Assembly: GCA_019787685.1 (NCBI GenBank) | Contig: JAHNUO010000043.1 | Span: 1-64,000 of the forward strand | DNA: 64,000 nt | From: Chiua virens | Lineage: Eukaryota; Basidiomycota; Agaricomycetes; Boletales; Boletaceae | Direction: 5' to 3' | Shown here: positions 1-64,000 of the stretch, one piece after another | How the letters are laid out: the number at the start of each line of letters is the position of its first letter | How positions within the stretch are numbered: position 1 is the stretch's first letter | Program-made: the position numbers and the translations under genes | The notes under the pieces: generated by a model | Database searches by the model: none | What the model was told of the DNA's origin: nothing | Seen by the model: the letters and a program-made list of their open reading frames with translations, nothing else

Positions 1-415
1 TTCCTCCTTCACGCTGGCGACTAGGCAACGATCAATATACGACGATCCTCTCGTGAAGGATGCACACCTCACCCAGGTGAAAGTCGCTCAGCGAGGTCAA
101 AGACCTCCTTCAACTTGTCGCAAGTCTTGGCCAACAGGTGTTCTTGCATGCACAGAAAATTCCACGGATGCCCGATAGATTCTAGTTTGCATTGTCGCCC
201 GTATGTTGCGAGTTCGTCCCAGCTCTTAGGTCCAAAGAAGCGTCTGCTATTGCAACGCGTTTTTCGAACCTGTCGTGTGGGACGGTGGTTTCCTCGATCA
301 AGGTTTGTACTTGCTCGCCTTCCTTCGCTATTTCTGCTAGCAACGCCTTCGAACTCTGGTGGTGTTTCTCGGTATCATCGATTGCTGCGCGAAGGGTCTC
401 GATTGCTGCCGACAT
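1..415 (-). pseudogene. Gene A, copy 1: small helical protein, frameshifted and cut by window edge
   Basis: I do not recognise this family. The product starts at 415 with a charged helical, coiled-coil-like N-terminus containing the motif TVPHDRFEKRV, which gene B shares as TVPRDRYEKRV. Compared with intact copy 2 (17145-16503), one base is missing near 237, so the frame shifts after about residue 60 and stops at 182. A second 2-bp loss sits next to the intron donor near position 77. Copy 3 shares the first deletion. Only the first 20 bases of exon 2 are inside the window. Probably a pseudogene of a lineage-specific gene. Confidence 0.6.
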
Positions 416-808
416 GTTGACGGTGGCGAGGTATGGGTTTCGAACGAAGAGATTATTTTGATTATAAAGGGTTTCCGCGATACAACGAAGCTATATGTAC
501 GATAGACGACATGAAGTCGACGTTGTGGTAATGTGGACCAGTGCTTGGTCTATTGTTCTGCAGGTCTGGACTGCACGCGTTGACCATTATTGTCCACTGT
601 GGACTCGTAAAACATGTGGCACCGCTTTTGAGCAAACAAGGTCCACTTTGGCTGGACACTGTTTTCCGATTACGCCTCTTTATCTCTGTCCACCATTCCT
701 TGGGCTCTTGTGGCCTGGACCTGCAGGACGTGTCTATTTCATGGGCGATCGCGTTGTCGCCGTCACCAGACCGGCCCTGCATGGCAAATGCGTCAGCCTG
801 CCCTCAGG

Positions 809-1454
809 CTAGTGAGGACATCGACATTGGCTGTCCGGGCTTGGTACCAGTCCATCAGTGCTTTTGCACTCAGCAAGCCTCGTCGAATCGTGTGATTCCA
901 CAATCGTCGGCTCGGAGGACGATTTAGTTCTATCTGGTATCAAGGTGGTCGCCACAGTGTCGGACATTGGATTCGAGGTGCCGTGCTTGAACTGGGTCCG
1001 AGTCAGGATCCATCGGACGACACTTGGACCAAAAGTACGTTGCTCAACTTGGTCACTAGGCAATAATCGATCAACGACCGAGGCTCTCAAGATGCACACA
1101 GGATTCACTCAAAAATAACAATTGTCCTTTGGTTTGCTTGATGTCCTTTAACTTGTTGAAACACTTGACGGCCAGGTGTTCGTGCATGCACACGAGATTC
1201 CACGGGTTCTGAACACAATCACTCTGGGTACTTTCCGCGAATGCCAGAATTTCGTCCCAGTCCATGTAGTTGAGATATGCGTTTATCGTCTCAACACGCT
1301 TTTCGTACCTGTCGCGGGGGACGGTGGCTTTTTCGATCAAGGTTTGTACTTCCTCGCCTTGATTCGCTATATTCTTTAGCCAAGCCTTCGAAATCTGGAG
1401 ACGTTTCTCGGTATCATCGACTGTTTCGCGAAGTCTGTCGGTTGCTGCCGTCAT
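809..1454 (-). pseudogene. Gene B, copy 1: paralogue of gene A with gene C-like tail, doubtful integrity
   Basis: The start at 1454 opens about 115 residues clearly homologous to gene A (TEKRLQISK, TVPRDRYEKRV, then NPWNLVCMHEHL against HPWNFLCMQEHL in A). A plausible intron with donor GTTATT near 1120 and acceptor TTGCCTAG near 1060 leads into a Ser/Thr-rich stretch ending at 809. Further downstream, in other frames, come remnants resembling gene C: ALMDWYQAR near 870 against VLMDWCRAW, and QGRSGDGDN near 775 against QGRSGDDDE. The frame is therefore probably broken within the tail. Function unknown. The protein is hydrophilic, with no signal peptide or membrane segment. Confidence 0.45.
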
Positions 1455-1775
1455 CGTAACAGTGACGAGGTGTGGCTTTCGTGTGAAGGGATGGTTTTGA
1501 TGGTGAGGGCTTTCCGCGATCCAGCTGGGTTATATGTACGATAGAGACCCACAGCAGGGATGATGTATGTGGCAATGTGGACTAGCATGTGTGGACCTTG
1601 ACTAACTTGACTTATTGTTCTGCAGAGTCCAAGATGGTTCTCATGCCTGCGAATTTCTGTGTTGCATAAGCCGGCTCGCCCTGATTGATTGTTCACTGTA
1701 AGTACTCTTATTGTTTTACAATCCAACAATACAACCGAGTCCCGATAGCGGAAACATGCGCTCTAAGCTGTTTGA

Positions 1776-3154
1776 TCAGATAGGGTTAAGTTTATTTCGG
1801 CGGGACGCTCTTTTCCGATTCACACTTCTGCATCTCTGTCGTGCCATCAGCCATTTCTCCTTGAGTTCTTCCTGCTTGGAGCTGATCCATATGGCCATTT
1901 CGTAGACCATCGTTTCGTCGTCGTCACCAGAGCGACCCTGTGTGGTAACCTCTCTGCTCGAACTCGTTGCTACTATGGATAGCGACCTGTCCAAGTCGAC
2001 AAGTTCCACACCAGGTGTCAAGGTCAACGCACAATCAGTACCGACCGTCGATGCTTGTGCAGATGAGGTAGCTTCAGGCTCAGTCCCAGTTCCGAGCGTT
2101 GCTTCCAGAGGGCACAAAAGGTCGGTCGTCTAGGCTCGGCACCAATCCATCAACACTCGACAAGCTTCGTCAGATCGTGCGATCTGTTCGCGAAACCGGT
2201 ACACGCGGCGGTCCACGATCATCGACACTGACGAAGTCGGTTCGATTGTATTTGGTGTCAAGGCGGTTGTGTCGGAAGTCGGATTCGATGCGTTTTGCTC
2301 CCCTGGGGTATCACCGAGTGTCTCTACATCTGTCCTCGCATTGACTAGAGAGTCGGATAGGATACTTGTACCTCGAGTAGTCGCCCCCGACATTGTCCTC
2401 TCCTTGGATACGCGCGTTTTCTTTGGATCCGAGGGCCGGCCAGGGACGTTTGCCGTGTGTTGGGATCCCAAAACGCCTGTCGCGTTCGCCCCACAAGGAC
2501 AATCGCTTGATAAGCATCGCCTGAAAACGAGAAACATGGAATCCCGAGTCGACGACGTCCCCTGAACTGATCTAGTAGGTACTGTAGTGCGCCTGGACTG
2601 GGACTCGGGATCGACGACCTTTGGACCCGAGTACGTTGAGAGTACCCCTTTGATGTCCTTGCTCGAGCCACCCGACAAGGACGCCGTCTCGATGTCACTC
2701 TGAAGGCGTGCTTGCCATTCCACGTGTTGTGATCGTAGATCATCCCCCACCGCGGCGACACAGAGAAAGATCGTTTTGGCCAACTCACTCTTGAACAGCG
2801 TCTCTTGACGCAGTGAACCTGTCCACGCGCGTCATCATGAGCATCAGCGAAGGCGCATAAGCATACGCGGCAAACCCTACCAGGTAATGCGACACGCCGT
2901 CCGAGCGACGCACGCGCGATGTTCAGATGGTTTCCGACATCCCGATAGGACTTGAGGGCTTTACTTGCCGCGCCCGCCAACCCGGTGGCACTGCCTATCT
3001 CGCAGAGGGTGCAAGACCGGCCTTGGCGGATTTTCGAACAGGTGTCTGTTGGGTGACATTCACGGATGTCCTCGAGGCTGGATAAGAGGTCGATCGCGTA
3101 TTCTTGGTGCCCTTCGAGAAGATTCTCGCAGGCGACGAGTTCTCTGAGGGACAT
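1776..3154 (-). pseudogene. Gene C, copy 1: lineage-specific protein with nonsense codon
   Basis: Unrecognised family. Exon 1 is 3154-2881. A 62-bp intron (2880-2819, GTAGGG to GACAG) joins it in frame to exon 2, giving LPG-SLRQETLFKSELAKT across the junction. The product has a Cys-rich helical N-terminus (CHPTDTCSKI, CTLCEIG), then a long low-complexity Ser/Thr tail and the charged C-terminal motif QGRSGDDDE followed by KQEELKEKW. In this copy the Trp codon of CRAWTTD is TAG at about 2132-2130, removing roughly the last 118 residues. Copies 2 and 3 keep Trp here but are broken elsewhere. Confidence 0.55.
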
Positions 3155-3735
3155 GGTCGACTTTGGGGGTGCTCCATGCATGGTTCAACAGAGAAAAAAC
3201 GAGTGTTGGTAGGAAGGTCCTGTAGGCGTCCGTATTTTGTAGCATTTGGAGGCTGACATGTCGATTAATGGTGTTATCAGTGAGAGAACTGGCTTCCCAC
3301 GCCGACAGTGGAGTAGTTAAAATCATCCGTCGTGATCGTGGGGGTTAAGCGTTTGAAATTTGAACAATCATGCAAACGTACCTTTACCTTGAAAGGTACC
3401 TACTCGATGGCTGCCGCCAGAGTCGGCGCTCGCCTCATGCAAGCAGTGACTCGGAAGCTGGCAATCCAACTTGACAAGATCTCATTCGGACCTCCGTGAC
3501 AGAAGACAACACTGGTACTGTCATCGGATACCGTACGGCACCGATGTGGAAGCTGCGGTCCATACTAGACTGTCGGACTGCGTTAGCGCGGCCCTTCGCC
3601 GCAAAGGTATGGTACTGTCTCTCTGAGTAAGCCTCTGATGGGTACTATCTCGGACGCTCATCGCCTCCCCGAGGCTGGGGCTACATAGTATAAATTTCTG
3701 ATCAAAAACCTATCCCTGCTCTACATCTCAGCCTT
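3155..3735. other. Intergenic region between divergent genes C and questin oxidase
   Basis: About 580 bp separate the start of gene C (-) from the start of the questin oxidase gene (+), so it should hold both promoters. The only clear element is the TATA-like box at 3689-3695. No open reading frame is conserved in frame across the three copies. Confidence 0.6.
3689..3695 (+). promoter_or_regulatory. TATA box of questin oxidase gene, copy 1
   Basis: TATAAAT lies 47 bases upstream of the ATG at 3736. It is conserved at 20395 in copy 2 and 37274 in copy 3 at nearly the same distance. Position and conservation support a core promoter; transcription has not been tested. Confidence 0.55.
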
Positions 3736-5615
3736 ATGACTACTTCCGCACCACCCACCGTTGTCATACCTGCGACCCCATCTTCGCGTGAGATTCTCGT
3801 CCGCCTCTTTCCTGGCGTCAAGCCCCCGCCGTCACTCCTCGCACCTGGCCGTGTGCCCAACTGTGGACCCGAGGCTACGGCTGCGCTGCTTAAAGCGCTC
3901 AGGATAACCACAAGCGGAGCCATGTCTTTTTCAACGAGTTCAGTTTCCACAAGTATGTCTCTACCCTTGCTCGGTCGCGGCCGTTTGGTTGATGCTCTTC
4001 ACAGCCACTCAGTCCACCACTTGCTCGCCATATATGCCCTTGGTGCCTCGGCGCCCGTGATAAACGCTGCCTACGAGGATACCCATCTCGACCACCTGCG
4101 CGTCGCGTTTGTCGCCCCAAACAAGGTGACCACTACAGACGATACCTTTACGGATTACCTCGGGAACGACCAGTATGTATTTGGGTGTTCCATGCCGGTT
4201 TTTCTCGTTGACGCTCGCGGTCTAGCTACTACAATGCCTACCTCGATTACTTCCATCGGGTTGTGCTCCAGCCCGGTGTCAATATTTCAGACATACTTGA
4301 GAAATACATCTTTTCCTCGCACTACAATGTCCGCATGCCAAAGCAGGGGACCGAGCAACCCAAGATGCTTCATAGATTCCTCGAGATTCTCATCCACCCT
4401 ATCATTCATGTCGGCTACGGTGCCGAGTTTGGCATAATGGGTCTCATCGCCGAAGGTGAGTAGTGCGGAAGGCTTCCGTACATAGGTTAATCCTCACTTT
4501 GTTGATTTGTAGGTCTCGCATGGACGTCAGTGCACGCTGCTGGCGCTACTACCCCCATTACTCGTCTTCTCTTCACCCAACGCACGACTCCCATCTCTGA
4601 ATTGGAGAAGCAAGGCAAGTGGTTTTTCCTGTTATCGCTTGTGCATGACTGATGCCTATGGATAGAGCCAGAGTGGATGCCAAAAGCAGGGTCGCGCTTG
4701 CGAACGTTGAGAATTTTGACACTCATGCTTCGTGACCCTCGTTTCTTTGGAAACAGGACCCTTGACAAGCACGAATTCGCTGCGATGCTCGAGTCACATG
4801 GGGAAATCTTCGTCAAATACGGTGAGCTCTGGGACTGTCAAATCGAAACACAAGAAGATCTCGAAGCACGTATGGAGGAGCTCATTTGGGCTGCGACGCT
4901 CATGTATGGCGTCGGAAGCTGGGACGGAAACGAGGCTGAATATCGTGCTGATTTCTTCACGTAAGCGTAGCCATGATAGACTTGCACATAGCTGATCGTT
5001 CTCATCAGCGCACATATCGTGACATCTGTGCTGTTCATTCCCACGATCTGTGCATACCTCTCCCGTGAATCCCAAAGGAAGCTGCTTCGGGCACACTTTT
5101 TGACGAGCATCACCTGGTGGGTCGTCCGTGGCCGTCCGAGTTTCGCCCTGAAGGATTTCACCTCTCGACCGCTCCCGCCCGTTCCGAATGTACCCTCTTC
5201 CAAGTATTCCAACACGCTCCCAGGCACTCTGCCGACCCCTGCCACATGTGCACTCTCTTCGACGACACCCTACGCCGGCAACGCGAACCCATGGTATGCC
5301 ATCCTCGCGGACGCACTCGTCCACCCCAACGAGCACCTCTGCAAAGTGTAACGTGCGTTGGCGCACTTCAACCTCCTGTATAGACATCGCGAGGCAGGAT
5401 TTGTCCTTGAGTCCCTCTCTAAGGACGGCGTGGACGTGAACCCCGAGTATGGGTACCTGGATGGGTCTGTGTTTTTGCGTACGGCGTGGTTGACCGCGTC
5501 GGCGCTTGGATGGGTGACCCACGGGGAGGAAAACACGGGCGCATGGAATTACCAAGAGTTCCAAAAGGCAGCTTTGGAGGAACTGGAACTCATGAAGGGT
5601 CAGGGGAGGGCGTAG
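3736..5615 (+). pseudogene. Questin oxidase-like (DUF4243/AflY family), copy 1, broken
   Basis: Six exons can be followed by comparison with copy 2. The product resembles questin oxidase/AflY-like Baeyer-Villiger-type oxygenases, which cleave anthraquinone or related polyketide rings. Signs are the conserved HSVHHLLAIYALGA, TDYLGND, HPIIHVGYGAEFG and YGVGSWDGNEAEYRADFF blocks. Two lesions are visible. One G is missing from the Arg-Asp codons near 3902 (aggat against agggat in copy 2), and a Gln codon is TAA at 5349-5351, removing about the last 88 residues. Both recur in copy 3. The gene converges on NLR1. Family assignment rests on recognition of motifs, not on a search. Confidence 0.75.
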
Positions 5616-6012
5616 GCGGCACGCGTAAACCTTGCATCCATTGTAAAACATATTGACAAACTAACACCCCGCTCACGAAAATATCTGTATGCAAATTGTA
5701 CGCAATATATGGTGAATATTTGAATATTTGACGGTCTGTCGATTGTACAGTATGCGTGTAATTTCAGTGTACACCGGAAAATGTGGTCTAAGTAAGGAGT
5801 TCAAATCCACTGCGCAATCATCATAGTCATTATTTTGCATCAGGAATGGATGTGATTGTTTGTGAGGCCCTGTTGAAAGCATATTGAGTTTCCTCCGACA
5901 ATCCAAGTCATCCAGGTGTGACAAAGATACCAAGAGTCATATCCGAGTCTATTATCATGACCAAAAGAAGGATGTAGGATAGAAAAATTACTTGGAAATA
6001 GGGAAATACTAT
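5616..6012. other. Convergent 3' intergenic region, copy 1
   Basis: AT-rich DNA between the 3' ends of the questin oxidase gene (+) and NLR1 (-). It should carry both 3' UTRs and polyadenylation signals. No gene is seen. Confidence 0.6.
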
Positions 6013-9000
6013 TCATGACTTCCAACAAGTAATCCATGACTCTCCAGATAATGAACTATCAATATCAACTTGGAATGCTCCATGAGGAGATATAACCAAG
6101 GAAAGAGGAGGAAGATAAAAGGAACCAAATCTGAGCCAAGGAGCAACCCAACCATAACAAAGATCATGGGAAAAAATCCAGCCATCATGATTGAGAAACT
6201 GACCAAAAGAAAGAAGTTGATGTACCCTCCACACTTTGATAGACTTGTCAGCAGACCCAGAGATAATATGGTCACCATTGGGTGAAAAGGACACTGAGCA
6301 GATATAGGAACCACCATGGCCCTGGAAGGGACCTGCTATAAGGTGACCAGTGGCTGCATCCCAAATCCTGACAGTGCCATCATTAGAGCCAGAGACAATG
6401 TTCTTTCCGTCAGGTGAATAGCCAACAGATGTGACCCAAGATGTGTGCCCCTGGAATGGACTTCCTATGGGCTGACCAGTGGCTGCATCCCAGATCCTGA
6501 TGGTCCTGTCATGAGAGCCAGAGACAATGTTCTTTCCATCAGGTGAATAGCCAACAGATGTGACCCAAGATGTGTGCCCCTGGAATGGACTTCCTATGGG
6601 CTGACCAGTGGCTGCATCCCAGATCCTGATGGTCCTGTCATGAGAGCCAGAGACAATGTTCTTTCCATCAGGTGAATAGCCAACAGATATGACCCAAGAT
6701 GTGTGCCCCTGGAATGGACTTCCTATGGGCTGACCAGTGGCTGCATCCCAGATCCTGATGGTGTTGTCACAAGAGCCAGAGACAATGTTCTTTCCATCAG
6801 GTGAATAGCCAACAGATCTGACATAATGTGTGTGCCCCTGGAATGGACTTCCTATGGGCTGACCAGTGGCTGCATCCCAGATCCTGATGGTGTTGTCATG
6901 AGAGCCAGAGACAATGTTCTTTCCATCAGGTGAATAGCCAACAGATCTGACCACAGATGTGTGCCCCTGGAATGGACTTCCTATGGGCTGACCAGTGGCT
7001 GCATCCCAGATCCTGATGGTGTTGTCACAAGAGCCAGAGACAATGTTCTTTCCATCAGGTGAATAGCCAACAGATGTGACATAATGTGTGTGCCCTTGGA
7101 ATGGACTTCCTATGGGCTGACCAGTGGCTGCATCCCAGATCCTGATGGTGTTGTCATAAGAGCCAGAGACAATGTTCTTTCCATCAGGTGAATAGCCAAC
7201 AGATGTGACAAAATGTGTGTGCCCCTGGAATGGACTTCCTATGGGCTGACCAGTGGCTGCATCCCAGATCCTGATGGTGTTGTCATAAGAGACAGAGACA
7301 ATGTTCTTTCCATCAGGTGAATAGCCAACAGATGTGACAAAATGTGTGTGCCCCTGGAATGGACTTCCTATGGGCTGACCAGTGGCTGCATCCCAGATCC
7401 TGATGGTGTTGTCATAAGAGCCAGAGACAATGTTCTTTCCATCAGGTGAATAGCCAACAGATGTGACCCAATTTGTGTGCCCCTGGAATGGACTTCCTAT
7501 GGGCTGACCAGTGGCTGCATCCCAGATCCTGATGGTGTTGTCATGAGAGCCAGAGACAATGTTCTTTCCATCAGGTGAATAGCCAACAGATGTGACCCAA
7601 TTTGTGTGCCCCTGGAATGGACTTCCTATGGGCTGACCAGTGGCTGCATCCCAGATCCTGATGGTGTTGTCATGAGAGCCAGAGACAATGTTCTTTCCAT
7701 CAGGTGAATAGCCAACAGATGTGACAGAATATGTGTGCCCCTGGAATGGACTTCCTATGGGCTGACCAGTGGCTGCATCCCAGATCCTGATGGTGTTGTC
7801 ATAAGAGCCAGAGACAATGTTCTTTCCATCAGGTGAATAGCCAACAGATGTGACCCAATCTGTGTGCCCCTGGAATGGACTTCCTATGGGCTGACCAGTG
7901 GCTGCATCCCAGATCCTGATAGTCCCATCTATAGAGCCAGAGATAACATGCCTACAATCTGGTGAATAGCCAACAGAGTTCACAGCACCACTATGTCCAT
8001 GCAGGGTATGAACATCTGCTGGCCAATTGGCTGGATGTCCAGTCCTGATTGAAGCATGCTTCAAAAGTCGGTCAAGCCATAGCTTACAAAGTGGTGAACT
8101 GAGGGGGGTCTGGGGCATGGCTGACAGATATAGATGAGGGGTGGATTGTCTGAGTAGGGGTGAGAACACCTGGATGAATCGGGATCCTTCTGAAGCAAGG
8201 GTGCAAATCTCTGAGTCCTAACACCAAGTGTTTAGCATGTCAACTGGTCTCATTCTTTGATCTTACCTTAGGTTGAGCCCAATGTTGAAGGGCAATGCAT
8301 GCCTGCAGGGCAGAAGAAATGGGAGATGCTGATGAGAGGGAAAGGAGGCTGATGACTTCAAGCCAGTAGGGAAAAAACCTTTTGAAGAACAGTGTGATTT
8401 CAGAATTTAAATCTGAGCTGCAGATGGTATGCTGTAGATGGTCCATCCAGTATAGACAAGAGTATGACAGGTGAGGGGGGATGGCCTCATCCACGCAGCT
8501 GGACAAACCAGAGACTTTGTCATTAAGGATTCGGGAGTCAGCAAGGCCACATATGTTGAACTTGAGCATGCGACACATGCACGCAAGTGATGCTTGTCCA
8601 AGAGTGAGAGAATGCTGGGGTAGGAATGGGACATGGAAAGCTGAACTGCGCTTCCCATCACGTAAGAAGTCATAGAAGGACGCATGAAGTGGCCGGACAG
8701 GCTTCCGGTCATCACAAGCCCCATCTAGCAGGGATGCAAGAGATGAAACTATAGCTCGGACGTCTACTGGGTCATCTATCGGAACGTCTTCCAGAATGTC
8801 CATAGTCATCTTCAGGTGTCCATGCAAGAGATCCGAAAGGCATGGGAGTGGGAGTGGTTCCTTGAGAGCGAGTAAGACGCCCATCACCTCTCGAAACCGA
8901 TCTTGTTCAGGTGCCGATTTGAATAGCTGTAGTAGCACGGTCTTGTATAGTTCATCCAATGGGTACCCAGCTTCAGTCCGGCGGGTCTTCAACAGTAGTC

Positions 9001-11326
9001 CGAGTCGGGCAGATCGTCTGAGTCCAATTGACCCAAACCCCTGAATGAACTTGCATGCAGTAGCCGCCCACTGGAAGAGATGTTGGGAATGATGGACAAG
9101 TAGTCGACACCAGTCCTGGTTCGACAAGTCGAGTTCCGAGGACCATTCACCGAGAGAATGTCGGATAAACTTCTCAATGTCTTCGTCGACCATTTGCTCT
9201 GAGATATCACTCATGTGTTTGTGGACCAAGCGGGGACCCGGCGGGAGCTTGGCAAGAATGTCACTTTCGGGGCGAGTCGTGATCAGGAAGCGCAGGTTGA
9301 ATGGGAATGACGTCTCGGTTGCTAGTCTGGAGATGGCAAGTACAAGTTGTTGGCGACTAACCTGGTCACCGCACTCGTCAAGGGCATCGATGACGACCAC
9401 TAGAGGGCCGATAGCCTGGATGTGCTTGCTAGGCTCCATGATGAGTCGTTCCAACTGCTCTGTGGGTACTTCCGACGTGCGAAGTGATCGACTTTCCCCC
9501 ACGACCTTCCACAAGGCGGACTTGTACTCAGCATTGTGGTCGCAGAGGTCCCGTGCAACAGTACTAAACAAATTCGTCGGGTTCCGGCGAGCGACGTCTG
9601 TCCTTGCGAAACAGTACGACGAGACGAGCCTCTTCTGTCCCTCAAACCATCGCGCAATCGAATGAGCCACCGCAGACTTGCCCGATCCTGCGAAACCGGT
9701 GAGAAGACACACTCGTGGAGCATCCTCTGCGGGATTGCTAAGGATCTCACGAAGTTCCCGTAACAAATCGTCCCGGGTCCCTGTAAGACAACCCTTGTCC
9801 TGATCGTGCCTGGCGCCCTTGGCATAAGGCATGTCGTCCAGGTCCTTGTCCTCCACTGCGAACCATATATATGAACGTCCGACTGCAAATCAATGGAGTA
9901 AAGCTTACCGGTGTGCTCGATCGCGTTCATCATACGAACGACTGTGATTCCAGTCTGTAGTCCAACTCCCCGCAAGAAGGCATCTCTGAGTTCTTGAAGC
10001 CTTCTCTGGTAATCGGTGATCTTGGAATTGATATCCGACAATGTGTACCTCGCCAGACGGGTCACTGCGCAAGGCGGTGAATGGGGATGAACACGAAGTA
10101 GTGGATTATCTTACCGAAGCCTTTGTGCTCGGCGTAGTCGCGAATAAAATAGGCGCACTCCATCACCTGTTGGGTCAAGAGCTTAAGAGGCTCCACGTGT
10201 GCCTTGTCTGCCTTCAAGGGATCTGCGTCGTGAACGAATGCTAAAACGTCGCTCATGGTGCCCGCTAAGCGAGTGATCTGCTCGTCGCGATCGTTCTGAT
10301 TTACGAGAACCTGTGTCAAATGTCGCGGCCATCAGGAACAGCACGAGAATACAACATGAGACAAACCAGACCTTGTGTGCAGCTGAGATAACAGACCAGG
10401 CGAGCGAAGTATATGGGTGAATCTACGTGGCAATGAGAAGAAGAGCGGGTAGCGACAAAGTAGTAAGTACCTCTGCGATGCCAGTTACAATCTGGTCAAA
10501 GAGTTTTATCCTCTTCAATAGAACATCCCATGTGGTCGCAAACGTCTGTGCGCTGTTCACAACTTGCGTGACTGTATCGACCGCCGAACTCAGGTGGTCG
10601 ACCACGAGGGGAGTGGGACCCATCGCTTCGACTGCTTGTTTCGCCGTATCGACGGCATCCGCAACCTGACGCTCGTCCGCTTCAAGGGGTTGGCAAGGGA
10701 CGGATGTGAACGTAAATTTCAGTGTGAAATTGGGCCTGGAAGAAATAGCGGTCTTAGAAGGGTCCATAAGGAGAGGTTCTTCGAACACTGAACAAGACTG
10801 TTGTCAGTAGAAAGTGCAATAGGAATTCATCACACCTTTGTTTTTCAACTTCGACATCATTTCCCCGATCGTATAGGTCAGACTTGCAACGGCTTCATCC
10901 TGTTGACCCGGCATGCGGTGGGTCCGGTAAACCTTGGCAACCAGGACAGATGCATCATCTCCACGACTGAGACCATTCACTGAGTTCTCTCACATATATC
11001 AAAGTAAGTCTACTCACAAAGATATTTCTTCGTTCCATAAAATACCATTCTTGTTCTGCTTCATCTTTTTCGTCGTTCGCAACGTATTGCCTAATGAGAA
11101 TTTAATGTAGTATTGCCTTGGCAAAGCAAATCGGGGATTTGATCCACTGGCAGTACGAAGTTCGATGTCTGCAAGAAGAGAAATTCGTACGGAACGGTTT
11201 CCAGAGTTACAATCCGAGTCTCCCACCTGTGATAGTAATGGATTGTGCCCTGGACCCACGATGAGCGAGTCAGCACAACAAATACATTCAGGCAATTATG
11301 CATAGTACATACGTGGTTGGATTCAT
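6013..11326 (-). CDS. NLR1: C2-like / helical / NACHT / 14x WD40 STAND receptor
   Basis: Splicing by eye gives ten exons: 11326-11313, 11249-11227, 11168-11018, 10966-10836, 10787-10471, 10422-10372, 10310-10115, 10064-9909, 9855-8267 and 8217-6013. They total 4833 nt, exactly 1611 codons with the stop. The N-terminus (about 1-110) looks like a C2 domain (SITITDIELR, KNGILWNEE, QQDEA). A helical linker follows, with IHPYTSLAWSVISAAHKV. The NACHT domain has Walker A GFAGSGKS near 400 and Walker B VVVIDALDECG near 500. Fourteen WD40 repeats of 43 residues fill about 950-1552, and a 58-residue tail closes the protein. This is the layout of fungal STAND receptors such as HET-E, which trigger incompatibility or defence on ligand binding. 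The ligand is unknown. Expected cytosolic. The frame is intact. Confidence 0.9.
6193..7998 (-). repeat. WD40 array of NLR1, 14 units of about 129 bp
   Basis: Fourteen direct 43-codon repeats with near-identical DNA. The consensus runs from GHT..V to GQPIGSPFQ and includes SPDGKNIVSGS and IRIWDAATG. Differences concentrate in codons 4, 5, 7, 23 and 25. For repeats 2-13, codons 4-5 and 23 read DW/Y, YS/H, NW/H, NW/Y, HF/Y, HF/Y, HY/C, SV/H, HY/C, SW/H, SW/H, SW/N. The first and last repeats are diverged caps. Fourteen blades fit two seven-bladed propellers. Confidence 0.93.
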
Positions 11327-12180
11327 TATTTCAAGTGACGTGTGATGAGCGAATATACGAGTTGGCAAGGAGGGATGCTGAGTGTATGAGAAGGATCCTC
11401 TGAGAACCGATCAACCAGCGCCGCCGACTACTAAATGGGTACAACGTGGGTCGTGTTCTATTCCTAGCCTGAGTGCATGGTCGTGACAATGCGCACACAC
11501 AACATGAGGAATATGGCTATCTAAACAGCGAAGACATAGTTGCATCCAAGGCAATACTACAGGGGGGTGAACAACACAGACCCGGTGCTACGTAGGAGGA
11601 ACGACTCGAAGTTGAGCTCAACAGGTCTGGCGCTTCCGAGTCGGTCTCGAGCCTCAATCATCCACGAATCTGTCCTTTGCCATGGAATTTGACGTCGGGG
11701 TTTTCAGCGGGACATGAGACGAGCGTCACTAAACAATACTAGTGCGAGAGTCAACACTTTAGTTGAAGATCTACCACTGGCAAACGACGGGGGAAACGAT
11801 CGGTGTCGCAGACAGCTGCACGTTTTACCCGAGCCCAGCTCTTAGGGTCCATGTAGCAAACATTTGTGCATATAGAAGCGTGAACGACAAACCGGAATCT
11901 GAATAAGGGCAGTCTCTTGGGAGAAGTCACGGTAATGTTAACGATGTATGGAGTATGTACCTGGGCAATGAGTGGTGTGTACTCCTCGTTCTGCATATCT
12001 AAACATTCCTTTTCCGCAGCGCACGTACGTGAGTCATCCCATTATGCCTCGTGGTCACCGCGATCTCGACGATACCGGCTTGTCCCTTTGATTGCTGGTG
12101 TTGCTCTGAAAGGGTTTCAGTTTCACCACATCCGAGTCCACCGCTTTCGTCTGTCCTCCCTTGGGGTCACTATCAGCCAT
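11327..12180 (-). other. Region upstream of NLR1 with a possible small gene
   Basis: About 850 bp between the NLR1 start and the F-box 3' side. On the minus strand an ATG at 12180 opens 35 codons (MADSDPKGGQT to QRDKP, to 12076) followed by a GTATCG donor. In copy 2 the same frame is kept despite several substitutions and a clean 3-bp deletion (one residue fewer in the SNTSNQ stretch). In copy 3 the ATG is deleted. In-frame indel behaviour hints at coding, but downstream exons cannot be joined convincingly (MQNEEYTPLIAQ near 12000 is a candidate). Otherwise this is NLR promoter DNA. Confidence 0.25.
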
Positions 12181-12591
12181 AGACTCGGACCGGGTGTGTG
12201 TTTGCTTGGCTGAAGGGGCCCAATATGTATTGAGTTCATCGTAGGTTTTCAGCTATCTGCAAGGTTCATCCTTGACCTTTTGCAGGACGCTGTGGACATG
12301 AGGAGGGGTGTCCTCCAAAGTTGGTGGTGGGCAGTGTGACCAGTCGTTCTTGGCAAGAACGGGCATTCGGAGGGCATTGTTCGCCAGCGTTCTAGAAAAT
12401 GGTGATTCTGAAGAGGGCGCAAAGGGCCTGTTTTGGATCAAACAAATCATCGCGATCAAGCCCTGCCATGGAAAGTGTCTCTTGTTTCGTGCTGCGTAGT
12501 GAGGACCACACGCAAGCGGAAGTTACGTTTATGCAGTCTTTCGAGGAAATGGAGATTACAGATCAGCCGATCACATTGCAATTTCGCCTTG
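12181..12591 (-). other. Region 3' of F-box gene, copy 1; possible extra exon
   Basis: A minus-strand frame of about 68 codons (12459-12253) ending in HSVLQKVKDEPCR is kept open in all three copies and could be a further exon or the 3' UTR of the F-box gene. I could not join it to the F-box frame with good splice sites. No other gene is seen. Confidence 0.3.
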
Positions 12592-13914
12592 TTATACAGT
12601 ACAATTCAAGTCGTGCACTTCTGACCATTCCCCATCCACTAAATCCAGATCTGTCCCAAGGATATGTAAGTAAGTGAGGCGAGAGTGAGGACCAAGTCTG
12701 TCACGAAGAATGGGTTGGATGTCTGAAAAAGGCATCTTTGGTTCATTGTCATCCCGGCAGACTGGACATTCCACTACCAACGATTGCAGATTGGTGAGAT
12801 GAGCAATGCCATCCAATGTCGGAGGAAGGGTCTAAGGGTGACCAATTAGGATGAGAAGTATTAGGCAGAGGCAGGCAACTGACCTCTGCATCTTCCCTAA
12901 ATCCATAGTGATTAATTTCGAGCTTGAGTGAACGGAGGTGACGAAAGTTAGACCATGCAGGAGAAGCGAAGATGAATCGGAGAATATCATCTGTTGGCCC
13001 ATCTATTATTGAATCCACAAAGTCGAAGATGGAAATCGATAGCATCTGGATAGAGTCGGGTAGCCTTTCAAGGATGTCACGCATCTGAATTACGTGCAAG
13101 TCCCAGGGATGCTCGCCAGGGCACCGACAATTACCACCGAGGACTAATCCTGTGAGAGCAGACTGGGGGAGGAAATCGATGTCGAGGAGAATATCAAGAG
13201 GTGCGTCAAGGGTGCGTAGATTGCGAGCATCTACGGATACCATGGGTCGGAAACGCCCAACACAAAACCTTACCTCCAGGAGGGAGAATCTGAGCTTGTC
13301 CGTCGTTTCAGGTTTAACACCCGGAGGGCTCAGAAGGAATTCGCAAGAGGAAAAACGTAGTTTCTCGAGCAATGGCAGAGACGCCATGGTACGCCAATGG
13401 TTGACGTCCACGAGACAATCCCAAAGTTCGAGTTGGTGTATGTTCGTCATGAGTGAAATGGAAGAGAGGTGACGGTTAGGAGTAAGTCCCCTTGTCCAGC
13501 TGTCTGCGTGTCTATTGTTCAAGCGGAGGACCTGCACACTTTTGGCAAGGGTCAGAGAGGCTGGGTGGTTTGCGGCAATCTGCCGAAACAATGTCTGGCC
13601 AAAGAAAGAGACCATATTAGGGTTGGCATGAGAGGGAATCTCAATGCTACAGAACTCGAGGACTCTGAACATGTGAGGAAGGCAAACATTGGCAAAGAAT
13701 TTGCAAGTACGACGAAGTCTGGCCAACATTCGAAGGTCCCAAGTAAGATGTTGGAATATAAGGAGGTATATCTCATTTGGTATGATAGGTAAGGTTTTGT
13801 CCCCGCTTCGTCGCTCTGGGGCTGGGGATGGAATAAGATAGGAGTCAAGAGCAGAGAGAGAGCCAACTCACTGGAGCACACAAAGAATCTGAAAAGTGAC
13901 ATGTCTGTCGACAT
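12592..13914 (-). CDS. F-box protein with leucine-rich C-terminal part, copy 1
   Basis: Exons 13914-13872, 13821-12884 and 12831-12592 sum to 1221 nt, i.e. 406 residues and a stop. Intron 1 has a perfect GTGAGT donor, and intron 2 runs from GTCAGT to CTTAG. The N-terminus carries an F-box-like segment (LPIIPNEIYLLIFQHLTWD, then LARLRRTCKFFANVC) near residues 20-65. Irregular leucine-rich stretches follow (LPLLEKLRFSSCEFLL, HLRSLKLEINHYGF, LTNLQSLVVECPVC). F-box proteins link substrates to SCF ubiquitin ligases through SKP1, with the LRR part binding the substrate. That role is inferred. Agaricomycetes have very many such genes. It is divergent with the kinase gene, 96 bp apart. The stop at 12592 may be extended by an unseen exon. 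Confidence 0.8.
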
Positions 13915-14010
13915 GAATCAAGCCGACGCGATCACGTGCAAGATGCACGACTTACATAATCTGAACAACTATCAAACCCACATTGTCTGTTTCTGTTTTT
14001 GCCAGAGACG

Positions 14011-15076
14011 ATGGAGGTCACGTTTGGTGGAAAGTACAGACTCGAGGAAGAAATCGCCAACGGTGGCTGTGGTCAGTCTCTCTCTGCTGTCCTCGTCTAC
14101 CCCCTCATGTACAAACACAGGCTCTGTCTTCCTCGGCGTACACACCATAGCGGGCAAGGAAGTCGCTATCAAACTCGAACCTGCCATACCCCGCTCCCTC
14201 ACATCTCCCCTTCGCCAAGAATCCAAGGTATACAAGTCTCTCATGAGTGAGCCAGGCCATCGTCAATGTCATCGACTTTGGTCTCGCACGTCGCTTCAGG
14301 GATTCTAGGACAGGCGAACACCTCCCTACAAAAAGGAAGGAAAGCACGGTGTAGGCACCAGCCTTTTTGCTAGTTTAAACGCTCATCGCGGTGTCGGTGC
14401 GTATAACGTCACTTGAACGATTTATATCCGCTCATACTACCGTTACAGAATGTGCTCGTCGTGATGACCTCGAGTCCCTCGCGTATATGCTCATTTACTT
14501 CCTCCGCGGGACCCTACCCTGGAGAAAGCTACGTGCACCAACGGTATCACAAAAATGGGACCTTATTTTGCAAGCCAAGTTGGACGCTATTGGCCCTTTA
14601 TTACCTCAGTCATCACCGGATCTTGTTTATCGAGAACAATTGGAAAAGGAGGAACAACTGCTTCGCAATGATGCGCCTTCATTGCAAGACAATCTGGAAC
14701 ACGAGGAAACACATTCCATTGTCGAAAAATCTAGACCTTTCCCCTCAATCGCCGTCCGCGAGACTCCGCGTCATCCCCGTACTCGCTCACAGCCCCGTAC
14801 TCCTATACGTTTCTGTTCACGAGCCCCCTCTCCAATTCCTCCCGAATCCCCCACACCTTCTCCAATACGTCACCGCCATCACCGTAGAGAATCCTCTACT
14901 TTTTTACCATTCAGACGCTCATCAAGACCCTGCCTACTTGCCACCACCCACTATTCCGATGACTGCCACCCTCCCCGTCGAATTCACCCTCTTTCTCACC
15001 CATTCCTTATCTCTTTCCTTTACCGACCTTCCCGACTATGATGGTCTACACGACATGTTCCGCAATTTGGGTTGTC
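14011..15076 (+). pseudogene. Casein kinase 1-like, copy 1, catalytic core deleted
   Basis: The start at 14011 and the first intron match the intact copy at 47900. The N-lobe is present (GGKYRLEEEI, then GKEVAIKLEPA with the ATP-binding Lys). After KSLM, near 14246, the sequence jumps to the codons just before IVNVIDFGL. This removes about 310 bp that encode the hinge, an intron and the HRDVKPAN catalytic loop. Further down an extra base in a T-run near 14900 shifts the Pro/Ser-rich region. At 15076 the frame is fused to the DNA upstream of the next mago copy. It cannot encode an active kinase. Confidence 0.85.
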
Positions 15077-15198
15077 TTAAAGGTACTGTAGCAAGTACCA
15101 GAGCAAATGAGATTTCTCTTTGATCCGGCAAAACCCGGATTTTTGCGATTTAGTCAATCCCAAGAACGCGTTCGAAACATTTTCAACATTGATCCACC
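15077..15198. other. Tandem junction: kinase 3' end fused to mago upstream DNA
   Basis: The kinase coding sequence up to the FRNLG(R/C) codons is followed directly by about 120 bp leading to the mago ATG. The same junction recurs at 32099/32100. In the last copy the kinase continues normally (49286-49458), which dates the junction to the first duplication event. The 120 bp must act as the mago promoter, if any. Confidence 0.8.
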
Positions 15199-15942
15199 AT
15201 GAGCTCGCATGACAATGTCCCATTCTACATGAGGTATGTACATCTGACTGGAACAATACGCAGGGTGCTGATAGCTTTTTAGATACTAGTGTGTTGACAT
15301 CGTTCAGGTGGCATCAACACTCACCCTTTGATGCAGCACGGGCCACTCAGGCAAACACGGACACGAATTCCTTGAATTCGAGTACTCGCATGGTCGTTTG
15401 AGATATGCAAACAACTCAAATTACAGAAACGACAGTCTTATCCGCAAAGAGAGTGCGTCGCTTATACGGCCCACTGCGACCCGTGTCTCACGACGCCTTT
15501 TACAGTGTAGGTTGGCCCTCTAGTGATCAAGGAACTAAAGCGCATTGTTGAGGCGAGTGAAATCACAAAGTAAGCATATAGTCCTTGAGCTTTTTGTTAT
15601 CATGTTCATCCCCCATGCAGGGAAGATGACACGAATTGGCCCAAAAAGAACATTGTCGGAAAGCAAGAGCTTGAAATTCGTATCGGGAATGACCACATCA
15701 CCTTTGAGGTTTTGTTTCACAGATATGTGAGGAACCCTGCTCGTGATTGGTAGACTGCAAAAATCGGCTCCCTGGTTGATATCCAAGACAGTGAAGACTC
15801 GGAAGGACTGCAGGTGTTCTATTACTTGGTGCAAGATTTGAAGGCATTCGTTTGTATTTCCCCTTTACGCATTCGCCAACCCTTTCCCTAGTGTGTTGTT
15901 TTCTCTCTAATTTCTCTCCACTTCAAAATCAAGCTGATTTAA
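15199..15942 (+). pseudogene. mago nashi-like (exon junction complex core), copy in unit 2, nonsense codon
   Basis: Six exons match Mago nashi, the small EJC core protein that pairs with Y14/RBM8[75 protein letters not shown] and [11 protein letters not shown] are visible in order. In exon 3 the first complete codon after the splice is TAG (15508-15510) where copy 3 has CGG, so the product would stop after about 50 residues. The last intron donor is GC here (GCATTC) and GT in copy 3. The conserved LRYY at the exon 1/2 border is reduced to M-S. A pseudogene. A functional mago must exist elsewhere in the genome. Confidence 0.82.
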
Positions 15943-16502
15943 AATAGCCATCGATCAACATGTTTTTGTCACGCTGCATTGTATCGGGACTTGCCTTCAT
16001 CTCTCGTTGCATGAATGAATCGTGTAATTGGTCCGGTTGCGCAAGATAGTGCTGTCTGTCATCTTTGAGGTAAACGTCTTGCGTTAAGATTGTTAGCATC
16101 GACAGTGACAGTGTTTTTTAGACAAATAATAAAGCTGTTTCTTGTCTGCGTTATCCAGTTGCTGCGTGATAGATGTGATCGTCGATGAGTAGGTTATATT
16201 CGCTCAAAACTAGTCGGAGAATGTTAAGTTCAATCCCGTACAGCACATCATCTGTAATTCTTTGTGACATGCCGGTAGTATGATCCGCCCAGACCCCACC
16301 AACACCTTATGTTTGCCGTCCAGCGCTATAACACTGATCCATGCTAGTGACCAAGCTGTCATCTCTAATCACGTCGATCCTTTGTTGCATTCCAAAAGTA
16401 GGTAACATGGTGGCCCGGTTACTGTCACGAACTCCATAGTCGGAGTCTTTGCCAACTTTACGTCCCACATTTAGGATCACACTGCACTACCAGTCAGTCT
16501 CG
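15943..16502. other. Convergent intergenic region between mago and gene A, unit 2
   Basis: About 560 bp between convergent 3' ends. No conserved open frame. Copy 3 has an extra block of about 30 bp (near 33445-33475) in the corresponding place. I see nothing else in it. Confidence 0.55.
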
Positions 16503-17145
16503 TCACAGGATAGAAGTTATCACTGGGCCACCTGCCTTGTGTGCTTCGGAACAGCATGGACACTGATTTGCATGAAATTTTGCTGACCCCTCCTTGATAA
16601 CAGTTACCTGCTCTCGTTGATGCTTTATCATATCCTCTAGGCCAACAGTAAATATCATTAAGGTATGAGATTGGGGTCGCAATGATTCGTCGACCTCCAC
16701 CACGTCGTCCGTCACCCCCCTTTTCAAATCCTCCTTCACGCTGGCGACTAGGCAACGATCAATATACGACGATGTTCTCGTGAAGGATGCACAACTCACC
16801 CTCAGGTAAAAGTCGTTCAGCGAGGTCAAAGACCTCCTTCAGCTTGTCGCAAGTCCTGGCCAACAGGTGTTCTTGCATGCACAGAAAATTCCACGGATGC
16901 CCGATAGATTCTAGTTTGCATTGTCGCCCGTATGTTGCGAGTTCGTCCCAGCTCTTAGGTCCGAAGAATGCGTCTGCTATCGCAACGCGTTTTTTGAACC
17001 TGTCGCGTGGGACGGTGGCTTCCTCGATCAAGGTTCGTACTTGCTCGCCTTCCTTCGCTATTTGTAGTAGCAACACTTTCGAACTCTGGAGGTGTTTTTC
17101 GATATCATCGATTATTGCGCGAAGGGTCTCGATTGCTGGCGACAT
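16503..17145 (-). CDS. Gene A, copy 2: intact small helical protein of unknown function
   Basis: Two exons, 17145-16800 and 16747-16503, are separated by a 52-bp intron (GTGAGT to GCCTAG). They total 591 nt, i.e. 196 residues plus stop. This is the only open copy of the three. The product is hydrophilic and mostly helical: heptad-like N-terminal half (IETLRAIIDDIEKHLQSSK, EEATVPRDRFKKRV), a central WDELATYGRQ and HPWNFLCMQEHLLA segment, then VKEDLKRGVTDDVVE and a final CPCCSEAHK. It has no signal peptide or membrane segment. The ATG at 17145 is chosen because homology with gene B starts here; the open frame further upstream (to 17376) is antisense to gene B-type remnants. Unknown function, probably lineage-specific. 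Confidence 0.6.
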
Positions 17146-17538
17146 GTTAACAGTGGCGAGGTATGAGTTTCGAATGAAGAGATTGTTTTGATGATAAAAA
17201 CTTTCCGCGATATAATGAAGCCATATATACGATAGACGACATGAAGTCGACGTTGTGGTAATGTGGACCAGTGTTTGGTCTATTGTTCTGCAGGTCCGGA
17301 CTGCACGCGTTGACCATTCTTGTCCACTGTGGACTCGTAAAACATGTGGCACCGCTTTTGAGCAAACAAGGTCCACTTTGGCTAGACACTATTCTCCGAT
17401 CACGCCTCTTCATCTCTGTCCACCGTTCCTTGGGTTCTTGTGGCCTGGACCTGCAGGACGTGTCTATTTCATGGGCGATCGCGTTGTCGCCGTCACCAGA
17501 CCGGCCCTGCGTGGCAAATGCGTCAGCCTGCCCTCAGG

Positions 17539-18143
17539 CTAGTGAGGACATCGACATCGGCTGTCCAGGCTTTGTACCAGTCCATCAGTGCTTTCGTACT
17601 CAGTAAGCCTCGTCAAATCGTGCGATTCCACGGTCGTCGACTCGGAGGACGATTTAGTTCTATCTGGTATCAAGGTGGTCGCCACGGTGTCGGACATTGG
17701 ATTCGAGGTGCCGTGCTTGAACTGGGTCCGAGTCAGGATCCATCGGACGACACTTGGATCAAAAGTACGTTGCTCAACTTGGTCACCAGGCAATAATCGA
17801 TCAACGATCAAGGCTCTCAAGATGCACACAGGACTCACTCAAAAATAACAATTGTCCTTTGGTTTGCTTGATGTCCTTTAACTTGTCAAAACACTTGACG
17901 GCCAGGTGTTCGTGCATGCACACGAGATTCCATGGGTTCTGAACACAATCACCCTGGGTGCTTTCCACGAATGCCAGAATTTCGTCCCAGTCCATGTAGT
18001 TGAGGTATGCGTTTATCGTCTCGACACGCTTTTCGTACCTGTCGCGCGGGACGGTGGTTCCTTCGATCAAGGTTGTACTTCTTCGCCTTGACTCGCTATA
18101 TCCTCTAGCCGAGCCTCCGAAATCCGTCGGTTGCTGCCATCAT
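17539..18143 (-). pseudogene. Gene B, copy 2: N-terminal deletion
   Basis: Homologous to 809-1454, but about 50 bp are missing just after the start (compare 1385-1440 with 18110-18135). The ATG at 18143 therefore runs into TAG after a dozen codons. The rest (TVPRDRYEKRV, NPWNLVCMHEHL) is well preserved down to 17539. A pseudogene in this unit. Confidence 0.5.
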
Positions 18144-18447
18144 CGTAACAGTGACGAGGTGTGGGCTTCATGTGAAGGGATGGTTTTGATGGCGAGGGCT
18201 TTCCGCGATCCAGCTGTGCTATATGTATGATAGACTCACAGCAGGGATAGTGTATGTGGCAATGTGGACCAGCATGTGGACCTTGACTAGCTTGACTTAT
18301 TGTTCTGCAGAGTCTGAGCTGGTTCTCTTGTCTGCGGACTTCCGTGTTGCATAAGCCGGCTCGCCCTGATCGATGGTTCACTATAGGTACTCTTATTGTT
18401 TTACAATCCAACAATGCGACCGAGTCTCGACACCAGAAACATGCGCT

Positions 18448-19842
18448 CTAAGTTGTTTGATCAAATAGGGTTAAGTTTATTTCGACGGGACGCTCTTTCC
18501 GATTCACACTTCTGCATCTCTGTCGTGCCATCAGCCATTTCTCCTTGAGTTCTTCCTGCTTGGAACTGATCCATATGGCCATCTCGTAGGCTATCGTTTC
18601 GTCGTCGTCACCAGACCGACCCTGTGTGGTAACCTCTCTGCTCGAACTCGTTGCTACTATGGATAGCGACCTGTCCGAGTCGACAGGTTCCACATCAGGC
18701 ACCAAGGTCAACGCACAATCCGTACCGACTGTCGATGCTTGGGCAGGCGAGGTAGCTTCAGACTCGATCCCAGCTCCGAGCGTTGCTTCCAGAGGGCACA
18801 AAAAGTCGGTCGTCCAGGCTCGGCACCAATCCATCAACACTCGACGAGCCTCGTCAGATCGTGCGATCTGTTCGCGAAACCGGTACACGCGGGGATCCAC
18901 AATCGTCGACACTGACGAGAACGGTCCGATTGTATCTGGTGTCAAGGCGGTTGTGTCGGAAGTTGGATTCGATGTGTTTTGCTCCCCTGGGGTATAGATA
19001 TCATCGAGGGTCTCTGCATCTGTCCTCGCATTGCCTAGCGAGTCGGATAGGATACTTGTACCTCGAGTAATCGCCCCCGACGTTGTCCTCCTTGGGCACG
19101 CGCGTTTTCTTTGGATCCGAGGGCGGGCCAAGGACGTTTGCCGTGTGTTGGGATTCCAAAACGCCTGTCGCATTCGCCCTACAAGGACAATCGCTTGATA
19201 AGCATCGCCTGAAAACGAGAAACATGGAATCCCGAGTCGACGAGGTCCCCTGAATCGATCTAGTAGGTACTGTAGTGCGCCTGGACTGGGACTCGGGATC
19301 GACGACCTTTGGACCCGAGTACGTTGAGAGTACCCCTTTGATGTCCTTGCTCGAGCCACCCGACAAGGACGTCGTCTCGATGTCACTCTGAAGGCGTGCT
19401 TGCCATGCCGCGTGTTGTGATCGTAGATCATCCCCCACCGTGGCGACGCAGAGAAAGATCGTCTTGGCCAACTTACTCTTGAACAGCGTCTCTTGACGCA
19501 GTGAACCTGTCCACGCGCGTCATCATGAGCATCAGCGAAGGCGCATAAGCATACGCGGCAAACCCTACCAGGTAATGCGACACGCCGTCCGAGCGACGCA
19601 CGCGCGATGTTCAGATGGTTTCCGGCATCCCGATAGGACTTGAGGGCTTTGTTTGCTGCGCCCGCCAACCCGGTGGCACTGCCTATCTCGCAGAGGGTGC
19701 AGGACCGGCCCTGGCGGATTTTCGAACAGGTGTCTGTTGGGTGACATTGATGGATGTCCTCGAGGCTGGATAAGAGGTCGATCGCGTATTCCTGGTGCCC
19801 TTCGAGAAGGTCCTCGCAGGCGACGAGTTCTCTGAGGGACAT
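18448..19842 (-). pseudogene. Gene C, copy 2: 2-bp frameshift
   Basis: Exon 1 is about 19842-19569 and joins exon 2 across the same 62-bp intron as copy 1. Near 19090 two bases present in copies 1 and 3 (tcctctcc against tcctcc) are missing. The main frame then ends at 19001 while the rest of the protein, including CRAWTTD, QGRSGDDDE and KQEELKEKW, continues in another frame to 18448. N-terminal half intact, C-terminal half out of frame. Confidence 0.5.
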
Positions 19843-20432
19843 GGTCGACTTTGGGGGTGCTCCAGGCATCGTGGCGTGAAGGAGGGTTCAACAGGGAAAA
19901 CGCGAGTGTTGGTGGGCAGGTCCTGCAGAACAGCAGGCGTCCGTGTTTTGTAGCATTTGGAGGCTGACATGTCGATTAATGGTGTTATCAGTGAGAGAAC
20001 TGGCTTCCCACGCAAACAGCGGATACTCTGTCAAACATCCGTCGTGATCGGGGGTAAGTGTTTGAGATTTGAACAATCATGCAAACGCATCTTTACCTTG
20101 AAAGGTGATGGCTGCCGCCACGTCGGCGCTCGCCTCATGCAAGCAGTGTCTCGGAAGCTACTTGACAAGATCTCATTCGGATCTCCGTGCCAGTGGCAGA
20201 AGACAACACTGTGCTATCATCGGATACCGTACGGCACCGATGTGGAAGCTGCGGTCCATACTAGACTGTCGGCCTGCGTTAGCGCGGCCCTTCGCCGCAA
20301 AGGTATGGTACTGTCTCTCTGAGTAAGCCTCTGATGGATACTATCTCGGATGCTCATCGCCTCCCCAAGGCTGGGGCTACATAGTATAAATTTCCGATCA
20401 AAAACCTATCCTTACTCTACATCCCAGCCGCC
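19843..20432. other. Divergent promoter region, gene C / questin oxidase, unit 2
   Basis: About 590 bp without a convincing gene. A TATAAA at 20395-20400 precedes the ATG at 20433 by 38 bases, and the start context is gccgccATGa, better than in copy 1. Confidence 0.5.
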
Positions 20433-22312
20433 ATGACTACTTCCGCACCACCGACCGTTGTCATACCTGCGACCCCATCTTCCCGCGAGATTCTCGTCCG
20501 CCTCTTTCCTGGCGTCAAGCCCCCCCGTCACTCCTCGCACTTGGCCGTATGCCCAACTGTGGACCCGAGGCTACAGCTGCGTTGCTTAAAGCGCTCAGGG
20601 ATAACCACGAGCGGAGCCATGTCTTTTTTAACGAGTTCAGTTTCCACAAGTATGTCTCTACCCTTGCTCGGTCGCGGCCATTTGGTTGATGCTCTTCATA
20701 GCCACTCAGTCCATCACTTGCTCGCCATTTATGCGCTTGGTGCCCCGGCGCACGTGATAAACGCTGCCTACGAGGATACCCATCTCGACCATCTGCGCGT
20801 CGCGTTTGTCGCTCCAAACAAGGTGACCATTACAGACGATACCTTTACGGATTACCTCGGGAACGACCAGTATGTATTTGGGCGTTCCATGCCGGTTTTT
20901 CTCGTTGACGTTCGCGGTCTAGCTACTACAATGCCTACCTCGATTACTTCCATCGGGTCGTGCTTCAGCCCGGTGCCAATATTTCAGACATACTTGAAAA
21001 ATACATCTTCTCCTCGCACTACAATCTCCGCACGCCAAAGCAGGGGACTGAGCAACCCGAGATGCTTAATCGGTTTCTCGAGATTCTCATCCACCCTATC
21101 ATTCATGTCGGCTGCGGTGCCGAGTTTGGCATAATGGGTCTCATCGCAGAAGGCGAGTAGTTCGGAAGGCTTTCGTACGTAGGTTAATCCTCATTTCCTT
21201 GATTTGTAGGTCTCGCATGGATGTCAGTCCACCCTGCTGGTGCTACTACCCCCATTACTCGTCTTCTCTTCACCCAACGCACGACTCCCATCTCTGAACT
21301 GGAGAAGCAAGGCAAGTGGTTTTCCCTGTCATCGCTTGTGCATAACTGATGCCTACGGATAGAGCCAGAGTGGATGCCAAAAGCAGGGTCGCGCTTGCGA
21401 GCGTTGAACATTTTGACACTCATGCTTCGTGATCCTCGTTTCTTTGGAAGCAGGATCCTTGACAAGCACGAATTCGCTGCGATGCTCGAGTCACATGGGG
21501 AGATCTTCGTCAAATACGGTGAGCTTTGGGACTGTCAAATCGAAACACAGGAAGATCTCGAAGCACGTATGGAGGAGCTCATTTGGGCTGCGACGCTCAT
21601 GTATGGCGTCGGAAGCTGGGACGGAAACGAGGCTGAATATCGTGCTGATTTCTTCACGTAAGCGTAGCCATGATAGACTTGCACATAGCTGATCGTTCTC
21701 ATCAGCGCACATATCGTGACATCTGTGCTGTTCATTCCCACGATCTGTGCATACCTCTCCCGTGAATCCCAAAGGAAGCTGCTTCGGGCACACTTTTTGA
21801 CGAGCATCACCTGGTGGGTCGTCCGTGGCCGTCCAAGTTTCACCCTGAAGGATTTCACCTCTCGACCGCTCCCACCTGTCCCGAATGCACCCTCTTCCAA
21901 GTATTCCAACACGCTCCCAGGCACTCTGCCGACTCCTGCCACATGTGCACTCTCTTCGACGACACCCTACGCCGGCAACGCGAACCCATGGTATGCCATC
22001 CTCGCGGACGCACTCGTCCACCCCAACGAGCACCTCTGCAAAGTGCAACGTGCGTTGGCGCACTTCAACCTCCTGTATGGACATCGCGAGGCAGGATTTG
22101 TCCTTGAATCGCTCTCTAAGGACGGCGTGGACGTGAACCCCGAGTATGGGTACCTGGATGGGTCTGTGTTTTTGCGTACGGCGTGGTTGACCGCGTCGGC
22201 GCTTGGATGGGTGACCCACGGGGAGGAAAACACGGGCGCATGGAATTACCAAGAGTTCCAAAAGGCAGCGTTGGAGGAACTGGAACTCATGAAGGGTCAG
22301 GGGAGGGCGTAG
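20433..22312 (+). pseudogene. Questin oxidase-like (DUF4243/AflY family), copy 2, single early frameshift
   Basis: Exons are 20433-20649, 20702-20869, 20923-21152, 21210-21311, 21363-21657 and 21706-22312. The sum is 1619 nt, one short of a multiple of three, because a C-run at 20519-20526 lacks one base compared with copies 1 and 3. Apart from that the frame is open to the end: KALRDNHERSHVFFNEFSFHN, HSVHHLLAIYALGA, NAYLDYFHRVVLQPG, WWVVRGRPS, QRALAHFNLLYGHREAGF. An in-frame ATG at 20549 (MPNCGPEAT), just past the lesion, could restart translation and lose only about 38 residues. Intron 3 uses a GC donor (GCGAGT) where copies 1 and 3 have GT. Intron 4 is GC-AG (GCAAGT) in all copies. The family acts on polyketide-derived quinones; the substrate here is unknown. 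Confidence 0.75.
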
Positions 22313-22710
22313 GCGGCATGCGTAAACCTTGCATCCATTGTAAAACATATTGACAAACTAACACCCCGCTCACGAAAATATCTGTATGCAAATTGTACGC
22401 AATATATGGTGAATATTTGAACATTTGACGGTCTGTCAATCGTACAGTATGTATGTAATTTCAATGTACACCGGAAAATGTGGTCTGGGTAAGGAATTCA
22501 AATCCACTGCGCAATCATCATAGTCATTATTTTGCGTCAGGAGTGGATGTGATTGTTTGTGAGGCCCTGTTGAAAGCATATTGAGTTTCTTCCGACAATC
22601 CAAGTCATCCAGATGTGACAAAGATACCAATGGTCACATCTATTATCATAACCAAAAGAAGGATGTAGCCTGTAGGATGGAAAAATTACTTGGACATAGG
22701 GAAATAGTAT
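22313..22710. other. Convergent 3' intergenic region, unit 2
   Basis: AT-rich spacer between questin oxidase and NLR2 3' ends, very close to 5616-6012. No gene seen. Confidence 0.6.
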
Positions 22711-25700
22711 TCATGACTTCCAACAAGTAATCCATGACTCTCCAGATAATGAACTATCAATATCAACTTGGAATGCTCCATGAGGAGATATAACCAAGGA
22801 AAGAGGAGGAAGGTAAGAGGAACCAAGTCTAAGCCAAGGAGCAACCCAACCATAACAAAGATCATGGGAAACAATCCAACCATCATGATTGAGAAACTGA
22901 CCAAAAGAAAGAAGTTGATGTACCCTCCACACTTTGATAGACTTGTCAGCAGACCCAGAGATGATATGGTCACCATTGGGTGAAAAAGACACCGAGTAGA
23001 TATAGGAACTGCCATGGCCCTGGAAGGGACCTGCTATGAGGTGACCAGTGGCTGTATCCCAGATCCTGATAGCATGGTCATGAGAGCCAGAGACAATGTT
23101 CTTTCCATCAGGTGAATAGCCAACAGATGTGACCCAATTTGTGTGCCCCTGGAATGGACTTCCTATGGGCTGACCAGTGGCTGCATCCCAGATCCTGATG
23201 GTGTTGTCATCAGAGCCAGAGACAATGTTCTTTCCATCAGGTGAATAGCCAACAGATCTGACCTCATCTGTGTGCCCCTGGAATGGACTTCCTATGGGCT
23301 GACCAGTGACTGCATCCCAGATCCTGATGGTGTTGTCATGAGAGCCAGAGACAATGTTCTTTCCATCAGGTGAATAGCCAACAGATATGACATAATCTGT
23401 GTGCCCCTGGAATGGACTTCCTATGGGCTGACCAGTGGCTGCATCCCAGATCCTGATGGTGTTGTCATGAGAGCCAGAGACAATGTTCTTTCCATCAGGT
23501 GAATAGCCAACAGATCTGACCCAATCTGTGTGCCCCTGGAATGGACTTCCTATGGGCTGACCAGTGGCTGCATCCCAGATCCTGATGGTGTTGTCATGAG
23601 AGCCAGAGACAATGTTCTTTCCATCAGGTGAATAGCCAACAGATCTGACCCAATCTGTGTGCCCCTGGAATGGACTTCCTATGGGCTGACCAGTGGCTAC
23701 ATCCCAGATCCTGATGGTCTTGTCATAAGAGCCAGAGACAATGTTCTTTCCATCAGGTGAATAGCCAACAGATGTGACCCAATTTGTGTGCCCCTGGAAT
23801 GGACTTCCTATGGGCTGACCAGTGGCTGCATCCCAGATCCTGATGGTGTTGTCATGAGAGCCAGAGACAATGTTCTTTCCATCAGGTGAATAGCCAACAG
23901 ATGTGACCCCAGATGTGTGCCCCTGGAATGGACTTCCTATGGGCTGACCAGTGGCTGCATCCCAGATCCTGATGATGTTGTCATTGGAGCCAGAGACAAT
24001 GTTCTTTCCATCAGGTGAATAGCCAACAGATGTGACAGAATTTGTGTGCCCCTGGAATGGACTTCCTATAGGCTGACCAGTGGCTGCATCCCAGATCCTG
24101 ATGGTGTTGTCATGAGAGCCAGAGACAATGTTCTTTCCATCAGGTGAATAGCCAACAGATATGACAAAATCTGTATGCCCCTGGAATGGACTTCCTATGG
24201 GCTGACCAGTGGCTGCATCCCAGATCCTGATGGTGTTGTCATCAGAGCCAGAGACAATGTTCTTTCCATCAGGTGAATAGCCAACAGATCTGACCCAATC
24301 TGTGTGCCCCTGGAATGGACTTCCTATAGGCTGACCAGTGACTGCATCCCAGATCCTGATGGTGTTGTCATCAGAGCCAGAGACAATGTTCTTTCCATCA
24401 GGTGAATAGCCAACAGATATGACCTCATCTGTGTGCCCCTGGAATGGACTTCCTATGGGCTGACCAGTGGCTGCATCCCAGATCCTGATGGTCTTGTCAT
24501 AAGAGCCAGAGACAATGTTCTTTCCATCAGGTGAATAGCCAACAGATGTGACCCAAGATGTGTGCCCCTGGAATGGACTTCCTATGGGCTGACCAGTGGC
24601 TGCATCCCAGATCCTGATGGTCCCATCTTCAGAGCCAGAGACAACATGCCTACAATCTGGTGAATAGCCAACAGAGTTCACAACACCACTATGTCCATGC
24701 AGGGTATGAACATCTGCTGGCCAATTGGCTGGATGTCCAGTCCTGATTGAAGCATGCTTCAAAAGTCGGCCAACCCACAGCTTACAAAGTGGTGAACTGA
24801 GGGGGGTCTGGGGCATGGCTGACAGATATAGATGAGGGGTGGATTGTCTGAGTAGGGGTGAGAACACCTGGATGAATTGGGATCCTTCTGAAGCAAGGAT
24901 GCAAATCTCTGAGTCCTAACACTAAGTTTTTAGCATGTCAACTGGTCCCATTGTTTGATCTTACCTTAGGTTGGGTCCAATGTTGAAGGGCAATGCATGT
25001 CTGCAAGGCAGAGGAAATGGGTGATGCTGATGAGAGGGAGAGGAGGCTGATGACTTCAAGCCAGTAGGGAAAAAAACCTTTGAAGAACAGTGTGATTTCA
25101 GCAATCAAGTCTGAGCTGCAGCTGGTATGTTGTAGATGGTCCATCCAGTATAAACAGGAGTATGACAGGTGAGGGGGGATGGCCTCATCCACGCAGCTGG
25201 ACAAACCAGACACTTTGTCATTAAGGATTCGGGAATCAGCAAGGCCACATATGTTGAACCTGAGCATGCGACACATGCATGCAAGTGATGCTTGTCCAAG
25301 AGTGAGGGAATGCTGGGGTAGGAATGGGATGTGGAAGGCTGAACTGCGCTTGCCATCACGTAAGAAGTCATAGAAGGACGCATGAAGTGGGCGGACAGGC
25401 TTCCGGTCATCACAAGCCCCATCTAGCAGGGATGCAAGAGATGAAACCATAGCTCGGACGTCTACTGGGACATCTATCGGAACGTCTTCCGGAACGTCAA
25501 TAGTGATCTTCAGGTGTCCATGAAAGAGATCCGAAAGGCAAGGGAGTGGGAGTGGTTCCTTGAGAGCGAGCAAGACGCCCATCACCTCTCGAAACCGATC
25601 TTGTTCAGGTGCTGATTTGAATAGCTGTAGTAGCACGGTCTTGTATAGCTCGTCCAATGGGTACCCAGCTTCAGTCCGGCGGGTCTTCAACAGTAGTCCG

Positions 25701-28024
25701 AGTCGGGCAGATCGTCCAAGTCCAATTGAACCGAACCCCTGAATGAACTTGCACGCAGTAGCCGCCCACTGGAAGAGATGTTGGGAATGATGAACAAGTA
25801 GTCGACACCAGTCCTGGTTCGACAAGTCGAGTTCCGAGGAACATTCATCGAGAGAATGTCGGATAAACTTCTCGATGTCTTCGTCGACCATTTGCTCTGA
25901 GATATTACTCATTTGTTTATGGACCAAGCGGGGACCCGGCGAGAGCTTGGAAAGAATGTCACTTTCGGGACGAGTCGTGATCAGGAAGCGCAGGTTGAAT
26001 GGGAATGACGTCTCGGTTGCTAGTCTGGAGATGGCAAGTACAAGTTGTTGGCGACTAGCCTGGTCACCGCACTCGTCAAGCGCATCGATGACCACCACTA
26101 GAGGGCCGATAGCCTGGATGTGCTTGCTAGGTTCGATGATCAGTCGTTCCAACTGCTCTTTGGGTACTTCCGACGTGCGAAGTGATCGACTTTCCCCCAC
26201 GACCTTCCACAGGGCGGACTTGTACTCGGCATTGTGGTCACAGAGGTCCCGTGCAACAGTACTAAACAAATTCGTCGGGTTCCGGCGAGCGACGTCTGTC
26301 CTTGCGAAACAGTACGACGAGACGAGCCTCTTCTGTCCCTCAAACCATCGCGCAATCGAATGAGCCACCGCAGACTTGCCCGATCCCGCGAAACCGGTGA
26401 GAAGACACACTCGTGGAGCATCCTCTGCGGGATTGCTGAGGATCTCACGAAGTTCCCGTAACATCTCGTCCCGGGTCCCTGTAAGACAACCCTTGTCCTG
26501 ATCGTGCCTGGCGCCTTTGGCATAAGGCATGTCGTCCAGATCCTTGTCCTCCACTGCGAACCATATATACGAACGTCCGACTGCAAATCAATGGAGTAAA
26601 GCTTACCGGTGTGCTCGATCGCGTTCATCATACGAACGACTGTGATTCCGGTCTGCAGTCCAACTCCCCGCAAGAAGGCATCTCTGAGTTCTTGAAGCCT
26701 TCTCTGGTAATCCGTGATCTTGGAATTGATATCCGACAATGTGTACTTCGCCAGACGGGTCGCTGCGCAAGGCGGTGAATGGGGATGAGCACGAAGTAGT
26801 GGATCATCTTACCGAAGCTTTTGTGCTCGGCGTAGTCGCGAATAAAATAGGCGCACTCCATCACCTGTTGGGTCAAGAGCTTAAGAGGCTCCACGTGTGC
26901 CTTGTCTGCCTTCAAGGGATCTGCGTCGTGAACGAATGCTAAAACGTCGCTCATGGTGCCCGCTAAGCGAGTGATCTGATCGTCGCGATCGTTCTGATTT
27001 ATGAGAACCTGTGTCAAATGTCGCGGCCATCAGGAACAGCATGAGAATATAACATGAGACAAACCAGACCTTGTTTGCAGCTGAGATAACGGACCAAGCG
27101 AGCGATGTATATGGATGAATCTACATGGCAATGAGAAGAAGAGCGGGTAGCGACAAAGTAGCAAATACCTCTGCGATGCCAGTTACAATCTGGTCAAAGA
27201 GTTTTATCCTCTTCAATAGAATATCCCATGTAGTCGCAAACGTCTGCGAGCTGTTCACAACTTGTGTGACTGTATCGACCGCCGAACTCAGGTGGTCGAC
27301 CACGAGGGGAGTCGGACGCATCGCTTCAACTGCTTGTTTCGCCGTATCGACGGCATCCGCAACCTGGCCCTCGTCTGCTTCAAGGGGTTGGCAAGGGACG
27401 GATGTGAACGTAAATTTCAGTGTGAAATTGAGCCCGGAAGAAATAGCGGTCTTAGAAGGGTCCATAAGGAGAGGTTCTTCGAACACTGAACAAGACTGTT
27501 GCCAGTAGAAAGTGCAATAGGAATTCATCGCACCTTTGTTTTTCAACTTCGATGTTATTTCCCCGATCGTATAGGTCAAACTTGCAACAGCTTCATCCTG
27601 TTGACCCCACATGCGGTGGGTCTGGTAAACCTTGGCGACCAGGACAGATGTATCATCCCCGCGACTGAGACCATTCACTGAGTTCTCTCGCATATATCAA
27701 AGTAAGTTTACTCACAGAGACATCTCCTCGTTCCATAAAATGCCATTCTTGTTCTGCTTCGTCTTTTTCGTCGTTCGCAACGCGTTGCCCAACGAGAATT
27801 TAGCGTAATATTGCCTTGGCAAAGCAAATCGGGGATTTGATCCACTGGCAGTACGAAGTTCGATGTCTGCAAGAAGAGAAATTCGTATGGAACGGTTTCC
27901 AGAGTTACAATGCAAGTCTCCCACCTGTGATAGTAATGGATTGTGCCCTGGACCCACAGTGAGCGAGTCAGCACAACAAATACATTCAGGCAATTATGCA
28001 TAGTACATACGTGGTTGGATTCAT
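22711..28024 (-). CDS. NLR2: C2-like / helical / NACHT / 14x WD40 STAND receptor
   Basis: Colinear with NLR1 exon by exon: ATG at 28024, micro-exons, C2-like exon near 27870-27720, linker exons, NACHT exon 26553-24965 and WD exon 24915-22711. All junctions checked keep frame. Walker A is GFAGSGKS and Walker B VVVIDALDECG. The helical motif reads IHPYTSLAWSVISAANK. Outside the WD array it differs from NLR1 by scattered substitutions only. Inside the array the variable codons differ at almost every repeat, so its ligand preference should differ. Expected cytosolic sensor that oligomerises through NACHT; the effector output of the C2-like N-terminus is unknown. Confidence 0.9.
22891..24696 (-). 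repeat. WD40 array of NLR2, 14 units of about 129 bp
   Basis: Same unit and number as NLR1. For repeats 2-13, codons 4-5 and 23 read SW/Y, DE/D, DW/D, DF/H, NS/N, SG/H, NW/Y, DW/H, DW/H, DY/H, DE/D, NW/H. Codon 7 is T, I or R. Synonymous differences between repeats are few. Confidence 0.93.
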
Positions 28025-29280
28025 TATTTCAAGTGACATGTGATGAGCGAATATACGAGTTGGCAAGGAGGGATGCTGAGTGTATGAGAAGGATCCTCTG
28101 AGAACCGATCAACCAGCGCCGCCGACTACTAAACGGGTACAACGTGGGTCGTGTTCTATTCCTAGCCTGAGTGCATGGTCGTGACAATGCGCACACACAA
28201 CATGAGGAGTATGGCTATCTAAAAAGCGAAGACAGAGTTGCATCCAAGGCAATACTACAGGGGGGGTGAACAACACAGACCCGGTGCTACGTAGGAGGAA
28301 CGACTCGAAGTTGAGCTCAGCAGGTCTGGCGCCTCCGAGTCGGTCTCGAGCCTCAATCGAGCCACCATCGGATCTGCCCTTGCCATGGAATTTGACGTCG
28401 GGGTTTTCAGCGGGACATAAGACGAGTGTCACTAGATAATACTAGTACGAGAGTCAACGACTCGGATAACGATCTACTACTGGCAAACGACGATGGGGAA
28501 ACGATCGGTGTCACAGACAGCTGCACCTATTACCCGAGCCCAGCTCTTAGGATCCATGTAGCAAACATTTGTGCATATAGAAACGTGAACGACAAATCGG
28601 AACCGGGATAAGTATGTAATGTTACGGTGAGACAACGATGTATGGAATATGTACCTGGACAATGAGTGGTGCGTACTCCTCGCTCTGCATATCTAAACAT
28701 TTCTTTTCCGCAGCACACGTACGTGAGTCATCCCATTATGCCTCGTGGTCACCGCGATCTCGACGATACCGGCTTGTCCCTTTGATTGCTGTTGCTCTGA
28801 AAGGGTTCCATTTTCATGACATCCGAGTCTGCCACTTTCATCTGTCCTCCCTTGGGGTCACTATCAGCCATAGACTCAGACCGGGTGTGTTTGCTTGGCT
28901 GAAGGGGCCCGATATGTATTGAGTTCATCGTAGGTTTTCAGCTATCTGCAAGGTTCATCCTTGACCTTTTGCAGGACGCTGTGGACATGAGGGGGGATGT
29001 CCTCCAAAGTTGGTGGTGGGCAGTGTGACCAGTCGTCCATGGCAAGAACGGGCACTCGGAGGGCATTGTTCGCCAGCGTTCTAGAAAATGGTGATTCTGA
29101 AGAGGGCGCAAAGGGCCTGTTTTGGATCAAACAAATCATCACGATCAAGCCCTGCCATGGAAAGTGTCTCTTGTTTCGTGCTGCGTAGTGAGGACCACAC
29201 GCAAGCGGAAGTTACGTTTATGCAGTCTTTCGAGGAAATGGAGATTACAGATCAGCCGATCACATTGCAATTTCGCCTTG
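28025..29280. other. Region between NLR2 and F-box, unit 2
   Basis: Counterpart of 11327-12591. The small candidate frame starts at about 28870 (MADSDPKGGQM) with an in-frame 3-bp deletion relative to copy 1, and the 68-codon frame ending in KVKDEPCR is at 29148-28942. It lacks the 285-bp block seen in copy 3. No other gene is recognised. Confidence 0.3.
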
Positions 29281-30603
29281 TTATACAGTACAATCCAAGT
29301 CGTGCACTTCTGACCATTCCCCATCCACTAAATCCAGATCTGTCCCAAGGATATGTAAGTAAGTGAGGCGAGAGTGAGGACCAAGTCTGTCACGAAGAAT
29401 GGGTTGGATGTCTGAAAAAGGCATCTTTGGTTCGTTGTCATCCCAGCAGACTGGACATTCCACTACCAACGATTGCAGATTGGTGAGATGAGCAATGCCA
29501 TCTAATGTCGGAGGAAGGGTCTAAGGGTGATCAATTAGGATGAGAAGTATTAGGCAGAGGCAGGCAACTGACCTCTGCATCTTCCCTAAATCCATAGTGA
29601 TTAATTTCGAGCTTGAGTGAACGGAGGTGACGAAAGTTAGACCATGCAGGAGAAGCGAAGATGAATCGGAGAATATCATCTGTTGGCCCATCTATTATTG
29701 AATCCACAAAGTCGAAGATGGAAATCGATAGCATCTGGATAGAGTCGGGTAGCCTTTCAAGGATGTCACGCATCTGAATTACGTGCAAGTCCCAGGGATG
29801 CTCGCCAGGGCACCGACAATTACCACCGAGGACTAATCCTGTGAGAGCAGACTGGGGGAGGAAATCGATGTCGAGGAGAATATCAAGAGGTGCGTCAAGG
29901 GTGCGTAGATTGCGAGCATCTACGGATACCATGGGTCGGAAACGCCCAACACAAAACCTTACCTCCAGGAGGGAGAATCTGAGCTTGTCCGTCGTTTCAG
30001 GTTTAACACCCGGAGGGCTCAGAAGGAATTCGCAAGAGGAAAAACGTAGTTTCTCGAGCAATGGCAGAGACGCCATGGTACGCCAATGGTTGACATCCAC
30101 GAGACAATCCCAAAGTTCGAGTTGGCATATGTTCGTCATGAGTGAAATGAAAGAGAGGTGACACTTGGGAGTAAGTCTCCTTGTCCAGCTGTCTGCGTGT
30201 CTATTGTTCAAGCGGAGGACCCGCACACTTTTGGCGAGAGTCAGAGAGGCTGGATGGTTTGCGGCAATCTGCCGAAACAATGTCTGGCCGAAGAAAGAGA
30301 CCATATTAGGGTTGGCATGAGGGGGGATCTCAATGCTACAAAACTCGAGGACTCCGAACATGTGAGGAAGGCAAACATTGGCAAAGAATTTGCAAGTACG
30401 ACGAAGTCTGGCCAGCGTTCGACGGTCCGAAGTAAGATGTTGGAACATAAGGAGGTATATCTCATTTGGTATGATAGGTAAGGTTTGGTCCCCGCTTCGT
30501 CGCCCCGGGGCTGGGGATGGAATAAGATAGGAGTCAAGAGCAGAGAGAGAGCCGACTCGCTGGAGCACGCAAAGAATCTGAAAAGTGACATGTCTGTTGA
30601 CAT
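29281..30603 (-). CDS. F-box protein with leucine-rich C-terminal part, copy 2
   Basis: Three exons as in copy 1 (start 30603, stop 29281; equal total length). F-box-like segment IIPNEIYLLMFQHLTSD, then LARLRRTCKFFANVC. LRR-like stretches are nearly unchanged from copy 1. Unusual point: the first intron donor is GC (CCAGCGAGTC) where copies 1 and 3 have GTGAGT. GC-AG introns are tolerated when the rest of the donor is strong, so the gene may still work at reduced efficiency. SCF adaptor role inferred from the F-box. Confidence 0.72.
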
Positions 30604-30698
30604 GAATCAAGCTCACGACGCGATCACGTGCAAGACAACTTACATAATCTGAACAACTATCAAACTCACTGTGTCTGTGTCTGTTTTTGCCAGAGACG

Positions 30699-32099
30699 AT
30701 GGAGGTCACGTTTGGTGGAAAGTACAGACTCGAGGAAGAAATCGCCAACGGTGGCTGTGGTCAGTCTCTCTCTGCTGTCCTCGTCTACCCCCTCATGTTC
30801 AAACACAGGCTCTGTCTTCCTCGGCGTACACACCATAGCGGGCAAGGAAGTCGCTATCAAACTCGAACCTGCCATACCCCGCTCCCTCACATCTCCCCTT
30901 CGCCAAGAATCCAAAGTATACAAGTCTCTCATGGGTGGGCCAGGCGTACCCTGGATCATGTACTCGGGCAAGCAAGGGGACTACAACGTCATGGTCATCG
31001 ATCTTCTTGGGCCCTCCTTGGAGGATCTCTTCAAAGTCTGCAACAGACACTTTTCTCTCAAGACCGTCCTTCTCCTAGCCGATCAGCTTGTACGTCTATT
31101 TCCTTGTCTCCACCTCGACGCCACATCAATATTATGTAATTTCATCACGCCCCTTCTATCCACGCTCATTTTTCGTTGCCCAGTTGTCGCGCCTCGAATT
31201 TATTCATTCCCGTTCATTTATACATCGCGACGTAAAACCTGCCAATTTCGTCATGGGCCTGCCTTCTTCTCCGACCACCTCCATCGTCAATGTCATCGAC
31301 TTTGGTCTCACACGTCGCTTCAGGGATTCTAGGACAGGCGATCACCTCCCTTACAAACAGGAAGGAAAGCACGGTGTTGGCACCAACCTTTTCGCTAGTT
31401 TGAACGCTCATCACGGTGTCGGTACGTACAACGTCACTTGAACGATTTATATCCGCTCATACTACCGTCACAGAATGTGCTCGTCGTGATGACCTCGAGT
31501 CCCTTGCGTATATGCTCATTTACTTCCTCCGTGGGACCCTACCCTGGAGAAAGCTACGTGCACCAACGGTATCACAGACATGGGACCTTATTTTGCAAGC
31601 CAAGTTGGACGCTATTGGCCCTTTATTACCTCAGTCATCACCGGATCTTGTTTATCGAGAACAATTAGAAAAGGAGGAACAACCGCTTCGCAACGATGCG
31701 CCTTCATTGCAAGACAATCTGGAACACGAGGAAACACATTCTATTGTCGAAAATCTAGGGCTTTCCCCTCAATCGCCGTCCGCGAGACTCCGCGTCATCC
31801 CCGTACTCGCTCACAGCCCTGTACTCCTATACGTTTCTGTTCACGAGCCCCTTCTCCAATTCCTCCCGAATCCCCCACACCTTCTCCGATACGTCACCGT
31901 CATCACCGCAGAGAATCCTCTACTTCTTACCATTCAGACGCTCATCAAGACCCTGCCTACTTGCCACCACCCACTATTCCGACGACTGCCACCCTCCCCG
32001 TCGAATTCACCCTCTTTCTCACCTATTCCTTATCTCTTTCCTTTACCGACCTTCCCCACTACGATGGTCTACGCGACATGTTCCGCAATTTGGGTCGTC
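30699..32099 (+). pseudogene. Casein kinase 1-like, copy 2, frameshifted C-lobe and fused 3' end
   Basis: N-lobe and catalytic core are complete: GGKYRLEEEI, VAIKLE, GDYNVMVIDLLGPSLEDLF, FIHRDVKPANF and IDFGLTRRF (Thr where copy 3 has Ala). After LEHEETHSIVE, near 31753, one A of a run is missing compared with copy 3, so the Pro/Ser/Arg-rich segment and the final PVEFTLFLTYSLSLSFTDLP helix lie in another frame. At 32099 the gene is cut by the tandem junction. The long intron (about 31090-31183) is longer than in copy 3. It probably makes no full kinase domain. Confidence 0.78.
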
Positions 32100-32221
32100 T
32101 TAAAGGTACAGTAGCAAGTACCAGAGCGAGTGAGATTTCTCTTCGATCCGACACAACCCGGATTTTTGCGATTTAGTCAATCCCAAGAACGCGTTCGAAA
32201 CATTTTCAACATTGATCCACC

Positions 32222-32965
32222 ATGAGCTCGCATGACAATGACCCATTCTACCTGAGGTATGTACATCTGACTGGAACGATGCGCAGGGTGCTGATAGCTT
32301 TTTAGATACTAGTGTGTTGACATCGTTCAGGTGGCATCAACACTCACCCTTTGATGCAGCACGGGCCACTCAGGCAAACATGGACACGAATTTCTTGAAT
32401 TCGAGCACTCGCATGGTCGTTTGAGATATGCAAACAACTCAAATTACAGAAACGACAGTCTTATCCGCAAAGAGAGTGCGTCGCTTATACGGCCCACTGT
32501 GACCCGTGTCTCATGACGCCTTTTACAGTGCGGGTTGGCCCTTTAGTGATCAAGGAACTAAAGCGCGTCGTTGAGGCAAGTGAAATCACAAAGTAAGCAT
32601 TCAGTCCTTGAGCTTTTTGTCATCATGTTCATCCCCCATGCAGGGAAGATGACACGAATTGGCCCAAAAAGAACATTGTCGGAAAGCAAGAGCTTGAAAT
32701 TCATATCGGGAATGACCACATCGCCTTTGAGGTTTTTTTTCACAGATATGTGAGGAACCGTGCTCGTGATTGGTAGACTGCAAAAATCGGCTCCCTGGTT
32801 GATATCCAAGACAGTGAAGACTCGGAAGGATTGCGGGTGTTCTATTACTTGGTGCAAGATTTGAAGGTAGTCGTTTGTATTCCCCCTTTACGCATTCGCC
32901 AACCCTTTCCTTAGTGTCTCATTTTCTCCCTAATTTCTCTCCACTTCAACATCAAGTCGATCTAA
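32222..32965 (+). CDS. mago nashi-like, copy in unit 3, open frame but altered
   Basis: Exons 32222-32256, 32360-32475, 32529-32592, 32644-32731, 32777-32866 and 32915-32965 total 444 nt, 147 residues plus stop, close to the usual size of about 146. Mago landmarks are [60 protein letters not shown] and FSLISLHF. Oddities: the near-invariant LRYY at the start of the fold is LS here (two residues lost at the exon 1/2 border), the first intron is long (103 bp), and the C-terminal FKIKPI-type end reads FNIKSI. Mago/Y14 form the exon junction complex core. With these changes and a nonsense-bearing sister copy, this looks like a decaying duplicate. Confidence 0.72.
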
Positions 32966-33555
32966 AATAGCCATCGATCAATACGTGTTTGTCACGCTGC
33001 ATTGTATCGGGACTTGCCTTCATCTCTCGTTGCATGAATGAATCGTGTAATTGGTCCGCTTGCGCAAGATAGTGCTGTCTGTCATCTTTGAGGTAAACGT
33101 CTTGCGTTAAGATTGTTAGCATCGACAGTGACAGTGTTTTTTAGACAAATAATACAACTGTTTCTTGTCTGCGTTATCCAGTTGCTGCGTGAAAGATGTG
33201 ATCGTCGATGAGTAGGTTATATTCACTCAAAATCAGTCGGAGAATGCTAAGTTCAATCCCGTACAGCACATCATCTGTAATTCTTTGTGATATGCCGGTA
33301 GTATGATCCGCCCAGACCCCACCAACACCTTATGTTTGCCGTCCAGCGCTATAACACTGATCCATGCTAGTGACCAAGCTGTCATCTCTAATCACGTCGA
33401 TCCTTTGTTGCATTCCAAAAGTAGGTAACATGGTGGCCCGGTTCGTTTAACCGCTCTCATAACCTATCTGAACACTGTCACGAACTCCATAGTCGGAGTC
33501 TTTACCAACTTTATATCCCACATTTAAGATTACACTGCACTACCCGTCAGTCTCG
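32966..33555. other. Convergent intergenic region between mago and gene A, unit 3
   Basis: About 590 bp, colinear with 15943-16502 plus an extra block of about 30 bp near 33445-33475. No gene seen. Confidence 0.5.
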
Positions 33556-34159
33556 TCACAGGATATAAGTTACCACTGGGCCACCTGCCTTGTGTGCTTC
33601 GGAACAGCATGGACGCTGATTTGCATGAAATTTTGCCAACCCCTCCTTGATAACAGTTACCTGCTCCCGTTGATGCTTTATCATATCCTCTAGGCCAACA
33701 GTAAAGATCATTAAGGTATGAGATTGGCGTCGCAATGACTCGTTGACCTCCTGCACCACGTCGACCGTCATCCCCCTTTTCAATTCCTCCTTCACGCTGG
33801 CGACTAGGCAACGATCAATATACGACGCTGTTCTCGTGAAGGATGCACAGCTCGCCCGCAGGTGAAAGTCTTGGCCAACAGGTGTTTTTGCATGCACAGA
33901 AAATTCCACGGATGCCCGATAGATTCTAGTTTGCATTGTCGCCCGTATGTTGCGAGTTCGTCCCAGCTCTTAGGTCCAAATAAGCGTCTGCTATTGCAAC
34001 GCGTTTTTCGAACCTGTCGTGTGGGACGGTGGTTTCCTCGATCAAGGTTTGTACTTGCTCGCCTTCCTTCGCTATTTCTGCTAGCAACCCCTTCGAACTC
34101 TGGTGGTGTTTCTCGGTATCATCGATTGCTGCGCGAAGGGTCTCGATTGCTGCCGACAT
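33556..34159 (-). pseudogene. Gene A, copy 3: frameshift plus internal deletion
   Basis: ATG at 34159. It shares with copy 1 the missing base (near 33981) that shifts the frame after about 60 residues. In addition about 40 bp present in copies 1 and 2 (the DKLKEVFDLAE region) are deleted near 33868. Exon 2 (33800-33556) is otherwise preserved. Pseudogene. Confidence 0.55.
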
Positions 34160-34520
34160 GTTAACGGTGGCGAAGTATGGGTTTCGAACGAAGAGATTAT
34201 TTTGATTATAAAGGGTTTCCGCGATACAACGAAGCTATATATACGATAGACGACATGAAGTCGACGTTGTGGTAGTGTGGACCAGTGTTTGGTCTATTGT
34301 TCTGCAAGTCCGGAACTCGTAAAACATGTGGCACCGCTTTGGAGCAAACAAGGTCCACTTTGGCTGGACACTATTTTCCAATCACGCCTCTTCATCTCTG
34401 TCCACCGTTCCTTGGGCTCTTGTGGCCTGGACCTGCAGGACGTGTCTACTTCATGGGCGATCGCGTTGTCGCCGTCACCAGACCGGCCCTGTGTGGCAAA
34501 TGCGTCAGCCTGCCCTCAGG

Positions 34521-35167
34521 CTAGTGAGGACATCGACATCGGCTGTCCGGGCTTGGTACCAGTCCATCAGTGCTTTCGCACTCAGCAAGCCTCGTCGAAT
34601 CGTGCGATTCCACGATCGTCGGCTCGGAGGACGATTTAGTTCTATCTGGTATCAAAGTGGTCGCCACGGTGTCGGACATTGGATTCGAGGTGCCGTGCTC
34701 GAACTGGGTCCGAGTCAGGATCCATCGGACGACACTTGGACCAAAGGTACGTTGCTCAACTTGGTCACTAGGCAATAATCGATCAACGATCAAGGCTCTC
34801 AAGGATGCACACGGGACTCACTCAAAAATAACAATTGTCTTTTGGTTTGCTTGATGTCCTTTAACTTGTTAAAACACTTGACGGCCAGGTGTTCGTGCAT
34901 GCACACGAGATTCCACGGGTTCTGAACACAATCACTCTGGGTACTTTCCGCGAATGCCAGAATTTCGTCCCAGTCCATGTAGTTGAGATATGCGTTTATC
35001 GTCTCAACACGCTTTTCGTACCTGTCGCGGGGGACGGTGGCTTTTTCGATCAAGGTTTGTACTTCCTCGCCTTGATTCGCTATATTCTTTAGCCAAGCCT
35101 TCGAAATCTGGAGACGTTTCTCGGTATCATCGACTGTTTCGCGAAGTCTGTCGGTTGCTGCCGTCAT
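34521..35167 (-). pseudogene. Gene B, copy 3
   Basis: Nearly identical to copy 1: start 35167, gene A-like N-terminal half, then a Ser/Thr-rich tail ending at 34521 after the same candidate intron. The tail remnants similar to gene C are again in other frames. A short deletion (near 34312) removes part of the downstream remnant. Whether the 5' part is still expressed cannot be judged. Confidence 0.42.
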
Positions 35168-35490
35168 CGTAACAGTGACGAGGTGTGGCTTTCGTGTGAA
35201 GGGATGGTTTTGATGGTGAGGGCTTTCCGCGATCCAGCTGGGTTATATGTACGATAGAGACCCACAGCAGGGATGATGTATGTGGCAATGTGGACTAGCA
35301 TATGTGTGGACCTTGACTAACTTGACTTATTGTTCTGCAGAGTCCAAGATGGTTCTCATGCCTGCGAATTTCTGTGTTGCATAAGCCGGCTCGCCCTGAT
35401 TGATTGTTCACTGTAGGTACTCTTATTGTTTTACAATCCAACAATACAACCGAGTCCCGATAGCGGAAACATGCGCTCTAAGCTGTTTGA

Positions 35491-36801
35491 TCAGATAGGG
35501 TTAAGTTTATTTCGGCGGGACGCTCTTTTCCGATTCACACTTCTGCATCTCTGTCGTGCCATCAGCCATTTCTCCTTGAGTTCTTCCTGCTTGGAGCTGA
35601 TCCATATGGTCATTTCGTAGACCATCGTTTCGTCGTCGTCACCAGAGCGACCCTGTGTGGTAACCTCTCTGCTCGAACTCGTTGCTACTATGGGTAGCGA
35701 CCTGTCCAAGTCGACAAGTTCCACACCAGGTGTCAAGGTCAACGAACAATCAGTACCGACCGTCGATGCTTGTGCAGATGAGGTAGCTTCAGGCTCAGTC
35801 CCAGTTCCGAGCGTTGCTTCCAGAGGGCACAAAAGGTCGGTCGTCCAGGCTCGGCACCAATCCATCAACACTCGACAAGCTTCGTCAGATCGTGCGATCT
35901 GTTCGCGAAACCGGTACACGCGGGGGTCCACGATCATCGACACTGACGAAGTCGGTTCGATTGTATTTGGTGTCAAGGCGGTTGTGTCGGAAGTCGGATT
36001 CGATGCGTTTTGCTCCCCTGGGGTATCACCGAGTGTCTCTACATCTGTCCTCGCATTGACTAGAGAGTCGGATAGGATACTTGTACCTCGAGTAGTCGCC
36101 CCCGACATTGTCCTCTCCTTGGATACGCGCGTTTTCTTTGGATCCGAGGGCCGGCCAGGGACGTTTGCCGTGTGTTGGGATTCCCAAACGCCTGTCGCGT
36201 TCGCCCCACAAGGACAATCGCTTGATAAGCATCGCCTGAAAACGAGAAACATGGAATCCCGAGTCGACGAGGTCCCCTGAACTGATCTAGTAGGTACTGT
36301 AGTGCGCCTGGACTGGGACTCGGGATCGACGACCTTTGGACCCGAGTACGTTGAGAGTACCCCTTTGATGTCCTTGCTCGAGCCACCCGACAAGGACGCC
36401 GTCTCGATGTCACTCTGAAGGCGTGCTTGCCATTCCACGTGTTGTGATCGTAGATCATCCCCCACCGCGGCGACACAGAGAAAGATCGTTTTGGCCAACT
36501 CACTCTTGAACAGCGTCTCTTGACGCAGTGAACCTGTCCACGCGCGTCATCATGAGCATCAGCGAAGGCGCATAAGCATACGCGGCAAACCCTACCAGGT
36601 AATGCGACACGCCGTCCGAGCGACGCACGCGCGATGTTCAGATGGTTTCCGGCACCCCGATAGGACTTGAGGGCTTTATTTGCCACGCCCGCCAACCCGG
36701 TGGCACTGCCCATCTCGCAGAGGGTGCAGGACCGGCCCTGGCGGATTTTCGAACAGGTGTCTGTTGGGTGACATTGACGGATGTCCTCGAGGCTGGATAA
36801 G
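35491..36801 (-). pseudogene. Gene C, copy 3: 5' end deleted
   Basis: The exon 2 frame is fully open here, 36498-35491, including CRAWTTD (nonsense in copy 1) and QGRSGDDDE and KQEELKEKW at the end, so this copy keeps the best C-terminus. The 5' part is lost: a deletion of roughly 150 bp at about 36801 removes the start codon and first 25-30 codons, joining exon 1 directly to far-upstream DNA. No complete product can be made from the original start. Confidence 0.55.
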
Positions 36802-37321
36802 AGTCCGTGTTTTGTAGCATTTGGAGGCCGACATGTCGATTAATGGTGTTATCAGTGAGAGAACTGGCTTCCCACGCAAACAGCGGATACTCTGTTAAGC
36901 GTCCGTCGTGATCGTGGGGGAAGCTGGTCAAAATTCCGAGTCTCCGCGTTTGAGATTTGAACAATCATGCAGACGCATCTTTGCCTTGAAAGGTGATGGC
37001 TGCCGCCAGAGTCGGCGCTCGCCTCATGCAAGCAGTGACTCGGAAGCTACTTGACAAGATGTTATTCGGATCTCCGTGGTAGAAGACAACACTGTGGTAT
37101 CATCGGATACCGTACGGCACCGATGTGGAAGCTCAGGCTGCGGTGCATACTAGACTGTCGGCCTGCGTTAGCGCGGCCCTTCGCCGCAAAGGTGTGGTAC
37201 TGCCTCTCTGAGTAAGCCTCTGATGGGTACTATCTCGGATGCTCATCGCCTCCCCAAGGCTGGGGCTACATAGTATAAATTTCCGATCAAAAACCTATCC
37301 TTACTCTACATCCCAGCCGCC
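36802..37321. other. Divergent promoter region, unit 3
   Basis: About 520 bp. TATAAAT at 37274-37280 lies 48 bases before the questin oxidase ATG. Shortened at its left by the gene C deletion. No gene. Confidence 0.5.
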
Positions 37322-39205
37322 ATGACTACTTCCGCACCACCCACCGTTGTCATACCTGCGACTCCGTCTTCCCGCGAGATTCTCGTCCGCCTCTTTCCTG
37401 GCGTCAAGCCCCCGCCGTCACTCCTCGCACCTGGCCGTGTGCCCAACTGTGGACCCGAGGCTACGGCTGCGCTGCTTAAAGCGCTCAGGATAACCACAAG
37501 CGGAGCCATGTCTTTTTCAACGAGTTCAGTTTCCACAAGTACGTCTCTACCCTTGCTCGGTCGCGCCCGTTTGGTTGATGCTCTTCATAGCCATTCAGTC
37601 CATCGCTTGCTCGCCATACATGCGCTTGGTGCCTCGGCGCCCGTGATAAACGCTTCCTACGAGGATACCCATCTCGACCATCTGCGCGTCGCGTTTGTCG
37701 CTCCAAACAAGGTGACCATTACAGACGATACCTTTACGGATTACCTCGGGAACGACCAGTATGTATTTGGGTGTTCCATGCCGGTTTTTCTCGTTGACGC
37801 TCGTGGTCTAGCTACTACAATGCCTACCTCGATTACTTCCATCGGGTCGTGCTTCAGCCCGGTGCCAATATTTCAGACATACTTGAGAAATACATCTTTT
37901 CCTCGCACTACAACGTCCGCACGCCAAAGCAGGGGACCGAGCAACCCGAGATGCTTAATCGGTTTCTCGAGATTCTCATCCACCCTATCATTCATGTCGG
38001 CTACGGTGCCGAGTTTGGCATAATGGGTCTCATCGCAGAAGGTGAGCAGTTCGGAAGGCTTCCGTACGTAGCTTAATCCTCATTTTCTTGATTTGTAGGT
38101 CTCGCATGGACATCAGTGCACCCTGCTGGTGCTACTACCCCCATTACTCGTCTTCTCTTCACTCAACGCACGACTCCCATCTCTGAATTGGAGAAGCAAG
38201 GCAAGTGGTTTTCCCTGTCATCGCTTGTGCATGACTGATGCCTACGGATAGAGCCAGGGTGGATGCCAAAAGCAGGGTTGCGCTTGCGAGCGTTGAACAT
38301 TTTGACACTCATGGTTCGTGACCCTCGTTTCTTTGGAAACAGGACCCTTGACAAGCACGAATTCGCTGCGATGCTCGAGTCACATGGGGAGATCTTCGTC
38401 AAATACGGTGAGCTTTGGGACTGTCAAATCGAAACACAGGAAGATCTCGAAGCACGCATGGAGGAGCTCATTTGGGCTGCAATGCTCATGTATGGCGTCG
38501 GAAGCTGGGACGGAAACGAGGCTGAATATCGTGCTGATTTCTTCACGTAAGCGCAGCCATGATAGATACCCTTATACGTAGCTGATTATTCTCATCAGCG
38601 CACATATCGTGACATCTGTGCTGTTCATTCCCACGATCTGTAGATACCTCTCCCGTGAATCCCAAACGAAGCTGCTTCGAGCACACTTTTTGACGAGCAT
38701 CACCTGGTGGGTCGTCCATGGCCGTCCAAGTTTCGCCCTGAAGGATTTCACCTCTCGACCGCTCCCGCCCGTCCCGAATGCACCCTCTTCCAAGTATTCC
38801 AACGCGCTCCCAGGCATTCTGCCGACTCCCGCCGCATGTGCACTCTCTTCGACGACACCCTACGCCGGCAACGCGAACCCATGGTATGCCATCCTCGCGG
38901 ACGCACTCGTCCACCCCAACGAGCACCTCTGCAAAGTGTAACGTGCGTTGGCGCACTTCAACCTCCTGTATAGACATCGCGAGGCAGGATTTGTCCTTGA
39001 GTCCCTCTCTAAGGACGGCGTGGACGTGAACCCCGAGTATGGGTACCTGGATGGGTCTGTGTTTTTGCGTACGGCGTGGTTGACCACGGCGGCACTTGGA
39101 TGGGTCACCCATGGGAAGGAAAACACGGGCGCATGGAATTACCAAGAGTTCCAAAAGGCAGCGTTGGAGGAATTGGAACTCATGAAGGGTCAGGGGAGGG
39201 CATAG
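37322..39205 (+). pseudogene. Questin oxidase-like (DUF4243/AflY family), copy 3, broken as copy 1
   Basis: Same six-exon plan as copy 2, with the C-run intact but the G deletion near 37488 (shared with copy 1) and the TAA at 38939-38941 (shared with copy 1). The intron 1 donor is GTACGT. With the G deletion, splicing intron 1 breaks the frame, whereas retaining the 52-bp intron keeps it open into HSVHRLLAIHALGA. Other blocks (HPIIHVGYGAEFG, YGVGSWDGNEAEYRADFF) are preserved. The last 88 or so residues would be lost at the TAA. Confidence 0.75.
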
Positions 39206-39597
39206 GTGGTATGCGTACACCTTGTATCCATTGTAAAACATATTGACGAACTGACACACTACTCACCAAAATATCTGTATGCAAATTGTACGCAATATAT
39301 GGTGAATATCTGAATATTTGACGGTCTGTCAATTGTACAGTGTGTATGTAATTTCAGTGTACAACTGAAAAATGTGGTCTAAGCAAGGAGTTCAAATCCA
39401 CTGTACAATCATCATAGTCATTATTTTGCATCAGGAATGGATGTGATTGTTTGTGAGGCCCTGTTGAAAGCATATTGAGTTTATTCCAACAATCCAAGTC
39501 ATCCAGATGTGACAAAGATACCAATAGTCACATCTATTATCATGACCAAAAGAAGGATGTAGGATAGAAAAATTACTTGGACATAGGGAAATACTAT
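39206..39597. other. Convergent 3' intergenic region, unit 3
   Basis: AT-rich spacer like 5616-6012. Nothing else seen. Confidence 0.6.
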
Positions 39598-42500
39598 TCA
39601 TGACTTCCAACAAGTAATCCATGACTCTCCAGACAATGAACTATCAATATCAACTTGGAATGCACCATTATGAGATATAACCAAGGAAAGAGGAGGAAGA
39701 TAAAAGGAACCAAATCTGAGCCAAGGAGCAACCCAACCATAACAAAGATCATGGGAAAAAATCCAGCCATCATGATTGAGAAACTGACCAAAAGAAAGAA
39801 GTTGATGTACCCTCCACACTTTGATAGACCTGTCAGTAGACAGAGAGATAATATGGTCACCATTGGGTGAAAAGGACACTGAGTGGAAATAGGAACTGCC
39901 ATAGTCCTGGAAGGGACCTGCTTTAAGGTGACCAGTGGCTGCATCCCAGATCCTGATGGTGTTGTCCTCAGAGCCAGAGACAATGTTCTTTCCATCAGGT
40001 GAATAGCCAACAGATGTGACAGAATGTGTGTGCCCCTGGAATGGACCTCCTATGGGCTGACCAGTGGCTGCATCCCAGATCTCGATGGTGTTGTCATAAG
40101 AGCCAGAGACAATGTTCTTTCCATCAGGTGAATAGCCAACAGATGTGAAATTTATGTACCCCTGGAATGGACTTCCTATGGGCTGACCAGTGGCTGCATC
40201 CCAGATCCTGATGGTGCTGTCATGAGAGCCAGAGACAATGTTCTTTCCATCAGGTGAATAGCCAACAGATGTGACAGAATGTGTGTGCCCCTGGAATGGA
40301 CTTCCTATGGGCTGACCAGTGGCTGCATCCCAGATCCTGATGGTGTTGTCACAAGAGCCAGAGACAATGTTCTTTCCATCAGGTGAATGGCCAACAGATG
40401 TGACAGAATGTGTGTGCCCCTGGAATGGACTTCCTATGGGCTGACCAGTGGCTGCATCCCAGATCCTGATGGTGTTGTCATGAGAGCCAGAGACAATGTT
40501 CTTTCCATCAGGTGAATAGCCAACACATGTGACCCAATCTGTGTGCCCCTGGAATGGACTTCCTATGGGCTGACCAGTGGCTGCATCCCAGATCCTGATG
40601 GTGTTGTCATGAGAGCCAGAGACAATGTTCTTTCCATCAGGTGAATAGCCAACAGATGTGACCCAATCTGTGTGCCCCTGGAATGGACTTCCTATGGGCT
40701 GACCAGTGGCTGCATCCCAGATCCTGATGGTGTTGTCATGAGAGCCAGAGACAATGTTCTTTCCATCAGGTGAATAGCCAACACATGTGACCAGATGTGT
40801 GTGCCCCTGGAATGGACTTCCTATGGGCTGACCAGTGGCTGCATCCCAGATCCTGATGGTGCTGTCATGAGAGCCAGAGACAATGTTCTTTCCATCAGGT
40901 GAATAGCCAACAGATGTGACATAATGTGAGTGCCCCTGGAATGGACTTCCTATGGGCTGACCAGTGGCTGCATCCCAGATCCTGATGGTGCTGTCATGAG
41001 AGCCAGAGACAATGTTCTTTCCATCAGGTGAATAGCCAACAGATCTGACAGAATTTGTGTGCCCCTGGAATGGACTTCCTATTGGCTGACCAGTGGCTGC
41101 ATCCCAGATCCTGATGGTCTCATCATCAGAGCCAGAGACAATGTTCTTTCCATCAGGTGAATAGCTAACAGATCTGACACAAAATGTGTGCCCCTGGAAT
41201 GGACTTCCTATGGGCTGACCAGTGGCTGCATCCCAGATCCTGATGGTCTTGTCATGAGAGCCAGAGACAATGTTCTTTCCATCAGGTGAATAGCCAACAG
41301 ATGTGACCCAATCTGTGTGCCCCTGGAATGGACTTCCTATGGGCTGACCAGTGGCTGCATCCCAGATCCTAATGGTTCTGTCACCAGAGCCAGAGACAAT
41401 GTTCATTCCATCAGGTGAATAACTGACAGATTTGACAGAATCTGTGTGCCCCTGGAATGGACTTCCTATGGGCTGACCAGTGGCTGCATCCCAGATCCTG
41501 ATAGTCCCATCTATAGAGCCAGAGACAACATGCCTACAATCTGGTGAATACCCAACAGAGTTCACAGCACCACTATGTCCATGCAGGGTATGAACATCTG
41601 CTGGCCAATTGGCTGGATGTCCAGTCCTGATTGAAGCATGCTTCAAAAGTCGGTCAAGCCATAGCTTACAAAGTGGTGAACTGAGGGGGGTCTGGGGCAT
41701 GGCTGACAGATATAGATGAGGGGTGGATTGTCTGAGTAGGGGTGAGAACACCTGGATGAATCGGGATCCTTCTGAAGCAAGGGTGCAAATCTCTGAGTCC
41801 TAACACCAAGTGTTTAGCATGTCAACTGGTCTCATTCTTTGATCTTACCTTAGGTTGGGCCCAATGTTGAAGGGCAATGCATGCCTGCAGGGCAGAAGAA
41901 ATGGGAGATGCTGATGAGAGGGAAAGGAGGCTGATGACTTCAAGCCAGTAGGGAAAAAACCTTTTGAAGAACAGTGTGATTTCAGAATTTAAATCTGAGC
42001 TGCAGATGGTATGCTGTAGATGGTCCATCCAGTATAGACAAGAGTATGACAGGTGAGGGGGGATGGCCTCATCCACGCAGCTGGACAAACCAGAGACTTT
42101 GTCATTAAGGATTCGGGAATCAGCAAGGCCACATATGTTGAACTTAAGCATGCGACGCATGCACGCAAGTGATGCTTGTCCAAGAGTGAAGGAATGCTGG
42201 GGTAGAAATGGGATGTGGAAGGCTGAACTGCGCTTGCCATCACGTAAGAAGTCATAGAAGGACACATGAAGTGGGCGGACAGGCTTCCGGTCATCACAAG
42301 CCCCATCTAGCAGGGATGCAAGAGATGAAACCATAGCTCGGACATCTACTGGGACATCTATCGGAACGTCTTCCAGAATGTCCATAGTGATCTTCAGGTG
42401 TCCATGAAAGAGATCCGAAAGGCAAGGGAGTGGGAGTGGTTCCTTGAGAGCAAGCAAGACGCCCATCACCTCTCGAAACCGATCTTGTTCAGGTGCCGAT

Positions 42501-44914
42501 TTGAATAGCTGTAGTAGCACGGTCTTGTATAGCTCGTCCAATGGGTACCCAGCTTCAGTCCGGCGGGTCTTCAACAGTAGTCCGAGTCGGGCAGATCGTC
42601 CGAGTCCAATTGAACCGAACCCCTGAATGAACTTGCACGCAGTAGCCGCCCACTGGAAGAGATGTTGGGAATGATGGACAAGTAGTCGACACCAGTCCTG
42701 GTTCGACAAGTCGAGTTCCGAGGACCATTCATCGAGAGAATGTCGGATAAACTTCTCAATGTCTTCATCGACCATTTGCTCTGAGATATTACTCATTTGT
42801 TTATGGACCAAGCGGGGACCCGGCGGGAGCTTGGCAAGAATGTCACTTTCGGGACGAGTCGTGATCAGGAAGCGCAGGTTGAATGGGAATGATGTCTCGG
42901 TTGCTAGTCTGGAGATGGCAAGTACAAGTTGTTGGCGACTAGCCTGGTCACCGCACTCGTCAAGCGCATCGATGACCACTACTAGAGGGCCGATAGCCTG
43001 GATGTGCTTGCTAGGCTCCATGATCAGTCGTTCCAACTGCTCTTTGGGTACTTCCGACGTGCGAAGTGATCGACTTTCCCCCACGACCTTCCACAAGGCG
43101 GACTTGTACTCAGCATTGTGGTCACAGAGGTCCCGTGCAACAGTACTAAACAAATTCGTCGGGTTCCGGCGAGCGACATCTGTCCTTGTGAAACAGTACG
43201 ACGAGACGAGCCTCTTCTGTCCCTCAAACCATCGCGCAATCGAATGAGCCACCGCAGACTTGCCCGATCCCGCGAGACCGGTGAGAAGACACACTCGTGG
43301 AGCATCCTCTGCGGGATTGCTGAGGATCTCACGAAGTTCCCGTAACATCTCGTCCCGGGTCCCTGCAAGACAACCCTTGTCCTGATCGTGCCTGGCGCCC
43401 TTGGCATAAGGCATGTCGTCCAGGTCCTTGTCCTCCACTGCGAACCATATATATGAACGTCCGACTGCAAATCAATGGAGTAAAGCTTACCGGTGTGCTC
43501 GATCGCGTTCATCATACGAACGACTGTGATTCCGGTCTGTAGTCCAACTCCCCGCAAGAAGGCATCTCTGAGTTCTTGAAGCCTTCTCTGGTAATCCGTG
43601 ATCTTGGAATTGATATCCGACAATGTGTACTTCGCCAGACGAGTCACTGCGCAAGGCGGTGAATGGGGATGAACACGAAGTAGTGGATCATCTTACCGAA
43701 GCTTTTGTGCTCGGCGTAGTCGCGAATAAAATAGGCGCACTCCATCACCTGTTGGGTCAAGAGCTTAAGAGGCTCCACGTGCGCCCTGTCTGCCTTCAAG
43801 GGATCTGCGTCGTGAACGAATGCTAAAACATCACTCATGGTGCCCGCTAAGCTAGTGATCTGATCATCGCGATCGTTCTGGTTTACGAGAACCTGTGTCA
43901 AATGTCGCGGCCATCAGGAACAGCATGAGAATATAACATGAAACAAACCAGACCTTGTGTGCAGCTGAGATAACAGACCAGGCGAGCGAAGTATATGGGT
44001 GAATCTACGTGGCAATGAGAAGAAGAGCGGGTAGCGACAAAGTAGTAAGTACCTCTGCGATGCCAGTTACAATCTGGTCAAAGAGTTTTATCCTCTTCAA
44101 TAGAACATCCCATGTGGTCGCAAACGTCTGTGCGCTGTTCACAACTTGTGTGACTGTATCAACCGCCAAACTCAGGTGGTCGACCACGAGGGGAGTGGGA
44201 CGCATCGCTTCGACTGCTTGTTTCGCTGTATCGACGGCATCCGCAACCTGACGTTCGTCTGCTTCAAGGGGTTGGCAAGGGACGGATGTAAATGTAAATT
44301 TCAGTGTGAAATTGGGCCCGGAAGAAATAGCGGTCTTAGAAGGGTCCACGAGGAGAGGTTCTTCGAACACTGAACAAGACTGCTGTGTCAATGAGTAGAA
44401 AGTGCGATAGGAATCCATCGCACCTTTGTTTTTCAACTTCGATATTATTTCCCCGATCGTATAGGTCAGACTTGCAACGGCTTCATCCTGTTGACCCGGC
44501 ATGCGGTGGGCCCGGTAAACATTGGCGACCAGGACAGATGTATCATCCCCGCGACTGAGACCATTCACTGAGTTCTCTCGCATATATCAAACTAAGTCTA
44601 CTCACAAAGACATCTCTTCGTTCCATAAAATACCATTCTTGTTCTGCTTCGTTTTTTTCGTCGTTCGCAACGTATTGCCTAATGAGAATTTAACGTAGTA
44701 TTGCCTTGGCAAAGCAAATCGGGGATTTGATCCACTGGCAGTACGAAGTTCGATGTCTGCAAGAAGAGAAATTCGTATGGAACGGTTTCCAGAGTTACAA
44801 TCCGAGTCTCCCACCTGTGATAGTAATGGATTGTGCCCTGGACCCACAGTGAGCGAGTCAGCACAACAAATACATTCAGGCAATTATGCATAGTACATAC
44901 GTGGTTGGATTCAT
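39598..44914 (-). CDS. NLR3: C2-like / helical / NACHT / 14x WD40 STAND receptor
   Basis: ATG at 44914, stop at 39598, same ten-exon plan. NACHT exon about 43437-41849 with Walker A GLAGSGKS (Leu where NLR1 and NLR2 have Phe) and Walker B VVVIDALDECG. WD exon about 41799-39598. The only length change in the WD exon is one codon lost in repeat 12, where GHT..V becomes GYIN-F. The intron before the VFEEPLL exon is longer by a few bases (CATTGACACAG present). The frame appears intact throughout. Role as in NLR1, with a different set of variable WD residues. Confidence 0.9.
39778..41580 (-). repeat. WD40 array of NLR3, 14 units of about 129 bp
   Basis: For repeats 2-13, codons 4-5 and 23 read DS/G, DW/H, FC/D, NS/H, HY/H, HL/H, DW/H, DW/H, HS/C, HS/H, (shortened)/Y, HS/E. 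Codon 25 varies as R, K, E, S or N. Repeat 12 is one codon short. The count of 14 is the same as in the other three receptors. Confidence 0.92.
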
Positions 44915-46464
44915 TATTTCAAGTGACGTGTGATGAGCGAATATACGAGTTGGCAAGGAGGGATGCTGAGTGTATGAGAAGGATCCTCTGAGAACCGATC
45001 AACCAGCGCCGACTACTAAATGGGTACGACGTGGGTCATATTCTATTCCTAGAACGCGCACACACAACATGAAGAATATGGCTATCTAAAAAGCGAAGAC
45101 ATAGTTGCATCCAAGGCAATAATACTACAGGAGGGATGAACAACACAGACCCGGTGCTACGTAGGAGGAACGACTCGAAGTTGAGCTCAGCAGGCCTGGC
45201 GCCTCCGAGTCGGTCTCGAGCCTCAATCGAGCCACCATCCACGGATGTGCCCTTTCGCATCCCCCCCAGTCATAAAGATTGCAATTTCCGGTCGTCGTGT
45301 CCTGGTAAGACTCGGATTAGCCCAATGGGTTGCACAAAATTGTATCTCTCGCGACGTCATACGTCTTGTGCTCTACGCCGTTCACCTCGTTCGCGCCAGC
45401 GCCGTCGACGGACTGGGGTCTGTACAAAATAATACGTCCGTGAAAGCACTAGTGGCATTCGATGAACAAATAGAGGTGGGACACTATATTCAAAGTCCAG
45501 GGCAGTCGATCGAGGAAACACCCAGGAGGGAATTAGAGCGGCGGTGAGTTTTCCATAGAATTTGACGTCGGCGTTTTCAGCGGGACATGAGACGAGCGTC
45601 ACTAGATAATACTAGTACGAGAGTCAACGACTCGGATAACGATCTACCACTGGCAAGCGACGATGGGGAAACGATCAGTGTCACAGACAGCTGCATCTAT
45701 TACCCGAGCCCAGCTCTTAGGGTCCATGTAGCAAACATTTGTGCATATAGAAACATGAACGACAAATCGGAACCCTAATAAGGGCAGTCTCCTGGGATAA
45801 GTATGTGATGTTACGGTGAGACAACGATGTATGGAATATGTACCTGGACAATGAGTGGTGCGTACTCCTCGTTCTGCATATCTAAACATTCCTTTTCCGC
45901 AGCGCACGTACGTGAGTCATCCAATTATGCCTCGTGGTCACGGCGATCTCGACGATACCGGCTTGTCCCTTTGATTACTGGTGTTGCTCTGAAAGGGTTT
46001 CAGTTTCACCACATCCGAGTCCACCGCTTTCGTCTGTCCTCCTTGGCGTCGTGGACTCGGTCGGACCGGGTGTGTTTACTTGGCTGAAGGGGCCCGATAT
46101 GTATTGAGTTCGTCATAGGTTTTCAGCTATCTGCAAGGTTCATCCTTGACCTTTTGCAGGACGCTGTGGACATGAGGGGGGATGTCCTCCAAACTTGGTG
46201 GTGGGCAGTGTGACCAGTCGTTCTTGGCAAGAATGGGCACTCGGAGGGCATTATTCGCCAGCGTTCTAGAAAATGGTGATTCTGAAGAGGGCGCAAATGG
46301 CCTGTTTTGGATCAAACAAATCATCGCGATCAAGCCCTGCCATGGAAAGTGTCTCTTGTTTCGTGCTGCGTAATGAGGACCACACGCAAGCGGAGGTTAC
46401 CTTTATGCAGTCTTTCGAGAAATGGAGATTACAGATCAGTCGATCACATTGCAATTTCGCCTTG
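44915..46464. other. Region between NLR3 and F-box, unit 3, with a copy-specific block
   Basis: Counterpart of 11327-12591, but with about 285 extra bp at 45252-45545. That block has a plus-strand open frame of about 100 codons (45245-45547) ending in PRRELERR followed by GGTGAG, so it could be an exon lost from the other units. The product is not recognised. The MADSDPKGG candidate start is deleted near 46040. The 68-codon frame ending KVKDEPCR is at 46333-46127. Confidence 0.3.
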
Positions 46465-47775
46465 TTATACAGTACAATCCAAGTCGTGCACTTCTGACCA
46501 TTCCCCATCCACTAAATCCAGATCTGTCCCAAGGATATGTAAGTAAGTGAGGCGAGAGTGAGGACCAAGTCTGTCACGAAGAATGGGTTGGATGTCTGAA
46601 AAAGGCATCTTTGGTTCGTTGTCATCCCGGCAGACTGGACATTCCACTACCAACGATTGCAGATTGGTGAGATGAGCAATGCCATCCAATGTCGGGGGAA
46701 GGGTCTAAGGGTAATCAATTAGGATGAGAGGTATTAGGCAGAGGCAGGCAACTGACCTCCGCATCTTCCCTAAATCCATAGTGATTAATTGTGAGCTTGA
46801 GTGAACGGAGGTGACGAAAGTTAGACCATACAGGAGAAGCAAAGATGAATCGGAGAATATCATCTGTTGGCCCATCTAATATTGAATCCACAAAGTCGAA
46901 GATGGAAATCGATAGCGTCTGGATAGAGTCGGGTAGCTTTTCAAGGATGTCACGCATCTGAATTATGTGCAAGTCCCAGGGATGCTCGCCAGGGCACCGA
47001 CAATTGCCACCGAGGACTAATCCTGTGAGAGCAGACTGGGGGAGGAAATCGATCTCGAGGAGAATATCAAGAGGTGCATTAAGGGTGCGTAGATTGCGAG
47101 CATCTACGGATACCATGGGTCGGAAATGCCCAACACAAAGCCAGACCTTCAGGAGGGAGAGCCTGAGCTTGTCCATCATTTCGGGTTTAACACCCGGAGG
47201 GCTCAGAAGGAATTCGCAAGAAGTAAAGCATAGTTCCTCAAGCAATGGCAGAGACGCCATGGTGCACCAATGGTCGACGTCCACGAGACAATCCCGAAGT
47301 TCAAGTTGGTGTATGTTCGTCATGAGTGAAATGGAAGAGAGGTGACGGTTAGGAGTAAGTCCCCTTGTCCAGCTGTCTGCGTGTCTATTGTTCAAGCGGA
47401 GGACCCGCACACTTTTGGCGAGGGTCAGAGAGGCTGGGTGGTTTGCGGCAATCTGCTGAAACAATGTCTGGCCGAAGAAAGAGACCATATTAGGGTTGGC
47501 ATGAGAGGGAATCTCAATGCTACAAAACTCGAGGACTCTGAACATGTGAGGAAGGCAAACATTGGCAAAGAATTTGCAAGTACGACGAAGTCTGGCCAAC
47601 GTTCGAAGGTCCCAAGTAAGATGTTGGAATATAAGAAGGTATATCTCATTTGGTAGGATGGGTAATGTTTTGTCCCCGCTTCGTCGCTCTGGGGCTGGGG
47701 ATGGAATAAGATAGGAGTCAAGAGCAGAGAGAGAGCCGACTCACTGGAGCACGCAAAGAATCTGAAAAGTGACAT
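46465..47775 (-). CDS. F-box protein with leucine-rich C-terminal part, copy 3
   Basis: Exon plan as copy 1. The first ATG of copies 1 and 2 is TTG here (47787-47785), but the ATG four codons later (47775) is in frame and gives a protein only four residues shorter. The F-box-like segment LPNEIYLLIFQHLTWD and LARLRRTCKFFANVC are intact, and the donor of intron 1 is GTGAGT. LRR-like stretches show more replacements (LELRDCLVDVDHWC, LLEELCFTSCEF) than between copies 1 and 2. Stop at 46465. Confidence 0.75.
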
Positions 47776-47899
47776 GTCTGTTGACAAGAATCAAGCTCAA
47801 GGTTTAAATTCACGACGCGATCACGTGCAAGATGCACGACTTACATAATCTGAACAACTATCAAACCCACTGTGTCTGTTTCTGCTTTTGCCAGAGACG

Positions 47900-49458
47900 A
47901 TGGAGGTCACGTTTGGTGGAAAGTACAGGCTCGAGGAAGAAATCGCCAACGGTGGCTGTGGTCAGTCTTTCTTTGCTGTCCTCGTCTACCCCCTCACGTT
48001 CAAACGCAGGCTCTGTCTTCCTCGGCGTACACACCATAGCGGGCAAGGAAGTCGCTATCAAACTCGAACCTGCCATACCCCGCTCCCTCACATCTCCCCT
48101 TCGCCAAGAATCCAAAGTATACAAGTCTCTCATGGGTGGGCCAGGCGTACCCTGGATCATGTACTCGGGCAAGCAAGGGGACTACAACGTCATGGTCATC
48201 GATCTTCTCGGGCCCTCCTTGGAGGATCTCTTCAAAGTCTGCAACAGACACTTTTCTCTCAAGACCGTTCTTCTCCTAGCCGATCAGCTTGTACGTCTAT
48301 TTCCTTGTCTCCACCTCGACGCCACATCAATATTAATTTATCCACGCTCATTTTTCGTTGCCTAGTTGTCGCGCCTTGAATTTATTCATTCCCGTTCATT
48401 TATACATCGCGACGTAAAACCTGCCAATTTCGTCATGGGCCTGCCTTCTTCTCCGACCACCTCCATCGTCAATGTCATCGACTTTGGTCTCGCACGTCGC
48501 TTCAGGGATTCTAGGACAGGCGATCACCTTCCTTACAAACAAGAAGGAAAGCATGGTGTAGGCACCAGCCTTTTCGCTAGTTTAAACGCTCATCGCGGTG
48601 TCGGTGCGTATAACGTCGCTTGAACGATTTATATCCGCTCATACTACCGTCACAGAATGTGCTCGTCGTGATGACCTCGAGTCCCTTGCGTATATGCTCA
48701 TTTACTTCCTCCGTGGGACCCTACCCTGGAGAAAGCTACGTGCACCAACGGTATCACAGACATGGGACCTTATTTTGCAGGCCAAGTTGGACGCTATTGG
48801 CCCTTTATTACCTCAGTCATCACCGGATCTTGTTTATCAAGAACAATTGGAAAAGGAGGAACAACCGCTTCGCAACGATGCGCCTTCGTTGCAAGACAAT
48901 CTGGAACACGAGGAAACACATTCTGTTGTCGAAAAATCTAGGGCTTTCCCCTCAATCGCCGTCCGCGAGACTCCGCGTCATCCCCGTACTCGCTCACAGC
49001 CCCGTACTCCTATACGTTCCTGCTCACGAGCCCCTTCTCCAATTCCTCCCGAATCCCCCACACCTTCTCCAATGCGTCACCGTCATCACCGTAGAGAATC
49101 CTCTGCTTCTTACCATTCAGACGCTCATCAAGACCCTGACCCCTACTTGCCACCACCCACTATTCCGATGACTGCCACCCTCCCCGTCGAATTCACCCTC
49201 TTTCTCACCTATTCCTTGTCTCTTTCCTTTACCGACCTTCCCGACTACGATGGTCTACGCGACATGTTCCGCAGTTTGGGTCGTCGTTCGGGTGTTCGCT
49301 ACCCTGACGACTCTATACCTGATGATAGGACCGCAACCGAATTTGATTGGGTGCGCAAGGCAAGAAAGGGTGCTGATCACCACCGCACTCATCGAGTTCG
49401 TGTATGTGAGGCATGTAACGCTGCCGCTCATGGGGTTACTGAGAGGCGGTGGCGCTAG
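47900..49458 (+). CDS. Casein kinase 1-like protein kinase, intact copy with unusual insert
   Basis: Exons 47900-47960, 48010-48290, 48366-48603 and 48656-49458 sum to 1383 nt, 460 residues plus stop. The CK1 landmarks run in order: [118 protein letters not shown] and PDYDGLRDMFRSLG. Deviations: KPAN instead of KPDN, and TSLFAS where CK1 has TARYAS in the activation segment. A Pro/Ser/Arg-rich insert of about 110 residues separates two C-lobe helices. Such divergent CK1-like genes are expanded in Agaricomycetes. Activity is uncertain. The 3' end lies beyond the tandem array. Confidence 0.82.
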
Positions 49459-51141
49459 TTGGGGACGCATGTGGGGACTGTTCGTCGACGTCGTCAAGCT
49501 GTCCTGCTGCTTGCTGGGCTACCGGTCAATACCGTGGAGTACCGTTTCTTATGAGGGACCCGTTCGGTATCTCAGTATATCATCGCTGTGGTTGCCCTCC
49601 TTGTTGGAAGGGCGTCAGGGTGAGTTGATGGTTGGTCCTGTTGTGTTGGTCACTGACCTTGTAATAATCGGTTGTTGCAGTCCTCACTCGGGCGAGTAGC
49701 TCCCCGACACTATACCCTGGGATTGTCTCCAGACGATCTTCAAACCGCATTCCCTGGTCCGTCTTTGGCTTTCTGAGACGTCTCTCTTTCCCCCACTCGA
49801 CCCCTCCCACCACCCATGGTCGCTGTTGTGTCCCTGTATTCCTCCCCATTTCCATTTATCCTCGTTTTAAAGTGCTTACAAGATATATCCACAACAACTT
49901 GAACGTAGGTTTGTCATCATTTTGGCTGTGTGCACGCTTTTTAGGTTTTACTGTTTACTGCTGTTCTGCGTCATAGGGTAATACGTTGTTGTAATGGTTT
50001 CCGATCTTTCTTATCACGGTTCGTCATCCTGTGTTTTTTGGGTTTAGGTTTTCTCCTTCAAGCGACGGGCGTTGTTTATTGACTTGTTATAATACTTGTT
50101 GTATCTGCGGCAAGACATAGAATTGCGTCAAACATTCAAACTCAAATGTGTGTACCTCAATCGATCTGACGTTGAAACCGTACTCGAAGCAGCTCGTTCG
50201 TCCATCCTACAGACCAGCACGTTTGATGCTGTGACTAAAGGAACTTGCGGAACAGTCCTCCTATATGGATGGCTGTTGACCTAGACATCGGAGTGGTGAA
50301 GTAGAGGCTGTGAACATAGCCATGACGGGTTGCTGCCTTTACCCCATAGTTGGAGGCAATACTAGAGGCACTTGTGTGTCATCAGACGCGATATCAAACA
50401 GGGCTTAGACTGACTCCTACGTCTGTGGCAAGTGTTGCATCCGTGTCGATCACGCGGCTTCATGCCACCAGATTCCAGATTATCTCGTTCATCGACACGC
50501 CCTTTACACAATGGGACACGTCCATGATTGTAGGGCTCAGCACTAGCATTCCCTCACCTCGGGATACCATCCTCCATGGCGTCGCGCTCGTGCATACACG
50601 CTCGCCAGTCGCGACGGTACACGGTGCACCACGATGCTATGTGCGTGATGGATTGCCCTGGGGTACTCACTCGCTTGACAGGCCCGCCGAGGCGCCCAGT
50701 GTCCTGCACGTGTCGGAGTCGCCCACGCAATACGGTTTTCCCTCTGCCGGCGAATGCGCTCCAAGTTCATGAAGCGCACGCCAGAGGAGACTGAGCCACT
50801 CGAAAGTCGGGGACTCGGATGGAAACAAGGCGATGAAAAAAAACTTGAAGCGCGTGCAGGATGTGATGACGTCGTGTCTACCGCGGGCACCAATTCAAGT
50901 GGGTGGAATCAAGGTATTGTTGAGCTATGCGGACCATGTGAGATTTAGATGCGACATGCTCGAGGTGTACATGGTCTGTAGGTCTCTCAATGCAAGCATC
51001 TGGGTCTAGAGCACCATCACAGTGAGATCCAAATAGACATGACAGAGATACCAGTAGATAATGACAGGTGATACCTTGCATTTCAGTGAGATGGTAGGGT
51101 ATGTAGGATAGAAAAACAATGCAGACATGAAAAGATACTAA
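49459..51141. other. Single-copy flank between kinase and NLR4
   Basis: About 1.7 kb without a recognised gene. The first few hundred bases should hold the kinase 3' UTR and contain a possible intron (GGTGAG near 49619 to TTGCAG near 49680). From about 51060 the sequence becomes similar to the 3' flank of NLR1-3. The open frames in between are short and have no family features I can name. Confidence 0.45.
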
Positions 51142-54100
51142 TTATGACTTCCAACAAGTAATCCATGACTCTCCAGATAATGAACTATCAATATCAATTT
51201 GGAATGCTCCATGAGGAGATATAATCAAGGAAAGGGGAGGAAGGTAAAAGGAACTAAATCGAAGCCAAGGAGCAACCCAACCATAACAAAGATCATGGGA
51301 AAAAATCCAGCCATCATGATCAAGAAACTGACCAAAAGAAAGAAGTTGATGTACCCTCCACACCTTGATAGAGTTATCAGCAGACACAGAGATAATATGG
51401 TCACCATTGGGTGAAAAAGATACTGAGTAGATATAGGAACCACCATGGCCCTGGAAGGGACCTGCTATAAGGTGACCAGTGGCTGCATCCCAGATCCTGA
51501 TGGTGTTGTCATGAGAGCCAGAGACAATGTTCTTTCCATCAGGTGAATAGCCAACAGATGTGACCAAATCTGTGTGCCCCTGGAATGGACTTCCTATGGG
51601 CTCACCAGTGGCTGCATCCCAGATCCTGATGGTGTTGTCATGAGAGCCAGAGACAATGTTCTTTCCATCAGGTGAATAGCCAACAGATGTGACCAGAGAT
51701 GTGTGCCCCTGGAATGGACTTCCTATGGGCTGACCAGTGGCTGCATCCCAGATCCTGATGGTCTTGTCCCAAGAGCCAGAGACAATGTTCTTTCCATCAG
51801 GTGAATAGCCAACAGATGTGACAAAATGTGTGTGCCCCTGGAATGGACTTCCTATGGGCTCACCAGTGGCTGCATCCCAGATCCTGATGGTCTCGTCAAA
51901 AGAGCCAGAGACAATGTTCTTTCCATCAGGTGAATAGCCAACAGATGTGACCCAATGTGTGTGCCCCTGGAATGGACTTCCTATGGGCTGACCAGTGGCT
52001 GCATCCCAGATCCTGATGGTGTTGTCACCAGAGCCAGAGACAATGTTCCTTCCATCAGGTGAATAGCCAACAGATGTGACACACTCTGTGTGCCCCTGGA
52101 ATGGACTTCCTATAAGCTGACCAGTGGCTACATCCCAGATCCTGATGGTGTTGTCATGAGAGCCAGAGACAATGTTCTTTCCATCAGGTGAATAGCCAAC
52201 AGATGTGACCAGAGATGTGTGCCCCTGGAATGGACTTCCTATGGGCTGACCAGTGGCTGCATCCCAGATCCTGATGGTCTTGTCATCAGAGCCAGAGACA
52301 ATGTTCTTTCCATCAGGTGAATAGCCAACAGATGTGACCCAATTTGTGTGCCCCTGGAATGGACTTCCTATGGGCTGACCAGTGGCTGCATCCCAGATCC
52401 TGATGGTGTTGTCATCAGAGCCAGAGACAATGTTCTTTCCATCAGGTGAATAGCAAACAGATGTGACCACAGATGTGTGCCCCTGGAATGGACTTCCTAT
52501 GGGCTGACCAGTGGCTGCATCCCAGATCCTGATGGTGTTGTCAAGAGAGCCAGAGACAATGTTCTTTCCATCAGGTGAATAGCCAACAGATGTGACCCAA
52601 TCTGTGTGCCCCTGGAATGGACTTCCTATGGGCTGACCAGTGGCTGCATCCCAGATCCTGATGGTGTTGTCCCAAGAGCCAGAGACAATGTTCTTTCCAT
52701 CAGGTGAATAGCCAACAGATGTGACCCAATGTGTGTGCCCCTGGAATGGACTTCCTATGGGCTGACCAGTGGCTGCATCCCAGATCCTGATGGTGTTGTC
52801 ATCAGAGCCAGAGACAATGTTCTTTCCATCAGGTGAATAGCCAACAGATGTGACAGAATCTGTGTGCCCCTGGAATGGACTTCCTATGGGCTGACCAGTG
52901 GCTGCATCCCAGATCCTGATGGTCCTGTCATTGGAGCCAGAGACAATGTTCTTTCCATCAGGTGAATAGCCAACAGATGTGACAGAATGTGTGTGCCCCT
53001 GGAATGGACTTCCTATGGGCTGACCAGTGGCTGCATCCCAGATCCTGATGGTCCCATTTCCAGAGCCAGAGACAACATGCCTACAATCTGGTAAATAACC
53101 AACAGAGGTCACAGCACCACTATGTCCATGCAGGGTATGAACATCTGCTGGCCAATTGGCTGGATGTCCAGTGCTCATTGAAGCATGCTTCAAAAGTTGG
53201 CCAAGCCACAGCTTACAAAGTGGTGAATTGAAGGGGGTCTGGGGCATGGCTGACAGATATAGATGGGGGGTGGATTGTCTTAGCAAGGGTGAGAACACCT
53301 GGATGAATCGGGATCCTTCTGAAGCAAGAGTTGAAATCTCTGAGTCCTAACACCAAGTTTTTAGTAAGTCAACTGGTCCCATTGTTTGATCTTACCTTAG
53401 GTTGAGTCCAATGTTGAAGGGCAATGCATGTCTGTAGGGCAGAGGAAATGGGAGATGCTGATGAGAGGGAGAGGAGGCTGATGACTTCAAGCCAGTAGGG
53501 AAAACAGCTTTTGAAGAACAATGTGATTTCAACACTTAAGTCTGAGCTGCAGCTGGTATGTTGTAGATGGTCCATCCAGTACAGACAGGAGTATGACAGG
53601 TGAGGGGGAATGGCCCCATCCACACAGCCAGACAAATCAGAGATTTTGTCGTTAAGGATCCGGGAGTCAGTAAGGCCACATATGTTGAACTTGAGCATGC
53701 GACGCATGCACGCAAGTGATGCTTGTCCAAGAGTGAGGGAATGCTGGGGTAAGAATGGGACATGGAAAACTGAACTGCGCTTGCTGTCACGTAAGAAGTC
53801 ATAGAAGGAGGCATGAAGTGGGCGGACAGGCTTCCGGTCATCGCAAGCCCCATCCAGCAGGGATGCAAGAGATGAAACTATAGCTCGGACATCTACTGGG
53901 ACATCTATTGGAACGTCTTCCAGAGTGATCTTCAGGTGTCCACGAAAGAGATCCGAAAGGGAAGGAAGTGGGAGTGGTTCCTTGAGAGCGAGCACGACAC
54001 CCATTACCTGTCGGAACCGATCTTGTTCAGGCGCCGATTTGAATAGCTGTAGCAGCACGGTCTTGTATAGCTCGTCCAATGGGTAGCCAACTTCAGTCCG

Positions 54101-56430
54101 GTGGGTCTTCAAGAGAATTTCGAGTCGGGCAGATTGTCCGAGTCCAATTGAACCGAATCCCTGAATGAACTTGCACGCAGTAGCCGCCCACTGGAAGAGA
54201 TGTTGGGAATGATGGACAAGCAGTCGACACCAGTCCTGGTTCGACAAGTCAAGTTCCGAGGAACATTCATCGAGAGAATGTCGGATAAACTTCTGGATGT
54301 CTGCGTCGACCATTGGTTCTGAGATCTCGGTCATTTTTTTATGGGCTAAGCGTGGACCCGGCGGAAGTTTGGCAAGAATGTCATTTTCGGGACGAGTCGT
54401 GATCAGGAAGCGCAGGTTGGACGGGAATGATGTTTCGGTTACCAGTCTGGAGATGGCGAGTAGAAGTTGTTGGCGACTAGCCTGGTCACCGCACTCGTCA
54501 AGCGCATCGATGACCACCACTAGAGGGCCGATAGCCTGGATGTGCTTGCTAGGTTCGATGATCAGTCGTTCCAACTGCTCCTTGGGTACTTCTGACGTGC
54601 GAAGTGATCGACTTTCCCCCACGACCTTCCACAGGGCGGACTTGTATTCGGCGTCAAGATCACAGAGGTCGCGTGCAACAGTACTGAACAAATTGGTCGG
54701 GTTCCGGCGAGCGACATCCGTCCTTGCGAAACAGTACGACGAGACGAGCCTCTTATGCCCATCAAACCATCGCGCAATCGAATGAGCCACCGCAGATTTG
54801 CCCGATCCCGCGAGACCGGTGAGAAGACACACTCGTGGAGCATCCTCTGTGGGATTGCTGAGGATCTCACGAAGTTCCCGTAACATCTCCTCCCGAGTCC
54901 CTGCAAGACAACCCTTGTCCTCATCGTACCTGGCGCCTTTCGCGTAAGGCATGTCGTCCAGGTCCTTGTCCTCTACTGTGAATCATAGACATGAACATCT
55001 AATCGCAGTTCGATCGAGTAAAGCTCACCAGTCTGCTGGATGAGCTTATCACTGTGCTCAATGACGCTCATCATACGAACGACCGTGATCCCGGTCTGTA
55101 GTTCGACTCCCTGCAAAAACGCATTTCTAAGTGCTTGAAGCTTGCTCTGATAATCCACGATCATTGCATTGATATCTGAGAATGCGTACTTGACCATACG
55201 AGTTGCTATACAAAGCGGTGAGCTCGGGAGATCATAAAGTAGTGGATGATCCTACGGAAACTTTTGTGCTCGGCGTAGTCACGGATAAAGTAGGCGCACT
55301 CCATCAACTGTTGGGTCAGGACCTTAAGAGGATCGACATGTGCCTTGACTGCCTTCAACGGGTCGGCGTCTTTAACGAATGCCAAGACGTCACCCATGGT
55401 TCCCGCTAAGCAAGTGATTTGGTCGTCGCGATCCTTTTGACTTACAAGCGCCTGCGTCAAACATCGCAACCGTCAGGAATAGCACAAGGATCTGATATTA
55501 GATAAACCAGACCTTGTGCGCAACTGAGATAACTGACCAAGCCAGCGAGGTATATGGGTGAATCTGCGTGGCAATGAGACCAAGAGAGGTCGCGACGCTG
55601 AGTAGAAAAGTACCTCTGCGATACCAGTCACAATCTGATCAAAGAGTTTTATCCTCTGCAATAGGACATTCCACGTCGTCGCGAAGGTCTGTGAGTTGTT
55701 CACAACCTGTGTGGCTGTATCGAGCGCAGAGGGGGTGGGATGCATCGCTTCAGCTGCTTGTTTCGCCGCATCGACAGCATACTCAGCCTGACGCTCGTCC
55801 GCATCGAGGGGCTGGCGAGAGTCGGCAGTGAATATAAACTTGAATGTGAAATCGGCAGCGGAAGAATCGGCAGCCTTAGAGGGATCCTTGTGAATATGTT
55901 CTTCGAACACTGCGAGCGAGATTACTGTCAGTAGAAGATGCCATAAAGATTCGTCATACGGTTGTCATTCAATTTCGATATGACTTGTCCGATAGTATAG
56001 GTCAGATTTCCAACAACTTCATCCTGTTTGCCCGGTATGCGGTGGTTCCGGTAGATCTTGACGACAAGGACAGACGCATCATCTCCGTTGCTGATACCAT
56101 TGAGTCTCTCGTGTGCACCAAAGGGCGTCTACTCACAAATGGATCTTGTCATCCCACAAAACACCATTCTCCGTCTGCTTCGTCTTTTTCGTCGATCGCA
56201 ACGTATCGCCCAGTGAAAACTCAACGTAGTATTGCCTTGCTAAGCCAAACTTTTTGGGAGTTTTTCGAGTACTAAGCTCGATGCCTGAAAGAGGATTAAC
56301 TCGCATGGAACAGAGGTTCCAGTGTTACAACCAACCTGTGAGAGTTATGGAATTTGCGCTGGACACACTGATTAGCAAGTTAGAAAAAAATGTATGAAGG
56401 AAGTAGGTAGCCATACATGGTTGGATTCAT
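51142..56430 (-). CDS. NLR4: diverged C2-like / helical / NACHT / 14x WD40 STAND receptor
   Basis: Lies outside the triplicated unit. ATG at 56430, the same ten-exon logic with in-frame joins checked by eye, and stop at 51142. The C2-like part is clearly diverged (SITLTGIELSTRKTPKKFG, ENGVLWDDKIHF, KQDEVVG). The helical linker keeps IHPYTSLAWSVIS, and the segment before NACHT is longer (SDKLIQQT inserted). Walker A is GLAGSGKS and Walker B VVVIDALDECG. The WD exon and 58-residue tail are almost the same as in NLR1-3. It likely descends from an older duplication of the receptor. Same predicted role. Confidence 0.9.
51322..53127 (-). repeat. WD40 array of NLR4, 14 units of about 129 bp
   Basis: For repeats 2-13, codons 4-5 and 23 read HS/N, DS/D, HW/W, DW/L, SV/D, NW/D, SL/H, EC/G, HW/F, HF/W, SL/H, DL/H. 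These combinations are more varied than in NLR1-3 (Trp, Leu, Phe and Gly at codon 23). The framework DNA of each unit matches that of NLR1-3 almost base for base, although the 5' half of the gene is much more diverged. Confidence 0.93.
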
Positions 56431-57730
56431 GATTCTGACCAGGTTTGTAGCACGGTAGGAGAAGTGCCGCTCGGGAACGGGACTACTGCACGAGGCTGCC
56501 AAATGGGCACAAATGCGGCGATATCATTTTCTATTCTTAGTGCCAACACTTCCGCTCGTACCTCTCCCATCTCAGTTCCGCATCATGCCTACAAGCTTCA
56601 AGTTCCCAGATCAATCTCTTGCCCGACATTTGTCATCCGTCCCCTTTGAATGACGCCAAGCTGCACTTTGAGTGGTCCAACCCCACAGCTCGCCTTGCCA
56701 TCCACAGATCGGGCCAGCCTCCTGCCGAAAGCCCGCAGGACTTTCGCCTAACCGCCCAAGCTAGCTCAGTGTCTTCTCAGTCCTTCTCATTAATAGACCT
56801 ACTGCTTTTGTACGTAGTTCTACTGCAATGATCATTCCCCTCTCTCCCTCGCCCCCCTTGCTCCCACTCTCTCGGCTCCCGGCACGATCAAACGTATTCA
56901 CGCAGAACCACCTCGGCTATTCCTTCGGTCTCCTTACGCGGACCTTACCCTACCACCCAAGGCTGCTGTCCCCGAGGATTCCTGCCAGTGTCTTGCCAGC
57001 TCTACCAAGTCTACGGCACACTCGAATTAGATATTCTTCGCGAACCTGTCACAGTCAAACCCCGCCAAGTAAATTGAAGCCTACCACATTGACTGGAAGG
57101 AATGCGATCGGGACATCGACTGTGACTGTGTGGAGCCTGATGCAAGGTAAAAACTAATCGACACCCAGATCAGGATTCTTGGTAATACTCAGTAGTCAGG
57201 TCAGTACCACTCGTGCTCGTGGGACAGGCTTTCATCGCGTGGTTACGTTGACCAATTTGAACGGACTGCCAAGGCGAAACGCCAATCGCTCCACTCCATG
57301 AAGCTATCGAGGTTTTTTGCTGGGCAGCTCGCAACTGAGCGTGAGGCTCGTTCGGGCCGCTGGCTGTGCTCTAGGTGGTACGTACGCGCCCAACTTGCGC
57401 CAAGGAGGTAGATGTACTGATGGTTGCGATCACAGGCGGAACAATCATTTGTTGCAAACAAAAACCAGTCATCTCGGTTGACACAGCTTCCGAAATTAGT
57501 CCTGCATGCGGTTACACTACTTTAATGGGTCGGAGGTGGGTGATGTACCATAAGGCCAGGGAGCTCGAGTTCAACGTTGGCACGCGGTGATGGAGTTTGT
57601 CGTGCGTTCCCATTCATTGATCCCATCTGTCAAAGAGGAGATAGATTCCTAGATATACCATGCTGCATGATGGCGTCTTGCTGTCCCCATTTTTGTCTTA
57701 TTCTATTCCTCCCCCTGGTGGGTCCAAGGA
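56431..57730. other. Region between NLR4 and phosphate transporter 1; possible unrecognised gene
   Basis: About 1.3 kb holding the divergent promoters of NLR4 (-) and the first transporter (+). On the plus strand an ATG at 56586 (MPTSFKFPDQSLARHL) and fragments such as AAVPEDSCQCLA near 56970 and WKECDRDIDCDCVEPDA near 57105, followed by GGTAAA, hint at a degenerate or multi-exon gene. The pieces do not form one frame, and no family is recognised. Confidence 0.25.
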
Positions 57731-59832
57731 ATGGGCTGGTACGCGGATAGTCAATTCGAGGAGCAGGCATCTTCCAGTGTTCAGAACGATGAGAGGCAAG
57801 ACGTCGTGTACTTGAACGAGCGCCGGCGCACGGCCTTGGCGGAGATTGATAATGCTTCATTCTCGTACGTGCTTTCACTATCGAGTCCTATTATTCCTTC
57901 ATTTCCTACGCCTAGTCGGTTCCACGTCAAGGTTTGTTTGGTAGCGGGTATTGGTTTCTTCACGGATGCGTAGGTCCCATTGTTTTTCTCATGATCACCA
58001 TTGTCGTATCAGACTGACTCTTCAGTTATGATATATTCGCCATTGGCATCGCTGCGACTATGTTGGCTTTTGTCTATGGTTCCCATAGGAAGGATGATCT
58101 TCGTATGTGTCAACCATCCTCTCTTTTCCCGATTATTCTAACACTATTTCATTCAGCGGCGTTCACCCACTGGCAACTTGCGGGTCTTAAATTGGCCACC
58201 CCTGCCGGAAATTTGATTGGACAACTCCTCTTTGGCTTCTTAGCTGATACTCTTGGTCGTAAACGCATGTGTGAGTGAAAAAATAGGCATGCCATAATGC
58301 GCGTTTGACCATGCTGACTAGATGGCGTCGAGCTTACAATCATGATCGTAGCCACGTTGGGACAAGCCATTTCTGGTGGTGGACCCGGTCTTGATATCCT
58401 CGGCGTTCTCATCTTTTGGCGTGTCGTTGTGAGTGTATTGAACTGCCTTTTCGAGGTTATAAACTGCTAACACGAGTCCACCAGCTTGGAATCGGCGTCG
58501 GGGGTGATTATCCGTTGAGTTCCATTATCACGTCCGAGTTTGCTTCCACTCGGATTCGTGGTCGAATGATGACCGCCGTTTTCGCGTTTCAAGGATGGGG
58601 TCAACTCGGTATGTTCAATTCTTCGAGTGCTCTTCTCAAGCTAACGACCCACCAGCTGCTTCTCTCGTTGCACTAGTTGTCGTGACCATTTTCAAAGACG
58701 CCATACAGCATTCAACGAGTCAAGTGGACTACGCTTGGCGGCTCCTGATTGGGCTGGGATGCATCCCTGCCGCTATTGCTGTTTATTTTCGTCTTACAGT
58801 CCCTGAGACACCTCGATTCACCATGGATATCGATCGTCACGTTGGTCGAGCAGCCAATGACATCAAGGATGCCCTGGCGGCAGGCAGATACACTCCATAC
58901 GCCAACAAGGACGACATTTACGAGTCACGCGTGACTGCCCCTCGCGCATCGAAACGTGACTTTTCGGCCCATTTCTCCCAATGGGTGAACTTGAAGGTGC
59001 TTTTGGGTACAGCGTATTCATGGTTCGCACTCGATGTGAGCGCAGAAAAAGCTTGTTGGACAAAAGCTAATTCCGCGCTCAGATCGCCTTTTACACGCTC
59101 ACCCTTGACAATGACTGGATTCTAGGTAGCGTTGGGTTCGGGGTAGTACCCGGCAATGTTTACGAGAGTTTACACAACATCTGCATTGGAAACATCATTG
59201 CAACCGCAGCCGGTTATATTCCCGGGTTTGCAGCATCGTTTCTCGCTATCGATGTCTGGGGACGCAAGCCGATCCAGTTCATGGGATTCACCATCCTGAC
59301 CATCTTGTTCATGATCATGGGTATGCTCGTTGGCTGCTGTAATTGAAATAGCGACTGACACCTTTATCAGGCTTTGCGTACGATCACCTGTCTGGAACAG
59401 CGTTGATTGTCCTGTACTGCCTCGCCAATTTCTTTCAGAATTTCGGGCCCAACACCACGACATTCATCATCCCCGGCGAAGTCTTTCCGACCCGCTACCG
59501 AGCCACCTCATACGGCATCTCCGCAGCTTCTGGTAAACTTGGTGCGGTGATTGCACAGCTCTTGTACGCCGGCGTCAACGCAACGCAGGACCAGCAACGG
59601 CTCTATGTCGTGTACGTCGCCCGAGTCTCGTCCTCTGCCATGCTGCTGATTGCCACGACGTAGCTGGCGGGTGCTTTCGTTCGTCATGTTGACGGGCGTG
59701 TTCTCGACGCTGTTGATCCCTGAGACGAATCAGCGGACATTGGAGGATCTGTCCAATGAAGACCAGGAGAGGTACGTTATGGACACGTTCAGAGGGATTG
59801 AAGGGCCGGCCCCTTGGAAGGGTGAATGTTGA
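57731..59832 (+). CDS. PHO84-type inorganic phosphate:H+ symporter, gene 1
   Basis: A multi-exon gene of about ten short introns; the joins checked keep frame. Order of blocks: [54 protein letters not shown] (MFS loop 2-3 signature), [93 protein letters not shown] and [14 protein letters not shown]. These are typical of fungal high-affinity phosphate transporters (12 membrane segments, central hydrophilic loop, plasma membrane). The start at 57731 gives a short cytosolic N-terminus. The stop is at 59832. Usually induced by phosphate starvation in the family; no PHO4-type element was identified here. Confidence 0.9.
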
Positions 59833-60828
59833 GCGATTGGTCCCATGGACGATCGATGATGAGAGGCTGGATTGCTAACGATATGGACTTGATTATATGT
59901 ACCGCAAGGAGGGGGGGTTATAACGTTAGGATCTGCAGTCCACAGCAACGAATGAGTTACGACTTACATTCAAGACAATGCAGGACCGTTCAGGACGCTA
60001 GCCACTTCCAAGCGAGTCGTTGGGTCCGCGGCTCAGCGCTCATCGAGCGGCGAATTCGATCTGGAAACACACTTTCTTCGCATCGTTGTCGGAACAGCCA
60101 GTTTTCCAATCTCGAAGCAGATGGGATGGGCGGTCATGCACAATTGAGGACATTCCACACGCCGTTGGCAAGTTACGTCACTACGCAGTTCGAAGCTCGC
60201 TGGAATGGAAACCTCTTACTCATTGTCCGAAGTGACCGCCATCAACGGGCAGTACGGGGATAGCACCTTGATCTTTCACGATCGTCACGCTATCGTTCAG
60301 GACATTTATGGAAAACAAGGCATGAGATTTGAAAATGTATGTATCCGGCCTGAGGGATGGCATGACTCAGATCAGAACTTCCTATTCAAGCCTAGAATTT
60401 GACCATCAGCGACGGTAGGTTACAGGCGGTAGGTTACACGCATAGCTGACAACACTGCTGGCACTTCCTGTCGCGTAGCGCGCATTTGACAGTCACAGAC
60501 CCCATACGGCCGACTGTAAATGGCCTCCCACCACGGGAAGGCAAAAGACAAGCACACGTTTGAGATACGATTGTGTTGCGGACGCCGGTCTTCCAAGGTA
60601 ACTTAGTTCCTGTTCCTGAGCCGTACAAAGTGGCTGTACATCGATTGCCTGGAAAGGAACAACTTCCCAGGAAGACACTGCACTTCAACGTGTGGGGTTG
60701 TCCGCAACCCATTTCGACGTTCAACCATTATGAACCAGTGTGAATCAAATATATAATTCACTTCATGTCAGGATCATTTTCATTCGCTATTGATATCCCC
60801 CTTCTCCCCCTTCAGGCGGTCCCACCGA
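59833..60828. other. Spacer between the two phosphate transporter genes
   Basis: About 1 kb containing the 3' UTR of gene 1 and the promoter of gene 2. Pyrimidine-rich tracts (about 60798-60815) lie just upstream of the second ATG, as is common for fungal transcription starts. No convincing gene; the open frames seen are short and featureless. Confidence 0.5.
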
Positions 60829-62970
60829 ATGAGTAGTTATACGGAACAGCACTCCGAGGAACGAGTGAGCTTTCATGTGCCGAAGACCGAAGGGTTTGAT
60901 GAAGTTGTGCTCCTCAACGACCGTCGCCGCAGAGCTTTAGAGGAGATTGACAAGGCCTCTTTTTCGTGCGTGCTGTATCGTCTCGAGTCATCCGTTCTCC
61001 TTTGTCTGACTTCCACCGTCTTAGTGGTTTCCATGTCAAGATATGTTTAGTGGCAGGCGTCGGGTTCTTCACCGATGCGTAAGCGTGTCATTTGTTCTCT
61101 CTCTTGTATCTATTGATGCGTTTTTGTTTTGAGTTATGACGTATTCGCCATTAGCATTGCAGTCACCATGTTGGGTTTTGTCTACGGTCACGACAAAGAC
61201 CCGTTTGACGGTCTCCGTAAGTTCACTTTCTTGTGTCTTCCTCATATTCTTACTCAATTCGTCTCACTAGCGACACTCTCAGGATGGGAGAGCGCAGGTC
61301 TCAAATTGGCCACTGCTGCCGGGAATTTGATCGGACAACTCCTGTTCGGCTGGCTTGCCGATATCCTCGGTCGTAAGCGAATGTGTAAGTCTCGAAACAC
61401 AACCCGTCGTGTTTGGGGCGTCTAATTGTGCTGTTCCAGACGGTCTCGAGCTTGCTATCATGATCGTTGCTACGTTTGCACAAGCTGTTTCGGGTGCGGG
61501 CCCCGGACTGAACATTGTTGGTATCCTGATCTTTTGGCGCATCATCGTGAGCATCTCGAACTTCTCTCTCGAGGGTTGCAGATAACTGACCAAATTAGCT
61601 CGGAATCGGCGTCGGAGGCGATTACCCATTGAGCGCTGTCATCGCCTCTGAGTTTGCTTCCACCAGAAGACGTGGTCGAATGATGACTGCTGTCTTTGCG
61701 TCTCAGGGATGGGGTCAACTGGGTGTGTGCGGAAGTTTCCAAGTTGCTTTCACGCATTGATAACCCGTCTCGCAAGCTGCTTCTCTCGTTGGGTTTGTCG
61801 TCGTCGTTGCATTCAAGGATGCTATGCAGGGTTCGACGTCACTAGGGGTGGACCATGCCTGGCGGTTGCTGATTGGATTTGGGTGCATCCCTGGAATCAT
61901 CGCTCTTTATTCCCGTCTCACGGTTCCTGAGACACCTCGCTTCACAATGGACATTGATCGCATGGTTGGACGAGCAACTCGTGATATCAGGAACCTCGGT
62001 ACCAATGGATATGGCGTCTACCTCGACGAAGACGACGACGAGAATCACGAACTACGTGTGACTGTCCCTCGAGCCTCTAGAGACGACTTCATTGCCCATT
62101 TCTCAAAGTGGGATAACTTCAAGGTTCTGTTCGGAACAGCATATTCTTGGTTTGCACTTGACGTAAGAATATCGGATGAAGTTGTTGTACCGAATCCTGA
62201 CTTTGTGTTCAGATTGCCTTTTATACACTCAGTCTCGACAACAACACCATCCTGACTTCGGTCGGTTTCGGTGGAATATCTGGCGATGTCTACATGAGTT
62301 TATTCGATATCTGCGTGGGGAATATCATTGCGACCAGTGCTGGGTATGTTCCCGGGTTTGCTGCGTCCTTCTTCCTGATAGATCGTGTGGGGCGCAAGCC
62401 GATTCAGCTGATGGGGTTCTCCATGCTTACTGTCCTGTTTTGGATTATGGGTAGGTCTGTAAGTTGTCGTGCTTAGGTGGTCGATTGACATTCTCTTCAG
62501 GTTTCGGCTCCATCTCTGGCACACCTCTGATGGTCCTCTACTGTCTCGCCAACTTCTTTCAAAACTTTGGTCCCAATACCACCACGTTCATCATCCCCGG
62601 CGAGGTCTTTCCCACCCGCTACCGTTGTACCTCGTATGGTATCTCCGCTGCGTCCGGTAAACTTGGAGCGGTGATCGCACAGATCTGGTATGCTGCCATT
62701 AAGGGTGATGAACATCCAAACAGGGTGCGCACGCTGTACGTGATTCATATCTTGCGTCACTTTTAGTCTCATTCCGTCCGGCTCACATGTGTCTTGTATA
62801 GATGGATGGCATTTTCTTTTGTCATGCTGACGGGCGTCTTTTCGACGCTCCTGATCCCGGAGACAAACCAGCGGACGCTCGAAGAGCTCTCTAATGAAGA
62901 CCAGGACATGTATATTACGGGCAGCGGCAGAGGGAGGCCATCGCCTGTAGCCAACGAATCTCCAGCATGA
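60829..62970 (+). CDS. PHO84-type inorganic phosphate:H+ symporter, gene 2
   Basis: Tandem paralogue of the gene at 57731 with the same intron positions. ATG at 60829, stop at 62970. Blocks: [130 protein letters not shown] and [24 protein letters not shown]. The central loop is acidic ([10 protein letters not shown]) and longer than in gene 1. The different N-terminus and loop are the likely places for differential regulation (phosphorylation, ubiquitination), which is inference from the family. Confidence 0.9.
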
Positions 62971-64000
62971 CGGACGTTATCCACAACTTTCGGACCGATC
63001 AGTGACATATCTTGCTACGTGTTGCTATATTTTATTTATGCATGGACGCCGATGATACCCATACTGCACTCGTACCCCCTTGATGATTTGGGTTTTTTCT
63101 AACGTACAATTGGATGAGATTAGGCTTTCTGGTAATGCGTCTATGTAGTCGATCTAAATGGACAGATGATACATTTTTCGCGATGTTGCTGAACACAACG
63201 GAATAGCATTGCCCCGACTAGCGGTGCGACTCGGAGATATCATCACAGGAATCATTGCATTGATCATTGGAGGCTTGGTGCCACTGACAGGCGCACTAGG
63301 CCCGCAAGCGGTTCAAAAATGCGGACCAAAACCCCAAAGAGCAATATGTTGATGCTCGCGCGGGAAGCTCGAAGGCAGTACGCAGTGCTTTCCTTCATCT
63401 AATTACCAAGGGACGACGTTCAATTATACTAGGGGTTACTTGAACGAGCGGCACGCTCGTAAAAGTTGCACGAATCACACCGATACTCTGAACTCCTGCT
63501 GCTAATTAATCTACTGACTACAAGCGAATCTCGAAAAACTAGACCCAACACAATCCATTGAATCCTCCCAGTCATATGTATGTACAAATACACGTTGACT
63601 ACTGGTATTAGTAAAAGTAGCTCGGACGCATTGAAAGAGTTCGATCAAGGGTGAAAGAACGTCCATACACTTCCTGCACCACAGGCAGCCCAACGTGAAG
63701 TGCGAGTTCCAACTCACGGCCATGGCATTTTAGAGTGTCCACTAAACGAATCGCAAATCCGAATCCATAACACGGGTCGTCCACTGAGACTCAAGATGGT
63801 GGTGGGCCCAATCGTCACAGGCTATCCAGCGTCCGAGAAAATGAATACAGAGGCAGGGCGAGGAGTCTAGAAACCGCATCGAAGACGGCACACTGCCATT
63901 CAGGCTTCCAGTTGAGATGCCGTAGCGCTGGGTGACGTAGCCCGCCTTTGACCCGTACCCGTGATGTACGTCTCTTGGTTCTCCTTTGAGAGCACTTCGA
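62971..64000. other. Right-hand flank without a recognised gene
   Basis: About 1 kb. A minus-strand frame of 70 codons begins at 63723 with ATGGCC followed immediately by GTGAGT, which could be the start of a spliced gene read leftward, but no family is visible. Nothing else is supported. Confidence 0.3.

What the first reader, a model, noticed from the sequence alone, without database searches (positions are those of the whole stretch)
6193..53127. Framework-frozen, hypervariable WD40 repeats in four receptors
In 56 repeats of 43 codons the DNA is nearly invariant except at codons 4, 5, 7, 23 and 25. There, first- and second-base changes swap D/N/H/S/Y/E, W/F/Y/S/V/L/C/E and Y/H/D/C/N/W/L/F/G. 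Few synonymous changes accompany them. Such positions in WD blades sit on the ligand-facing surface. In Podospora HET-E/HNWD genes the same kind of pattern reflects diversifying selection with repeat shuffling. The sets differ almost wholly between NLR1, 2, 3 and 4.
Basis: partly seen in the sequence, partly recalled or inferred. Interest (0 to 1): 0.88.

Follow-up and report, generated by a model that had tools for sequence, protein, structure and literature searches.

The report
CpG-free shuffling immune-sensor repeats in mushroom
A bolete mushroom carries a cluster of NOD-like-receptor genes whose sensor is built of 14 blades, nearly identical except at five codons that are predicted to face the ligand and likely diversify by selection plus copying of loop variants between blades, and whose sensor exon is almost free of CG steps, likely because methylation aimed at repeats has removed them.

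Summary
Four tandem NLR genes (Chiua virens, Boletaceae) each carry 14 WD40 blades. In 47 clean blades, codons 4, 5, 7, 23 and 25 show 115 replacement and 0 synonymous departures from the commonest codon; the other 38 codons show 38 and 18. In 131 blades of 11 paralogues: 352:2 and 112:56. No five-residue signature is shared between any two of NLR1-4. The positions lie at the d-a loop, start of strand a, and b-c loop (AlphaFold2); four equal the selected codons of Podospora NWD genes, so the kind is known. New here: (1) alleles NLR4/C9a share 0 of 12 signatures though their flanks are 96.0-99.6% identical, while a neighbouring NLR with divergent blades has no allelic change at these codons; (2) a recent pair differs at 16 of 55 variable but 2 of 418 framework codons, fitting part-blade tracts; (3) the sensor exon is a CpG desert: 0-3 CpG against 89-110 expected in 16 of 16 genes read, with 400-500 bp shoulders, near-normal CpG in NACHT exons and in WD40 controls, and T instead of C almost only before G. 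Methylation, ligand and function are untested.

The parts
8267..9882 (-). NLR1 NACHT exon (P-loop GFAGSGKS)
   Evidence: Pfam NPHP3_N and NACHT over cut-off; exon ends from GT..AG introns
9909..11168 (-). NLR1 N-terminal exons (11168-11018, 10966-10836, 10787-10471, 10422-10372, 10310-10115, 10064-9909): C2-like region then helical region; first exon with the start codon not resolved
   Evidence: Open 872-aa join of exons together with the NACHT exon; AF2 of the paralogous protein P0001 shows strands between residues 7 and 137, then helices; C2 over the Pfam cut-off in P0002, not in P0001
6013..8217 (-). NLR1 WD40 exon, 14 blades
   Evidence: 14 PF00400 stretches
22711..24915 (-). NLR2 WD40 exon, 14 blades
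24941..26533 (-). NLR2 NACHT exon (matched part)
39598..41799 (-). NLR3 WD40 exon, 14 blades (blade 12 one codon short)
41825..43417 (-). NLR3 NACHT exon (matched part)
51142..53346 (-). NLR4 WD40 exon, 14 blades; allele of C9a on the other haplotype
53372..54955 (-). NLR4 NACHT exon (matched part)
5944..8494 (.). NLR1 CpG desert over the WD exon and both shoulders
   Evidence: bounds from the list of CpG-free stretches; array 1 CpG against about 105 expected
22593..25192 (.). NLR2 CpG desert
   Evidence: array 0 against about 105
39322..42076 (.). NLR3 CpG desert
   Evidence: array 1 against about 106
50961..53650 (.). NLR4 CpG desert
   Evidence: array 1 against about 108
1429..49285 (.). 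Tandem segmental duplication (unit about 17 kb, long pieces mostly 94-95% identical) that carries NLR1-3
   Evidence: self-alignment

Best explanation
These are tandem NACHT-WD40 receptor genes of the fungal NLR kind whose 14-blade sensor, predicted to form two seven-bladed propellers, is diversified at five loop codons per blade, likely by positive selection on loop variants that short gene-conversion tracts would carry between blades, gene copies and haplotypes, while the framework is homogenised and its CpG steps are likely removed by repeat-directed methylation and deamination. Shown directly: replacement-only change at the five codons, framework homogeneity across paralogues that differ much more outside the array, complete signature difference between alleles, changes mostly confined to part of a blade in a recent pair, and a lack of CpG, of the C-to-T kind, centred on the array. 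Inferred: that the loops bind a ligand, that binding triggers NACHT-driven assembly and an N-terminal (C2-like plus helical) cell-death or defence output, that the unit of transfer is gene conversion, that the two contigs are the two haplotypes, and that DNA methylation is the agent of the CpG loss. A likely consequence is that an array free of CpG no longer offers sites to the genome's own repeat defence, so near-identical coding repeats can persist and keep exchanging loops.
For: Selection: 352:2 replacement:synonymous departures at the five codons against 112:56 elsewhere, 131 blades of 11 genes; event counts 40:4 against 33:21 in 120 blades, Fisher p = 0.0009. Alleles NLR4/C9a: 41 of 65 variable codons differ, all replacements; 19 of 494 framework codons differ; 98.6% identical upstream, 96.0% in NACHT, 99.6% in the spacer. 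Control alleles C9_877/C43_104: 5 residue differences in a 732-aa WD exon, 0 of 5 at the five positions. Concerted evolution: NLR1 against NLR4 is 79.5% upstream, 90.9% in NACHT, 77.9% downstream but 94.8% in the array; about 5% of blade variation lies between genes. Exchange: C32_296 and C32_312 show no base difference upstream, in NACHT (one single-base length difference) and in blades 1-2, then differ in each of blades 3-13. Part-blade tracts: C9b/C32_278, 99.4% upstream and NACHT, 16 of 55 variable and 2 of 418 framework codons differ in blades 2-12; whole-blade replacement would bring more framework differences (p = 0.0041 with donors from the same two genes, 0.0008 or less with three wider pools). 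CpG: arrays 0-3 against 89-110 expected in 16 of 16 genes read, 300 codon-usage shuffles each never below 88; pyrimidine-ending codons before G end in C 5 and T 1672 times in WD exons, 355 and 336 in NACHT exons, and are alike before other bases; codon 24 is GAT in 14 of 18 blades where the next base is G and in 1 of 124 otherwise; desert shoulders about 500 bp upstream and 400 bp downstream; two copies of a dispersed repeat of this genome differ at 70 sites, 46 of them CpG in L058 and TpG or CpA in L066.
Against: No methylation, expression, ligand or death phenotype was measured. Blades and genes share ancestry and recombine, so counts are not independent, and no tree-based dN/dS was run. Repeat number is the same (14) in all 11 intact close genes, which does not speak for frequent unequal crossing-over. 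Loop changes of one base (C9b/C32_278 blades 2, 3, 5, 9) could be point mutations rather than tracts. The divergent arrays (mean DNA identity between blades 68-77%) are as CpG-free as the homogeneous ones, so present-day identity is not needed for the desert. Of four dispersed-repeat copies measured, two have near-normal CpG (L058 0.92, L064 0.93) and two low (L065 0.56, L066 0.52), so repeats are not all purged, and none is as empty as the WD exons. The direction of change between L058 and L066 rests on no outgroup. Three CpG made by loop changes (GAC-GAG in NLR4 blade 10, C9a blades 3 and 10) still stand. pTM of the WD model is 0.49 and the five models range from 51 to 71 in mean pLDDT, so the two-propeller arrangement is weakly supported by the model itself.
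Confidence: 0.72

Rival explanations
1. The CpG desert is not a mutation footprint but comes from a CpG-free founder blade amplified by concerted evolution, or from codon preference.
For: The framework consensus has 0 CpG and blades are copies of one another; one 129-bp founder could lack CpG by luck.
Against: The spacer (0-2 against 12-14 expected) and the 3' part of the exon (0-3 against 11-14) are not copies of the blade and are depleted too, as is the end of the NACHT exon; five paralogous WD exons with 55-66% internal identity are equally CpG-free, although NLR1 agrees with three of them at only 42-52% of fourfold sites in NACHT; C-ending codons are normal before bases other than G; codon 24 changes where codon 25 begins with G.
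Confidence: 0.18
2. CpG deamination (RIP-like hypermutation) is itself the main source of the variable loop residues, as was proposed for RIP as a contributor in Podospora.
For: Codon 5 (TGG, CAG, rare CGG) and codon 23 (CAT, TGT, rare CGT) include both deamination products of arginine CGG and CGT.
Against: Pairwise differences at the five codons are 29% transitions against 71% in the framework; the commonest swaps (GAT/CAT, TGG/TCT, ACA/AGA) need transversions.
Confidence: 0.1
3. A mutator aimed at the loop codons, rather than selection, makes the diversity, in the manner of a diversity-generating retroelement.
For: Third bases of codons 4, 7 and 23 are almost frozen (T, A, T), so change there is at first and second bases.
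Against: Frozen third bases also follow from few founding mutations spread by copying; largely the same positions vary in database relatives from other genera. A template repeat or reverse transcriptase near the genes was not searched for.
Confidence: 0.06
4. The blade differences are assembly or phasing artefacts of near-identical repeats.
For: C127 is an indel-bearing duplicate of C32_312; published work warns that short-read assemblies of such arrays fail (PMC12222747, abstract and sections 17-19 seen). The reads behind this assembly are unknown to me.
Against: 11 of 12 close copies have open frames with exactly 14 blades; chimeras would not confine differences to replacement changes at five codons; C9 is a 1.96-Mb contig.
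Confidence: 0.05
5. The receptors act in heterokaryon incompatibility (allorecognition) like Podospora HET-D/E/R, rather than against parasites.
For: Same build of NACHT plus highly similar WD40 blades and the same selected positions; alleles differ wholly in signature.
Against: No HET domain in the Pfam scans; N-terminus C2-like plus helices; two unlike alleles sit together in one assembly; no partner gene known.
Confidence: 0.3

Closest known systems
Podospora anserina NWD/HNWD genes het-d, het-e, het-r
   Same: NACHT plus C-terminal WD40 array with near-identical repeats, concerted evolution within and between genes, positive selection at the same four blade positions, double seven-bladed propeller predicted (PMC1805685 and PMC4986451 passages, PMC2873952 abstract, PMC12222747 abstract and sections 17-19)
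   Different: Here codon 4 is a fifth hypervariable position, all 11 intact close genes have exactly 14 blades (Podospora numbers vary), blades hardly cluster by gene (5%; in Podospora mostly by gene), the N-terminus is not a HET domain, and the exon is CpG-free; Podospora RIP favours CpA, and its WD regions were reported with CA/TA ratios like the rest of the genome
Agaricomycete NLRs with C2 plus Goodbye-like N-terminus (PMC9815663, passages seen)
   Same: C2-like then helical N-terminal region before NACHT; that double domain is reported as specific to Agaricomycetes
   Different: No Goodbye-like Pfam match in the nine proteins scanned; the passages seen do not treat CpG content
WD-40 repeat protein of PDB 2YMU
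   Same: Solved chain titled a highly repetitive propeller structure; best sequence and fold match
   Different: Not shown to be an NLR; that it is bacterial is recalled, not from a call
CpG-directed repeat decay in Basidiomycota (RIP-like/MIP-like; PMC4352252, PMC4014442, PMC13297926, passages seen)
   Same: C-to-T at CpG in repeats, ascribed to methylation and deamination with Masc2/DNMT1-type enzymes
   Different: In the passages seen it is described for transposons and for scattered SNPs in Rhizoctonia, not as the near-complete purge of one exon of a receptor family

Membership tests
Fungal NLR (STAND, NACHT-WD40) | NACHT nucleotide-binding domain | tested here: met
   Pfam NACHT and NPHP3_N over cut-off
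Fungal NLR (STAND, NACHT-WD40) | C-terminal superstructure-forming repeat domain | tested here: met
   14 PF00400 stretches
Fungal NLR (STAND, NACHT-WD40) | N-terminal effector or signalling domain | tested here: inconclusive
   Strands then helices in AF2 of P0001; C2 over cut-off in 4 of 9 relatives scanned (P0002, P0015, P0018, P0043), not in P0001; activity not testable
NLR with high internal repeat conservation (HIC) | Repeats over 85% identical over at least 100 aa (definition in PMC4986451) | tested here: met
   Median blade identity 0.91 in NLR1, 0.88 in NLR4 over 13 anchored blades
Podospora NWD/HNWD-type arrays | Positive selection at the d-a and b-c loop positions (their codons 7, 9, 25, 27) | tested here: met
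   Codons 5, 7, 23, 25, plus 4; by counts, not by a tree-based test
Podospora NWD/HNWD-type arrays | Concerted evolution within and between genes | tested here: met
Podospora NWD/HNWD-type arrays | Repeat-number polymorphism | tested here: not met
   14 blades in 11 of 11 intact close genes; one assembly only
Podospora HNWD genes | N-terminal HET domain | tested here: not met
   No HET match in Pfam scans of the exons and of nine relatives
Podospora HNWD genes | Heterokaryon incompatibility | not testable with these tools
   needs fusions or crosses
CpG-directed repeat mutation (RIP/MIP-like) | C-to-T at CpG on repeats, TpG/CpA gain, spread into flanks | tested here: met
CpG-directed repeat mutation (RIP/MIP-like) | 5-methylcytosine on the repeats and a responsible methyltransferase | not testable with these tools
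   Three PF00145 matches in the genome; the DNMT1-RFD search was silent in the genome and in all 14 controls, so uninformative

The most novel reading that the evidence does not exclude
An immune-sensor exon that has become invisible to its own genome's repeat defence: repeat-directed CpG methylation and deamination has kept the WD40 sensor exon of this whole NLR family free of CpG over a span in which half or more of the fourfold sites have changed, removing new CpG that loop changes create, so near-identical coding repeats can stay homogeneous, unmutated and free to trade single loops; the same process may feed Trp, Cys, His and Gln into the binding loops from arginine CGN codons.
Probability: 0.45. 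Interest if true: 0.82.

Novelty: new variant of a known kind. Interest (0 to 1): 0.68.

Why it matters
Highly similar coding repeats should be a prime target of fungal repeat defences, yet many fungal NLR sensors keep them. A CpG-purged sensor exon offers a concrete, testable answer to how such repeats survive, and would link genome defence to receptor diversification. Matched alleles in one assembly, whose flanks agree and whose sensors do not, would let the rate and tract length of loop exchange be measured directly. The largely shared variable positions in relatives from Boletus to Heterobasidion suggest a general agaricomycete design rather than a Podospora peculiarity.

Tried and rejected
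Whole-blade swapping as the only route of change: rejected for the C9b/C32_278 pair. RIP-like deamination as the main source of loop diversity: rejected by the transition fraction. Covariation between neighbouring blades: weak and scattered. Free assortment of loop residues: not met; codons 4 and 5 are strongly linked (z = 10.3), 23 and 25 less (z = 4.1), and the two loops pair less freely than chance (91 combinations, 102.6 expected, sd 2.7). DNMT1-RFD search: silent also in all controls, no conclusion. TPR arrays as a second kind of tandem coding repeat: only three weak matches; the two loci taken have CpG ratios of 0.96 and 1.00. Placing of contig C32: its partner at 180 kb is C45, so C32 is not simply the other haplotype of C9. 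C46:5000 proved to be a dispersed repeat with 17 further copies at 95-99%, so it did not help to place C46. A fold search of the P0001 model, two of three protein-database searches and one genome search were left unused. DNA of other fungi for the CpG test could not be had.
Full report
What it is. The window is the first 64 kb of a 143-kb contig (C43) of a 48.3-Mb assembly. Protein relatives identify the organism as the bolete Chiua virens: the best hits bear its name and lie on contigs of 317,632, 1,961,657 and 2,399,986 bases, the lengths of C32, C9 and C5 here. Four genes on the - strand encode an N-terminal region, a NACHT domain and a WD40 exon. For NLR1, seven exons joined at GT..AG introns give an open 872-aa stretch before the WD exon. 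NLR1-3 lie in tandem segments of about 17 kb, mostly 94-95% identical. The genome has 12 close copies (NACHT at least 89% identical): four in the window, two on C9, four on C32, one each on C46 and C127. C127 is an indel-bearing duplicate of C32_312 and was dropped, leaving 11 genes.

The observation. All 11 have 14 blades, at 43-codon spacing but for a 42-codon blade in NLR3 and the step to blade 14. In 131 blades (2-13; NLR3 blade 12 left out) the five named codons hold 8, 13, 4, 14 and 8 amino acids and 352 replacement against 2 synonymous departures from the commonest codon; the other 38 codons hold 112 and 56, many of them in the special 3' end of blade 13. Window genes alone: 115:0 and 38:18. 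Counting each codon state once by minimum spanning tree (blades 2-12) gives 40:4 against 33:21 (Fisher p = 0.0009) for all 11 and 29:1 against 13:9 (p = 0.001) for the window. I fitted no tree-based codon model, since the blades recombine. 102 distinct signatures occur in 132 blades; none is shared between any two of NLR1-4.

Where the codons lie. AlphaFold2 of the NLR1 WD exon (12 sequences; most blades pLDDT 80-94, residues 290-340 about 50-66; pTM 0.49) puts codons 4 and 5 in the d-a loop, 7 second in strand a, and 23 and 25 in the b-c loop, in 13 of 13 blades. The top fold and sequence match is 2YMU, a highly repetitive propeller. That fourteen blades make two seven-bladed propellers is inferred from this and from the published het-e model (PMC12222747, section 17). 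In the six database relatives with the most similar blades (ranked), the five most variable positions are exactly these five in P0060 (Heterobasidion); all five are within the top six in P0068 and the top eight in P0079; four of them lead in P0037 (Boletus edulis); P0032 and P0047 agree partly.

Alleles. C43 looks like the other haplotype of C9: C43:60-63 kb matches C9:916-919 kb at 97%, 49.3-51 kb matches 928-930 kb at 94%, and an NLR at C43:104 kb pairs with C9:877 kb. NLR4 and C9a are therefore taken as alleles. Upstream they are 98.6% identical, NACHT 96.0%, spacer 99.6%, 3' part 96.0%, but 41 of 65 variable codons differ, all by replacement, and 0 of 12 signatures are shared. The neighbouring pair C9_877/C43_104, whose blades are divergent, has 14 base differences in 2196 and 5 residue changes, none at the five positions. 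By offset of shared matches C46 carries the probable allele of C9b, so the haplotypes would hold two and about five copies; this is inference from contigs.

How variants move. Outside the array NLR1 and NLR4 are 79.5% (upstream), 90.9% (NACHT) and 77.9% (downstream) identical, inside it 94.8%. About 5% of blade variation lies between genes; no permutation of 2000 reached it, so it is small but not zero. C32_296 and C32_312 show no base difference upstream, in NACHT (one single-base length difference) and in blades 1-2, then differ in each of blades 3-13 and downstream, which marks an exchange point inside the array. C9b and C32_278 (99.4% upstream and in NACHT) differ at 16 of 55 variable and 2 of 418 framework codons in blades 2-12. 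Replacing the eight changed blades by whole donor blades would bring 10 to 13 framework differences on average; p runs from 0.0041 to below 0.0005 over four donor pools. 18 of 20 changed half-blades occur elsewhere as exact DNA. Part-blade conversion fits; point changes are possible in the four blades with a single loop change.

The CpG desert. A dinucleotide check made as a control gave an unexpected result. In 636 windows of 400 bp the median CpG ratio is 0.97, and every window below 0.2 falls in four blocks, the four WD exons. In all 16 family genes read whole, the array has 0-3 CpG against 89-110 expected from base composition; 300 codon-usage shuffles for each gene never gave fewer than 88 (usage taken from the NACHT exons that the script found, 6 of 11 asked). 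NACHT exons of the nine genes where that script found them have ratios of 0.78-1.03. Five of the 16 arrays are divergent, with 55-66% internal identity. All 15 family loci profiled (several are haplotype pairs) show the fall near the end of the NACHT exon; the one other NLR profiled, L038, does not. Three WD40 stretches outside the family, picked from 150 listed matches, have ratios 1.13, 1.20 and 0.88; L038 has 1.06. Averaged over the window genes, CpG stays near zero for about 500 bp upstream and 400 bp downstream of the array and is back to normal by about 800-1100 and 400 bp.

Direction of the loss. In WD exons of the 11 genes a pyrimidine-ending codon before G ends in C 5 times and T 1672 times; in NACHT exons 355 and 336; before other bases the C share is 0.64 and 0.59 (NACHT found in 14 of 15 genes). 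CpA and TpG are in excess. Codon 24 is GAT in 14 of 18 blades where codon 25 begins with G (GAC 3, AAT 1) and in 1 of 124 other blades; shared descent may reduce these to about three events, and the three GAC blades (NLR4 10, C9a 3 and 10) still hold the new CpG. A dispersed repeat, transposon-like by its copy number, has a copy (L066) that differs from a 95%-identical one (L058) at 70 sites, 46 of them CpG in L058 and TpG or CpA in L066. So CpG decay of repeats likely occurs in this genome, but of four such copies two have near-normal CpG (0.92, 0.93) and two low (0.56, 0.52), none as empty as the WD exons. Since NLR1 and three divergent paralogues agree at only 42-52% of fourfold sites in NACHT, the loss has probably continued rather than happened once. 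Three DNA-methylase matches exist. Published passages describe CpG-biased decay in basidiomycetes and ascribe it to methylation (PMC4352252, PMC4014442, PMC13297926). Searches of the open library listed no paper that I could see to treat CpG loss in fungal NLR sensor exons; subscription papers are not held.

Mechanism and standing. Known from Podospora: WD40 sensors of this build control recognition, evolve in concert and are selected at the same positions (PMC1805685, PMC4986451, PMC2873952, PMC12222747; passages, abstracts or named sections). The present genes are a new variant: fixed 14 blades, a fifth position, near-free mixing of blades between genes, a non-HET N-terminus and a CpG-free sensor exon. 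Function as immune or allorecognition receptors is inferred. The loop residues do not come mainly from CpG decay (29% transitions against 71% in the framework).

Noticed in passing
   Followed up: yes
L066 against L058 (G000:C2:118655-120155 and C46:5000-6500): Two copies of a dispersed repeat differ mostly by CpG against TpG/CpA (46 of 70 sites), a sign of CpG-directed decay in this genome.
   Followed up: partly
P0001 (JVU11DRAFT_11731, on a contig of C32's length): The public gene model ends just after the NACHT exon (931 aa) and leaves out the WD40 sensor, so database searches miss the array.
   Followed up: no
3736-4434 (+); equal-length ORFs at 20433 and 37322: ORF matching Questin_oxidase (Pfam E 2.9e-12), repeated with the NLR segments.
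   Followed up: no
12752-13798 (-): F-box-like ORF (just under the Pfam cut-off) between NLR copies.
   Followed up: no
58034-65867: Tandem stretches 68-70% alike beside the cluster on both C43 and C9; one holds a sugar-transporter ORF (58595-59122).
   Followed up: no
G000:C127:9346-10880: Small contig with an indel-bearing duplicate of the C32_312 array; probably an assembly leftover.
   Followed up: partly
blade codons 4 and 5: Residues at codons 4 and 5 are strongly linked (mutual information z = 10.3; 26 pairs seen, 41 expected), as if the d-a loop moves or is selected as one unit.
   Followed up: partly
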